This document shows positions 1 to 64,000 of a stretch of 64,000 nucleotides of DNA, one piece after another; the stretch's first letter is position 1, and each line of letters starts with the position of its first letter. Under the pieces are notes generated by a model, which had not been told where the DNA came from, did not search any database, and saw only the letters and a program-made list of their open reading frames with translations. Both the position numbers and the translations under genes were made by a program. The DNA is from Collybiopsis luxurians FD-317 M1 (lineage: Eukaryota > Basidiomycota > Agaricomycetes > Agaricales > Omphalotaceae). The stretch lies in NCBI GenBank assembly GCA_000827265.1, contig KN834758.1, positions 248,001-312,000 on the forward strand, read 5' to 3'.

Positions 1-2038
1 AACATCCTCAGACTGATCGATATTTAGCGGACTGCCCTGTACGTGGCCGTATCTTGGCTTCGGGAGCGTAAACCATATTCCAACTCGATTCGATTCTTAG
101 GAACTTCATTTGGGATCTCGCATTATCAAAACTTTACACCAACTGTCTGATGTCAACTCTGAACGCGCGTACGGGGCTTTCAAGCCGCGGTCTAGGCTCG
201 ACGGAGCCAGTGCAAGATCGCGGCCAGGTAGTCGATGTAAGCACTGAACCGACTATGGTCATATTTCTCCCAAGCTAAAATATCCATGATATCCCAGTCT
301 GATCTGAAATTTGCTTCCGACAACTTGCGTAGTGTTCGTGACTCAAGTTGAAGGGTATGTTTTAAGTTCACCTCCTTCCACAGATCGCACAGATTATCAG
401 CGAGCCGAAAGTGCAAGAATCGGACATTGGAGTTATATCCCGATCTCAGACTCCTTCCCACCAAGTTGTATCATACCGTGGCGGAGATGCTGAATACGGC
501 ATTATTGTAACCAAGGTAAGATTATTCTCAGTTTCAGAACAACTCTGGTTTTCTCTAGCTAATTTTCAGGTCATGGAAGTGCGAGAAGATCCTAATTCGT
601 CTGCTATTATGACTATGGCATAGTAATACTGTAAATCAGGCCTTTAGTCAAAGGTTGTGTATTTTTAACCACGATACCCAATCACCATTAGCACATACAC
701 AGAGTCAAATAGTTAGTAACTTCCGCCCTGCATTGCTTCCTATGATAGTTCCAACAGTCTCGCACCGCCTTTTATGAAACAGTGGGGATGATTAAGAGGC
801 GCTGATGTTATGTACGGCTATAATCTTTTAGGCCATAGGAACACCTTAAGTACTTACCCTTGACTGAGGTGCGAAGCATTGCTTGGACTCGTGGGAATGA
901 AACCGTTCGTTTCCATTGGTCTTAATTGACAATATTGTTAGTGGCTACGACAAAGAACTCGAAGTTTGAGTATATGGTTAAATGTATCCATCTATCGTAG
1001 GCTACGACTTCAATCAATCCATTATGCTATGTAGCCACCGTCAATTTATCACCATCGTCAAGCGGCTCCGCTACAGATACTTTGTACAATTGGCTCCTCA
1101 ACGTTCCTGGGTAACAATACTTACAGTGGAGTTGACAGGCATGCCTTCGCGGACGATTGGTTTAGGTTTGACCTCTCATAAAGCTCGATTCTTTCCATAC
1201 CCCCTTGGAGTTCCAGCAACGCCACCCCTCATACGTGTCGTGGGACTGCTATTGCCACTGGTCTTATCGTGAACAGCCTCGGTGGGATCCTCGCGATATG
1301 TTTTTCAGATACTCTAAGGTTTCGGGCTTTCGTAGAACGAAAGGAACGCTCAAAAGTAGTACCTACCAGAGAACAATCGGTGCCTGGCTTCATCGAAGTA
1401 CTGTACATTTCCAGTTAAAATGGTTAAACTTCATAAGCTTACTTATGTATACTCGGCGTAAAGCACTGAGTACTCCGTTGGGTGAATTCAGTTCGTCATC
1501 GACATCGATACCTGTCCGAGTCCGTCTAAGTGGGTTGAATTTGAGGAATTAGCACAATCCCGTTGTTCAGCGGCCTCACGGGATCTCCTTTGATTTATTA
1601 AACCGGTACAGCGTTCAAAATGGTGAATGGGCCGACGAAAGAGTCCCTGTTGATTGGGGACAGAGCAAGCAGAGCCAACAATTTCTCAGTGTCACTGGTC
1701 TCTCTAGGCTACGTAACCCAGGTCCTTGCTATCTGGTAAGCAGACAGCGAAGAACATTGACGACCACAAGTGATATGTGGGCAGTGAGTCTTCACTCGTT
1801 CTTGCACGCTGCGCCACATACGAAAAATTCCAAGTTTATGATGCGGAAAGGACCAAGGCAGTAATGATGTAAATTAACTACGTTAGAAAGAGAAAAGACG
1901 CGTGAAATCATCGTTGCCAGGCGTCCAGAGTCGCGCGAATGAGATTTCTAGCCCAAGTTAGTACGAAAGCGCCCGAGTTTGTAGAAAGGCGGACGGGCGC
2001 CTATGCTCCGAACTTTTTCCAACCTGGACTTGTGTGCC
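1..2038. other. gene-poor stretch, no recognisable gene
   Basis: I find no gene that I can support here. Short open frames exist on both strands. One on the minus strand (192-464) and one on the plus strand (311-623, with a plausible intron at about 516-570) look faintly coding, but neither resembles a family I know and they overlap each other. Frames around 982-1552 contain a hydrophobic segment but are broken by stops. The stretch may hold decayed genes or old mobile-element debris. No terminal repeats, target-site duplications or reverse-transcriptase/transposase motifs were seen. Confidence 0.5.
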
Positions 2039-5000
2039 ATGGACGATTCACGACTCCACCTTGGGACAATTGAAGAGTAATCTGCCGAAGACTGCTTTAA
2101 AAGTACATATGCTGAAATTTACATAGGTCTGGCTTTTCCGACACCCAGTTGTCGGCGGACAGTTCGTCGGATCGATTCGTGTACAACGGTGAAAGCAGCC
2201 CAAATGACGGCGAGCAGTCGGAAGACGAAGAATTTGTTTACCCCGGAACCTCGGAATCTCCAACAGTCAACAAATCCCCCCTCTCTGAAGGGACCTCACC
2301 AATAGCGCCCCCCATTCAGCCCCATCCTTCACCAGCCCAACTGGAATCCAGTTACGCGGCGGCATCATCCGGGGATCTGGTGCTTTTGAAAAAAATATTC
2401 CAGACAGCCTCACATAATGGCGAGGTCGAGGCATTTAGTCTTGCGAATGACGCCTCTACTCGGACCGGACTCACTGCCTTACACGCTGCGGCCAGTAAAG
2501 GATATCTGGACATTGTCAAATGGCGTGAGTGACATTGGGGCTCGGTAGTTTATACCATTTTTTGAGGGTTATCTAGTGGTGGAAGACTGCGGTGCCATGC
2601 CAGACTTGGAAGATAAGGAGGGCGAGGTGCGTGCTTTTTTGTGTTTCTTAACCGACGTCTCACGCGTAAGACAGACTGCCCTTCACAAATCCTCACTGAA
2701 CGGACATCTACATATCGTCAAATACCTTGTGCCCAACCGGGGCTCTGTCCATGCCCAAGATGCTGACGGATGGACTGCTTTACATAACGCTTGTTCGAAG
2801 GTAAGCGGAAATGTGTAATGATGAAGTTCAATTGGCGAAATCGAATGCACCTGCAGGGTTATCTCGATGTCGTTCGATACTTGTGTGAATCGGGAGGAGC
2901 TGGTTCAGAAGTCAATGGAGTTCTCGGGGTAGACATGCGAAGTAAAGGCGGTTGGACTCCACTCAGTGCGTTACCCACTTTGACCTCCGTAACTATTGCG
3001 CACTCAGTTGCTCCTTTATCATTTATAGTGAATGCTGCGTCAAAAGGACATCTACCGGTTGTTCTATATTTACTGACAAAGCAAGCGGCGGACCCGCTGA
3101 TCAGGAACAATTGGGGAGAAACCGCGTATGATGCAGCAGCAGCCGTATTTGAAGTTTGGATATGTGAAGTGCGTACTTCGCCGACACTCTAATGACGGCT
3201 CCAACCTCATATTGAACGCCAATATTCTAGGTTTTACAAAGAGCAGAAGCTGACCGCTGGAATGGCTCCATGGTATCCTACAACCCACTTTCCGTCCACA
3301 CCACGGTGCCTTTAATTCTGTATGAAAATCAACGACTAGATACCCGCCTTAAAACATTAGCGACGTCCGGTGGAAGACCAAAGTTTTCTGCTTCAGGTTT
3401 AGGGCGGCATGGAAGGCGCGCTCCTTTCGAGCTTCGTCTACCTCCTTCCGATCAACAGTCCGGTAGCGAGATTGTATCCGCCTGGCGAAGCAATGTGCAA
3501 CTTCCTTTGCGAGATAGCCCCTGGACGTTACCCAGACCGGGCTCCACCCATCTGGAGGGCGCAGAACGCAGTCATTTCTGGCTGTAAGCTCCATCGCTGT
3601 CCTTTTCTTATCCAATCTAATTTTTTCCTTCAGCTCAGATTGGACTTTGGACGTTACACATCCTGGAGTCGACGCGGAAGAAGGTTGGCAATATGCTCGT
3701 CACTTTGGCGATGCGTATGATCAGTGGACAGCAGAGATGCCTCCTCAACTAGAACGTGTCTTGAATGGCGGTATCACGCTTTCCCCCGGTCTCAGCGGCT
3801 CTTCTTCCCGACGACCATCCGGCTCCGGTTCCATCAATAGTTCTCAAAGTGGTTGGGTGCGAAGGCGTCGATGGGTGCGCGTGATGCGTCGCCGACTTGA
3901 CATCGCACCTCTTCCATATCTCTTTCCTGATGGTGGAATGTACCTCATTGATCCCAACGGTAACTTGATTCGTTACACTGAAAACTCGGATTCTCGTCTT
4001 TCCGATAGTACATCCCCTGAGGAAGGACAGGAATTGAGTGCCATGTCTGCGACGTTCTTTTCTGGGTCTCAGGATTATGTAGGGCGCGCGCGATATTTAG
4101 TTGGATCAAATGATACTTCCACGAATGGTATTTTGTCGGCGGTCGATGCTCGACGGGCCATAGCTAAGCTTGAACGAGCTACAATGGAGCTCAGGTTGGG
4201 CATTCCAGGTCGGTTCCTTTTTCGACGGCTAGGACCGCACATCAACGTCATACTTTTGCAGGAGACAGCGACTTGGAACGTAAAACTCAAGCCGAAGTGC
4301 TGTTAAATGCTTACAGCCGCGAGCTGGAACGCCAGAAAACTGCTGCCGAAGAACAGGGCCTAGTTCTTACCGGAGAAGGTTCGCGCTCCTCCGTTATTGG
4401 CATTTTTTCAAGGCTGATAACTAATTCGCTATAACCTTTACAAAGACATTGACATTAACGACGACGATGACGACGACGACGACGAAGAGTTCCACTACCC
4501 AACCTCACCCCCAGCCAGTATCCGTCCTTCCTCTCGATCAAGTTCCACGACCGGGTATCTCAACAATCGACCGGAATCACAGCGAACAATGTCCGATCTT
4601 ACGCCACAACAACTCTCACAAGCGCCCGACTTCCGGGTACCAACTCACGAGGCACCGCACAAAGTTAAGAGATGGGCCGCGCCCAGTCCGCATCAGATTC
4701 ATCAGTGGGAGAAAGACGAAGATGTGCCTCAATGTAGAGATTGCCAAAGGAGGTTTAATTTCATTGCAAGAAGAGTGAGTGTGTTCTTATTACGCCTTGT
4801 GGATGTTACTGTTGCTGATGATACCTCGACAATTCTCCGCTAGCATGTCCGTTTCTTTCCTGCTCTCCTCATCCTCATATCGAATTCATCCTTTCTTTCT
4901 AGCACTGCCGACGATGCGGCAGGATCTTTTGCGATAAATGTTCTTCCTACCGGGCACTCCTCGACCCTTCGGACGTTGTCCGCGAACCAGGATATCCCGA

Positions 5001-5717
5001 AAGCGCTAGCCACAGTAATGGCTCTGCACCTAACGCTGGCGCTTCGTCCAGTTCCCAACGCGTTTGCCGAAACTGTTTCGAAGAAGTTAATGGCTCTGTC
5101 CCAAGTGGTATTCAAGGGATACGCTCGACGACTATGGAGAGGATTTTTGTTGACCTTGATCAGGAGAGACAGAGACTGACAATCCCACATTCGACGAGAA
5201 GACAAAGTAGTTCTCAATTGAGTGATTTGGCAGAGTATGTTCTTTTACAATGTGGCTCAAATTTACCCACTTTAGTAACTCGGACTATTTTTCGTGTAGG
5301 TGCCCAGTCTGTAATTCCAATCTCGAGGAAGTCGGAGATGCCGCAGAGCAAGAAGCCCATGTCAAAAGATGTCTAGATGGAGGATCTGGACCGACGCACC
5401 AGGCTGCGAAGTATTTGGTTTATAGGCTTCCGGCAGACAGTGCGCTTATAGGTGTCGAATGTGTTATCTGTTTGGAAGAGTTTGCAAAAGGTGATACACC
5501 GCTTTTCCTGGTTGGATAGATTCTTTACTGATACTGATTCGCACTTCTCAGGCTCTATGGTGGCACGACTCAGCTGCTTCTGCAGTTTCCATAATGGTCG
5601 GTTCCTCGTTGCCCTTTGTTTCCTTGATTTCGCTCTCTAAACAATATCCCTTCTCTACTAGTCTGCCTCTCGTCATGGCTTCAACGAGGAAAAGCTTGTC
5701 CTGTTCATGCTCGCTGA
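2039..5717 (+). CDS. ankyrin repeat - DysF/peroxin - FYVE - RING protein, putative membrane-associated E3 ubiquitin ligase
   Basis: The start is ATG 2039, and a first exon of 38 nt (to 2076) splices at 2127 into the long N-terminal exon. About ten introns follow, and the TGA is at 5715-5717, giving roughly 940 residues. In order I see: an acidic Ser/Pro-rich head; four or five ankyrin repeats (for example GLTALHAAASKGYLDIVKW and GWTALHNACSKGYLDVVRY); a DysFN-like segment (SDWTLDVTHPGVD, GWQYARHF) and a DysFC-like one (WVRRRRWVRVMRRRLDI); an Asp-rich run near 4460; a FYVE finger (WEKDEDVPQC, RRHCRRCG, RVCRNC); a C2HC finger (CPVCNSNL ending HVKRC); and a C-terminal RING (CVICLEEF, CFCSFHNVCLSSW, CPVH). 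FYVE domains bind PI3P on endosomes and RING domains recruit E2 enzymes, so an endosomal or vacuolar ubiquitin ligase is inferred, in the manner of yeast Pib1, which has FYVE and RING only. Domain calls are firm; the function is inferred. Confidence 0.85.
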
Positions 5718-5936
5718 ACACATCAACTTCAGACTATGAAATTTATCTTACCCTACATGCTTTCCAAGTTTCATGCATCATGTTTTCTCTTTCATGCGCT
5801 TTCATTTGCTTGGCTTTCGCGGACAGCTTTCAGTCGGCATAATCTTACAATCACATCTTGGATAACTGGATTTCTATACCACTAGTCCCTCAGTCGTTTA
5901 TTCCCTGTCAATCTTTACTTCCGCGACCCTGCATGA

Positions 5937-7103
5937 TTAATCCCCGTCATCCCTTGGTTCATAAAATGTGCTATAATGCATCTGGTTCGGGTCCATGACT
6001 CGGATGATGTTATGGAGGCTTTCCGGATCTTCCTCATCCGGTTCCACAATATTCTGGCCTTTCCGACCGTCGTCTTGGTCGTCTTCAAACCAACCTGCCG
6101 GGTCGTCGCCGTCTTCGTCTTGGTCGTCATCTTCAAGATCGGATTCAGTGGGCTTATAGTTCCTGATAGAGGTGTAAATCTTAAATAGAAAGGAAGGGGA
6201 ATGAATGATAACACACATAAAAGCCCATATCCTTGCTTCCCTTTCCTCTCTCGACATTACTTCTCCATGCATGGGATAACCATGGTGTAAACGTTTCTGT
6301 TCCATGCGCTGTTTTCTCTGCAAGTCATAAGCATGTGCACGCTGTTCGATCTCAATGGCTTCTTGCATTCCGAGCATGCCAATGTGAGAAGGTCCTGCTG
6401 TAGCCCCCTAGATATCAAATTTAATAAAACAGTTTAAATCATGGACTAGAGGTTATTTGCAACTTTGCCACAAACGATTTGATTGGTCGAGAAGTCGCTC
6501 CAACAATTCAAAGTTTCCAAATCAGAAGTTTGCAAGAATTCTGCACATAACCTCTACTACTTGGAAATGATATTACTTACAAATCTCTCCAGCGCCCTCT
6601 TTTTCGCATCTATCGCATGGCTCATGGGCGTTTCCGGTTCCATATCTAAATCGTCTTGACTTTCATTTTGTCCTACATGGCGCGATTCGGATATCCTAGT
6701 ATTCTTCATCCTGGTGTTGATCACTTCCATACCATGCACTTCGATTAGTTGTTCTTGGATCGCGGCCTGTTCAGCGGTTATTCGTTGGATATAGGTCGAA
6801 GTTGTTGTTGCGGGTCTGAAAGTGTGGAAAAGTTCTAAGCAACGGCGCAGGTTGAGACTCAGCTACTTACGGCGAAGTCAAAATCTTCTCGTTCTTCTGG
6901 TACAAATTCTGCAACTCCCACACAGACATTTGCGATATCTTTTGCTTTGGTTTAGGAGAGGCAAGGAATCCGTGAGGAACACCGCCATTTGTGTTGCGTC
7001 GTCGTCGGCGAGCTGACGGAGACGATGAACCTGAGCGGGAGGCAGATCGGAGGCGGTCAGGGCGGTGAGGTCCCGGTGAAGTTGGTGGGGATGAGGTGGA
7101 CAT
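5937..7103 (-). CDS. conserved hypothetical protein
   Basis: Four exons fit (7103-6871, 6815-6581, 6407-6217, 6162-5937) and keep one frame for 294 residues. I do not recognise a characterised family. The N-terminus is Ser/Pro/Arg-rich and basic. It is followed by a conserved-looking helical block (MSVWELQNLYQKNEKIL, then TYIQRITAEQAAIQEQLIEV), a second helical region rich in Arg, Glu and Gln (EIEQRAHAYDLQRKQRMEQK) and a strongly acidic C-terminal half (DLEDDDQDEDGDD). The mix of coiled coil and acidic tail suits a nuclear scaffold protein, but that is a guess. A probable 5'-UTR intron lies just upstream at about 7144-7204. The gene converges on the ankyrin/FYVE/RING gene, with 219 bp between the stops. 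Confidence 0.7.
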
Positions 7104-7368
7104 TGAGGTAGTGTCTGGCGCAAGTAGAGTAGTTCGTTGAAGCTGGGAGAAACAAGCGTGTATTTATATAATTTCAGTGTGGACAACATCGGAAGTACTT
7201 ACTAAAAAGGCAAACTGTGGCTGAACAACCCGTGACCAGCTCCGCCTTAGTATTACTAGGCCTTACTGCGCATACTAAAGTCTTACAATTCTGCGTATAC
7301 AAGTACACCGATACAATCATACATGTAACATTACAATAATTTCCATACCCACCCCGAAAACATTTGTA

Positions 7369-8531
7369 TTACATGAACATATCTCTTGCACCTGGAGGCA
7401 TCTCTCCTGGCTGAAATTCGTTCTCAAATTGAGGCGGAAAGAATTCGTCATTGGAAGGGTCTCCTTGGCCAGGAAGATTGTGAGGTCTGCGTGGAGCAGA
7501 GAAACGACCTAAACCGACTCCACCGGCTCCAGGACCCAATGCAGGCATTACGGGGTCGAAGCGCGCTCCTGGAGGAGCGCCCATAGGTGGAAGAAAGCCA
7601 TCCCCGCCCCAAGGTCCTCGAGTCCCTGGCATACCGAAGCCTCCTCTGGGTCCAAAGTTACCTCCTTGGCCACCTCCACCAAAAATGGGATGATCCGGAC
7701 CGACAAACATACCGTCGCCACCGATACCTCCACTAGAAGAAGGGAATAACGGGGGTGGTTGAAAAGTCCCGCCAGGACTTGGATCAAGATCCCTCCGACC
7801 GATCTCAAGTGGATTTCGGGGAATACCCATGGGAAATTCTGCGTCTGGGTTGTAACGAGGAATTCGAGGGATAGCCGATGAGGATGATGATGGGTTGCTG
7901 GCTCGTTGCCGAGATGAGGTGGAAGAAGTTTCGACGTCGGCTTCCTCTGTATATCCATCTTTCCGCAGACCAGGAACGAGTTTCTGTACGATCTTCAGCT
8001 TAAATTGCGATACAAAATCTGCAACCCGATTGGACGAGATGAAGCAGTGGACGAGGGGTGTATCAGATGCTGCCGCGTCATACGGGAAGGCTGAGGGCGA
8101 GGTAAAGTCATTTGTGGATATATCCAGAGACGTGGCTTTATCGGTCTACAACCACGACGACGCCATTAGCCGTGCACATGGTGGAGATAGCTGATACAAA
8201 CCTTAGCAGCAATTGCATTGATTACGGTCCTACTTCCCAACTTGGACATTTTTATGATGAATTCTAGACTGCTCTGTTCATGCTTGTATCGAAGAGTATA
8301 ATTGCCGGGGCCATTCTTATTCCAGGCCTCCGGAAGAACATTAGTTGCTGCATACGAAGTAGGTGTAGAATCATCCACAGCAACAAGACGAAAAGACAGA
8401 GCAGCTAGGATCGAATGAGAAAGCACTGCGAGAGCATCTTGGGCACTCTGTAACCTTCTCGAATCAGCAGGAAGAAGAGTCGGAATCAAAGATACTAGAG
8501 CGGAGGCGTCGAGAATGTTTTTGTTGGACAT
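7369..8531 (-). CDS. proteasome inhibitor PI31-like protein (PSMF1 / Fub1 family)
   Basis: Two exons (8531-8202 and 8145-7369) give 368 residues. The N-terminal half matches the PI31 N-terminal (FP) domain (ALVSLIPTLLPADSRRLQ, WNKNGPGNYTLRYKHEQSSL, with continuation LDISTNDFTSPS in exon 2). The C-terminal half is the Pro/Gly-rich PI31 tail (IGRRDLDPSP, a GGG-rich segment with PDHPIFGGG, then RFDPVMPALGP). PI31 binds the 20S proteasome and affects its assembly and activity. The start is ATG 8531; an upstream in-frame ATG would run into the NSP1 3' end and is less likely. The gene sits only 82 bp downstream of NSP1 on the same strand, so its promoter is confined to that gap, which holds the shared proteasome-promoter motif. 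Confidence 0.88.
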
Positions 8532-8563
8532 GGTGGTCAAAGGTCCAGTATCGTGGGAAACCA

Positions 8564-8571
8564 TGACGCGT
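8564..8571 (-). promoter_or_regulatory. candidate proteasome promoter element ACGCGTCA upstream of PI31
   Basis: On the PI31 coding strand the octamer ACGCGTCA lies at -33 to -40 from the ATG, inside the 82-bp gap to NSP1. The same octamer, in the same orientation and at nearly the same distance, precedes PRE3 and PRE10. It combines a CRE-like half (TGACG on the plus strand) with an MCB-like core (ACGCGT). The binding protein is unknown. Confidence 0.5.
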
Positions 8572-8613
8572 ATTACATTGACACATATACAACCTCGAAT
8601 ATCGATTACTTTT

Positions 8614-10632
8614 TTATCCACGGAAGCCTCTCGACTTGGATCCATTTCCGTTCAGACTTTGTCCCGACTCATTAACACGACGTTCCACCTCTGTGACCTT
8701 GCTTTCAATCTCGCGCACAGAACCATCAATCCATTGCAGACTGTCCAAATGACTGCTCAAGATTTGTGATATCTGTGTCATGGGATCTTCTTGTGTCTTC
8801 TCGCCGGAAGAGGGCATTGATAGGCCATTGACGGCATCAATCATTTGCGTTAAAGACCCAGACAGGTCATCGAGGTGGGTTTGGAGGTCTGTTGCTAGCA
8901 TGTAGCTGAAGTTACGAAGATTAGAATGAGACATGGCTGTTGAGCGACGGGCATAGCATACTTTTTATCTCGCTCAGTATCTGCTGGACCGGTATCCAAC
9001 GCACGAAGGCTTCCTCCTTGGCCACCAAAAATTTCTTCAGTCACTTTTTCATAAGCGTCAAGTGTAGCAGCCAGATCCTTTTGTTGTTGTTCGATGTGAT
9101 CCAGCGATTGGTCGACTTCAGCTTGTTCGCGCTCCGCTGCTTGTACATGGCTGTATAGAATGGCCAGCTAAGAAAGAATGAATGAGGGTAACACGATCCG
9201 CAAAATGGATTTGTTCGTACACTTTTCGAATTTTCGATAAGCGCCCTATCCCACATAGAGACCTCGGCTGCGAATCTATTGAACTCTTTAACATGTGTTT
9301 CGAGCTCGTTCGACCATTTGTTGACAATCTCTTCAATGGTTTTGCCTCGCAAAACTGAAGGCGGTTGAACCGCAACAGCGGGAGCTGTAGAGGATCCTAG
9401 AGCAGAAGTGCCTAACAAACAACCAAAAAGACGACAATGAATGAACAACATAGCTAAAGTAGCGGCATAGCTAACCTGGTCTGTCTCCAGGTTTTAAGAG
9501 AGCTGTGCCTGAAAAAAATAAATAAATAAGGATCACCAGGACCAATACAGATAGAAATGCTTACTTGCGGCACTATCCTTCTTATCCTCTGGTTTCGAGC
9601 CGAAAGGATTTCCAGTCCCCAAGGCTGAAGAAGTGGCTGCAGCAACAAACATCACAAAAAAGTCCACAGGAAGAAAGACGAAACTATACCTGGAGTCTTA
9701 TCATTATTTTCAGTAGGTTTTGCGCCAAAGAGGCCACTGCCTATTGCAAAGACACTTATGAGGATACGACACAATACTGAGATACAGACTGTATACCTGA
9801 AGTAGCTGTAGTGATAGTAGTGGGCGCAGCAGGAGCAGTGGTCGTAGGAGTGCCACCACCAAGAGAGAATGAAGCAGGTGTAGAAGCGGCAGCGGCTGGA
9901 GGGGTTGTTGCCAGGGGTTTTCCGAACAGTCCACCGCCGAAAAGCCCAGTTCCAGGCGTATTTGTAGACGCAGCAGCAGAGGCTGCTGTATTAGACGCCC
10001 CACCTTCCGCTGGTTTGGGGGTCGTACCAAACAGCCCGGTATTCGAAGTAGGAGTTGATGTACCTGAAAGCAAATTTCATTTTAATTGAGCAAACCGAAG
10101 CATTGAAGGGGGCGGTATACCAGTGCTGCTCGAAGCTGGGTTGTTAAAGACTAGAAACTTGATCAGTACTACGAATTAGTGCGGTAGAGAAAACCAACAG
10201 CTTGAAGTCGCAGGTTTTGGCGCGTCCTTGTTTGCCTGATCCGTCGGTTTTGGTAAAGAAAACGCGCCTCCTCCGAAAAGAGGGTTCATAGTGGAAGGTG
10301 TATTGCTGGAAGGAGCTGTAGGGGCACTTGTATTCGAATTTGAACCGCCAAATAAGCTGCCACTTGCAGGTGCTGTAGTGCCACTACCACCTCCAAATAA
10401 ACTGTTTCCGGATGAGGTATTCGGCGTTGAGCTGCCGCCAAATATCGAGTTTGCCGGTTTGTTGGCTGTAAGTTCGTTTACTGTCACGAACGGGTCAAAG
10501 GAAATGGTTCTGCGAACCTGTATTGCCGAAAAGATTAGAAGTTCCTGCGGTAGAACCTGCTCCTGTATTGCCGCCAAATAAGCTTCCTGCCCCAGTCTGC
10601 CCAGAATTTGCCGTGTTTGAGAAAAAACTCAT
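8614..10632 (-). CDS. NSP1: nucleoporin NSP1 (Nup62 homolog)
   Basis: The gene starts at ATG 10632 (MSFFSNTANSGQTGAG) and ends with TAA at 8614, with many short introns. The N-terminal two thirds carry FG-type repeats: SLFGG, SIFGG and GLFGGGLFGKP in a Ser/Thr/Asn/Pro-rich background. The C-terminal third is the Nsp1/Nup62 coiled-coil domain (IEEIVNKWSNELETHVKEF, WDRALIENS, then LQTHLDDLSGSLTQMIDAV and ending GSKSRGFRG). Nsp1 works in the central channel with Nup49/Nup57 and on the cytoplasmic face with Nup82/Nup159. The FG repeats bind transport receptors and the coiled coils anchor the protein. The NUP82/NUP88 gene begins at the right end of this same window. NSP1 diverges from the membrane-protein gene at 10751 across 118 bp. 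Confidence 0.92.
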
Positions 10633-10750
10633 TTGAAGACGAAGGAGAAGGTTGAGAACAAAACGCGTCTGAACAGACGCCGGTGCTGTTCATTCCATCA
10701 AGCGATTGAGATGCATCATTCACACTGGGCTTTGCCTTCATATCTCTCCG

Positions 10751-12450
10751 ATGGCCAGGTCGGATACTTTGGAAACTATTGCCATCCTCGAGGAGCAGAA
10801 AATCGATGAACTCGATAAATCGTCCACCTCTTCGCCAAATGAATTCAAGATGTTCATTCATTGTGATGGGTGCGTATACTACTCAAACGGTCAGATAGTT
10901 GTCGACCAGGATATCCGAAATCCAGAACTTCTCTCTGCGATTTTATTCGCTGCTTCAGACCTTGGTATTGACACCTGGGACGAAGATAATATGGAAGTTC
11001 AGCTGAACATGAACAAAAGAGGAGAATGCAATATGGCGCTGTTCATAAATCATACACATTGCATCGCTGGGCATACTTATGACGACGCTAGCAATAAGGC
11101 ATTCTTATCCATGGATCCAGTACGGCGTAAGTTCTCTTGATTTGCTGTATTCGATCGACTCACTGTTATACAGTGAACAGACGACGAAGACTATACTGGA
11201 ACTTCCTATGGACACACTCGGCACATGTTCCTTGCCCTACTCGAGCAATTCCAGATGCTTGTGATGCGCTTACTTGGTTCTATGCATGCCTAAATCTTTT
11301 CCAATATTCATTTCTCTGACATTTATCTTTAGACAGATAACCTGATTTCCGGGCCCAAAAGTGTCGTTCCCTTTTCAAAAGCTGAGTGCGAGGAGCTCTT
11401 GAGGCACGTAAAGGACTTTGAGGGTATGTGTAGTTGCCAGACAATAAGTTCAACATTGCACTCAAGACGTGTTCAGCGCCGTGTTATGCCAATTCAGCAG
11501 CCAAAGTTGCATTCCTTTCATGGTTGCTTCGTGAAATCTGCAGCTTCCGGAATGCTGAAACGTATGGCGAACTCCCTCGTAAAGAATTATCCGAAATGCA
11601 AAAAAATAAATTTCATCAGCCGAAGGCTGCTGTATCTACTCACCCCGCAGCCTTCCTCCGCCCTATAATACATCTCATTATGAACTTCATCTTCTTCGGT
11701 ATCCCACATTCCTATATGAGGCTTGTGAAGCAATCTTTCGAGTACCGAGGCCGATTGACTGGTATGCAGAGCCGATGGGAAGAATACATCGAACGTCTCG
11801 TAAGAGAGTATTCCCACTTTCTTCTGATAGTACGTCACAAAGTGGTCCCTTCTATTTCTTCTGCTCTATTGATATCCTCGAACATAGTCGACTGTGTTGC
11901 TTTCTGCTACCGTAGGCCTTTTGGCGGTCCCGGATATCTCGCCACTCGCTCAAGTAGCGGCGCTCGTATCCGCTCTAAGCTCACTGGGAAGTATCATTGT
12001 AGGCGTATTTGCTATATGGAGGCACCAAGCAAAATTTCGTACTATTGACTCGGTATGTGTTTATCTCTTGTTGGTACTCCTCTATAACCAGCTATCTAGT
12101 TCACGTACCTGCGCAACGCCCAACATAATCTTCTGGGATATCACGGGCACGCCATGCTGCTGAGTCTTCCCCCGGTATTGTTGGTGTGGGCCATCATCAC
12201 GTTCACTATCTCTACCGTGGCGTATGCGTTGGGCAGTTTGGGTCGCCGCGACACAGCCGATGATATCTCCATGGCTGTATTTCTAGTCATTTTTGTTTGC
12301 ATACTTGGAACGGTCTTAGCTGCATTATATACATTGTCGATGATATGGACCTTCAGCCATGCTGATTTTTGGTGGATACGTCTGAGAAGGAAGCTCAAGA
12401 AACTTTATTTACCATGGAAGTCGAAGCACAAAAACAGTTTTATGGTATAA
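10751..12450 (+). CDS. agaricomycete multi-span membrane protein of unknown function
   Basis: Starting at ATG 10751 (MARSDTLETIAILEEQ; an in-frame ATG also exists at 10706), about six exons can be joined to TAA 12448-12450. The N-terminal part is soluble, with a WW-like start (CDGCVYYSNGQIVVDQDI), a block NRRRLYWNFLWTHSAHVP and a conserved helix (FLSWLLREICSFRNAETYG). The C-terminal half carries YIERLVREYSHFLLI followed by three strongly hydrophobic segments (around 11895, 11960 and 12165-12350). I recognise this as a family I have met in many agaricomycetes, often in several copies per genome, with no established function. One intron (11284-11332) appears to use a GC donor. The stop lies 30 bp from the stop of the convergent ATPase gene. 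Confidence 0.75.
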
Positions 12451-12480
12451 CCAAGTAGACTCAGTATATATTTTGAATGA

Positions 12481-14382
12481 CTATTGTTTTGCATCGACCA
12501 CGCGAATGGATGCCCCCCCATCCACGGTAACTCTTCTGCGCGTTTTTAGGATGAGGTAGCGACGACCAATTTTGTCAACGCGGTTTTGTGTACCTGGGAA
12601 GATAGCTAGACCAGATGGAGCAAGGACAATGGCTTCTCCAGTCTAATCGTTCATAAATAAGCCACTATCCGAGGGTTGGAAACAAGAGACCCACTTGAAG
12701 CTTGACAACTCGGTCAAAGGCGTCGCTATCCGAAAAGTCCGCTGTAACATGCTTCTCTAAGTGCAACCACCATGAAGGGGACGAAAATCTATGCAATATG
12801 GTGACGGTGCAGAGATCAAGCAAGACTGGGTCAACCACGGTTGGTTCTGTGGTAACTTCGCTTTGATACTGGAAGGCGTGTTCGATAGAAAAAGATCACT
12901 CACCCTGCGTGCTGATAATCACACGCATCGCTAGGTGCCGCTGTTGTCTGGTGAGACTCAAAAGAGCTTTCGTGAGTCCAGATGCATTTCTAGTTGATGA
13001 AAGATACTACCGAGTTCGTAAGGACACGGAATCAGAAATTTAGAAGAAATCCATACTTTATGAGCCTCGTCGACAACCAGGACCTTCCCGGTATCGATGG
13101 GCGCGCGCACAAACAAACGGGTGAGCACCTCGAAAAGCCCACAGGCAGAGGCAGGATCAATGAAGGGATCGGAGAGGTCAATGATTGTAAGCTCCCCGGA
13201 AACAAAACGATTTGTGCGTTCAGTAGATGCCTCAAACCCATTTTTCTTGGTCTTCTTGCCAGCCACAAACGAGCTGAGCAAGGTCAGTCGTTGCTCGAGG
13301 CTCGATGTTTGAGCTGGATTGAATGTTTGCTTCTTCTGTTCGAGCTCCCTCAAGAAAGCCCGATATGAGAAAGCCTCTCCGAGATCTCGAAGGATTGACT
13401 AGTAGCCGAATCAGTACTGAGATAGTGGCCACCCAAAATACTGACCAGAACGATCTGAATATACAATGGAGCATTGTCGGAAGACCCTACTGCCATCAAA
13501 GACAAGAAAGCCTGAGCATCGAGCTCGGATTCACTCAAAAACAGCGGCTCTACAGTGACATTTCCCCTCTGCGTAAGGGGCGCATAAATAGTCTTCATAG
13601 TCTTTATCGAGGAGCCAGAAACATAAACCCTCACTGCCGGAGGCGTAATCGAGGGATCGTCTGTTACACCAATCCACGCAGCCTCGCATGGCCCGGAACT
13701 AGAGCCCCCTTCCGAGAAGTGAAGGACCATGCCGCAAAGCGGTTTCTTCAGTTTCCCCAGCGACGACGCATCGGAGATGAACATGTTTTCTAACATTACG
13801 GAGACGGTATGCGACTTTCCGGAACCTTGAGGCTAATGTCGAACTTTGCGATGTTAGTGACAGTAAACCCACGAACCTTGCACTCCGCATACAATGGCCG
13901 ACAAAGGAGCATTCTATAATTATAATGTTGCTCGATAATCCGGCCAGAACCAATGCAGTAGCTTTAAATAATTTTCCTTACGGTGTTCAAATAAACGCGT
14001 GGATCGTCAAAAACATGAATGTCCTTCTTGAAGCTGATGAGGAACATCATAAATTCCAAGTCGTCGAAATGACCAGGTCAAACTTACTTGCACGAGATCG
14101 CGCCTCCGAGAACACCGTACTGCGTGACATTCGACCCACAAAAAATGTAGGCATCCCTTGTCATGATGGGAGCATCGAGTAACTCATGCATTTCCATCAA
14201 GATGGTCTGTCCGTTGCTTTGATTAGTGACCAAGAGCTGAAATTCTTCATTCGAATCCAAGTCATTCTAGGGAGCATCAAGTTTACTTATGTCTGGACGA
14301 CTACTTACCAGAAAATATTTCTTACCGAATTAGAATTGCAGCTGAAGGTCGAAAAATTATGGGAAGCCTGGTTGGAAGTCAT
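12481..14382 (-). CDS. HerA/FtsK-like P-loop ATPase, agaricomycete family
   Basis: The gene runs from ATG 14382 (MTSNQASHNFSTF) to TAG 12481 in about nine exons. Exon joining restores a Walker A motif (GVQGSGKSH) that is split from the preceding PLSAIVCG block by a short intron region, a Walker B motif (KVLVVDEAHK), then YLSSTRNASGLTKALLSLT and a Q-ending sensor-like strand (RQQRHLAMRVIISTQ). After that come LLDLCTVTILHRFSSPSWW and a C-terminal TGEAIVLAPSGL. The order Walker A, DEAH-type Walker B, Arg-rich helix and ISTQ is what I expect of HerA/FtsK-clade ATPases, which pump or translocate DNA or proteins. The N-terminus (VTQYGVLGGAISC) is unlike HerA's HAS barrel as far as I can see. The family is conserved among mushrooms but uncharacterised. 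The cellular role is unknown. Confidence 0.75.
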
Positions 14383-14867
14383 CGAGAACCGGTATGCAAG
14401 AGGGAGGAAGAACGTTCACGGCTGCTTCGCAAGGTGGACCATTTTATACAGGTGAATACTACCGGCGCCTACAACATTAGCATTCTAGGTTCAGGTATAT
14501 ACATATATATACTGCATGCGATTGCGCCGAGTTCCATTTTTGAGCATGAAGGTCGATCGTTATCGTAAATTGTCAAGCGGAGTTTTCTGACGCCCACAGA
14601 TGTGTACGTACTACCTAGTCTTTCACTCAACTTCCAGTCAATTTAAGTTGCGAAAAACTTTTGAAGATGGGCTAAAGGTTACGTGTTTGTACGGTACAAT
14701 CGCATCTGTTTGTGACTGCGCAGCTTCGTGTGTTGAAGTAAGGATGTACGGAGGCGATGGAGTTTATTTGACAGACTTAGCTCTGCGGACGAGCGCCAAA
14801 CGCTAATTCTGGGCGCTTATATAGCCGATCATTTTTCTCCCTTCATTCAACTTCCTTTTTCATATTC
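14383..14867. other. intergenic region, divergent promoters
   Basis: This is the gap between the divergent HerA-like ATPase and RRP8 genes. Small open frames are present (for example 14600-14806) but none has a plausible protein composition or a recognisable family. A pyrimidine-rich tract (tttttctcccttcattcaac, 14831-14850) just before 14868 looks like the RRP8 core promoter. Confidence 0.5.
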
Positions 14868-16286
14868 ATGCCTCTTTTCGATGTACCAGGTTGGTCTGTG
14901 CCCGCAGACCCTGTTCTAGAGTCTGGGTCACGTAAGCGCAAACGACCACCGAGCGAAAGCTCTGACAGTAGAGTTCATTCCGCTGAAATAAATCTCGAAA
15001 AACTCGTTAGAAAGTTAACTGGGAAACGGGATGAGGACAGTACAAATAATTCTGATCCCAAAGATTCCAAGTCACGACGACAAAGGAAGAAGAAGAAGCA
15101 GGAGCATCATCAACCTACGCTAGATAATGATGACAAAAAGAAAAGCATCTCGCTGCCAATGCCACTGATGACTGCGTCGGAAAGGGCAGCCAAAAAAGCC
15201 AAGCGAAGCCATGATAATGGTTCTCAATTGTCAGAAACGAGCTTGATCAAGCATCTGGAACCGACAAACGAGGATGATAGATCTTCGTCTGGCTTGACAA
15301 GCATGCAGAAAGGGATGAAACAAAAGCTGGAGGGCGCGAGATTCCGGTAAGCTTTCTCACTCTCCGCTTTGTACCAATGTAATGTGTATTCTATCTGTTC
15401 AGTCTGCTTAACCAAACCCTATACGAAAGTAGTAGTGAAGATGCTCAGAGGATGATGCAAGACGATTCAACCGTTTATGCCGATGTAAATATGACCCTAC
15501 TTTCTCAGACTTGTGGCTGACTAAAACTGCAGTACCACAGCGGTTTCCGACAGCAAGTCCAGTCGTGGCCCACCAATCCCGTCGAGCACTACATCGAGAG
15601 ACTTTCAGAATATCCAGCAAAAACGGTCGTGGCAGATTTGGGTTGTGGCGACGCAGCCATCGCACGTGTTCTGCTTCCCAAAGGGATATCAGTCTTGTCT
15701 TTCGATTTGGTGTCGAATAACCCTTACGTAGTTGCAGCCGATATTTGCGGAACGTTACCTCTGCCTGGCTCGGAGGGAACAGAAAGTTCAACATCAGACG
15801 GCGAAGCTCACATCGTGGACGTCGTTGTATTTTCTTTAAGTTTAATGAGTAAGAATTGGCCTCAATCGATACGCGAAGCTTGGAGGATCCTGAAACCTAG
15901 GTACGATGTCGCGCCTCTCTTCCATGAAAGTCAGTCCTGACTCGACCTTTGAAGCGGAGAACTTAAGATAGCTGAAGTGACTAGCCGCTTCCTCGATCTA
16001 GGCAATTTTGTTTCACTCATATCGTCCATGGGTTTCAAACTCAAGTTCAAAGTGCGTTATTTCTTGCAACTGTGTCCACAGAAGCAAATGTATAGTTCAT
16101 AGGACGAACGAAACACCCATTTTACTCTCTTTGAGTTCAAGAAAGTCCCTCGGAAATTCAAGAGCGAAAAGGAATGGGGTGCTATACTTTCACAAGGAAA
16201 TGTTCTGAAGCCCTGTGAATATAAACGTCGTTGTATGTCAAGTCACTTTAAATTTTTGCATGTACCCTTACAATATTACTACAGGA
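14868..16286 (+). CDS. RRP8: 25S rRNA adenine-N1 methyltransferase RRP8
   Basis: Six exons (14868-15346, 15403-15484, 15533-15900, 15955-16051, 16103-16232, 16285-16286) give 385 residues. The N-terminal half is basic, Lys/Ser-rich and nucleolar-like. The methyltransferase part starts at LLNQTLYESSSEDAQ and shows the Rrp8 signatures WPTNPVEHYIERL, VVADLGCGDAAIA (SAM-binding loop), VLSFDLVS, VVVFSLSLMSKNW, REAWRILKP and FTLFEFKK. Rrp8 makes the m1A mark in helix 25.1 of 25S rRNA in the nucleolus and is needed for early pre-rRNA cleavage. The final coding exon is only two nucleotides: the last sense codons CGT CGT are followed by T, the intron, and then GA, so the stop codon is created by splicing. 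The gene converges on FUR1 with 16 bp between coding ends. Confidence 0.93.
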
Positions 16287-16302
16287 GTGTAAAGGGGTAT
16301 AT

Positions 16303-17355
16303 TCAAGGTCGGATAGTGTTAAAGAGGCGATCTCCCTGCAAAGAAAGAGATATCAGGTCTAGAAAACGCTCATTGCTCGTGCCGCGTACCGTATCACCCA
16401 AACCTGGGCTGATAAGGCCTTCCCTTGTTAAGATTTTATCAATACCTGCAACCCATATCTAGTTATCGTCATATTCAGGATCATGACTTGTGATGATATA
16501 ACATATATGTGACAAACCTCTAGTCCGGGGTGGCTTTTTTGAATATTCTTCAAACCATCTTGGGACGCAAGGACGCATAACAACTTGATTTTCTCCACTA
16601 CATGAAAATATTAGAACGTTTGGTATAAATTCAGGTTCACAGTCTACCTGGAATTCCCCAATCTATGATCATTGTTAGAGCAGCGAGCGCAGTTCCTCCA
16701 GTAGCGATCAGAGGATCCAAGAGATAGACCATATCAACGGGAGGAGATGCGGGTAACTTGGAGTAGTCTGCAAAATGGGTGGTCTCGTCATTTGCATTCT
16801 GGATATTCACTTACATTCAACTGGTTGAAGGGTTACTTTCTCCCTGAAAAGTCCAAGATGATACACGGGTGCGGATCTGAGGGACATATCAGGAAATAAG
16901 ACGGAGACCAATTCTCAGACGACCCACGGGAAGAGCGTTAGCTGCGGGTGAAGAGATATGAATATAGATGATGCGGATTAATGCAAAACAACTTACAAGA
17001 GCATCGGTCATTCCAAGACCAGCACGTAAGATGGGTGTTAAACCTATACGAGGCTTGATCGTGGTACCCTCGAAGGGTGCGATTGGAGTTTTCTTGGAAA
17101 TCGAGTGTCAGAGAATACGACTAAAAAGTTAATGCAGTGATTACTCCATCGAAAGTATCTTCTTCCAAATCTCTTGAAGCTTCCAGTCCTAGAATGAGTG
17201 CAATATGATTGATTCCCTGCAGAATGGATCAGCGATGATCGTAAGATATATTTCGTGCTGACCTCTCTAAATTCTTTAGGAGTGGTTGTGCTGAGCCTAA
17301 GTTTGGATAGCTCGGCATTGACGATGGGATGTGAAAGCTTGTGTATATTAGCCAT
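16303..17355 (-). CDS. FUR1: uracil phosphoribosyltransferase
   Basis: From ATG 17355 (MANIHKLSHPIVNAELSKLR) several exons join to TGA 16303. Diagnostic stretches are LILGLEASRDLEEDTFD, KTPIAPFEGTTIKPRIGL, the helix LRAGLGMTDAL, LLDPLIATGGTALAAL (the PRPP-binding loop), then VAGIDKILTREGLISPGLGD and the terminal GDRLFNTI. The enzyme converts uracil and PRPP to UMP in pyrimidine salvage, in the cytosol. An in-frame upstream ATG near 17469 would add about 38 residues; I prefer 17355 because the protein then begins at the usual family start. The gene diverges from MET10 across 185 bp and its 3' end lies 16 bp from RRP8. Confidence 0.92.
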
Positions 17356-17540
17356 GAGTGAAGTTGAAGAACCGTTAGTCGTCGGGACGGCCCGAGATTG
17401 GCTCCGTTCCGTTCGGGGCACGTGGAATATTGCCCTTTTAGGCTGCTCAGCACGCCACTTTCCTCTCATCTTTGCTAATTTTAAGAATACATAGACAAAA
17501 TGTCTAAATTTACATCCTCTGCTAATTCTCGAGCTCAACC

Positions 17541-20500
17541 ATGGCTGTCGACTTGCCTGCTGAATCTTCTCTAGCTTCTTCGGCCACTCTGTCATCCCCG
17601 GCTTCGCCCAATCCAGGCGACGTTCTCGAAGCTACCTTCGAGCAAATGCTCAAGGACCCCAGGATTTCAGCTTCTACCGCAGTCGAATTTATTTCTTCCA
17701 GGGCAAAAACGACCTCCTCAGTTTACATCTATGATCTTGCAGAACAAGTCGGATTCGGCACTTTCACCAAAATTTGGTCCAAGTCACAGAGAGAGACGGC
17801 CTCGGTTGTAGATTTACAGACTCGTGCTGGTGCTGGGCTAAGTTTGGTTGGCAGGCTTTCTGAAGGAACGAGCTCTGATACTGCTAATGGAGCTGTTCTT
17901 ACTGCTTTTACTTCTCCCCAGGGCCTTTCTCTTATGGCCCCTGCCCTTTCATACCTCCCCCCTGCAACCCCTTCAAGCAGGCTCGTTATCCAGGTGCCGA
18001 ATATCACGCCTGTAGGAGATGCTCTCACTCTGTCCCCCACTTTAGCAAACCTTTCCACAGTTTTCTCGATTATGCCAGAGAATATCGTTGTCCTTGCTTC
18101 TGCTACCTCTCAAGAAGCAGTCCATTTTACTCAGCTTTCCTACCAGCTGTCTGGCTCTCATGTCATTCATATCTTTGACCACTTCGGCTCTTCAAGGGAA
18201 GCAGGCCATGTCACTCTTCCACTTCCAGAAAAAGACTACGGAGATGTACCTGTCGCAGAAGCCATTAAGCAAGCAGGATATTCCTCCTTTGAATACGTGG
18301 GTGATGTGGAGGCACATACGGTCGTGATTGCACTGAACGGGCCCTTGGCTGTTGCCGTCAAAGCCATTGCGCGCAAAAGTCGTACCTTTGCTGCCGTATC
18401 AGTCAATGTCATAAGGCCCTGGGACGAAAGTGCTCTCCGAGCTCTACTTCCCGCTACAGTAAAAACAATCCATGTTCTGGACGACGTTCCAAATGTATCT
18501 ACGCAGGGTCCTCTCTATGTCGATGTGTTTGGTTCTCTTTTGGATTCTCCCAACCCACCTACCGTTCACTCCCATCGGGTCACACCCTCGCAGACCGAAG
18601 TATACATCTCCCAGCGGAATTCGTTCAGAAAGTTCCTAGCCACCCTTGTACCGGATCCGGAGGATCCCGCTCCTGGCGTCATGAAAAAGTTGATGTTCTT
18701 CAGTACCCCCAGTACTGCGCTCTCTGGTCTTCCTTTGCTCGTGGAGAGTGCTCTTTCGACGACTCAAACAATCTCTTCCCGCCTTTCCATCGAACATGAT
18801 GTCTTTTCCAGACGTGGAGGCCTTACTGCCAGTCGCATACTGTTGGCCCCGAAGAGCGCCTTGGACGGCGATGATATCCCTATCCCGTTGATTCTTCCGT
18901 ATGACGCACGGACTACCGGGGAAGTCGATTTTCTTGCAGTGTTGGATCACACGATTCTGAAAACTCATTCGGTTCTAAAGTATGCCAAACCAGGATCTCC
19001 GCTCTTGATCGTCACACCGTGGAATGGGGAGGAGCTTTTTGCTAATCTTCCGGTACCCACCACGAAACTCATCATCGGGAAGAAGCTCCGTACGTTCATT
19101 ATCAATGCAACAGCAATTGCGGAGGAGCTAGCTGGTGCCGTGGGGTCGACTCGGGATGCAATCTCCAATATTATCGCTTATCTAGCATTCATGAGGATGT
19201 ACCTCGGCGGTGCCGCGACAGAAGAGAATGTCCTTCAGCTGGCCATTGGATCGTACGGCGAATCTGTAGGAGAAACCGCATTGGCCAAGGTCAACACGGC
19301 TGCGTGGGACGCCTTGGAAGAGGTTTTGTTCACCGAAGTGCCTGAGGAAGAAAAGGCCGTTGAGCTCAAAGGGTTTGCATTCAATGCCATCGCGGTCGAG
19401 ACTGATGAAGGTGACACGGTTGTTAATGGTGCTCGCCTCGGCTCGTGGCATGACGCCGCAAAACATCTCATATTCCCCGGAATATTCTCTCCTCCTGTGG
19501 AGTCCACCGATGAGGAGTTCCCGCAAAACCCAGCACTGCGTCCAGAGCTACCTGAGCGCACCTACCTGGTCACTTGTTCTGTCAACCGCCGTCTCACCCC
19601 AAAGGAATACAATCGAAATGTGTTTCATCTGGAATTCGATACGAGCGGCACGGGTCTCAAATATGCTATCGGGGAAGCACTCGGCGTTCACGGATGGAAC
19701 GATGCGCAGGAAGTCACGGAATTTATTGAATGGTACGGCGTCGATCCCAACCGGCTTATTACCATTCCAGTTCCAGGGAGCGAGGACAAGTACCACACGC
19801 GTACAGTCTTCCAAGCTCTGCAGCAACAGATTGATTTGTTCGGTCGTCCCCCAAAGTCCTTCTATACCGACCTTGCGGCATACGCAACCTCTAAACCGGA
19901 CAAGTACAGTCTATTATTCATCGGATCGGCCGAGGGAAGTGCAACATTCAAAAAGATGGGCGAGAAGGATACTGTGACATTTGCGGACGTGTTGAAGATG
20001 TACCCCAGTGCTCGGCCGGGGATTGAGGTCCTTTGCGGGCTTATTGGGGACATCAAGCCTAGACATTATTCGATTGCCAGTGCACAGAGTGTGGTCGGCG
20101 ATCGTGTGGACTTGTTAGTCGTTACCGTCGATTGGGTTACGCCAAGTGGTAAGTAGCTGCTGCGCATGTTGAATAATCCTGTCCGTTCAATCTCCCTTTG
20201 CAGGTTCTCCTCGTTATGGACAGTGTACGAGATATTTAGCGGGTCTTCAAATTGGACAACAGGTTACGGTGTCTATAAAGCCTAGCGTGATGAAGGTATA
20301 TTGCGTTTTCATCGCATTTCTTACGTCCAATCTAATAAAACCGGTGATATTTAGCTGCCTCCTAGTGATACACAGCCGTTAATTTTAGCAGGTCTGGGCA
20401 CTGGTGCGGCCCCTTTCCGTGCTTTCCTCCAACACAAAGCCCTTCTTCATTCGCAAGGCAAAGCAATTGGACCAGTTTATTATTACTTTGGATCTCGACA

Positions 20501-20837
20501 CCAATCTCAGGAATACTTGTACGGAGAAGAGATCGAGGCGTTCATACTTGACGGAATTATCACTCGTGCTGGACTAGCTTTCTCTCGTGATGGACCCCCT
20601 GGCGTCAAGAAAGTGTATATTCAAAATAAAATGCTGGAGGATGCACAGGATTTGGCTAGAATGCTCTTACATGAGGAAGGTGTGTTCTACCTTTGTGGGC
20701 CGACGTGGCCTGTCCCGGATGTCTACGAGGCGTTATGTGGGGCATTGGAGAAGTACCAGGGTATGGCAAAAGAGAGTGCTGGAGAGTATCTAGAGGGATT
20801 GAAAGAGGAAGAACGATACGTCCTTGAGGTGTATTAG
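17541..20837 (+). CDS. MET10: sulfite reductase [NADPH] flavoprotein (alpha) subunit
   Basis: Three exons (17541-20148, 20204-20295, 20355-20837) give 1060 residues, the expected size for fungal Met10. The N-terminal part has the pyruvate-oxidoreductase-like fold typical of fungal Met10 (LAEQVGFGTFTKIW, AFTSPQGLSLMAPALSYL, SVNVIRPWDESALRALLP). The C-terminal third is the FAD/NADPH reductase module (RHYSIASAQSV, GSPRYGQCTRYLAGL, ILAGLGTGAAPFRAFLQ for NADPH binding, YYYFGSRHQSQEYL, ending in an aromatic residue as in CPR-type reductases). It passes electrons from NADPH via FAD to the siroheme subunit Met5, which reduces sulfite to sulfide for methionine and cysteine synthesis. The first exon is a single open frame of 2.6 kb. 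No frame damage was seen. Confidence 0.93.
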
Positions 20838-20989
20838 GAGCCTTCTCTATTTTGGGATTTATGCATGCTGTCGATAGCTGTTGAATATTGAATAGTTAGA
20901 TAGATATGGACATACTTCTGTCCGACCGCGGTCAAAGCCAAATTCTATCATGACATAAGACCGCTGATAATTTAAGCAAGACAAGATGA

Positions 20990-23246
<2,257 letters not shown>

Positions 23247-23371
23247 TAAGGTATAGTCTAACTTGGAGGTTTAGATGTGGGTATTTTTCTGGACATTCAC
23301 TTTGGGTAGTTTTATTGTAACTTTTGTTATTGTATATGTGACACTTGTAATGAAAAGAATTTGGATCTTTC

Positions 23372-24637
23372 TCAGTTGTGCGGAACATCAACTGTTCTTC
23401 CCTCTCTGGCACTCTTCTTCGCAAGTTCAATCATTTCAATAACCGCAGTTGCTTCCTCCCACTTTACCTTTAATTCCCCTCCTTCCCTGATCGCCTGGGC
23501 CAAATTGCGATACAGGTCTGCATAACACCCTGGGTCCTTGGACGGCCAGACGGACTTTGCAACGGTACCAGTATTTGGATCCTTAACATGTGTGATGGTG
23601 CCCCACGAGGATTCCGGTTCAATGCCAAAGATAGAGACGTCGTTGATGCTACGTAACACTGACTGAGAATTTGAACCTGAGAGTGCTTTGAGTTGATCTT
23701 CCTGAATGTCTATGCCGTATTTGGTGTAGGACCCTTTCTTGCCTCGAACGAGGAAGCGAGCTTGGGGCGAAAGGGCTGAGAGGGGGTGAGCTCGGAGGAT
23801 GGCAGTGAAAGGATAAGGAAGGGCGGAGCCGGGCGGGTAGTGCATGTAGACAGTGAACTATGGAGATACATCAGTCACTGAATTTGACAAAATTCATTTC
23901 TACTTGCATTATCGTCGACATCTGGATGTCCAATTCCTCGCAAGTTGGATACAAATGCTGTAAGTCTTGTGGGACGGCCAAAGAGGGAGAGGGTTTGGTC
24001 GATGAGGTGTGAACCGAGATCGTAAAGTAATCCAGTAGCTGGACGAGGCTCATCTTTCCAGGATCCCTTTAATCCAGGCTTGTATCGATCAAAACTACGT
24101 CAAAGAATATGAATCCTGATCAAGGGTCAATAAGTATCGAATGACCCACTGAGACTCGAATTCAATCACAGTCCCTAAACTCATTTCATCCGTCTCTGGC
24201 AAATCCAGGAGCCTTTTCAGGGCCAGATAATCCTGATCAAAACGCCGATTTTGAAAGGCGTACAGAATCTTTCCCTTCGCTTTGGCTAGTTGGCCCAACT
24301 GTATGGCCTCTACGATAGTGGGTGTAATAGGCTTGTCGACCAGGACGTGTTTCCCCGCTTCTAAAGCGGCCTTTGCGATGGAGTAATGAGTGTCATTCGG
24401 TGTACCGATTAAAACTAATTCGATGGAAGGATCGGATAAAACTTGTTCGAGGGACCGATAGAGGATGACGGAGGACGGGAGATTGAATTTATCGATGACT
24501 GTGCCGGATGGAGTAGATGGATTACGCTCAAGGACACTGTGAAGGGTGAAGAGGGAAGGAAGGGCGAGAATGAAAGGGACATGGAAGGTTGTAGTAGCCA
24601 ACCCTGCCCCAATGGCGCAGCACTTGATAGGTTCCAT
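23372..24637 (-). CDS. Gfo/Idh/MocA family NAD(P)-dependent oxidoreductase
   Basis: Three exons join from ATG 24637 ([20 protein letters not shown]) to TGA 23372. The first exon is a Rossmann fold (AIGAGLA, then [28 protein letters not shown]) of the Gfo/Idh/MocA type, with the conserved K-P pair in DKPI. The first intron has donor CA|gtgggt, restoring [15 protein letters not shown], a hallmark of the fungal Ydr-like/galactose dehydrogenase-like subgroup. Later blocks are [19 protein letters not shown] and [18 protein letters not shown]. Members oxidise or reduce sugars, inositols or related compounds; the substrate cannot be told from sequence. Its start codon is only 28 bp from the start codon of the divergent SSN3 gene. 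Confidence 0.88.
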
Positions 24638-24665
24638 TGTTTCTTTAGCGCCCAATGTCACCACC

Positions 24666-26201
24666 ATGATCCACAACGACGCCGTTCAGAATCTCGACTC
24701 GATGCGCATGTACCGTGCTAAACGGGACGCATCTCATATATATGTAAAGAACAAGTACAATATCCTTGGCTTCATATCCAGTGGAACCTATGGGCGAGTC
24801 TACAAGGCCGAGGATTCTAGTAGTGGTAATCTCCACGCCATCAAAAAGTTCAAACCAGACAAAGAAGGCGAAGTAGCTACATATACAGGCATCAGTCAGA
24901 GTGCCATTCGCGAAATCGCTCTCAATAGAGAGATTTCTCATGAAAACATTGTTTCGCTCAAAGAGGTCATTCTAGAAGAAAAATCCATCTACATGGTATT
25001 CGAATACGCCGAACACGATTTCTTACAGCTCATTCACCACCATTCCCAAACCTTACGCTCCCCAATCTCCCTTCCGGTGCTTAAATCACTCACTTACCAG
25101 CTGTTGAATGGCCTTGTCTACCTTCACTCTTCTCATATTCTTCATCGAGATCTCAAGCCTGCTAACATTCTAATCACATCCTCCGGCCAGGTTAAAATAG
25201 GTGACCTTGGTCTCGCTCGTTTGTCTGTTCAACCTCTTCAGCCATTATCTGCCGGAGACAAGGTCGTAGTCACGATCTGGTACCGTGCTCCCGAGCTACT
25301 GTTAGGTGCTAAGCATTACAATAGCAGTATAGACTGTTGGGCCGTTGCGTGTGTTTTAGCCGAGCTGGCCAGTCTCAGGCCGATATTTAAAGGCGAAGAA
25401 GCCAAATTGGACTCAAAGAAGAATGTTCCCTTCCAGCGGGATCAACTGCTGAGAATATTCGAAGTGTTGGGTAGTCCCCTTGGCACGTAGCCTTCCTGGC
25501 CCACTTTCAAATCCTAATCAACTGATTATATAATGCGTAGAAAAAGACTGGCCTTCCCTATGTCATTTACCGGAATATACTTCCCTTAAACGCCTCGATC
25601 CGTACCCGAACCGTCTACTCGACTGGTGCCAGTCTCGTATCCGCTCTCAGGCCGGATACGAGCTGCTGCAGCAGCTGTTCATGTACGATCCAGACCGACG
25701 GCTCAGCGCCAGGGACGCACTCGGTCACGCTTGGTTTAAAGAAGACCCAATGCCGACCGTCAAGTGAGTAGCTTTGAGTGAACTTCAGGTGTTTCTCTTT
25801 CTAATTATCCCGTTCATAGTGCCTTTGCCTCCGTTCTCTCCAGCCACATTCCTCCTCATCGTCGAATCACGCAAGATGACGCCCCAAGCATGTCCATGAA
25901 TATTGTACAGCAAACAGGGAATAATCAAGGTTAGGTTGATCCTACCCTTCAGATCGCCGTTTCCTTTCAGTTTAGTGACCAAACTCTGACTCTAATTTTT
26001 CGTGCAGCGAATGCTCCCGGAGGTAATGGTCCTCCGTTCAGTCAGCCTCCGCAGCCTCCGGGCTCAACGCATTCAAAGCTCTCGGGTAGTGGTGGTTTGG
26101 GAGATGACAGAACCGGAACAGGAGCGGTGTATATCCCGCAAGGAGCATCGAAAGCGCATGGGCATGGCTCGAACTTGAGGAAAAAACCACGTTTGGGGTA
26201 G
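24666..26201 (+). CDS. SSN3: Mediator-associated cyclin-dependent kinase SSN3 / CDK8
   Basis: Four exons (24666-25486, 25541-25763, 25820-25929, 26009-26201) give 448 residues. Kinase landmarks are the P-loop [14 protein letters not shown], catalytic Lys in [12 protein letters not shown], helix [25 protein letters not shown], the DLG motif (GDLGLARL, in place of DFG but as DMG/DLG is usual in CDK8), the T-loop end [17 protein letters not shown], and [14 protein letters not shown]. The N-terminus ([19 protein letters not shown]) is typical of CDK8/Srb10. The C-terminal tail is Gly/Pro/Ser-rich. SSN3 pairs with cyclin C in the Mediator kinase module and phosphorylates RNA polymerase II and transcription factors in the nucleus. 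The start context CCACCATGA is strong. The next in-frame ATG upstream lies inside the neighbouring gene, so 24666 is preferred. Confidence 0.94.
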
Positions 26202-26779
26202 GGGGTTGGACCACAATCGATCAGAGAAAGATCCCGAGCAGGTTTATTGGACCTTTGCCACTTTTGCTCACTTGTGATAGAAATTGGTATGCTGCAAATG
26301 GATACATACAGTACGATGCCCGCAGGCCAAGGAGAACATCTAAGTGAACCCGCCAGCATAATCGGCACTGTACGGTAGGCGTACGCAAAGCAAAGCATCG
26401 AAAGGAGGCACGAGGTCACGGCGATGCAACCCGACAAGGAGCTCGACACTGACAGCGAAGCTGGAGTTGATGTTAGAGGGCCCCCTCCCCAAAAAACTGC
26501 CTCTTTCTTCCTTTTGACCACCATAGCACTACAAAATTATCGGGTTCTTTCAGCTGTCTCTCGCCTTCAAAGCCAAAAGGTATGCAGTAGAATGAACGCG
26601 TCCTCAAATTTGATGTATTGATTACGCTCCAAGAATTGAGCAAATTTTCTTTTCGTTCCCTCTTCTCAGAGATTCCTTGACCTTTGAAAACACAGTATGC
26701 ATATATAGATCTTCAATGGGTTCGATTTTTGATTTTTAACGCTGACGTTCATTGTTATCCTGTTTTTCTACAGATCAAA
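26202..26779. other. intergenic region
   Basis: This is the gap between SSN3 and the broken F-box gene. Open frames here (for example 26424-26621 plus and 26042-26524 minus) are shadows of SSN3 or short and featureless. No repeat or RNA gene was recognised. Confidence 0.5.
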
Positions 26780-28282
26780 ATGACTACTTCAATTATCGAC
26801 TGTCCACTAGAAGTCTTGGTCAAAATATTCAAGTTTTATGTTCGCAATTCGACCCCGGTCTACCATTTCTCAGCCGAGATCATTCAGAACCAGCAGAACG
26901 ACCTTCTCCTGCCTGCACCTGTTCTCTTGTCTCACGTCTGTTCTTCTTGGAGAATTCTTGTGATCAACACCCCGATTCTTTGGAATCGCATAGAAATTTC
27001 AGTCAGGAAAACTTATCCCTGTGCTAAGATTATTCGCACCTGGTTGGGACGTAGCGGGTCCCTCCCACTTGATGATTAAGGCTTTCCAAGGCAGACTTCC
27101 GAAATCATTTTCCAAGACATACCTGGATTTTCTCATCCCATTTTGCCGGAGATGGCGTCCTAAACGTCCATTTTACCCTTTTGCGGAACTTACTCTGGAA
27201 AACACCTGCTCATTTTCCACTCCTGAAAAAGCTGGATCTACACTCCACGTCCACGGTCATCTATCAGCGAACCAAGCTCCGCGTTCTCGAAAACGTCCCA
27301 AAGCTCTCCTACTTTACCTTCACGGCGATGAATTCCGCTGCGAAAGGAACGGAGGTAAACTTCTCTTTCGCAGCATCCAAACTCACTAAACTGTTCTTGC
27401 GCGGTATTTCATGCAATCCTGCTACATTCTTGTCCGTCTGCGTTCGTGTCATCATTTAGAATGTTGCCAGCGCGCACTACCCGATGTCCCTGATGGGAGC
27501 TTCATTCAAACAGGGTCTTTTCAAATGGTCAAACTACTTCACCTTGTTTATCTGCAAATACAGTTCATTGGGCGCTATGGTTGCCCTCAGTTCTTCGACA
27601 ACCTTTTCGTCTTCAACCTCGTAGATTTGGAAGTCGAACACTTGCCATTTAATTGGGATTGGAGTTCCGATCTCGTCGACGTGGCTCCGCGTTTGCTCCG
27701 ATTCATTGAACGCTCTAAACTTCATTTGTTGGTGCTCTCCTTGGTGCGTATCACCAGCATGAGGGTCTGATGTTTGAGCAGATTGCTGGCAAACTTTCCT
27801 TGCCTTCGTTATCTCTCGCTCAGAGATTGTTCCCTTCGTATTCGAACCCTATGCTATATACTGACTGTACGCCCGCACGAGGTACACCCCCTACTCCCGA
27901 GACTGACAGAGCTGGAATTAGTGCAAAGTCCATCCTACATTCAGAATCGAAAGAGCCCCCCAACTCACCGCGGATTCCCGGAAACTTGCGCAAATACGAT
28001 CGCATGGCCCGTTCCCGCTGGCTTTCGAAGGACTATGACTCGCATTCCTCAGAAGTTTCTCCCCAATCATCTGACTCGCATAACACGGATACCTCTTCGG
28101 AAGACTCATATTTTTCGGATAGCTCTGGAGGGCCAGAATTCTTTTGGAACAAGGAAGTAGTGCAGCGTTTAACAAGCCTGGTGGTGTATCCCACAAATTA
28201 CTCACTTATAGTGACCGTACTAGATTACGAGCCCTACGAGAGCGAGGGCTTCCACTCAAAGTGGGACAATTGCCCTCTATAG
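26780..28282 (+). pseudogene. F-box/LRR-type protein gene, broken by frameshifts
   Basis: ATG 26780 opens a typical agaricomycete F-box protein: an F-box (IDCPLEVLVKIFKFYV), LLSHVCSSWRILVINTPILW, then RTWLGRSGSLPLDD followed by a stop. Recognisable family sequence then continues in other frames: LDFLIPFCRRWR in a second frame (about 27120), NLLWKTPAHFPLLKKLDLHS in a third (about 27185), LLRFIERSKLHLLVLSL back in the second (about 27690), an in-frame TGA at 27768, then LLANFPCLRYLSLRDC and LLPRLTELELVQS (LRR-like), and a final segment in the first frame to 28282. No GT-AG introns repair these switches. F-box proteins select targets for SCF ubiquitin ligases; this copy could not make a full protein. 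Sequencing errors cannot be excluded, though neighbouring genes are intact. Confidence 0.65.
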
Positions 28283-28422
28283 AACCTCGTTCGTACACTT
28301 GCTAGGGTTGCACTTTTTTTTGATCACTCTGTCTTACTTCCGCACTTGTTAATCAACGTCAACATGGACCATTGAGGAGCTACGTCATAACGTTCTTGTA
28401 CAAGCAGCTGAACAGTGGAATG

Positions 28423-31400
28423 TTAAACCACACTGTACCTTCCAGATGCGGTCGGGTTGCGCATTTCGGCCTGCAGAGCTGCTGCGGAGGCTTCAATGAG
28501 CAATCGTTTGATTTCGCGAACGGCTTGCTCGACCTGTCAGAATAAAATAAGCGAAAGTTGACAAATAAGGATCAACTGATGATACTTACCCTGAACTCTT
28601 CGTTGGACTCGACAAGCAAATGAAGTTTCGGAGGACCTTCAAGAGGAGGCTCTTTGCCTGATTCGTAATAGATACCCTTGTTCGTAACAGAGGCGCCTGT
28701 CATATCAATGAGCTAGCAGAAGAATCGTCAATATCATATCCGAGCTCCTGCAAACAATCTGATGCGGCTCACCTGGACCATCGTCTCTTTATTCGTAACC
28801 CTCCATCTCGCCTTTTGAGGATAGTCGTTGATCGGTATAATGGCATGGAAGTCAGTTGAGTCAGGGTTCGTCTTCTTGTCCACCACTCCTCCTTGTTGCT
28901 CGAACGCCAGCTGCGACTGCAATACCAACTTCGACGCTCTCAACTGGGCATTCAGCTTGGCTACGACACTCATTGCCTGCTTGTATGCCGCGGTATCTTC
29001 GCCGGCGCGGTCTGCGGCTTCCTTTGCCGCACGCATCTGCTGTTGAATCTTTTCTTCCTCTTTGGCGTGAGCGAGTTTGCGGGCAGCGGCTGCTGCGCCG
29101 GCGACACCCAATAGCCCTTTGGAAGAATCGGGAGCTGGTCCACGTTTTATTTCGACCTTGAAGTTGCCAAAAGTCATGTCGTCGGCGCTGTTGGCCGTAT
29201 TTCGGGCCGTGACCTCCTCGGAAGCGGTGTTTGCGTTTGCGTTTGCGTTGGCTTTTTCGTCCTCGGGTTCACCATAAGCCTTGCGTTCGGCCTTCTCCTT
29301 CGCGTCACGCTCCTTATCGAGTCGGTCCAGACCTTTACCACCAAAACCGGAACCAGCAGCTTGAGCCTTGCCTGATTTCAGTTTTTCCAAAAAGCCTGTC
29401 GGATGTCAGTGAATTGGTATCTGCCAGAGTCAAGAAACCCATAGTTACTTACCATTGGCGAGCTCCTCAAGCTCCTCTGAAACCGTCGCGTTACTAGCTT
29501 TGAGTGCTCGGAAGATATCGACTGAATACCGATCCTGCTCTGGCGTGATGAAAGTAACACAAGTTCCTTTATTCCCTGCTCTCCCCGTCCTCCCGGCCCG
29601 GTGCACATAGTCTTCCATATGATTCGGTGCATCATAGTTGATGACCAACTTCAACTGCTTCACATCCAGTCCCCTGGCAGCGACGGAGGTCGCAATGACA
29701 ATTGGCACTACACCGGCCTTGAAGTCTGCAATTGTCGAATCACGATCCACTTGGTCCTTCCCCCCGTGGAGAGACATACACAAGTAACCCTTGCGCATGA
29801 GCTCACGAAGCAGGTTATCCGCTGCTTCCTGTCGATCGACGAATACCAAAGTCCGACACTCTGGATCCTCATTGTACATTTGCCCAAGAATCTCCAATAA
29901 CCTTGTAAACTTTGTCTCTTCCGGTCGCACCTCAACAATCTGCTCAATCTCCGCTGCGACGACGGAACGACCGCCAACAGTGATCTCAAGGGGTTTCCGA
30001 AGGAGTTTTCGGGCTAGGGAGTCCATTTGTTTGGGAAAAGTGGCAGAGAAGAGGACGATTTGTCGGTCAGGCCGGATGTTGTTGACAATCTTCATTACTT
30101 GGGGCTCGAAGCCCATGTCGAACATACGATCAGCTTCGTCGAGGACCACGTATGTTACTCGTTTGAGATTTGTAACACGACCAGAATTGGCGGTGAGAAG
30201 GTCAATCATCCGGCCGGGAGTGCAAACTATGATCTCCGCACCCTTTTTTAGTTCAGCAATCTGGTCTTTGATTGGAGAGCCTCCATACGCGCAAACAGCC
30301 TGCCAAGAAAAGGTTTGAGCGCTGGCTAATATATTCAGAGCTGAGAGAACTTACCCTCAGGTTCATAACTTTGAGGAATGGTTTACATTCCCGATGAATC
30401 TGTACCGCTAGTTCACGAGTAGGAGTCATCACAATTGCAACAGGACCTTCCATCTGATCCAAAGGACGCTGGTCTTTAATGTGCCGAAATAGAGGTAACA
30501 AGAACGCAATCGTCTTTCCCGAACCAGTTTTTGCTACACCAATCACGTCACGGCCGGACATGATCGCTGGAATAGCCTGAGCTTGAATAGACGTAGGTGC
30601 AGTGTAGTTGAGTCGTTTAATGACATCAAGACTAGGTGAAAGGGTCAGAGTTGGTAAATTGCCTGGTGAACGAGCTATATAGAACACGCACCAGTTTGCT
30701 GGTAGCCCAAAGTGGCTCCATTTGACGACTGGCCTGGGACAGTCGACGCCGCGGATCTTAATGCTGTCCAGCTCAAGCCGGAGAAGATCGGCCTCTTCGT
30801 CGGTCATTTCCGCGATGTCGGGAGGAGGAACATAGAATTCCTTTCTAAAGGGTTCGTACTTGACACGAGAGTGATCGACAACGGCCAAATCTTTCTTTTT
30901 CGCTTTTTTGGCGGCTAAGGCGAGGATATCTTCGGGATTGAGCTCGGTAGCGTCTAACTCATCAGGTGCTGGACCTTCGACGACGTCATCATCATCGTCC
31001 TCTCCTTGGTCAAGACGTTTGCTCAAGCGGCCATTAGAAAGCCCAGAAACCTTTTTCAGATCTTCCATGTTCACCTTTTTCACTTCCTCCTTCACCCCAC
31101 TCATAAATGCATCCAGTGGATCAACGTCATCCTCTTCGGCTACGTCCATAGCAGCAGAAGCAGCAGCCTTCTTTTTGATGGCGAGGTCCATCCTGTTAGC
31201 CTCCTCGTCATCGTCATCCACTTCAAGGTCGCCGACACTAGCTTCACCTTCGGTATTCATAGTCATGTCTACTGCAGGCATATCCTCGAGTTTTTCCAGT
31301 TTGCGCTTGGTCTCGACCGAGTCGTCCAATTCAAGTTGTTTCGAGCCAGCGAAGTCGGGTTTAGCAGGAAGACCTTTGATTGCAGCCGCAGTAAATTCTG

Positions 31401-32052
31401 GCTTGGCAGGCAAACCTATGACAGAAGTCAAGGTCGGTTTGGCTGGTGTTTCGACGGCAGCAACTGCAAAGTCAGAAAGGATCAAGTGATGTGAAATCTA
31501 ATAATTATTACACGACTGGCGATACCACATACCTGGAGCAGATTTTCCAGCTAAAGCCATAGCTTTGGCTTTGGCTTCACCAAGAGCCTTTTGGGCTTCA
31601 CGTTGTTTCTTCCATGCTTCGAGTTTAGCTCGCTTGGCCTCCTGCTTGGCCTTCAAAGCATCGACCTCAGTGGAGGGAACAGGGGTTGAGGATTTAGCTG
31701 GAGTATTAGAACCAGAAGCCGTTTCTTTTCGTGGAGGAGTCTGACGGCGATCTCGTTCTCGGGAAGGAGACTGACGCCTATCGTCCCTTCTGCGATCGTC
31801 TCTGTCTCTGTCTCTGTCTCTGTCTCTGTGCCTGTCATCCCGATAACGATCCCTATCTCTTTCTCTTTCTCTGTCTCTGTCTCTAACTCTTTCTCTGTCG
31901 CGGTCCCTGTCCCAATCATCATCGTGTTTATTTCTGTTTGACCTTTGGGAGCTGCGCCTGGTTGGCGACGGAGACCGGGGTGATGAACGATGAGAGTGCC
32001 TTACCCGTTTATTGGATGAATCCGGAGAGTATGACCTGTCTCTGCGAACCAT
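28423..32052 (-). CDS. PRP5: DEAD-box pre-mRNA splicing helicase PRP5 (DDX46)
   Basis: The gene runs from ATG 32052 ([17 protein letters not shown]) to TAA 28423 in about seven exons. The N-terminus is RS/RD-rich, with an Arg-Asp dipeptide tract near 31800-31920 that is a simple DNA repeat (tctgtctctgtctc). There follows an acidic region, the Prp5 signature region ([16 protein letters not shown]), then the helicase core: [71 protein letters not shown] and [11 protein letters not shown]. After the core come a Lys/Glu/Ala-rich region and a C-terminal block ([19 protein letters not shown]). Prp5 uses ATP to remodel U2 snRNP and proofread the branch site before prespliceosome formation. The opposite strand shows long spurious frames over the Glu/Ala-rich regions. 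Confidence 0.93.
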
Positions 32053-32152
32053 CCTTGCGCCGAGCGTACGAAGAAGAGGTTCTGAGTGGAAGTAGTAAAG
32101 AAACAAAGGTTAAGTCGTGAGAAGCCAGCGCTTCACACCAAGCGCTGAATTG

Positions 32153-32191
32153 GCGCCGAAAGACCTTCCGCCGAAATGCCGCTTTCGGCGC
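32153..32191. repeat. perfect 10-bp inverted repeat (arms GCGCCGAAAG / CTTTCGGCGC)
   Basis: Arms at 32153-32162 and 32182-32191 are exact reverse complements with a 19-bp loop. The site lies in the 344-bp region between the divergent PRP5 and Gly/His-rich genes, 101 bp upstream of the PRP5 start and 206 bp upstream of the other start. It could be a dimeric binding site or a hairpin. Confidence 0.6.
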
Positions 32192-32396
32192 TAAAGCTTT
32201 TCCCTAAAAGGGAAGACAGCTTGAGTCCCCTTCGTCATTAACGGACTCCATATACTCCACCAAAGGATCCACGAATATTACAGTGTTACGGCGTCATTAA
32301 TATGGCAAACTACGCAAGAGGTCCATTCTTCAAAGTATTTAAGCACCCTCAAGTCCCCTGCTAAATCATAATTCTAACTTTTCAACTCTTATCATC

Positions 32397-33139
32397 ATGC
32401 CTCTCTTCGGAACACATAACAACGACCACACAACTCGTGACACTGCTCTCGGTGTTGGCGCAGGAGGCCTCGCAGGCCACGAAGGCCACCACGGCCATGC
32501 CGCCCGCGACGCTGCACTGGGTGGCTTCGCCGGTCGCGAAGCTGGTCATCATGGAGGTGGTACAGCTTCAGGCACTCATGGAAACCGTGACGGCCTCTTG
32601 GGCGCAGGTGCTGGTGCAGCAGTCGGACATGGAGGCGGACGTTAGTACATTCTCATTCGAGTCGAACCTGCATGTCAATTTAACTTGCGTAATCACAGAT
32701 ACTATGAGGGATGCAGCCATCGGAGGAGTCGGAGGCGAGATGCTTGGGCGTCATCAAGGCAATCGCGCCGGTGGCACTGCGGTAGACGCACCATATGGTG
32801 CTGGGTATGGTACCGGTGCTGTTGGGGCCGGTGGAGGCGCAGGTGCAAACACTTCCCACCCCAGCAAGATGCACGGCAAGCTAGAAGAGGTTGAGGGCAA
32901 GATCGAGCGTGGAGTAGCGAATGTAACTGGAAGTACCACATTGGGGTATGCTTATTCCTTGCACTGCTTTGACTCTTCGTGTTAATGCCACTTATAGGAT
33001 CAAGGGCGAGAACAAGATCATTGCCGGGCAGCGCGAGCAGGCTGCAGCGGTTGGAAATCGCCAGGCTGATGTTCTTGAAAGTCAGGCAGCGTCTCATAGG
33101 AATCGGGCGGATGCCTTGCATCCTAGTGGTCGTTTCTGA
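32397..33139 (+). CDS. small Gly/His/Ala-rich protein with CsbD-like C-terminus
   Basis: Three exons (32397-32640, 32699-32945, 32998-33139) give 210 residues. The N-terminal two thirds are built from loose repeats rich in Gly, Ala and His (TRDTALGVGAGGLAGHEGHH, AARDAALGGFAGREAGHH, TMRDAAIGGVGGEMLGRH), each starting with a (T/A)RD(T/A)A(L/I)G core. The C-terminal part (KMHGKLEEVEGKIERGVANV, then GIKGENKIIAGQREQ) is amphipathic and resembles the CsbD/LEA-like stress proteins. Similar small proteins are often abundant in basidiomycetes, and a protective stress role is plausible but unproven. The upstream region from 32280 (AT-rich, with CTTATCATCATGC at the start) looks like a normal strong promoter. 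No signal peptide is visible. Confidence 0.7.
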
Positions 33140-33424
33140 AGGAATGTAACATCATCTTGCTTTGGAGTGTATCATAGTTGCTTGTGAAACTGGTGTATCA
33201 TATCTACTTTAACATTCTTATGTTATTTTGTTAATCGCTGAAATGGATGATATTCATGTTTGTTCGTGAACACTACCAAGCTCAAGAAATAAGTTAATTT
33301 CCATTTCTACCTAACATGTAACATTTTTACAGATCATGTAAACACTGTAAGTCTAATTAGCACTTGCATATGCAGTGCGCGCTTTAGCAACGTATATACT
33401 ACTTCCATCGGTCTCTCTGCCAGC

Positions 33425-35475
33425 TCACTCTTCAGCTACCCACTCCTCTCCCGCTCCCCAAGCGGCTCCTTCCCCTTCTCCAGCATGGAAAACCCTCTGC
33501 ATATACCTCCTCACCCACATTGGTCTCCGCATGTATTTCGAGAGGATTTCTGCACGCTGGGCGGTACGCCGCTCGGCTTCGAGAGTTGCTGCGGAGGCAT
33601 CTTCACTGTTACTAGAATCTCCATTATCCTCGATAGCAGCCGACTGCTGTGTTGCTGCCGTCTCTCTCAACGCACCCATCTCAACCCTTACCCTCCCTTC
33701 TCTTGCTCGTAACGTCGCTCTGCGCTTGTTCCAAACCGCCGGATGCACCGTTGTCACCAATAATACGACAAATGATAACGCTTTGCGGCCCAAATTCGGT
33801 TCTGGAAAGACGTCCTGCGTCCCTGCATGATCATGGACGGGATGATCGGCAAAGGCTTGGAGAGCCGCCTCACCCTCGGCAATATCAAATGACGCCAGGG
33901 TGTTGACGATGCTACCGGCAGCAGCATTGGGGACTACTGCCGCAGGGTTATTGCCTGCAGGAGGGGGTGGATCAGCTGGAGCCGCAGCGGGTGCTTCATT
34001 TCGAACTGGTTGAGCACCGCGATTGACCACAGGCACTTGTCCGTCCCTTGGAAAATTAGCACCCGCGGGCCCTCCCTGTCCCTGCCCGCCACCTTGTGCC
34101 TGTTCCAACGCATCAACAGCTCTGCCAACCCTCCTAAAGACTGCCCTTATCGGAACCCAGATCTCCCACATCACCCAAGCAATTATCATGAGTGTTAGGA
34201 ATGGTTTTCGTGCAGGGGCAACGAAGTACAGGAGAAGGAGAGTACGAAGGGAGAGCATGAAGATTGGGAGCAGGAGGGGCCGGATCTGGGCCGCTTGGAC
34301 CTGAGGAGGAGGATTAGGAGCAACTGCAGGAGGATTTTGCCCAAGCTGGCCGCCGTTGGCATTGAGGAAGGCATTCAAGTCCAAAAACTGGCCCCCTTGT
34401 CCCTGCGCAACGGGGAGTGGCACTCCAACGCCATCGTTGATAATCTGGACTTGCACCGGCCCAGCTAGGGGAGGATCCTGGATTGGAGGTAAACCCATTT
34501 GCTGCAAGAGAGCGTTGAGGTGTGCGGGAATTTGAACTGGGGTCCCGGTAGAGCCCCCGCTGCTATTACCTGAAGACGATGGAGCTGGGGCGGGGTGAGA
34601 GGTTCTTGAGGAGGGTCCTGGAGCTGGTGTTTGCGGCAACTTCAACAGCTCAATAGTATACGAAAGGACCTTTAGAGCGTGAATTTGCGAATCTGTAGGA
34701 ATAGCTGTTGGGTTAAGCAGGCTGAGGTATGGGCGACCACTGTATAACAAGCGTATATCAGCATGGTTACTGGCGTATTAGCCATTAATACTTACTCAAT
34801 GATCTGCTTTGCATACTTGACCCCTTGTCCTGTGGCAGTTGGTGTAATTTCTTCATCTAAAATCGTTGGCCATACAAACCCGGATCCTTCGACAAACTTG
34901 ACTGCTAATTCGCGGTCCCCCTGTTGAAACCAACCTTCGAAGGGTTGGTGTGTAAGTGTGGACAGGGCTTGACGGTGTTTGGATAATATGTACGTTGGGT
35001 GTGCGGGGGAAGCGCGAGACGAATGAGATGCTGATACGGGCTTCATCACAGTGGTGGCTGCTGGCGTCGGGGTCGGGGTCGGGGTCGACCGGTATGCAGA
35101 TGGAGCAGCCGCCGTGAGCTTGGCTACCAAATCCACATCGTCCTCCCTTTCCTTTCCTTTCCCCTTTTCCTGAGTTTTCGGGGGATCACCGCTCCAAGCC
35201 GAAGGATGAACACTCAAATGCACAATCCTTTTGACCTCCTCGCCATTATTGGGCCATAAATTCTCTATCTTTTCCTCGTTTCTTAAAACCCTCCCCCTCC
35301 AAATGATTCGCTGGCCATCGCTGGCAGGATAACCTGGACACAGTACAGAAATTGCCTCTTTTATTGAGAGAACAGAGCTGGAGGGGTCTGAGGGTACGTT
35401 TACAACGAAAGAATAGCCATATGCAGGAAGCTCGACATGTATTGATGTAGCGCTGGATTCTGAAGTAGAAGACAT
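33425..35475 (-). CDS. ubiquitin-like domain ER membrane protein, HERP/Usa1-like
   Basis: Two exons (35475-34796, 34739-33425) give 664 residues. Residues about 10-90 form a ubiquitin-like domain (IHVELPAYGYSFVVNV, ISVLCPGYPASDGQRIIWRG, RVLRNEEKIENLW). A Pro/Ser-rich linker with a Thr-Pro tetrad (ggggtc repeats near 35060) follows. A HERP-like middle block (GRPYLSLLNPTAIPTDSQIH) precedes two hydrophobic segments (about 34150-34290: LLLPIFMLSLRTLLLLYFVAP and LMIIAWVMWEIWVPI) and a third weaker one near 33750. This order (UBL, long linker, paired membrane helices) is that of HERPUD1 and yeast Usa1, scaffolds of the Hrd1 ER-associated degradation ligase. ER location and an ERAD role follow from the family. 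The start at 35475 has no upstream in-frame alternative. Confidence 0.8.
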
Positions 35476-35679
35476 TCGGGAGTAAGAGTAAAGGATGACC
35501 TCAGCTGTAGACGTGTAAGTAACTCTACTTTGAGCTTAGTTACATCATGATTCTCACATAAGCAACATATAAATACATTTCACCGTAGTACCAAAAGCAT
35601 AAAATAAAACAGTCAACGAATATCGAACAATGTTAACCTGAATGTTACATATACAAACGATAGCATAGTTGCTCACAAC

Positions 35680-37473
35680 CTACATTAGATAACTTTCTCC
35701 AGCTCTCCTCTCCATGATCTCCCTCAGAGGCCCAAGCAGTCTTGTGAACGCCGGGGCGTCAAGTGCGGCAACCTTGAGTTTGGGGCCCAGTTTACCCCCT
35801 ACAGTGGCCAGAGAATGTGGAGAATGCGAACGAGGCGAGATAGAGGGCGGTGGAAAAATGATAGGAGAAGAATCCACGGCCGGTGAAGAAGGTGTAATGT
35901 TGAGCGTTGGTGTAGTTGAACCATGCAAAGAAGGCGGAGATAATGGGGCTGGACCACGGACCACCGCACTGACCGTAGCCGCCCTCGGAGCCAATCTAAG
36001 CAATGAGAGTTCACCAAAGTAATCGCCCTTGACAAGCCGCCCAACTTGGATTTCTTCCGTGCTATCGTCATCGCCTAAAATCGCAGTCGATGTCCCACCA
36101 GAGCTTGCCCCTATCAATCTCCTCTCAGATTTGGGCACCCGCTTGGTAACAATCGCCTCTCCCTCCTCCACGAAGAAAAACGTGTCGCCCACTTCCCCTT
36201 GCCTTACGACAACCTCTCCATCCTCGTATGTCCTACTAACCAAAGCATCAGCAATCTTGCTCCTCTCTGCTTGACTCAAACCGGCGAGCAAAGTGACGCT
36301 TGACAGAAAGCCCTCATACATGGTCCGCCTCCGGTGAGCAGCCTTGAGAATGATTGTACGGAATGTCATCCGGTCGAGAGCCCAAAGGGTGGATGCAGTT
36401 CGAGACAACACAGTGGCTGCGCGGGGATGACCATACATGAGAGCCAGTTCACCGAATGAAGTCCCAGGAGGGCAGGAAGCGACAAGGCGGCCGTAGACTG
36501 CGTGGGTCTGGACAGGTGGCGGAGCTGAGGCAATACTTGCATCTACAGGGGAAGTTGGGGAGGATGGTGTGGGTACGGAGATTGCGGGTGCAGATGGTGC
36601 GTCCGAGCCGTAACTTGGGCCTCCTAGAATGTAACAATCCAAGATGCCACTCTCCACGACGTAAAAATATTCGCCCACGTCACCCTGTTTAATGACTTCT
36701 TCTCCTTCGTTGACACTAACTTCCTGCATGGCATTCAACACGCCGGTCTCCTGCTCCTCGTCTAGATCCCTGAAGATAAAGTTGTTTTTTATGGAGGCCT
36801 TAATCCGGGAGAGTTGCGTCGGAGTTTTTGAATAGTACGGATGCGCAGGACCACCGAGCTGGTTTGGATGGTTGTAGGGACCTTCCAAATCCTCAATTGG
36901 TATTGACTCGGCTGAGACGGATGTACGACGAGCAAAGATGGCACTGGTGGGGGGGTGCAAATAGTCTCCTGGAGCAGGAGCGGGAGGGAGTGGAGTGGAG
37001 GAAGGGGAAAACGGATTAGTGAAAGTCATTGGTCCGTCTGACCCGTTAGCTCCGGGTCCAGGGCTTCGCGTCGAGCTGTTTGACCCTGCAAATGGGTTTG
37101 AAAACGGACTTGAGCCCGCAGCTGAATTTTGATTAGCTTCGAGTAGCACCGCCGACCCCCTGCTGCTTCTGCCACTGAATGTAGACGAGGTTGAACCGCG
37201 TTTCATCTCGAGTGGATCGATAGCTTCGTCGGCGTCTCCTACACTACCCAAGGCATACATAGATGTTCGTCGACTGAGAGTGTGGTTAGGGTAGCTGCCA
37301 CGCACCCCACTGGGTTGGCTCGGATGCCTCTCACCCAGCACGTCTCTGGCTCTATTTCTCTGCTCTTCTAACCTCGACTGAAACCAGTTTGAGCAGAATT
37401 GGAGGACATCCTTTGGTTGAGCACGATCGAAATCGCGCGTAAGATCACGTATAAGTGTGCTGAAGGAGGTCAT
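35680..37473 (-). CDS. BCY1: cAMP-dependent protein kinase regulatory subunit
   Basis: This is one uninterrupted frame of 597 residues, unusual in this intron-rich window. Residues 1-40 are the RII-type dimerisation/docking domain (FSTLIRDLTRDFDRAQPKDV). The inhibitor site FARRTSVSAES (about residue 180) is an RRxS autophosphorylation type. Two cyclic-nucleotide-binding domains follow, with phosphate-binding cassettes FGELALMYGHPRAATV and FGELSLLRLAPRAATV. Both domains carry Ser/Pro-rich insertions: about 50 residues in domain A and about 65 in domain B just after its cassette. The subunit holds the catalytic subunits inactive until cAMP binds, controlling growth and development. Its size is larger than the about 400-500 residues common in other fungi because of those insertions and a long linker. 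Confidence 0.93.
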   Translation of the reverse strand: MTSFSTLIRDLTRDFDRAQPKDVLQFCSNWFQSRLEEQRNRARDVLGERHPSQPSGVRGSYPNHTLSRRTSMYALGSVGDADEAIDPLEMKRGSTSSTFSGRSSRGSAVLLEANQNSAAGSSPFSNPFAGSNSSTRSPGPGANGSDGPMTFTNPFSPSSTPLPPAPAPGDYLHPPTSAIFARRTSVSAESIPIEDLEGPYNHPNQLGGPAHPYYSKTPTQLSRIKASIKNNFIFRDLDEEQETGVLNAMQEVSVNEGEEVIKQGDVGEYFYVVESGILDCYILGGPSYGSDAPSAPAISVPTPSSPTSPVDASIASAPPPVQTHAVYGRLVASCPPGTSFGELALMYGHPRAATVLSRTASTLWALDRMTFRTIILKAAHRRRTMYEGFLSSVTLLAGLSQAERSKIADALVSRTYEDGEVVVRQGEVGDTFFFVEEGEAIVTKRVPKSERRLIGASSGGTSTAILGDDDSTEEIQVGRLVKGDYFGELSLLRLAPRAATVSAVVRGPAPLSPPSLHGSTTPTLNITPSSPAVDSSPIIFPPPSISPRSHSPHSLATVGGKLGPKLKVAALDAPAFTRLLGPLREIMERRAGESYLM

Positions 37474-38132
37474 CGCTGGGGTCAGTTCGGGTGGTTGTAA
37501 AAGAAAAAGATAGACTGAAGATTATAAGCAAAACTCGAGAACAAGGGCAACCGAAGGCCCTTTTGGATAAGGAAAAAGCAAGTTTGATGCACATGATCTG
37601 TCCTTTGTTCTCAGATGACTCACACCCATATCCGAGTTTCAGCCCTTTGTTCTTTTCAAGTTTTTTCGACTCATTGTCGACAAAAGACAGCTCATGCATG
37701 TACTATTTGCGTCAGCTAAGGTAAGTTCTGCTTCTGCTGTTGAGTTCAAGGCCAGTTCAGAATCCGGAATACGACCTCTCTCAGCACCTTCTCTGTATAC
37801 CCGAAGTCTTCGAGACCACTTGCATCATGGGAACACACAGCTCATCTCGAATCCTGTTCAGTAAGCTTTACTATCTGCGGCTCAAGGGCGCGAACGCTGT
37901 CCTCTACCATAAGTGTACGCAGGAGCCAGGTGGCAACGAAGGCGGCATGACCACCGTATATAGGTAATTATAATTACCTATTGTGAAGCAACGCGCCCAT
38001 GTGACTTTTACTCGCTGTGGCTGCAAACAATAGCCCACTGCATTAATGGCAACATATTTCGCAGCTTATATGACCGCTTTCTCGACTTCCCCTACCCTTT
38101 TCCTCCCAATATAACTATCTTTCTAAATCGCA
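37474..38132. other. intergenic region, includes a 22-bp perfect palindrome
   Basis: This region separates the divergent BCY1 and 38133 genes. No coding feature is supportable; the short frames (37491-37724, 37740-37967) look random. A 22-bp perfect palindrome lies at 37960-37981. C/T-rich stretches before 38133 suit a promoter. Confidence 0.5.
37960..37981. promoter_or_regulatory. 22-bp perfect palindrome ATAGGTAATTA-TAATTACCTAT
   Basis: The sequence reads the same on both strands with no spacer. It contains two TAATTA cores such as homeodomain proteins bind. It lies 152 bp upstream of the 38133 start and 487 bp upstream of BCY1. A paired binding site is inferred; the factor is unknown. Confidence 0.45.
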
Positions 38133-38770
38133 ATGGCCTCGCCTATGGACTTTGAGAACCATCCTGTTGAGGTCAGTCTTAACTTTACATCCTTACGTTC
38201 TGACTCTCAAATCTTCCAGTCTCATTTCGATCAAATGGACTCCAGTCCTAGTACCTCGCAGGTCCAGCAATTAAATGATGCATGGGAGCAATCTCTTCAC
38301 GAAGAATATGTAAACGAATTCATGCGGTCAATATTAGACGATAAAAGCCAGAAGAAGTCTCTGCCAGACGGTTGGACGGAGACAATGCTACAGGACCATA
38401 TTACTCACGTTCTTCGCGGAAATATCTCGTACGCATCCTCAAACTTGTTCAGTTGTTTCTGATCTTGCTCACGTTATCGGTTCTCAGTAATAACCCTTTA
38501 ACTGTCCTTGATCAATCCAAACTTATGAGTCTTCGAAGCTGTCCGTCATTAGCTGCAGTAAAAAAAGCAAAGCTCTCTGACGACACGACGCCTATGGGAG
38601 AACCCAAGTCAGCCTTTGCAATTGAGGAGGAACAAACCTCAAATTTCACACCTGAACGGTCGCTATTCTCAATCACTCCCGTCTCCAGCTTTGCATCCAA
38701 AGATAATGTCCAGGATGTCGAAATGACAGCTATCGAAGAACCCGACGCCAAGATGCGTGTCGAGTCTTGA
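38133..38770 (+). CDS. small hypothetical protein
   Basis: ATG 38133 opens a frame interrupted by a 48-bp intron (38171-38218, GT...AG, itself a multiple of three) and a second intron at about 38429-38487; the stop is TGA 38768-38770. The product is about 175-180 residues. The first half is helical (VQQLNDAWEQSLHEEYVNEF, MRSILDDKSQKKS). The second half is Ser/Thr-rich and acidic, ending EEPDAKMRVES. It matches no family I know. There are no membrane segments, signal peptide or zinc ligands. A nuclear or regulatory protein is possible but unsupported. Confidence 0.55.
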
Positions 38771-39653
38771 CGAACATCAACAGAGTCATTGGCCTGCCTG
38801 AATTCTGTGTCCTTTCTGCTCTTTGTCCCTGCCTTTGCGCCGATACTCCTTTTTTGACATCTTAGTATACTAGTGATACGTTTTGCTTAACTAGATCAGT
38901 GGTCTCGATCAACTCCTTCGAGTTGGAAATTTCCCGTTCAGTATCAATTGAATGAGGTTATCCACGAATCTATTGAGTTTTTTCCAGGTCTACAACGCGA
39001 ATTCGGTGGCTCATCAATGTCTTTTTCGTGGTTCCTATGATACGCTTTTGATATGGGCCAGGATGTATGTACGCTGTGGAGCTTTTTGGAGCATCGTGCA
39101 TTGACTGCGTATGTATTCCTCCGTACGAACGCCAGAAAGCCTTAGAAATAAGTACGAGGTGACCTGGATCTGAATTCACCTCAGGAGCCTGATCTCTTCA
39201 CTTGCACAATGCAGATTAAATGCAGATAGAATTTTTGGAAAAGCAAGCGTGGCTTGCGTCGTGATCGCGTCGGAAGCTCACGTGGCCATCACCCTCTATC
39301 AGCCTCCTCCACTGTTCATGCATTGTGTTCAGGTGGAGTCCGATTTATTGATGCCTTGATGGAGCTTCCAAGCTCATTTTGTGGGTGACCGCTTAATAGC
39401 AATCGCGATGCCAACCTGATGCCAATGCTCCACCGTCAAAGGATAATGGAGTGAGAACAATAGTTAACGCGGAATGATATTCAGGATTTTTGCTCTCTTT
39501 TCTTTCCATCTCCTTCAACTTCCTCTTAACCTGGATAAACACTGCGCGATTTCCCCTGCTACTATCCAGGAAGCCGAAGTGCTCCTCCAACCAAATTCTA
39601 TTTCTCTACCGTTAAAAAATCTCACATTCTTTTAATCCCCGTTCGATACGATA
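38771..39653. other. intergenic region
   Basis: About 0.9 kb without a supportable gene. Short minus-strand frames (38970-39179, 39393-39590) have no recognisable domain. No repeats were noticed. Confidence 0.5.
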
Positions 39654-40866
39654 ATGTACGGGCAAGGTGCCAATATCGTGCAGAGGCAGGGCCTCGGTGG
39701 TGGTAAGTTTGCATTTCTCTGCGACTGAATATATCTCCGGCTGACTTTGGGTAGTTCTCGGAGGTGTAGATAGCATTGTGTAAGTGATCCGGAGGGCCCG
39801 TTGGGGAATGTACTCAAGTTTACTCGTCCAGTTCTGATGCAGGAAGTGGGTTGACTTCTGTAGTGAGTGGAGCTGGTGCTGGTTTAACTTCGGGTTTGGG
39901 AGCTATAACCAGCGCAATTGCGTCAACGACGTGAGTCTCCTCTATCCTTGGGGGAAGATATACTCAGTTCTTCAGCACAAGCTCCACTGCAACTACCTCA
40001 GCCTCCACGGCCCAGTAAGTTCTTCTGTTCTGAGAAATGTCACAGTTGACCCACCATGCAGAACTTCCTCTTCTTCCATTTCGTCGACACTACAAACGAC
40101 TTCTTCAACGGCTACCTCAACTTTACCCCCTTCTTCGCGCAGTTCCTCTTCAAGCAGCTCCTCTTCCTCATCCTCATCCTCTTCGAGAATCTCATCGTCG
40201 GTATCCTCCTCATCGACCACTCCATCGTCATCTGCCTCTGTTTTTGTTTCGACCTCAGATGGCGTTCAGCAGACAATCACCGCCTTTGTTACACCGACGG
40301 CTTCTCCCAGTCAAAGTCCAAGCAGTTCCAACGGTGGCTTTCTGAACAATAAGCCTCTTGAAGGATTCGTTTTCGCCTTGTGCGGACTTGTCGGAATTGT
40401 CGTCGTGTTCCTCGTTACTACATTCGCGCTCCGCCGCTCTAGGAGGAAAAGGATGATAAACGAAGCATTGTCTTATGAACCGACAACGACGCATGGATAC
40501 AGTGATGACATGGAACGCCGTCTGACTGAGAAACCAAGAAACAGTTATAGCTCGAATAGAAGTGCCGGGAGTGGGAGCGGTCCTCTCATAACCGCAGGGT
40601 ACCCTGGGGGTTCAGGAATGGCTGGTTACGCATATGAGCGAGAATATCCTACATATGCACCTCGATCTCCTAATCCTACATATGATGCTACTCGCGCTTA
40701 TGGTCCTTCTCACATTGGAACCGCTTACGACGCGAACCGAGTTCTTCATATGGGCCCTCCGGCAATGCCTACCTATATTCCTCCCTCTCAAGCGCTGCAA
40801 ACAGTCCCCCGCGTGCCAGTTCCTGCGATGTCTCCCGACTCCGCTGCGGCTGCGGGGAAGTTGTGA
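39654..40866 (+). CDS. Ser/Thr-rich single-pass membrane protein (cell-wall sensor-like)
   Basis: Short N-terminal exons from ATG 39654 (MYGQGANIVQRQGLGG) give a Gly/Ala/Ser-rich region. A fourth or fifth exon carries an extreme poly-Ser/Thr tract (about 40055-40260, including fifteen consecutive Ser), then SVFVSTSDGVQQTITAFVTP, one transmembrane helix (about 40357-40440, GFVFALCGLVGIVVVFLV) with a basic stop-transfer RRSRRKR, and a 130-residue cytosolic tail rich in Tyr, Pro and Gly (YEPTTTHGYSDDMERRLTEK). The architecture resembles WSC/Mid2-type wall-stress sensors, but no WSC domain or clear signal peptide is present, so the sensor role is only inferred. One intron has two possible acceptors (39843/39847); the second keeps the Gly/Leu/Thr-rich reading. 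Confidence 0.7.
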
Positions 40867-41254
40867 TTGAACATATCAATGATTATTTCCTCCGAGCAGT
40901 TATTCCCTTATGTTCACTTTTTCTCTGTTCATGATTGCTCGAGTGCCACTTTACCTTTTACCTTTCATACTTCCGACGGCTTTTCGGTCAACCGTAGCTG
41001 TCCGTAGTTTGTCGTTCTTTGTTTTCCGCCGTTTCTTGCTTGCTTTGCGTGCCTTTCCTGCACAACACAGGTTGATTACCTATTTCTACAGTACACAGAC
41101 GTTGGACGCGTTGTATACATACTTTTTTTTTAAAAAAAATCTGCTACTGGTAGTAAGATAACATTGAAAAGACATCGATGTAATTTTAGCCGTAATGTAC
41201 ACCATATTGCATTTATGCAAGTCTCGTCGCTCTTTGAGCGACTTTTGACTGCGG
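40867..41254. other. 3' intergenic region between convergent genes
   Basis: The region holds the 3' ends of two convergent genes. A run of ten Ts followed by eight As (41120-41138) could form a short AT hairpin and may aid 3'-end formation. No gene was seen. Confidence 0.45.
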
Positions 41255-43623
41255 TCATTCGTACAAAATTGACTTGTGCTGGGAATCTTGTTGCTGCGGC
41301 CTTTCACTGTATGTCGGCTGTGGAGCCGTCTCTGACATTTCTGCCAGACTCTGTTCCTTTCTCAGCTGGTGTCCAATTCTATGCTCCCTTCTTTCGAAAT
41401 ACCAGACCAGTGTTGTGACTGCGAGAGTAGCGACACAGATAGCAATCATTGCTATCATCCTGAGCATCTCTGTCATGAGGGCCGTTCAAGGACAGTCATA
41501 ATCGGCATACCCTTTTGTAAATCTTGGAGCATCTGTCGCCGGATAGAAGACGATAGACCACCAGGCATTCACGACATTGTTCCACATGCTTAAAGCGGTT
41601 AAATACCAGGGCTTTTTGGTCCAAGGGCAGGAAGGGGAAGACACACTTCATTGATGCCTGCGCAGCGGAACATGTAGCCTAGCCAGTGTCAGAGTAGCCA
41701 AGGACTCACTAAAACGATCGCCCTTTCTTGGTCGTCATCAGCGCATATCTGATTGGCCCATCTAAACCCATACCGATTAATTGAAAAATGTTACCCTATT
41801 GCCACTAGCAATTTCCTTACGCAAAGGTTGTCGCTTGGCCTGAATATGAGGCGCCAGCAAGATCTACGAAAGGACATTAGCGCAGGCAGGATCCGTAAAA
41901 GGATAAATGCTACAATATGCGAAGAATTTGAGACCAGTCGGACTGCTCCAAACAAGGATACAAATGCTAGCGACGATTCCTGCTATAGACATGTAAACCA
42001 GCACTGGCCATCTAACTTGAGTATAATCGGTCCATGTTGCACAAACTAGCGTAGAGCATATGGCGAAAGCTGTAACACCAGCTGGATAAAAGTCTGTTTG
42101 CTCGACAGAATAACCTCCGATTGCTGCTAGCCATTGCCCCATGAGATTATTTGACCCAAATGATTCAGTTTCACCAGATATCGCAAACTGCATCAGGGAC
42201 TCATTAACCGAAATCGGCATTTAGAAGGCCAAGAAGGCGTACCAGCAGGCTGCATGCGTACCATCGCCATCGAGACAAGACTCTCTTGACCAAATTCCAT
42301 GATAACGGGGAGTGTGCCACTTCTACGTGACCTCGTAAGCGTTCGGCCGCTAATCTGCGCTCCTGTATCTTTGTGAGCTTGGCAGAGCACCAGAAGGGTA
42401 ACATATTTACTTCGTTATCCAGGTAAAACACCTTGGTGGTCGCTGGAACATCAGGGAAGAGCCAGAAACCGTAAAAAGCGATTGGAAGTGTGATAACTCC
42501 GTCAATGATAAACCTATGAAACTTAATCAGTACCAGAGTCCGAGCATCAGTCGGTACTTGGGAAGAACTTACAGCCAACGCCAGCCGCTTTTGCCCGATA
42601 TTCCATTGAGGTTCCTTGACATTAATAATGATGGATTAGCACGATTGAGTTTCAAAGTAAGAGGACCGGGGAAAACTTGCTTATATATTCCACCCTGAAG
42701 AACACCAGAAAATCTACGTGGTTAAACGGATCGGTAAATGAACGTAAAACGAGGCATTCCAAATCTTACAGTGTTCCGGCTAACCCGGAGCTGGTAAAGA
42801 TCCCGGAACGTTTACCTAGTTCTCCAGGTTTGTACCATCTAAGACGCTCCGTGAGCAAGAGGGACAAACCTGAGATTGGAATTCGGCCTACGATCCAAGT
42901 ATATAGTGAGTCCCTACAAATGTAGAGGATTCAGCAAGACCCTGAAAAAATCGGATTGCATAGATCTAGTCTGCATTAGATTACGTGGTGAATGCCGAGT
43001 AAAACTATACATACTTGTTGAACGTTCTGCACGGCGCTCGTACTGGAAAGTTGATATGAGAACTGCGGCACAGCAATGCAGATAGTAGGTGCGGCACATG
43101 CTTACCAGAATGTCAAGACTCCCCAAACTACTTGACAGAGTGGCAACCAGATACGTGGGGGGACGACCTGTAGCATCAAGTTGTCTGCATGCCGAATAGA
43201 GGGATCAGATGAGTAACTGATTGGGAACGGATGGAAATTCAAAAGGCGCACTGGGTATCATTCCTGTGTTGATGTATACAAGTTCACGGGGTGCTTCATC
43301 ATGTCTAGAACGAGGTGGACTCGCCAACGATGTATCCGCAAGTGAAGATTGTGTTGATTTTGTTGAAATCGGTTCCTTTCATGGACAGCTCGGTTTTCAT
43401 GCCGGAGACGTATGCATTGTTGACATTGGAACGATCCAAATCTGTAGGGAAATTTATGTGGGTCGTTGTTTAAATTCTTTGAATGGAGCGTACAGTTTGT
43501 AAAGTAGACCAAACAACAATAGGATAAGATGAACCAGTCGAGCTTGAGCAAGAGTTTAGCTTCTTGTTTAGAAGCAGGGATTTGACCCCAGACAAAGTTT
43601 CTAATCTTTGAGAGGAATAGCAT
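41255..43623 (-). CDS. MFS transporter, Dal5/Fen2-type (anion/vitamin:H+ symporter family)
   Basis: About 14 exons join from ATG 43623 (MLFLSKIRNFVWGQIPASKQ) to a stop at 41255, giving roughly 500 residues. Markers of the allantoate/pantothenate permease family are KLDWFILSYCCLVYFTNYLD, RSNVNNAYVSGMKTEL, GMIPNNLMLQVVPPRIWLP, IRFFQGLAESSTFVGTHYIL, SWYKPGEL, RSGIFTSSGLAGTL and WRWLFIIDGVITLP with FWLFPDVPATT. Twelve transmembrane segments are expected. Fen2 imports pantothenate and Dal5 imports allantoate; the substrate here cannot be fixed, and I lean to the Fen2 side. Remarkable features are a 12-nt microexon (43263-43252) preceded by an intron with a GC donor. Some in-frame ATGs exist upstream (43722, 43746), but the family start is near 43623. 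Confidence 0.85.
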
Positions 43624-44274
43624 CTCATTCGAGAAGGACGTCAGGAATGAGAGGCCACGGGAGAAAAAAATGTGACCCAATACATTCAGGTGATCCGCCG
43701 CAAGTAATACGGCTGCATACATCCTGCTTCCATCTTCTTCCATCACATTCCATCATGTTCTTCCGACTGTCTGGTATAAACCGTCTAGGATATATAAATT
43801 AACTGGATGTGACTGGAGGACGACGACCAGGATGACCAAGCTTCGACCAAGCCGTTTCAGGTCGGAACGATATCGGACGCTTGGACATGTTCGTCATCAT
43901 GTCTTGACTAAGCGCTACGCGCAATGTGCCCGACCCCCGTCTTTAAACTTGAACCGCGGATTGTGCCCAGGACATTCCAGGACCTGCTAGGCCTGCGGCT
44001 GCTATTGTCAAGAAGTGGCCGAGAATAGATGGATTTCAACCAAAATGGAAAAACATATGTACTTGGGAAATTTGGGCATCAAACTTTTGTATCAAAATCG
44101 CATCAGACCGAACCGAGACAAGTGTTCAAATTGAGATGACGTTAGCGTGCTGAGTAAAAAACTTGTTCGTATAGTTCCGGGTCCGCCGTAAACAAATCAA
44201 CCTGTTTTAAAAGCGAGTCATGTCCTGCTTTCCTTTTCTTTACGCCCCCCCTCCCCAACAAAGCGTTGTTCGCG
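43624..44274. other. intergenic region, divergent promoters
   Basis: About 0.65 kb between the transporter and YTP1 starts. No gene or repeat was recognised. A C-rich tract (44245-44340) runs from the promoter into the first codons of YTP1. Confidence 0.5.
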
Positions 44275-46426
44275 ATGCGCTATTCCTGGTGTCCCCTTGT
44301 CCTCCCCCTCCTCCTCCCCCTCCTCTCCCCCGTCTCAGCCGGAGATTCCCTATCGTCCCGATCTCCCACCTCTCTTTTATCCCAGCGGGATGGAGATCAC
44401 CATCACATGAACCCTAATGCTGCTCCCTTGTTGGTCCTCAACGAAACCGAGGTTACTTTGTATCATTCCCCGACCCCAGAGTCCTATTATACAATAGACA
44501 TAGACAACCTTGAGCGTTCGCCCAATAGACATCCTGGCCTCATGTTTTTGCACGCGACTTTCATGTCCCTGGCTTTCTTTGTGGCGTTACCAATAGGTGT
44601 GTTACTAATCAATAATTGTAATCAGCGTCTTATCCCATCTTCTGTTCCTTGCTTAGGAATTGCGATGCGCTCGGTAAATCATGCCTGGCACAAAATGGTG
44701 ACCATCGCGTTCTACGGCTTCATCTTGCTCGGGCTCGCTTCTAATGGTTTGTACAGGAAGTTGACTCCCAATATGTGAGTTGAGATTTTATTCCTAATTT
44801 GGCACTTAAATTTACTTTTCCGTCCATATCAGGTACGAAGGTTAGTGTCCAGTTCCTGAAGTTTGAAAATCAACAATCATGCTCAACTGCTTTAGGGCAA
44901 AAGCACGGCAAGCAGGGATACTTCTGGATTATGATGGCTTTGGCATTGACCGCAGTCGACTTGCTCAATATCTTCCGTCGCATCTTTCTGTTTTTCCGGA
45001 GCGGTCAGAAATTCCATCTCAAGACGTTCTGGACCACGGTCATTCTGGGCAAAGAAGAACATGATGGCCCGGAATATGCCGGACTCGTTAATGAGGAACC
45101 GGAAGATATGGAAATGGTCACTCCTATTTCTCCGCCTCCTCATAAACGCGTACATTACGACGATGATACTGGCATGGATGACACCGCTCAGTGGGCAAAT
45201 GATATGCGTCGTCATCGCCGAGAGTACTCTCATTCCGCTGCGTCCGAAACTACACTATTTGGCCGCTCTCACTCGGACGACGATTTGAACCACCATCCGG
45301 CCAAGAAACTTCCTTTGACCCAACGTATCGGTACCGGCGTATTTGCTACTTTGGAGCGAGTTTTAGTCTTCGGCGGACTAGCCCAAGTTTTGACCGGCAT
45401 CGTTGTCTATACCGGCGGATGCCGAGAGAATTACTTGAATGGATGCCTAGCACACCTGATCAAGGGCGCTATCTTTTGGTGTTACGGACTGGTGTCGTTT
45501 GCTCGTTACCTCGGAGCGTTTTCTGAGCTTGGTTGGGCCTGGAATAGAGCACCCTCTGCCGGTTACCCGAGTGCCGAATTCGTAGAATCATTTGTCATCT
45601 TCCTTTACGGCGTAACCAATACATGGATGGAAAGATTTGGCGCTCATGCTGGTGATCCATTCACGACAAAACAGATACAGCATATTGGAATTGCAGTAAG
45701 TGTTCAGTTTTTTTTGGTGACGACCAGATCTAATCACGCTCTTTTAGGTGATGTTCTGGTTCGCGGGATTAGTCGGGATGGCAATCGAGTCCAAAACTGT
45801 TCGAGAATGGCTCGCTTCTTCGACGATCTCTGCTCTCAAGCCCTCGAATCGGGATCAGGAAGCAGTAGCTGAACCTCCTACGTACATTGCTAGCTTCAAT
45901 CCCTTCCCGGCTGTTGTCATAGGTGTAACGGGAGCTGCAATGGCGGCGCACGCACAGACCTATTTGTTCCAGGCATGTTGAATAACTCTCATTTCTCACA
46001 TTCTGCTCATTGTTGTTTAGGTGCAAATTCATCAGCTTTGGGGCAACTTGTTGGTTGCCTGGTCCGTTTTGCGGTGCATGACTTACTTTTTCCTCTGGCT
46101 CGGACCTCCTCGCTCTATGTTACCTTCGCGTCCCCCAACTGAGGCTCTCGGAAGCTTTTTCCTCGCCTGCGGCGGGTTGGCTTTCATGTTTTCCACCGAA
46201 GAACTTACAATTGCTGCTATGAGAAGAGGAAGAGATGGTAAGCATATGGTCGCCTCTCGTAAATCCGAAATTAACGTTGCTTTCCTTCCCAGATGTAATG
46301 ATGTTCCTGAATGTTGCGGTTGCAATCACTTGCTTCGCTCTCTGCTGGACTATTGCTGTGGTGGGCTTCAAAGGCTACCTCAAATCCCGTATTGCTCCCC
46401 GGGTTGCGTACCACAGCTCGGCCTAG
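44275..46426 (+). CDS. YTP1-like integral membrane protein
   Basis: From ATG 44275 there is a signal peptide (MRYSWCPLVLPLLLPLLSPV). The exons (first donor at the ATA-G before 44599) join to a TAG at 46424-46426, giving about 600 residues. N-terminal domain signatures are HPGLMFLHATFMSLAFFVAL and VNHAWHKMVTIAFYGFILLG. A cytosolic loop with an acidic and His-rich stretch (44 to 45.3 kb) follows, then the Ytp1 domain: LERVLVFGGLAQVLTGIVVY, GGCRENYLNGCLAHLIKGAI, FAGLVGMAIESKTVREWLA and ending FKGYLKSRIAPRV. Ytp1 of yeast resembles a family of membrane transporters and has no settled function. About nine to ten membrane helices are visible. The fold and family are clear; the role is not. Confidence 0.85.
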
Positions 46427-47295
46427 ATCAATACTCGAAAAAAAAAACTTTTGCTCTAATCTGATTTCATGAATTCATTGCTATATTTATATCCCCTCCT
46501 CATGTTGTTTTTGATCTTCGCTTCTTTACGCTGTATTTTGGCCGAGGTCTGCTTTCTGTGTTCTGGCGTTAGCTTCGCCACGTTTAATTGTATCCAACAC
46601 GTTAACCATTTTACGGTCCCCTTGACAGTAATATCATGTTCAAGGTTCATGTATATGCCTGAAATACTTATTTAGATCTGTAATGCCTTTGATTCCCAAT
46701 CAAATATTTGATCGTAAAGTGGGAATTTCGAGTTGAATCTTTTGAATCTTTTGGTCTGTGCCAGGTCTCACGCAACTTTCCGAATATTGTTGACAGCTTG
46801 TGACGGCTGGACAGGGCTGAGATTAACAACGAGTACGAGTGAGACTGTGTACGTATGCATGCCGCTGTTCTCAATCATTCAACGAACGGCGGACGCAGTA
46901 TATCGCCACACCAAATTCGCTTCTTAATCAGATGCGTTAGATCGGAATCATTTTAAGATATGTACCAAAAATTCGTGATCTATGACAGAAGCCAATATTT
47001 TATTCAACCACGAACCAGTCGGATAATCAAGCGTTGCCGCCAGAACAGCGACATTTGCTCAGTTACTGTTCGGCTGCTGATCAAAAAGCCGGTCCTCTAG
47101 TTTTGATACTGAGCTGTTTCAAGAACCATTATTGAAAAAATATACACCGAATAGAAATATATACGATAGTAATCCTAATAAGATGTTATGATATGAAAAT
47201 ACGCCTCAAGCGATACAAAACACATATCCTGAGCCAACATATTCAGCTAAATGAGCGGTTTATAAGATAAATATGGAGTTAGAAATTTTACGAAT
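46427..47295. other. intergenic region between convergent genes
   Basis: About 0.87 kb, AT-rich towards the right (47090-47280). No gene, RNA gene or repeat could be supported. Confidence 0.5.
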
Positions 47296-49148
47296 TTAAT
47301 TGGTATAAGCGGCGGGACCATTATGCATACCCTCTGGCAGAAAAGTTAAAGTTTGTACAACGCCACGGCAGTTCTTACATACCTCCCCTGAACCAGCATT
47401 TTCCCTTGCTCAGATGGAAACAGCGAGGTCCATTTGGGCAAACGTGCCCCCAGCAGCACGAGTCGCCATATGGACATTGCAATCCTTAAGGGCTGCACGT
47501 GAATATGGATCAACTGTAAACCTTGAGTGAGACTTCACCGTTTTTGAGCCAGTTGCAAGGGGCCTTCTTTGCGTTGGCAGCCAGTGTCGCCAACTGTTCA
47601 GGCGAAAGCACGTACTCGTGAGAGTACTTGCAAGCGCCAGCCTTATGACAGAACTGCTCAAAATGTATGTATCAAGATGCCAGAGAGGTTGACTTACACC
47701 TTTCGAGCAGGTCATTAAGTAATGCTCGTTACACGGAGGTGGGGCTTCTACTCTTGAAATGAGTTCGCGCTGAGAAAGATATATCGAGAGACACCTGCGT
47801 TTATGCAAAGGCTGTGTTCATTGTTTGTGAGTTGCGACGACATCGACACCTTCCAGACTTACATATTTAGGATCGACGTAGCGTCCACCGTGGCCAACCG
47901 GAAGGGGCGACTGAGGACTGATCAATCCGCCGTTCGATGGAACTGACATCGCGTCCAGCGAAGCTATGCTCAGAGGCGTGAGCTGCTGGGGCGAAGGCAG
48001 AGAGGATCCAGGGCGCAATAAGAGTCTTTCCACGTTCAGAGCTGGAATGGCATATAATTGCTCTGACCACTCCTCCGATGCATTTCGGAGCGTAACGAGC
48101 TTTCCTAGAAGACCATCGGAGTCAAAGCGGCTGAAGATGGTGGTATACAAAGGATCCGACTCATAACAGCCTTTGAAAGTCGAGGTAAGTCCATATAAAT
48201 GCCACGATAACGGATTCAAAACCACCTCCTAAGAATACTTTTAACGTCTCAGGAAAACAGGTGTACGTTAGGATATATTCTGCTGTAAATTTCAGCATGG
48301 TAACAAACGCCAAGGAAAAGATACCGACCTCTGATTTTGCTGTCGACACCTTCCTCTCCTATTCCTACGTCAACAGTTGTAAATCGCGGCGAAGTCTGAC
48401 TAAAACCCTGTTGTTAAATCCACCTCAGAGAAACGAATCATATCAATTGGGGAAGCGTCCTCACTGCCAAAAATCCTTCCAAATTCTCCAGAGAACAAAT
48501 GCCTTGCCCCACTATTGTACTGACAAGCTCGGGTTTGTTGAAATAGATGGAGACCCAGAACGAAAGCCGTCCAAAGATGTGAATTCCTTCGCGTGAAAGA
48601 TAGTCCGAAATTACTTTCGTTAAATGCTGAGCAGCGTTCTGGCCGCCTATAAATCCTTGAACAAGGAAAGATCGATTAAAGAACATCTTGTGTGCATTTA
48701 TAAAGCAAAAGATGAGTGGATCGCCGCTCTGCACACTTATGAGATTTTGTGGCGAACGATGAAAGAGGACTTACTCCTCTGAATCCTGCTGAATTTGAAA
48801 TTTGTCTGTTCAAAGAAGCGATATGCACATTATGCGCCTTCGTTTCACGTTCAGATGCCTCTAGAGCTACAGAATGAGCTTGCTTCCATACGGTAAGCTC
48901 CACTTCCAACTCGGCAACCCGTGCTTCCAGTTCTATATTGTGCTTAATGGTAGCATTAGAGAGGCCTGGGGTGAAAAATGTGGCGAAGTGGATTAGTGTA
49001 TCGACGAATCTAGTTCTGAGCAAAGTCACTACTTAAGAGGGTTTTAAGAGCATCGTCCCTGCAGCATACATTAGCAAGTAATCATCGGTGCGGGTGATAA
49101 TACGAACCACAGTTGCTGATTCACCATACCCACAAACTGCATTGACAT
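47296..49148 (-). CDS. CCCH zinc-finger protein with degenerate NYN/PIN-like domain (tandem copy A)
   Basis: Best joined from a putative ATG 49148 to TAA 47296; the first exons are uncertain. A coiled coil comes first (IELEARVAELEVELTVWKQ), then an alpha/beta domain (QNAAQHLTKVISDYLSREGI, WVSIYFNKPELVSTIV, TVDVGIGEEGVDSKIR, VFLGGCYESDPLYTTIF), a Ser/Pro linker, and C-terminal CCCH fingers (CNEHYLMTCSKGAGACKYSH, then CPYGDSCCWGHVCPNGPRCF, KGKCWFRG). The neighbour at 49624-51564 has the same layout. Where that copy has LIDGDG this one has FINAHK, and where it has GCHDNGY this one has GCYESDPLY. The acidic residues expected in a NYN/PIN nuclease site are thus mostly lost, so this copy is probably non-catalytic but may still bind RNA. 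Confidence 0.7.
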
Positions 49149-49623
49149 GGTAGGACAGTTTCACAGCAGGGATCAGGATGAGGTACGTTTCTCAGGTGGG
49201 AGGAGCCTTTAAAGCATAGCTACGAACGGGCAAGAAAAGTCGCTTCTTTTACGAGCCACGGACGGCCCTGAGCCAAAATGGAAGTAGAGCGAGGATTAAC
49301 TCATTTAGTGTATTCCCGAGTCCCCCAAAATCTCACGAAGCCTAATTGATGGCCAGATCATCTTGAAACAGTGCCTCAGAATGGAATACAGCAGTCCTTC
49401 AGTACGTCAAAAAGAAGTTTTCGTTATGATTTGACTGTATCACCAAAGCTTCTTTGATATTTCTCAGCGAAGGTCATGGTAAATGAACCGAGAACGCCGC
49501 CGCCTGCAGACAGCTGGCATAGCACCATTTTCCGCGGGAACTTGCTCCAATAACTTAAGTAGAACGCATAGTTTAGTTTTTTAGTTTCAGCTCCTTTAAT
49601 ATCATCTCTCCACAGCCCAGCTG
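49149..49623. other. intergenic region between tandem CCCH genes
   Basis: About 0.48 kb with no gene recognised. It carries the upstream region of copy A and the 3' end of copy B. I saw no obvious duplication breakpoints. Confidence 0.45.
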
Positions 49624-51564
49624 TTAGACTTGACCTGATATGCTGGACAGCTTGGGATCCTTGTGCATATTAGCTAAGGTTTTTGAAAAAAAAAAAAATG
49701 AAACAGCATATACGGATTTAGAAAGCCTTACATACCTCCGATGAATTTACATCTCCCTTGCTTCAAAAAGTGGCATTTGCTCAACGCCGGGCAGTAGTGG
49801 CCATAGCAACACTCTTCACCCCAAGTGCAAACTTCGCCTTCAAAGTTTAAGGAACCAGACTTTAACGATTGGGTCGGGATAGAAAGTCTAGATCATACCT
49901 CTGTTAACAGCGGGGCAAGGTTGCTTCTTTGCATTTGTTCGCATTGACTCGTAGTGTTCCGATTCGAGGTAATAATCGTGACTGTACTTGCAGTTGGCAC
50001 CATGCTTACAAGTAGCCAAATAAAATAGAGTACATGGAGGCGGTTTATCTGGAAAGTTTCTTTAGATTCAGGCTCAACTCAGGCTTCGGCGGTATCTTTT
50101 TTGACTCACGTTTCCAAAGAGGCTGGGATACGCACTAGTTCATCAGCTTCTGGCTCGGCAAGAAAAGCAATTGACTCAACTATGCTAGGATTGATATACC
50201 TGGAGGACTGGGCCATGGCCGCGACCACAGCGTCATGAGGAAGATCATCCAAGTAATCTGACTCGCCTGAGGCACTGCCTTCCGAATCGACGAGCTCGGG
50301 AGTTGATTCTCTCTTGTAGTGGTTCGCGGCTGCGATGGAATAACTGATGGGTGGTGAGGTGGTCTGCGAATTTGCCGGAGTCTCCTTCTGCAGCTTATTC
50401 GTTTCTGTGGAGGCTCCGACCGGCGGAGGAACCTTAGTGGCGTTCGAATACGACGGAACGCGAGGAGCCGCCGTCTCGATTGCAAGCTTTTGAGGAATAA
50501 ACAAATCAGGTATAGTCAGGACGGGGAGGTCCATCTCTGCGATCCCGGCCGCCATTTCTGTGTAGCTCTTTAAAAGTATCAACTTGTTCTTATATCCAGC
50601 AGTGATTTGGGAGCGAAGATTAGTAACATAACCATTGTCGTGGCAGCCTGTGTAAGAAGTTAATTAAAAATGGGTCGTGTAGACGTAAAAAATATGACTG
50701 ACCTGCAAAAATAATCTTGAAGGTTTGAGGTAGCCGGATATCATCTTCTAGATGGCCTAGATGAACAACGGTATTAAGAACAGTGTACAAATTTGTTTCT
50801 CAGGACGCACATTTGATCTTAGCATCAGCTGCTTCCTTTGCACTACCAACATCTAATATGGAAAACCGTTCGGCTGCCTGGTTGAACCCTGTCATAAAAT
50901 CCTCGAAACTATTTTTTAACGAAATAGCCAATTTCCCGAGCGTTTCCATCAGGCCTTTCTTGTTGAGGAAGATGCAAACCCAAAGCTGATATTGATGCGA
51001 ACCGTATTTTTCGGTAAGATACTTAATAATGGAGTCGGAAAGATTCTGAGCAGCACGTAGACCACCACTGTGCCCCTGCAAAATCAACTCCTTGGAGAAG
51101 ATGGCACCATCTCCGTCGATGAGGGTGACAACGCGGTATCCCTGATGCAATCTTGAGTCATATTTTCTCGCCTGTGAAGAAGGAAAATTTTCACTTTAAG
51201 ACGAGCTTCCAAATCTTCTTTCTCCTTTTCCCTTTCTAATTTCTGAGCTTGACACCGTGCTAATTCAGCATTGACGTCCGAGAATGCACGCTGGTATACA
51301 TTCAAGTCGGATTCCAACTTCTTGATGATATCGACATGCAAAGAATTTTCGCTCATAAGGGATTGAAATTCACCTAGCCCGACAGAGTATCGTTAACCAC
51401 TAGTGCTCGCGCACAAAATTTTCACTACTGACCACTTAATTGTTCGAACAATCCTTTACTGTTGGGTCGCAATTAGGATACGCATTAGTTAGAACCCAAT
51501 GCCGATCTTACATTCGAATATTTGGACCTGTTCCGTTTGCGTTCATGTCGGCGAATGAATCCAT
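49624..51564 (-). CDS. CCCH zinc-finger protein with NYN/PIN-like nuclease-type domain (tandem copy B)
   Basis: ATG 51564 (MDSFADMNANGTGPNIR) starts about ten exons ending at TAA 49624. A coiled coil (IKKLESDLNVYQRAFSDVNA) is followed by an alpha/beta domain beginning VVTLIDGDGAIFSKELILQG, then GGLRAAQNLSDSIIKYLTEK, LWVCIFLNKKGLMETLGKL, ILDVGSAKEAADAKIK and IIFAGCHDNGY. The spaced acidic residues (LIDGDG, DVG...AADAK, HDNGY) fit the four-Asp site of NYN/PIN-type ribonucleases. A Ser/Glu linker leads to CCCH fingers (CTLFYLATCKHGANCKYSH, CPAVNRG, CTWGEECCYGHYCP, KCHFLKQGRCKF). The pairing of a PIN-like domain with CCCH fingers recalls animal Regnase (ZC3H12), which degrades mRNA. This fungal family is annotated as domain of unknown function; nuclease activity is inferred, not shown. 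Confidence 0.75.
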
Positions 51565-52265
51565 GTTATAAGACAAAAATATGAGAAGTAGCGATGCTCT
51601 GTCAAGAATAGTGTTGTGTTTTAGTTAGCGTCCTACGAGAGCCGACGTTTAAATAAGGGAAAAAAAAAAACTAGCCTTGAGGGAACTGGCAGGTGGATAA
51701 AGTAGATCATTCGAAGAGAGTGCAAAAAGCTGCTTTCAGCGTGTGGTACGTCTATCGACACGTTATATGAACATGCTGGGCATGCCACTGGCCAGCCTCT
51801 GGCTTGATCGAATTCAGAATTTTTAGACCAGTGTTCGAGATCAGAGGAGCGTAGAGTGCACAGTGTACAGTCCAAATCCAAGCGAAGGGAATTTGGAGAT
51901 CAGACACCTGCAGACAACGGCCTGTAAGTCCATTAATACAATTGGAGAACACAGCAATGTGAATGAACCTGCAATGAACGAACCCCAATGCAGTGGTCTC
52001 ATGCATAAAAGTCGCGGAAGATAGCCGGACGATAGCTGTACATTCTTCGCTTTCAACATAATCAGGGAAGAAATCTCCAAGTATCATGAACATGAAAGGT
52101 AAAGGTGAGTTTTCAAAACAGAACTTAGCAATTCTGTTGGGTGTCGCGTGAGAAAAGGCGTGATCGCGACTCAGCCCTAAGCGCCGCCGAATCTTGGCCG
52201 AATCTCAACCCTTTTCTCTTGCGACACCCATTATCCCTTTCGTTTTTCTCTTTTTCTCTAATTCC
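51565..52265. other. intergenic region with long inverted repeat
   Basis: The promoter region between CCCH copy B and CDT1. Minus-strand frames at 51633-52093 overlap one another and look random. The rightmost part holds a 20-bp-arm inverted repeat (52138-52228). An A-run (ten As, 51661-51670) is also present. Confidence 0.5.
52138..52228. repeat. inverted repeat, 20-bp arms (18/20 match), 51-bp loop
   Basis: The left arm GGGTGTCGCGTGAGAAAAGG (52138-52157) pairs with the right arm CCTTTTCTCTTGCGACACCC (52209-52228) with two mismatches in the centre. The loop contains CGCCGCCGAATCTTGGCCGAA. It lies 38-128 bp upstream of the CDT1 start. Its compact size fits a small MITE-like relic or a cruciform-forming regulatory element. 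No clear target-site duplication was seen. Confidence 0.6.
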
Positions 52266-54071
52266 ATGTCGGATATTTACTCGACGCTATCCTTGTCTCC
52301 CAAAAAGAAGCGTGTAGCAGCAAATTTCGTCGCGGAAACCGTTACACCAAAGAAATTGAGACTAGCGTTCGTGTTCTAGCTACTATAGTGATCTCTCGCC
52401 TAACCTTCTCACTGGCAAAATGTTCATAGGCCACCGACTCCGCCCGCGACACGCTCGCGTAAAGAGACTTCTGAATCCGAAACCTTACCTCCTCAGTTGA
52501 CGCGTCTCCAGTCCATTCAAACTTCATTACAACAAGCGTTATCCCATGCTCTTGCTTCATGTGCCGCGTCTCCCTCATCTGATACCGGGATTCTTCCCAA
52601 TGTTGTTAATCATATCTCGCTGAGCCAATATGCTGGGCTCTCAACCAACTTTACGGTCCAAGATTTACGACGACTGTGCTGGCTTTGGGAGTGGGATGGA
52701 AAGACCATAAAGGATACAGACATGGCCGAAGATGATGACAATCCTTTTCTGGAAGCTTCCACTCCTCCGTCAAAGGACTGGACCAGGGGATCTATGGGTT
52801 TTGTCATCAGTTCAGCCACTCAATTCTCGAAGGTCGATGGTAAACGCGTGCCAGCTTACGGTATTGGCATCGAAGTTGAGATTGACTTGGATAAAGATAT
52901 GGGGGCGGGGATGGCCGCGGTTGCCCGCTGGACCGCGGCAACAGAATCTCGTCGTGCTCTTTTTGGCGAAAAGTTATACGCCTGGGCCAAGGTGTGTTGA
53001 ACCAGGCTTTCAAGCGAATTTCACATCACTCAAGGCACACTTCAGATGCATGCTAAACTTCCAGCTGTCCCGATGATTCCCCTGGCTCACCTTCCTGCTC
53101 TATCTTCTCCAACAAAACCTTCATCTTTAACACGTGTGTTTGCTTCCATGTCTCCGAAATCATCCACTTCCACCAAAGATCCATTGCCTGCCGCACCTCC
53201 CTCACCCAGTCGTTCGATTTCAAAGTCCCCTGTCAAACGAGATCTTGCTGCTCCTCGTTCTGTTCATTCTATTTCTTCAAGTAAGAGTACAATTCTATTC
53301 CCTTCTACCCCTTCATCCTCGCGCGCGGAGCGTACACCACGCATTATCAATCTTCGGACCCCGACCTCTTCCAAGGTTTCCACCGAGGATCTACCTTCCC
53401 AACCTATGACCCCCCGAGGGCGCGATCCTGCCTCTGTCTTGCAAACCCCGACCACATCTCGTAGGCAAGCCCTGTATGATCGTATCCGGGAAAGGTCATT
53501 GTCTGCTTCACCAAGCAAGTCTCAGCGCAATGCAGACGTCCCTGGTAGCAAGCTTACGAAAGACCAATTGCTGAAGCTTGGTCAAGAAGAGACGCGGCGC
53601 CGCTGTCTTTTAGGACGCCTTGGAGGTGTAGCGGAAAGCGTGTGGATGTAAGTGGTACCAGAATCTTTGTTTACTACAGTGCTTATTGATTCGCCCAGGC
53701 TCTTCAATTCACCCAATGGGTCGACCTCGTCTCCATCACGTAAACGCCGGACGCTTCCTTTAGCTGAGGTAGCCTCTGCGATTGTGAAATCATCCCCGAT
53801 TCCCATATCCACAGCTGAGGCTAATGAATCCTTGGAGCTTCTAATTACACTCTGTCCTTTCTTTCTGAAACAACAAACTATAGGTGGTGAAGAATGGCTC
53901 GAAATGCCTGCCCCTCCTGGTAATCCTTCTTCTCCATCCAAGCGGTCTCCTAGTAAAGCAGATAGTGCACAAGAGCTGGCGACAAGGAGCCCGAAGCAGG
54001 TGAAGAGAGAAGCTGGTGGTCTGAGAATGATTCGCGAAATTATCCGACGAGAATTGGAACTGCAGGATTAG
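52266..54071 (+). CDS. CDT1: DNA replication licensing factor CDT1
   Basis: ATG 52266 opens a short exon ([20 protein letters not shown]) that splices, restoring [15 protein letters not shown]. The middle part is the geminin-binding-like winged-helix domain ([46 protein letters not shown]). A Ser/Pro-rich basic stretch full of TP/SP sites (possible CDK sites) leads to the C-terminal winged-helix ([42 protein letters not shown]). Cdt1 loads the MCM2-7 helicase with ORC and Cdc6 in G1. The splicing joints were read by eye. The family is divergent in fungi, but the two separate domains agree. A long inverted repeat lies just upstream of the start. Confidence 0.82.
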
Positions 54072-54254
54072 ATTTCATTACCATCCATTCTTCATTGCAT
54101 GCATGCTTGATTATATTCTGCGTGTTTTCACTAGTACCTGTTGTTATTATTGATATGTAGATCTTTTCTCGACAATGAATACTTTTTATGCTGGTCAAAT
54201 GTAAGCTATTTGATAAATGTTGATTGAGCTATTTCGAACCTGTCGTGCCTGAGG

Positions 54255-55232
54255 TCATGATAGTATTTCGTTCCATAGGACATCCAATGAATGAAGTATG
54301 GATAGATTGCTTCTTCCAGCCGCCACCCTCAAGGTGGCGTTTTTATACTTTCGAACCAGCCATGACCCCATTCCAGCGTAAGCATGCCCACCATTGCCGT
54401 TGGAAGTCATGACGGTTACTGAAGGTCTGGAATGTTCGCCGTCGAGTGCATCAGGGCAGAAACCTCCCCAGCCAGAATGATAGATCGGTGGTAATTCCAG
54501 AAACCCCTGCCACGACGAGGCAACGCTGTAGACAGCGTTTCTTGCAACTTCCCTTTCGTACTGCCCGTCTGCTATTCCGTTATCTTCTTTCCATTGCACT
54601 ACCTCTTCCGTTTCGCCTTCCCCAACAGGTACGGATAGGACAGAACCTCGGACGAAACTTTCGGCATTACTTTCGCTCAGTAATCTTCCCTCTATGGCAA
54701 ATTTGGCCAGGAGTGCGGAAAAATTGAAAGGCAAAAGGCGTGATGGAGGACCAATAAGGAAATAGCTTTGCCATGAAAGCTCCCTCCAGTAGCCCTTGTG
54801 ACAATGAGGAGGGGAAAAAGGGTCGACCAGAACGAGATGAGTTATACAGCGGCCAGCTGGAAAAGAAGTGTAAGCCGCGCCGTAGAGGATTTGGGCTGGG
54901 ACAGATCCGAAGGAATGAGCACAGATGATGAGCTTTAGTCTGGAATGGTCGGAATGGAGATGATTCAACAACGCAGAAATGTCACTGATGATGGTGGAAG
55001 CGTATTGCGTAGGGTCAGGGACCGGAGACGACAGGCCCCAGCCGGGTAAAGATGGACAAACGAGATGCACCCTTCTCGACTGGAGAACGAGTGAAAGACG
55101 AGAAGCATCACCAACGCTGAAAGCGCCGTGGAGGTAGAGTATGACAGTCGTACTGGAGGTGTTTCCGTTATCTGCGTATGCCAGGGTGCGGCCGTCGGGG
55201 AGGACGAGACGTTTGTCCTGGACATAAATCAT
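54255..55232 (-). CDS. alpha/beta hydrolase paralog, likely catalytically inactive
   Basis: One intronless frame of 325 residues (MIYVQDKRLVLPDGRTLAYA) aligns along its full length with the next gene (55765-56745): the oxyanion region ILYLHGAFSVG against ILFFHGLFGVG, PSLPGWGLSSPVPD against PTVPGFGNSSPRPK, and ILYGAAYTSFPAGR against MIYGAPFDVFPHGR. The nucleophile elbow is AHSFG (the Ser is kept, but the first Gly of GxSxG is lost). At the usual catalytic Asp and His, the paralog's TEDELGSG and GGHIASL are replaced by SNGNGGHAYAG and GRSNLSI, so both are missing. The protein probably lacks esterase activity. A single nucleotide error would not explain both losses. Confidence 0.8.
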   Translation of the reverse strand: MIYVQDKRLVLPDGRTLAYADNGNTSSTTVILYLHGAFSVGDASRLSLVLQSRRVHLVCPSLPGWGLSSPVPDPTQYASTIISDISALLNHLHSDHSRLKLIICAHSFGSVPAQILYGAAYTSFPAGRCITHLVLVDPFSPPHCHKGYWRELSWQSYFLIGPPSRLLPFNFSALLAKFAIEGRLLSESNAESFVRGSVLSVPVGEGETEEVVQWKEDNGIADGQYEREVARNAVYSVASSWQGFLELPPIYHSGWGGFCPDALDGEHSRPSVTVMTSNGNGGHAYAGMGSWLVRKYKNATLRVAAGRSNLSILHSLDVLWNEILS

Positions 55233-55764
55233 GGAGAATGGGAACGAAAAGGCAAGATACCAGGAAAGTGGTGAGACCCGGATGGTTCCTACACGTCAAA
55301 TCAGGAAGTCATGATTTTAGAGGGCCCGATAGGTCAAACTATGAATCAGAATGGTGAACGTGGGTCCGTCCCCGCTCATTCAAGATGTGAATTGAGCAGA
55401 TCGCTGTACAGTTCCAAGTTTAGTTAGCCTGGGCTAATGTACTCCCTTAAATCACAAAAGGAAACTTGAACTTTGAACCTGTCATGAGATCCCATGTTGA
55501 TGAATTAGATTGCGAAAAAGAAGTATACTCAATTGTTCGAAAAGCATACCACGTCCTTCGTCCCAGGGTTTCTTGTAGTGGAAAGGAGATTTAAGATTCC
55601 ATACTGAGAAAGCTCCGGCGCAACAGCGGCTGTGAAGGCGCGCGACAGCCGTCATTCCGAGTCAAATGTTCCTCAGTCTTCAAGTTTAACTTTAAGGATT
55701 CAATAGCTATGGACAGCAAATTTCACGCGAACTACTGTACTTGTGTATAAACACGCGCGGTCGC
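55233..55764. other. intergenic region between tandem hydrolase genes
   Basis: About 0.53 kb containing the promoter of the left hydrolase and the 3' end of the right one. No gene was recognised. Confidence 0.45.
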
Positions 55765-56745
55765 TCATCGAGTACGGCGTATGAAATCATCCCAAATCGC
55801 GTCCATTTCGTACAAGGACGCGATGTGACCACCTTTAATCCATTTTAGCTCCGATTTCCTGTAATTATCCGCCAGCCACTCTGCCATTCCGGAACCCAGT
55901 TCATCTTCCGTTGAAGGGACAATGAGAATCGGGTGATCCGCGTGAATCTCGTCTAGCTGATCTGGAACGAACCCCCAATCCTCGTGAAGCACGTCACTGC
56001 ATTCTATGAACCCTACCCACGTTTTAGATACACTTGCCACCGCGTTCTTCGCCATTTTCCGTTCCCATTCTCCTTCCCGAAGGCCTTCCTTCTCCCTCCA
56101 ATCTGCAAAAGCGGCCTTTTCTTCTCCATCCATCTTATTGAATAAAAATCCATTGAGCATCTGTTCCGCCTTTTCCACGGAACGCAGCTTTGGCGCTAAC
56201 ATTGAGGAAATCATGCGCGGAATCAGACGGAAAGGGACGTATTGCGAAGGAGGTCCGACACTGATGTAGTTTTGCCATGTCATGCATGCGGTATAGTCTT
56301 TATGACATCTGAATGGTGAGAACGGGGCGAGCAGAATGCAGCCGACAATCTTCCGTCCATGAGGGAACACATCGAAGGGGGCTCCATAGATCATTTGTGC
56401 AGGAACGGTCCCATACGAACCGCCGGAGACATAGATAGAGAGGTTTGGATCATTAGGATGGAGATGGTCAATGAGTTGGCCTATATCCAGAGCGATATTC
56501 ACAGCAAAGGAAAGACGCTTAGGTCGAGGGGATGAGTTCCCAAATCCTGGAACAGTTGGAGCCACAAAGTGGACGTCCAATTCGCGCAGGGTGGCGGACA
56601 AACGATCGGCTCTCCCTACACCGAACAGTCCGTGAAAGAAGAGAATCATTGTTGAACTTGATGGATTGCCATTCTCGCAGTATGCGAGCTGACGGCCATC
56701 CCGTAGAGGTAATATCTTTTCATCTGTGAAGGAAGTTGACGACAT
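55765..56745 (-). CDS. alpha/beta hydrolase, intact catalytic triad
   Basis: A single-exon 326-residue protein (MSSTSFTDEKILPLRDGRQL). Features: oxyanion motif FFHGLFGVG, nucleophile elbow GGSYG (in IYVSGGSYGTVPAQMIYG), acid Asp in PSTEDELGSG, and His in KGGHIASLY. This matches the typical alpha/beta hydrolase order; substrates of such enzymes range from esters to lactones and epoxides, so none is assigned. No signal peptide is seen, so it is probably cytosolic. It sits head-to-tail with a diverged copy (54255-55232). Confidence 0.88.
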   Translation of the reverse strand: MSSTSFTDEKILPLRDGRQLAYCENGNPSSSTMILFFHGLFGVGRADRLSATLRELDVHFVAPTVPGFGNSSPRPKRLSFAVNIALDIGQLIDHLHPNDPNLSIYVSGGSYGTVPAQMIYGAPFDVFPHGRKIVGCILLAPFSPFRCHKDYTACMTWQNYISVGPPSQYVPFRLIPRMISSMLAPKLRSVEKAEQMLNGFLFNKMDGEEKAAFADWREKEGLREGEWERKMAKNAVASVSKTWVGFIECSDVLHEDWGFVPDQLDEIHADHPILIVPSTEDELGSGMAEWLADNYRKSELKWIKGGHIASLYEMDAIWDDFIRRTR

Positions 56746-56949
56746 TGGTTTGGCGGAGAAGCTGCAGGAAACACCCTTCTTTTATCTAGTACACAGAGGC
56801 CAAAGAATTGATATCCGCAGTTGACAGCTGCTTGACAAGCTACTAGTCTACACTGTATTATAAACCCCTGGCAAAGTCCACAACCTATTCTTTACATTGT
56901 ATTGAGAGACACGCAGCTCTCAGCGAAAAGAAAACCGTAGTTGGAGCAG

Positions 56950-58570
56950 TCAGCGCAGCAGGGTCTGAGTCAGGGTGTGCCGCAGAGCGATCCTAGCCTG
57001 CTGCTCAAACTCTATACAGTTAATGACCTTCTCCTGCCTGCGACTAGTCTCCGCAGCAAAAACTGTCATATGGCTCTTCAATACCTCACCCACATCAGTA
57101 CCCAATAAGTTCTGATTTCCTGTCCTTACAGCCTCGACAAATGTCCTCATCAAACCCAAATCGCCTCCGCCATGCCCTCCTCCCTCGTTCACCGGACAAA
57201 AAGTTTGTGTTTTCTTTGTTCTGAAATCAGTGACCGTATACGTGTTCATGTTTCCAATGATCTCCCCGTGTGTAAAATGCATGCGCAACTGTCGGTCGCA
57301 GATAGCGCTGGTGAAGGCAGCCATGGTAAAAGACGCTGTACAACCATTTTCAAACTGGAGATTGACCACCTGGTTGTCGCAAACGTCATTCTTGCTTTCA
57401 TAGACACATTGACCATATGGACCTTGCATCAACGCAGCGGTGATATTTTCAATATCTGGAATACCATCTACGATGGTTTCTGCTGGCCAGCCAGTGTTGC
57501 CACGAGAGACAGGGTCAAGGTAAACTAAGCAGGCTCAGCGACAAGAAGACGAGATTAATTGAATCCGCTTACTTCGTTTAGCACTATACGGGCACTCCCT
57601 TTCCATTGGACAGTCGAAACAGCGTGTTGCATCTCCTGCATCTATTGGTTTGGATTTATGGTTGAAATGTCGAAGTGAACCAAATGAGGATACTTTGACT
57701 GGTGGCGAAGGGCCCATCCAATGGCATATTATGTCGATGTCACTTAAGTGGATGAATATACAGAAGCGGATTCAAATCGCGTCGCATTGATCGCCTTTTT
57801 GTAGTTGACTCACTGGCAGCATTTAGTCATTAACGCGAAAGAACTTTCTTTCTCGCGCCCCCAATTTCCTCGAACATATGAGTGTGCAAAATGGTAATAA
57901 CCGACAGGCTCGACTTGCACTATATTAACCAATTGACCAAGAGTACCGGACTTGACGATTTTGGTTATTTCTTGGCTATACGGTGAATAACGCATAACTA
58001 CCAGATGCGATGAGCATCTTTGCATTGTAAATGAATGGTCATGTTACCGTGCCCCATCCCAAAGATAATTCCAGCCTTCTTTATGGCTTCCTCTATCTTG
58101 ATACAGTCTTCCAAAGTAGTAGCCATTGGCTTTTCGCAAAGAATATGGTAGCCTTGCTCCGCAAAAGCTAAGGCGACCTCAACATGCATATGATCTTGCA
58201 CAGCGATGACGACGGCGTCTGCAAGTCGCTTGCCGACGGTTTTGATTGTATCTGCTGAGGCAGCATGCAACTCTTGCCATGTGTTGAACACAAGAGTCTC
58301 GTCGACTTTGTGTTGTTCTGCATATAGTTTCCTAGTTTGAGGACGAGGCTCTGCGATGGCTACGACTTTGCAAGCATCCGATTTGAGAGCATATTTTCCA
58401 TAGGCCTGTATATAGATGGGTTATATACCTTCTGGAAAGAAAGATCCAGATACCTTTCCTCGCTGCCCACAGCCGATAACAATGACAGTGACAGGCTCAT
58501 GAATCGATTCTGAGGCCATTTCTTTGTGTTTGTTGTTCTTTCGAAGAAGGTTCTTGATAGACAAGGCCAT
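56950..58570 (-). CDS. Gfo/Idh/MocA family oxidoreductase (Cys-motif subgroup)
   Basis: ATG 58570 (MALSIKNLLRKNNKHKEMAS; the second in-frame ATG is 58519) begins about seven exons ending TGA 56950. The N-terminal Rossmann fold has VIVIGCGQRG, VVIAVQDHMHVEVALAFAEQ and the catalytic ILCEKPMATT. Then come GMGHVMRYSPYS and a motif around MTKCCHDIDIICHWM (intron-spanning), whose Asp/His pattern is the active-site block of this subgroup. A short Cys pattern (CFDCPMERECPYSAKR) resembles a structural Cys cluster seen in bacterial relatives of this subgroup. The C-terminal part has GHGGGDLGLMRTFVEAV. The substrate is unknown; such proteins act on sugars or polyols with NAD(P). The bacterial flavour of this subgroup suggests ancient horizontal transfer, but that needs a tree. 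Confidence 0.82.
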
Positions 58571-58651
58571 TATATATGGAAAAGGGACAAGATTTGACCA
58601 TTATGGTAAAGACTGAGGTATTAGACGCTCAGGTACTGCGCCGTTGCTTCC

Positions 58652-60163
58652 ATGCCTCGCCTTATACCCCGTCTCATCCGCAGACTCGAAGCTTCACCCA
58701 CGACTACATCGTTCGACCCATTCACCCTCGATAATATCAGATTTCGCGGCAAGTCTCTCCGCAAACCTCTCCCCGCAGTCCCATCTTTCCATCCCTCGCA
58801 ATATACGCAGTCTCTGTTGCTCTCACCGAACAATCCAGTAACCTCTTCAAGAAACTACATTCGACACAAATCTTTACCTCCCCGTGTAAACCTTCCCAGA
58901 CATGCAAAGCCTAGAAAAAATACCTACGATCGTCCTAGAACCATGACGGAAGAGGAGAGGCGCTGGTGGGCCAGCCCATACTGTATGTCCGTATTTCTTT
59001 CATATCCTTCACTGTCCACACTATAGTTAGAAAGTGCGAATGCTCTCAACGCCTATACGTTCATGTATGCAGACCGAACGCGTCCTTCCATCCGGTAATT
59101 CCTGCAATTTTGATTTTCTTCTCTGGCTCATGCACATTTCCAGCATTTCTCATCCGTCTGGGTATATTCCAAGCTCCTTCGGACAAGGAACTGGGCCCGT
59201 TCTCCCTCAATGCAACTCCTCCCGCAGTCCTGATGCCAGATGGTCTCGAACACCCTAAATTTAGAGGCAGAAAGTCTGGCAAAGCAGGTTATTTTCTCTG
59301 TTGGAAAGACCTTATCGAGCCAATGAATGAATCTGGTAGATCTTCCCCCCCTTTTATCGTCATGCTCTCTGAACTTAAGGATCCCAGGTACGTTCAAACG
59401 CACGACTTGGAATATCCGCATTCCATCATCGTTGCAGGCTCAGATACGTCATCTCCTCCGGCTACGAGTGTTGCAGGAATTACGGCTGGTCGTTGACGCG
59501 CTCAGATATCGGCCTTTGTCCCTTGCTAACAACACACTTGTCCGGAAACTAACCAGAACGGAGTGGAAAAACTTCAAATCCAGTGGAGTTATCCCCGTAA
59601 AGAACGCGATGGCAGTTATAGTCGTTCCTCCTTTGAATCGCAATCCGGAGACAAAAGAGCGACCAAAAGGTTCCATGTCTCCCTTTCCACCTCCCCAAGA
59701 TCTTGCTGCTTCCCCTCCTCAATTTAAGCATGCTCCTCTGCCAATGTGTACCCTTCATCCCACCTCCGATCACGAAGAGGAACTCCCCAAAGACGTACAT
59801 CTTTCCCAATCCCGGGTTCCTTTCTATAATGGGGTATACCTCTTTCCAAATCCGGAGCAACGAGCGATGCTTCGATCTTTACTCAATCGTATACTCGCAA
59901 TTTCTCGTCGTCAAAATTTAAAAAAATCAAATTCTGCGATCCCTGGAGGAGAGGACGACGACAGCGAAGTAGATAAGCATGCCAGCCATGCGTATGTGTT
60001 AATGTCAGACGAACGTACCGCTCTTACTGCCGACATGGCGGGTGTGGGCGTTGCTCTATGGAGAATTCCCATGTTTGAAGGGATGGGATGGGAAGACAAG
60101 ACGCCGTGGATTAAACGATACAAGTATCATTCAATATGGGGAGATGAAAAGTATGAATACTGA
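58652..60163 (+). CDS. conserved hypothetical protein, probably mitochondrial
   Basis: About four exons run from ATG 58652 (MPRLIPRLIRRLEASPTTTS) to TGA 60161-60163. The first 20 residues are basic with no acid before the Glu at 13 and could be a mitochondrial presequence. Conserved blocks are MTEEERRWWASPYLRML, IRSCMQTERVLPSAFLIRL, HLLRLRVLQELRLVVDAL, SGVIPVKNAMAVIVVPPLNR, and a C-terminal Trp/Tyr-rich end (WEDKTPWIKRYKYHSIWG). I know it as an agaricomycete conserved family, possibly mitochondrial, but no function is known to me. It shares an 81-bp divergent promoter with the oxidoreductase at 56950-58570. The WWASPYLRM block is restored by splicing with the acceptor at about 59035. Confidence 0.65.
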
Positions 60164-60236
60164 ATGTCTCTTAATGTGTAGCATCTTAATCTATCGTAGA
60201 AACTTTTCGATCGTTTAGTGTAGTAGAACAGAACAA

Positions 60237-61233
60237 TTAAACTTCTACTGCCATCGGAGCGACATCTGAAACCGCAAAGACGGCAGGCGGCGGTTTTTTG
60301 GTCACTTCACCAAGAACTTCTTTGCCTTCCCAGAACCTTGGCAATTGGTCCCCCGGTATGAATTTCCTCTCGACACCGTCCCCTGTGATTACGCACATAC
60401 GGATAGTTCCCCCAGATGAACCGTCTCGAGACATGGCCAGGGCCAGAGCTGCAGCACGAATGTGTTAAGTATAAAACTAGGAAGCACTCGATCACTTCAA
60501 ACGTACTATTCTTCACAAAGTTGACAGTCTCGTCCTTCCCCCAGCCTTCCTGATAGGTGGCATCGCAGTAACCGTAGACGTACGTAGATCCAGAACCTAT
60601 AGCAGATTTGTAAATTTCAAGGCAATTCGCTCGTATACGACGCCATACCTCCAATGGCCCACGGTTGCCGGAAGAGACCGCCACCAAGAGGGATGTTGTA
60701 CACACTGGGACCTTGCTTCTTATCCCAGCCAGCAACGATGATTCCAGCGCTTAGCTGGTCCTTGTTCTGGTAGCACATCTTTTCCATGATAGCTGCAGCT
60801 GTGAGCACTGAGGGTGCATCCCCCATGACTTGTCTATTGATGATCATTAGGGATCGATAACAGGACGCAGGGAAGAACGAACGCACGCCTGCATTTGCAG
60901 ATAGTAGTGCCCGAAATCGGCGATGGCTTGAGTATCTGCCGCAGAACCTGACCGACAGCAGTATATACGGTCATGAAGATAAGTCAGTTTATCTGTAACT
61001 CGATTGGCCTGCAGAGGGTCAGCCCAGGTCATTAATCGGAAAAGCTGGAGACGTACGATGTAGCTTCCTGTTGTTGTGCGACTGTCTGCACCAATAACGA
61101 CGCCTCCTTCGAATTGTACGGCCATAATTGAGGTCTAGGAAAATGCTGAATGGACAAATCAAACGATTTTCTTTGCACATACACCGAGGTTAACCTCGCC
61201 CTGCTTGAGTCTGTTCATGTCGATATGGTCCAT
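60237..61233 (-). CDS. PRE3: 20S proteasome subunit beta-1 (caspase-like)
   Basis: From ATG 61233 ([17 protein letters not shown]), exons join to a stop at 60237. The propeptide ends LG and mature Thr1 starts [19 protein letters not shown], with the canonical [34 protein letters not shown] and [19 protein letters not shown]. Thr1 is the catalytic nucleophile; the beta-1 subunit cleaves after acidic residues. The first intron falls exactly between the codons for Gly(-1) and Thr(+1), so autocatalytic cleavage happens at an exon junction. The promoter, shared with RPN12, holds the element ACGCGTCA at -34 to -41. Confidence 0.94.
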
Positions 61234-61317
61234 GGTCAAGTGTTGAGCGCTTATTTGACCGAGGGGTGACGCGTCTCAGCAACACACGCGTCGCCTGCCT
61301 TTTTCGTCATCACCACC
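61234..61317. promoter_or_regulatory. 84-bp bidirectional promoter of PRE3 and RPN12 with ACGCGTCA element
   Basis: Only 84 bp separate the two start codons. 61267-61274 reads TGACGCGT on the plus strand (ACGCGTCA on the PRE3 strand). A second MCB-like ACGCGT lies at 61286-61291. Co-expression of a core and a lid subunit is expected from this arrangement. The same element in the same orientation and distance occurs before PI31 and PRE10. Confidence 0.6.
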
Positions 61318-62360
61318 ATGGCTCAATCCCAGCTCAAGTCCCAATATAACGAACTTCAACGATCCTTCGAAGCAAATTCACCGAAATGTAGTATAATCTT
61401 GGCTCAGCTAAAGGTTCGTCTGTAATATTAGCATTACACGCGGTATACTAATATTGCATAGATTGGCCTTATTGAAAATGGTCTTTTAACACCCCAAGGC
61501 GAACACAATCTAGACGATTTGATTGTTGCTCGTGTGTACTCAAACCATTTTTATTAGCGAAATACTTAGTCTTCTTTCAGGCGACATACTCGAAATCGGT
61601 GCCATCTGGAGTATCCGAGCACGAGATGTCCCTTCCTTCGACCGATACTTTTCCCAGCTACAAACTTTTTACACAGACTACAGGTATGACCCAATATACT
61701 GATACTGAAAAGTTCTACTTACGATTTATCCCAGTTCCGTCCTTCCGCCATCCAAGAACGAATACCCAATCCGAGGCCTTAATCTCATCCGTCTCCTCAC
61801 ACAAAATCGCATAGCCGACTTCCACACTACTCTCGAAAGCCTACCGATACCTGCGGATGCTATTGCCGAGAATCCGTATATTAGCCATCCAGTCAATTTG
61901 GAACAGTGGTTGATGGAAGGGAGCTACAGCAAAGTATGGAATGCAAGAGAAAGAGCGCCGGTGCAGGAGTACAAGTTCTTCGTAGACAGTCTGATGGGTA
62001 CTATTCGGTACGCGTGCTGATTATTGCACTTAGTCTGATCGTTGACGGTGAGAATGTAGGAACGAAATTGCAAGCTGCGAAGAAGCAGCGTATGAAAGTC
62101 TGCCATTGAAAGACGCACTGACATTGCTTTTCTTCAATAATCAATCCGAGCTGTTGAAATTTGCTCAGGAGGTAGGTGTCCGGCTCTCATTCCTCCAGAA
62201 CTCATGTTGATAATCCTTCACGTAGCGGGGGTGGCAGGTAGACTTGTCAGCGCAGACTATAACATTCGCAAAGAAGGGTGAAGAGCAGATCGAAATTCCA
62301 AAGCAGAAACTCATTTCCTCATCCTTGGCATATGCTAGGGAGCTCGAGCGGATTGTATAG
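61318..62360 (+). CDS. RPN12: 26S proteasome regulatory lid subunit RPN12
   Basis: ATG 61318 (MAQSQLKSQYNELQRSFEAN) begins a gene of about seven exons ending TAG 62358-62360. Landmarks: LKIGLIENGLLTPQGEHNLD, DILEIGAIWSIRARDVPSFD, RYFSQLQTFYTDYSSVLPPS, IRGLNLIRLLTQNRIADFHT, EYKFFVDSLMGTIR, the helical block SCEEAAYESLPLKDALTLL and the PCI end RGWQVDLSAQTITFAKKG. Rpn12 is one of the last lid subunits to be added during lid assembly. The divergent promoter with PRE3 suggests coordinated expression. The next gene, PRE10, converges with 83 bp between the stops. Confidence 0.94.
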
Positions 62361-62443
62361 AATATACAGATTTTCCAATTGTTCTTCATACTTTGATGGA
62401 AAGCAATTAATTGAGACAAAAAGTACAACGCGAAATGTGTTCT

Positions 62444-63484
62444 CTATTCGAAATCCTCAAGGGCCGCCTTCGCTTTTTGCTCTGCCTCGGCGAGTAGGTC
62501 TTTTGGTACAGGGACGTGAAGGCCGTTCGTTTCATCGCCAATCCATGACATCTCAAGCTCGAAATCCTTCTCTTTGGAATCATCGTGAACCAGATAGATA
62601 CTAGAAATGATGATTAGATAGATATCTGCGAAGAAGAGTTTACAAACATTCGAGCGGCCTCGAGTACAGCCTGTCGTGTTGAAAGTTCAGACAGTTTGAG
62701 TTTCTCCAGCTCAGTCTTCGCAAGCTGGCGACCTTTACCAACAGCTGCGCCGTGATAACCCTGAAGAGAGAGATTTCAATGGACGGAAATGCAAAACAAT
62801 ATGGTAACTTACAAAGAACACACCACTCGGTTCTATGACGAACAGTGACGGACCATCCTGGTCGACCCCTCCAATAATAGTGCTGATTCCAAACGGTCGG
62901 ACAGAAGAATAGAGGGTATATACTTGAACGTATGAGCTCATTCGGTCGGCAATGTACTACGAGATCCTTAGAATCAATCCAGACTTTAAGTGCTCCAAGA
63001 TAGTACCTTGACGGGGGCTGGTGATCTAAAGTTATCGCGGAAGTTGGACGATTCGTCGATCGCTCTATTGGCAAGGTGACGACCATCCGCCAGCAGACCT
63101 GCAGTAGCCTAGGAACAGATTCAGAGAAAAGCAAATAGAAAAGAATCAAACCCCACGCACCAAACCGATGTGCCTATCCAGAGTCTGTATTCTTCGATTG
63201 GCATCGGGAATCAGAAGCTTGGAATGCACTAGTTTCTCCACTGCTAGCACGATTCCATCCTTTACTCGCAAACCTATGGCAGTTCTACAGAGATATGAGA
63301 AGGACTACAAGCTGCGTAGTGAGAGATCTCACCCAGAGTTTTCTACTGCTTTATTGGCATATTCGACCTGAGGCAGCGTTAACTAAGATAATACGGATCC
63401 TAATAACGAGCGCACCTGGAATATACGGCCATCAGGAGAGTAGGTACTTGCTGAGAGATCGTATCCTGTACCGATAGAGGTCAT
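62444..63484 (-). CDS. PRE10: 20S proteasome subunit alpha-7
   Basis: The gene runs from ATG 63484 ([19 protein letters not shown]) to a stop at 62444 in about seven exons. Exon joins restore [96 protein letters not shown] and the acidic tail. This matches the alpha-7 (C8/PSMA3) type. Alpha subunits form the outer gate rings of the 20S core and dock regulators. The promoter, shared with NUP82, holds the ACGCGTCA element at -30 to -37. Confidence 0.94.
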
Positions 63485-63585
63485 GATGAAAGTAGAGAAA
63501 GAGTTAAGAGAAGTGACGCGTCCTTCGCACTTGCGCGTTCACTCTCAGCTGCACGTGCCACTGTCAATTTCGGTCGCGTACCGCC
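63485..63585. promoter_or_regulatory. 101-bp bidirectional promoter of PRE10 and NUP82 with ACGCGTCA element
   Basis: 63514-63521 reads TGACGCGT on the plus strand (ACGCGTCA facing PRE10). An E-box-like CACGTG lies at 63552-63557. It shares the ten-base string GTGACGCGTC with the PRE3/RPN12 promoter. Confidence 0.55.
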
Positions 63586-64000
63586 ATGGACAACGACGAA
63601 TCCTCTTCTTCTCTGCTCGATGACCATCCAATCTTCTCTCCATCCAAAAGCTCTCTTGCTCATCTTGAAAAGTCTCTTGAACTTTCATCGAACACGCTAC
63701 CGACCAACAATGGCTCGATTCCTTGCGGCCGACGGCAAACCATGGCACTTCGAGATACGGATATTGTTCTTGCAGCCGGACAAGAAATCAGAATGGCTTC
63801 ACTAGCTGATACGAAAATCCAGCACCACCACGCCAAAAATTACAAGGTAAATGTTCTTTCACTTTTTGTCATAATTCGAAACTAAGTCGAACCAGACACT
63901 ACATACACCCAACATCCAGTTTCAAATCGACCAAGTCGCTTTAAATTCTACTGGGAAGCTCCTTGCAGTGGCGGGGGCCTATCAAGTTGCCGTGGTTGTT
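63586..64000 (+). CDS. NUP82: nucleoporin NUP82/NUP88 homolog, N-terminal fragment
   Basis: ATG 63586 (MDNDESSSSLLDDHPIFSPS) opens exon 1; an intron from about 63847 to 63895 restores AKNYKTLHTPNIQFQIDQVA followed by LNSTGKLLAVAGAYQVAVVV at the window edge. This is the N-terminal beta-propeller start of Nup88/Nup82. Nup82 anchors Nup159 and Nsp1 on the cytoplasmic face of the nuclear pore. The gene runs off the right end, so only the first roughly 120 residues are visible. It diverges from PRE10 across 101 bp. Confidence 0.82.

Follow-up and report, generated by a model that had tools for sequence, protein, structure and literature searches.

Every eukaryote must coordinate the production of some 33 proteasome subunits, and the DNA words and factors that serve these genes differ between the clades for which they have been described. 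In animals, the proteasome genes depend on NRF1/NFE2L1 and antioxidant-response elements (ARE). In hemiascomycete yeasts, one short word, PACE (GGTGGCAA), lies before most proteasome genes and is served by one regulator, Rpn4 (Gasch et al. 2004, PMC526180). The same paper also reports that the euascomycete proteasome-gene word GGAGCT is not read by Rpn4, and that in Neurospora binding of Rpn4 was undetectable (PMC526180). Two further papers bring up Rpn4 in other connections (PMC10512320, PMC11134681). No description of a basidiomycete proteasome-gene element was found in the literature searched, most subscription papers lying outside that search.

In the mushroom Collybiopsis luxurians, ACGCGT or the stretched form ACGCGCGT lies before nearly all of the proteasome genes examined, which points to one regulator setting all of them together. 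With its flanks, the word is [TG]ACGCGTC[AG] or ACGCGCGT, rather than one exact octamer. We give a probability of roughly 0.85 to the reading that it is the putative site of one sequence-specific factor running these genes as a single regulon, in a role like that of Rpn4/PACE in Saccharomyces. The mushroom word resembles PACE in that most proteasome genes share it and that one regulator is assumed to read it, and it resembles GGAGCT in being clade-specific. The NRF1/NFE2L1 system is similar in having a proteasome regulon under one factor, but differs in its word and factor family. A mushroom regulon of this kind would be a third instance, among fungi, of the rewiring of an essential regulon.

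Octamer copies in the window and the genes beside them

The window, that is, the whole stretch of DNA analysed (64,000 nucleotides), contains the following features:

7371..8531, minus strand: gene for the proteasome regulator PI31, with its ATG at 8531; its lower limit is provisional and marks where the last frame that was read stops
8564..8571, minus strand: ACGCGTCA element of PI31, -40 to -33 relative to the PI31 ATG at 8531
52498..52505, minus strand: fourth ACGCGTCA copy, within an open frame (frame at 52404) named CDT1 by the initial annotation
60635..61233, minus strand: PRE3 (20S beta1), given from its start codon as far as the Proteasome-family match extends (C10:308635-309134)
61267..61274, minus strand: ACGCGTCA element of PRE3, -41 to -34 relative to the PRE3 ATG at 61233
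61286..61293, plus strand: ACGCGTCG element facing RPN12, 32 bp ahead of the RPN12 ATG at 61318
61318..62020, plus strand: RPN12, given from its start codon to roughly where the frame matching CSN8_PSD8_EIF3K ends
62813..63484, minus strand: PRE10 (20S alpha7), given from its start codon as far as the Proteasome-family match extends (C10:310813-311283)
63514..63521, minus strand: ACGCGTCA element of PRE10, -37 to -30 relative to the PRE10 ATG at 63484

PI31 was identified by matches to PI31_Prot_N and PI31_Prot_C; PRE3 and PRE10 both match the Proteasome family, the particular subunit being assigned by eye. The octamer ACGCGTCA is present four times in the window, always on the minus strand, where the initial annotation had placed its four copies, and the distances given there before the PI31, PRE3 and PRE10 ATGs were reproduced. 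The copy inside the CDT1 frame was left out of the element counts. In the promoter shared by PRE3 and RPN12 there is a second copy, ACGCGTCG, on the plus strand, which that annotation lacked; therefore, this is a divergent pair with two sites, one facing each gene. Relative to RPN12, which is on the opposite strand, the copy at 61267..61274 is at about -51 to -44.

Shuffles of the window contained on average 1.44 copies of the octamer, and at least four copies were reached in 4 of 100 shuffles, so that the count alone is unremarkable. Over the whole genome the octamer is not over-represented either (1443 copies vs 1371 of the reversed word). What is informative in the window is the position of the octamer and the identity of the genes, not the copy number. 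Chance coincidence within the window, for which the shuffles leave some room, is refuted by what was found outside it, where 31/32 core genes and 4/4 held-out genes have the word, and its probability is practically nil.

The word before proteasome genes and control starts

The survey covered the genome of one species, C. luxurians (64 Mb), and 32 of the approximately 33 core proteasome genes, Sem1 not being among them; a 36-gene proteasome-system set was formed by adding PI31, Ump1, CDC48 and UFD1. The PKA regulatory subunit encoded in the window is 82% identical to its counterpart in Collybiopsis confluens. Gene starts were placed by hand. MCM2 (L103) and MCM7 (L106) were omitted from the 27 control starts since their own starts were read only later, and a set of 25 controls was obtained by removing CSN2 and AMSH. 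The upstream stretch was shorter than 150 bp for three genes (UFD1, 79; CSN2, 73; AMSH, 24). A duplicate of Rpn9 (C35:533186), a CSN5 copy (C9:177517) and AAA/PCI loci without a fixed start were set aside before counting; the Rpn9 duplicate does not have the site.

In 31/32 core genes, but in only 2/27 control starts, the 150 bp before the ATG contain ACGCGT or the stretched form ACGCGCGT (Fisher P 2.8e-13); 15 of the 27 controls are first-ATG open frames of the window rather than verified gene starts. ACGCGT itself is present in 28/32 core genes, the exact octamer in 18/32 on either strand, and CGCGTC, also on either strand, in all 32 (vs 2/27 controls). The sole core gene lacking both ACGCGT and ACGCGCGT in this interval is beta6, which has only CGCGTC, at -98 and -76. 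The alpha5 (PUP2) promoter carries ACGCGCGTC at -60. Of the two controls with the core word, one is an FtsH-like AAA protease, which has it at -62, and the other is an open frame of the window, which has it at -77. Thus, neither a lack of the word in other proteasome genes nor an equal frequency before unrelated genes, the two outcomes that would have counted against the initial annotation, was observed, and its proposal of a basidiomycete analogue of PACE is supported. As with PACE, GGAGCT and ARE, the word is present before most proteasome genes and rare before others. Two matches to TGACGCGT were rejected as elements: that of alpha5, which falls in coding sequence and was left uncounted, and that near the PCI match C1:490111, which falls in CSN2 coding sequence.

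ACGCGTC was the top 7-mer of all in the first 29 proteasome promoters. Rpn2, Rpn10, Rpn13 and the chaperone Ump1, examined after the motif had been fixed, all have ACGCGT or ACGCGCGT (4/4), and stricter forms scored lower among them (CGCGTC 3/4, ACGCGTC 2/4, octamer 1/4), the Ump1 site being without the C flank. CDC48, which was picked up as an AAA gene independently of the motif, carries ACGCGCGTCG at -72. UFD1 gives no independent support, because it was picked by the motif.

It might be argued that the word is not proteasome-specific and serves this fungus generally as a core-promoter or start-site element, as its short, fixed distance to the ATG, the pyrimidine tract downstream and its presence in two controls would allow. 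However, the other 25 of the 27 controls are without it, and a composite pattern (ACGCGTC followed by CAYCATG 21 to 51 bases on) has only 34 occurrences in the 64 Mb genome, vs 18 for the reversed control, so this explanation seems exceedingly improbable. Of these 34 places, 11 (10 genes) are at proteasome genes and one is at UFD1, in favour of the single-regulon reading; three others were left unfetched (C12:961172, C88:65392, C119:85231). Words of other systems were absent or near background as candidates for the mushroom element: PACE was found in 0/36 promoters within 200 bp, GGAGCT in 3/36 vs 2/25 controls, the CRE word TGACGTCA in 0/36, and the AP-1 word TGACTCA, which would recall the NRF1/NFE2L1 system, in 2/36 vs 1/25. 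AGCGC (14/36 vs 8/25), TATAWA (3/36 vs 2/25), CCAAT (13/36 vs 9/25) and CACGTG (6/36 vs 4/25) are also near control rates in the proteasome-system promoters, and therefore none of them is a second shared element.

Position, orientation and flanks of the word

Over the 36 genes, the centre of the ATG-proximal site lies 20 to 68 bp upstream (median 41), and the interval -100 to -1 (3,579 bases) holds 49 site-counts vs 3 in the interval -600 to -101 (15,480 bases), the sites of the shared PRE3/RPN12 promoter being entered for both genes. PACE sits further from the ATG; the mushroom word differs in being close to it, with all but 3/52 upstream site-counts (600 bp) in the last 100 bp. The sequence between the site and the ATG is rich in pyrimidines (0.70, vs 0.50 on the far side), and it must be taken into account that controls are also somewhat pyrimidine-rich ahead of the ATG (0.58, vs 0.65 in proteasome genes). 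The word thus keeps to the 100 bp nearest the start codon, mostly at about -41, and a pyrimidine-rich stretch runs from it up to the ATG. From this position and this stretch, it probably belongs to the core promoter and sits immediately ahead of where transcription starts.

Orientation varies among the 36 genes (15 forward, 7 reverse, 10 symmetric and 1 both); in the remaining three the C flank is absent or, in beta6, there is no site. As the word is near enough to the ATG to fall within the 5' leader, it could be thought of as an RNA element setting translation or mRNA stability. Such an element should keep one orientation, so the mixed orientation counts against it, as do the sites held in common by the divergent PRE3/RPN12 promoter, and we regard this possibility as highly improbable.

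The last base also varies, being A in 18, G in 9, T in 5 and C in 3 of 35 oriented ACGCGTC sites, in which ACGCGT and the C were fixed by the selection criterion. Thus, the spacing of about 35 bp, the single orientation and the exact octamer of the initial annotation hold for its three window genes, but over the 36 genes they give way to a range of distances, to either orientation and to a loose last base. The flank in [TG]ACGCGTC is present in 29/37 distinct proteasome sites vs 7/32 background copies, and AACGCGT is avoided (5/37 vs 15/32).

Which factor might read the word

Presence, specificity relative to the controls, position, flanks and the held-out prediction were all observed here. 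Beyond this, a protein would bind the word, the word would activate transcription, and proteasome shortage would act via it. CGCG cores are favoured by APSES proteins, and the factor may grip the CGCG core, perhaps with a winged helix of the APSES/MBF type. More tentatively, and with the odds somewhat against it, mushrooms, perhaps all Basidiomycota, could control the proteasome through a separate master factor that is of neither the Rpn4 nor the NRF type and reads a CGCG-centred site fixed at the core promoter; in the most daring version, an APSES factor from the MBF cell-cycle line would have been co-opted for protein turnover together with Cdc48-Ufd1. Since an exact word with strict position is present in nearly all subunit genes, a pull-down or a one-hybrid screen should lead straight to the factor.

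The initial annotation had suggested a bZIP or MBF-like factor. A bZIP protein could read the word as a half-site (TGACG) of the CRE or AP-1 kind, given that ACGCGTCA includes CGTCA and that the octamer is present in 18/32 genes. However, GTCA is the invariant bZIP half-site, and as part of the octamer it is missing in 14/32 genes; this, along with the variable last base and the CRE and AP-1 counts given above, makes a bZIP reader very unlikely. The MBF/APSES-like part of the suggestion may still hold.

The word shares its six bases ACGCGT, the MCB core, with the site bound by MBF (Mbp1-Swi6), and it could be an ordinary MCB box that places the proteasome genes in the G1/S set of MBF. In favour of this, two other genes picked by the composite pattern look cell-cycle related, namely RPA1 (Rep-A_N) and a DASH Ask1 gene. 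RPA1 has an ACGCGT-type site, but this gene, like UFD1, was picked by the motif. Against an ordinary MCB box, six MCM genes all lack ACGCGT and ACGCGCGT in the 150 bp before their starts (0/6), MCM7 having CGCGTC at about -132. This weakens the MCB explanation rather than ending it, because MBF might not target the MCM genes of this fungus. We consider that explanation unlikely, and one factor running the proteasome regulon remains our preferred reading. The mushroom word differs from the MCB box in gene set, flanks and position. Indeed, the RPA1 and Ask1 sites carry the A flank (AACGCGT) that the proteasome sites shun.

Octamer copies in the window and in the genome

The initial annotation had reported four copies of the octamer ACGCGTCA in the window, and all four were recovered at the same positions; those upstream of PI31, PRE3 and PRE10 lie 30 to 41 bp from the ATG. 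A second copy was found in the divergent PRE3/RPN12 promoter:

61286-61293, plus strand: ACGCGTCG, 32 bp before RPN12

Three adjacent proteasome genes occupy about 2.9 kb of the window (60635-63484), PRE3/RPN12 being divergent and RPN12/PRE10 convergent. The assumed basidiomycete host agrees with the PKA regulatory subunit of the window, which is closest to agarics (82% identity over its full length to Collybiopsis confluens, then Lentinula, Gymnopus and Rhodocollybia), and we take the genome to be that of an agaric near the Omphalotaceae. In the genome searched (64.26 Mb, 200 contigs; the window is C10:248001-312000) the octamer occurs 1443 times versus 1371 for the reversed word, and thus is not over-represented as such.

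The proteasome gene set and its upstream element

The PF00227 profile matched in 14 genes, taken as the 14 core-particle genes. TIGR01242 retrieved the six proteasome ATPases alongside other AAA genes, and PF01399 and PF01398 retrieved Rpn3, Rpn5, Rpn6, Rpn7, Rpn9, Rpn8 and Rpn11, plus COP9, eIF3 and AMSH-type genes; Rpn1 was obtained via PF17781, and RPN12 and PI31 came from the window. Identities were assigned from translations, with a Pfam check for Rpn2, Rpn3, Rpn5, Rpn7, Rpn9, Rpn10, Rpn12 and PI31 (the family alone cannot tell Rpn5, Rpn7, Rpn10 and Rpn12 from relatives) and a PDB sequence search for Rpn6, Rpt6, Rpt4 and Rpt1. Rpt2, Rpt3, Rpt5, Rpn8, Rpn11, the single 20S subunits, CDC48, CSN1, CSN2, CSN5 and most MCM numbers were named by eye. 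Start codons of the genes examined were set by hand; by eye, an ATG-only first exon directly followed by an intron is likely in alpha6, beta3, Rpt2, Ump1, MCM2 and alpha3, with a GT donor, or GC in alpha3.

Upstream sequence up to 150 bp from the ATG was scored in the 29 core genes first examined. ACGCGT was present in 26 of them, versus 0.9 expected from 149,867 background bases. The stretched form ACGCGCGT occurred in eight genes and the octamer, on one strand or the other, in 17, where 0.12 and 0.17 respectively would be expected; all 29 had CGCGTC. Moreover, ACGCGTC was the top-ranked 7-mer of all in these promoters. Four genes were sought only after these 29, and each carried the core, ACGCGT or ACGCGCGT:

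Sites in the held-out genes
Rpn2: begins at -40, ACGCGTAA
Rpn13: begins at -42, ACGCGCGTCG
Ump1: begins at -31, ACGCGTAA
Rpn10: begins at -52, ACGCGTCA

This score of 4/4 drops in the stricter forms (CGCGTC 3/4, ACGCGTC 2/4, octamer 1/4). Altogether the core precedes 31 of 32 core genes versus 2 of 27 controls, and CGCGTC 32/32 versus 2/27; the sole core miss, beta6, carries CGCGTC at -98 and -76. The control matches are one window open frame and an FtsH-like AAA protease (L032, C1:1323288; presequence-like N-terminus by eye), which, with TGACGCGT at -62, may belong to the same regulon.

The arrangement of the site was measured over 36 genes, the 32 core genes together with PI31, Ump1, CDC48 and UFD1. 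In 35 of the 36 the ATG-proximal site is centred between 20 and 68 bp upstream of the start codon, with a median of 41. Sites number 49 in 3,579 bases from -100 to -1, versus 3 in 15,480 bases from -600 to -101, those of the shared PRE3/RPN12 promoter being entered once for each gene. Fifteen genes have the C flank in forward orientation, seven in reverse, ten symmetrically and one in both; beta7 and Ump1 lack it, and beta6 lacks the site itself. The form [TG]ACGCGTC accounts for 29 of 37 distinct ACGCGT sites versus 7 of 32 background copies, and AACGCGT for 5/37 versus 15/32. Pyrimidine content is 70% between site and ATG versus 50% on the far side; the increase is smaller in the controls, from 52% at -95 to -50 to 58% at -45 to -1. 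Since both orientations are in use, the pattern speaks for an element read by a putative DNA-bound factor, and the confined distance together with the pyrimidine tract would place it at the core promoter.

Two gene duplications were observed. Rpn9 is present at C35:522297 and C35:533186 (L071 and L069), about 11 kb apart, and the two copies are 85 to 90% similar over their main aligned blocks; the second copy lacks the site because the upstream likeness starts just downstream of the element. CSN5 has a similar second copy about 30 kb off (C9:147146 and C9:177517).

Possible wider membership and candidate factors

ACGCGTC followed by 21 to 51 bases and CAYCATG occurs at 34 places in the genome versus 18 for the reversed control, and 11 of the 34 belong to proteasome genes (10 genes). 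Twenty of the 23 non-proteasome places were fetched. A Pfam scan of ten sequences, drawn from nine of the fetched loci, gave no match for five; the names obtained were UFD1, RPA1, a DASH Ask1 gene, a UPF0203 gene and a glutamate synthase stretch. CDC48, which was collected as an AAA gene and not through the motif, carries ACGCGCGTCG at -72. The Cdc48-Ufd1 system feeds the proteasome, and given these UFD1 and CDC48 sites it seems to share the tag with the proteasome genes.

Gasch et al. 2004 (PMC526180) describe the Rpn4 site in hemiascomycetes and not in the other fungi examined there; for euascomycetes they report another word, GGAGCT, to which Neurospora Rpn4 showed no detectable binding. 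The mushroom element, ACGCGT/ACGCGCGT, would be the basidiomycete counterpart that the initial annotation had proposed. In the proteasome promoters here, the PACE, GGAGCT and CRE words either do not occur or do not exceed background. A description of the element was not found in the literature searched, for the octamer among the matches listed.

The annotation had also suggested a bZIP or MBF-like reader. A bZIP factor is unlikely because the last base of the site varies. As ACGCGT is the MCB core, a plain MCB box read by MBF must be considered, and RPA1 and Ask1 speak for it, both having been selected by the motif itself. However, the 150 bp before the start contain neither ACGCGT nor ACGCGCGT in any of six MCM genes, although a CGCGTC lies at about -132 in MCM7, and the flanks of the proteasome sites are unlike those of background ACGCGT copies. 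An MBF-like reader stays a candidate, and a plain MCB box is unlikely. APSES winged helices grip CGCG between A and T; our guess, of moderate weight, is an APSES-like factor of this kind, which would account for both ACGCGT and ACGCGCGT serving. In the replication or mitosis genes RPA1 (L091) and Ask1 (L083), AACGCGTCC lies about 40 bp before the ATG; these may be genuine MCB sites, and their A flank sets them apart from the sites of the proteasome genes.
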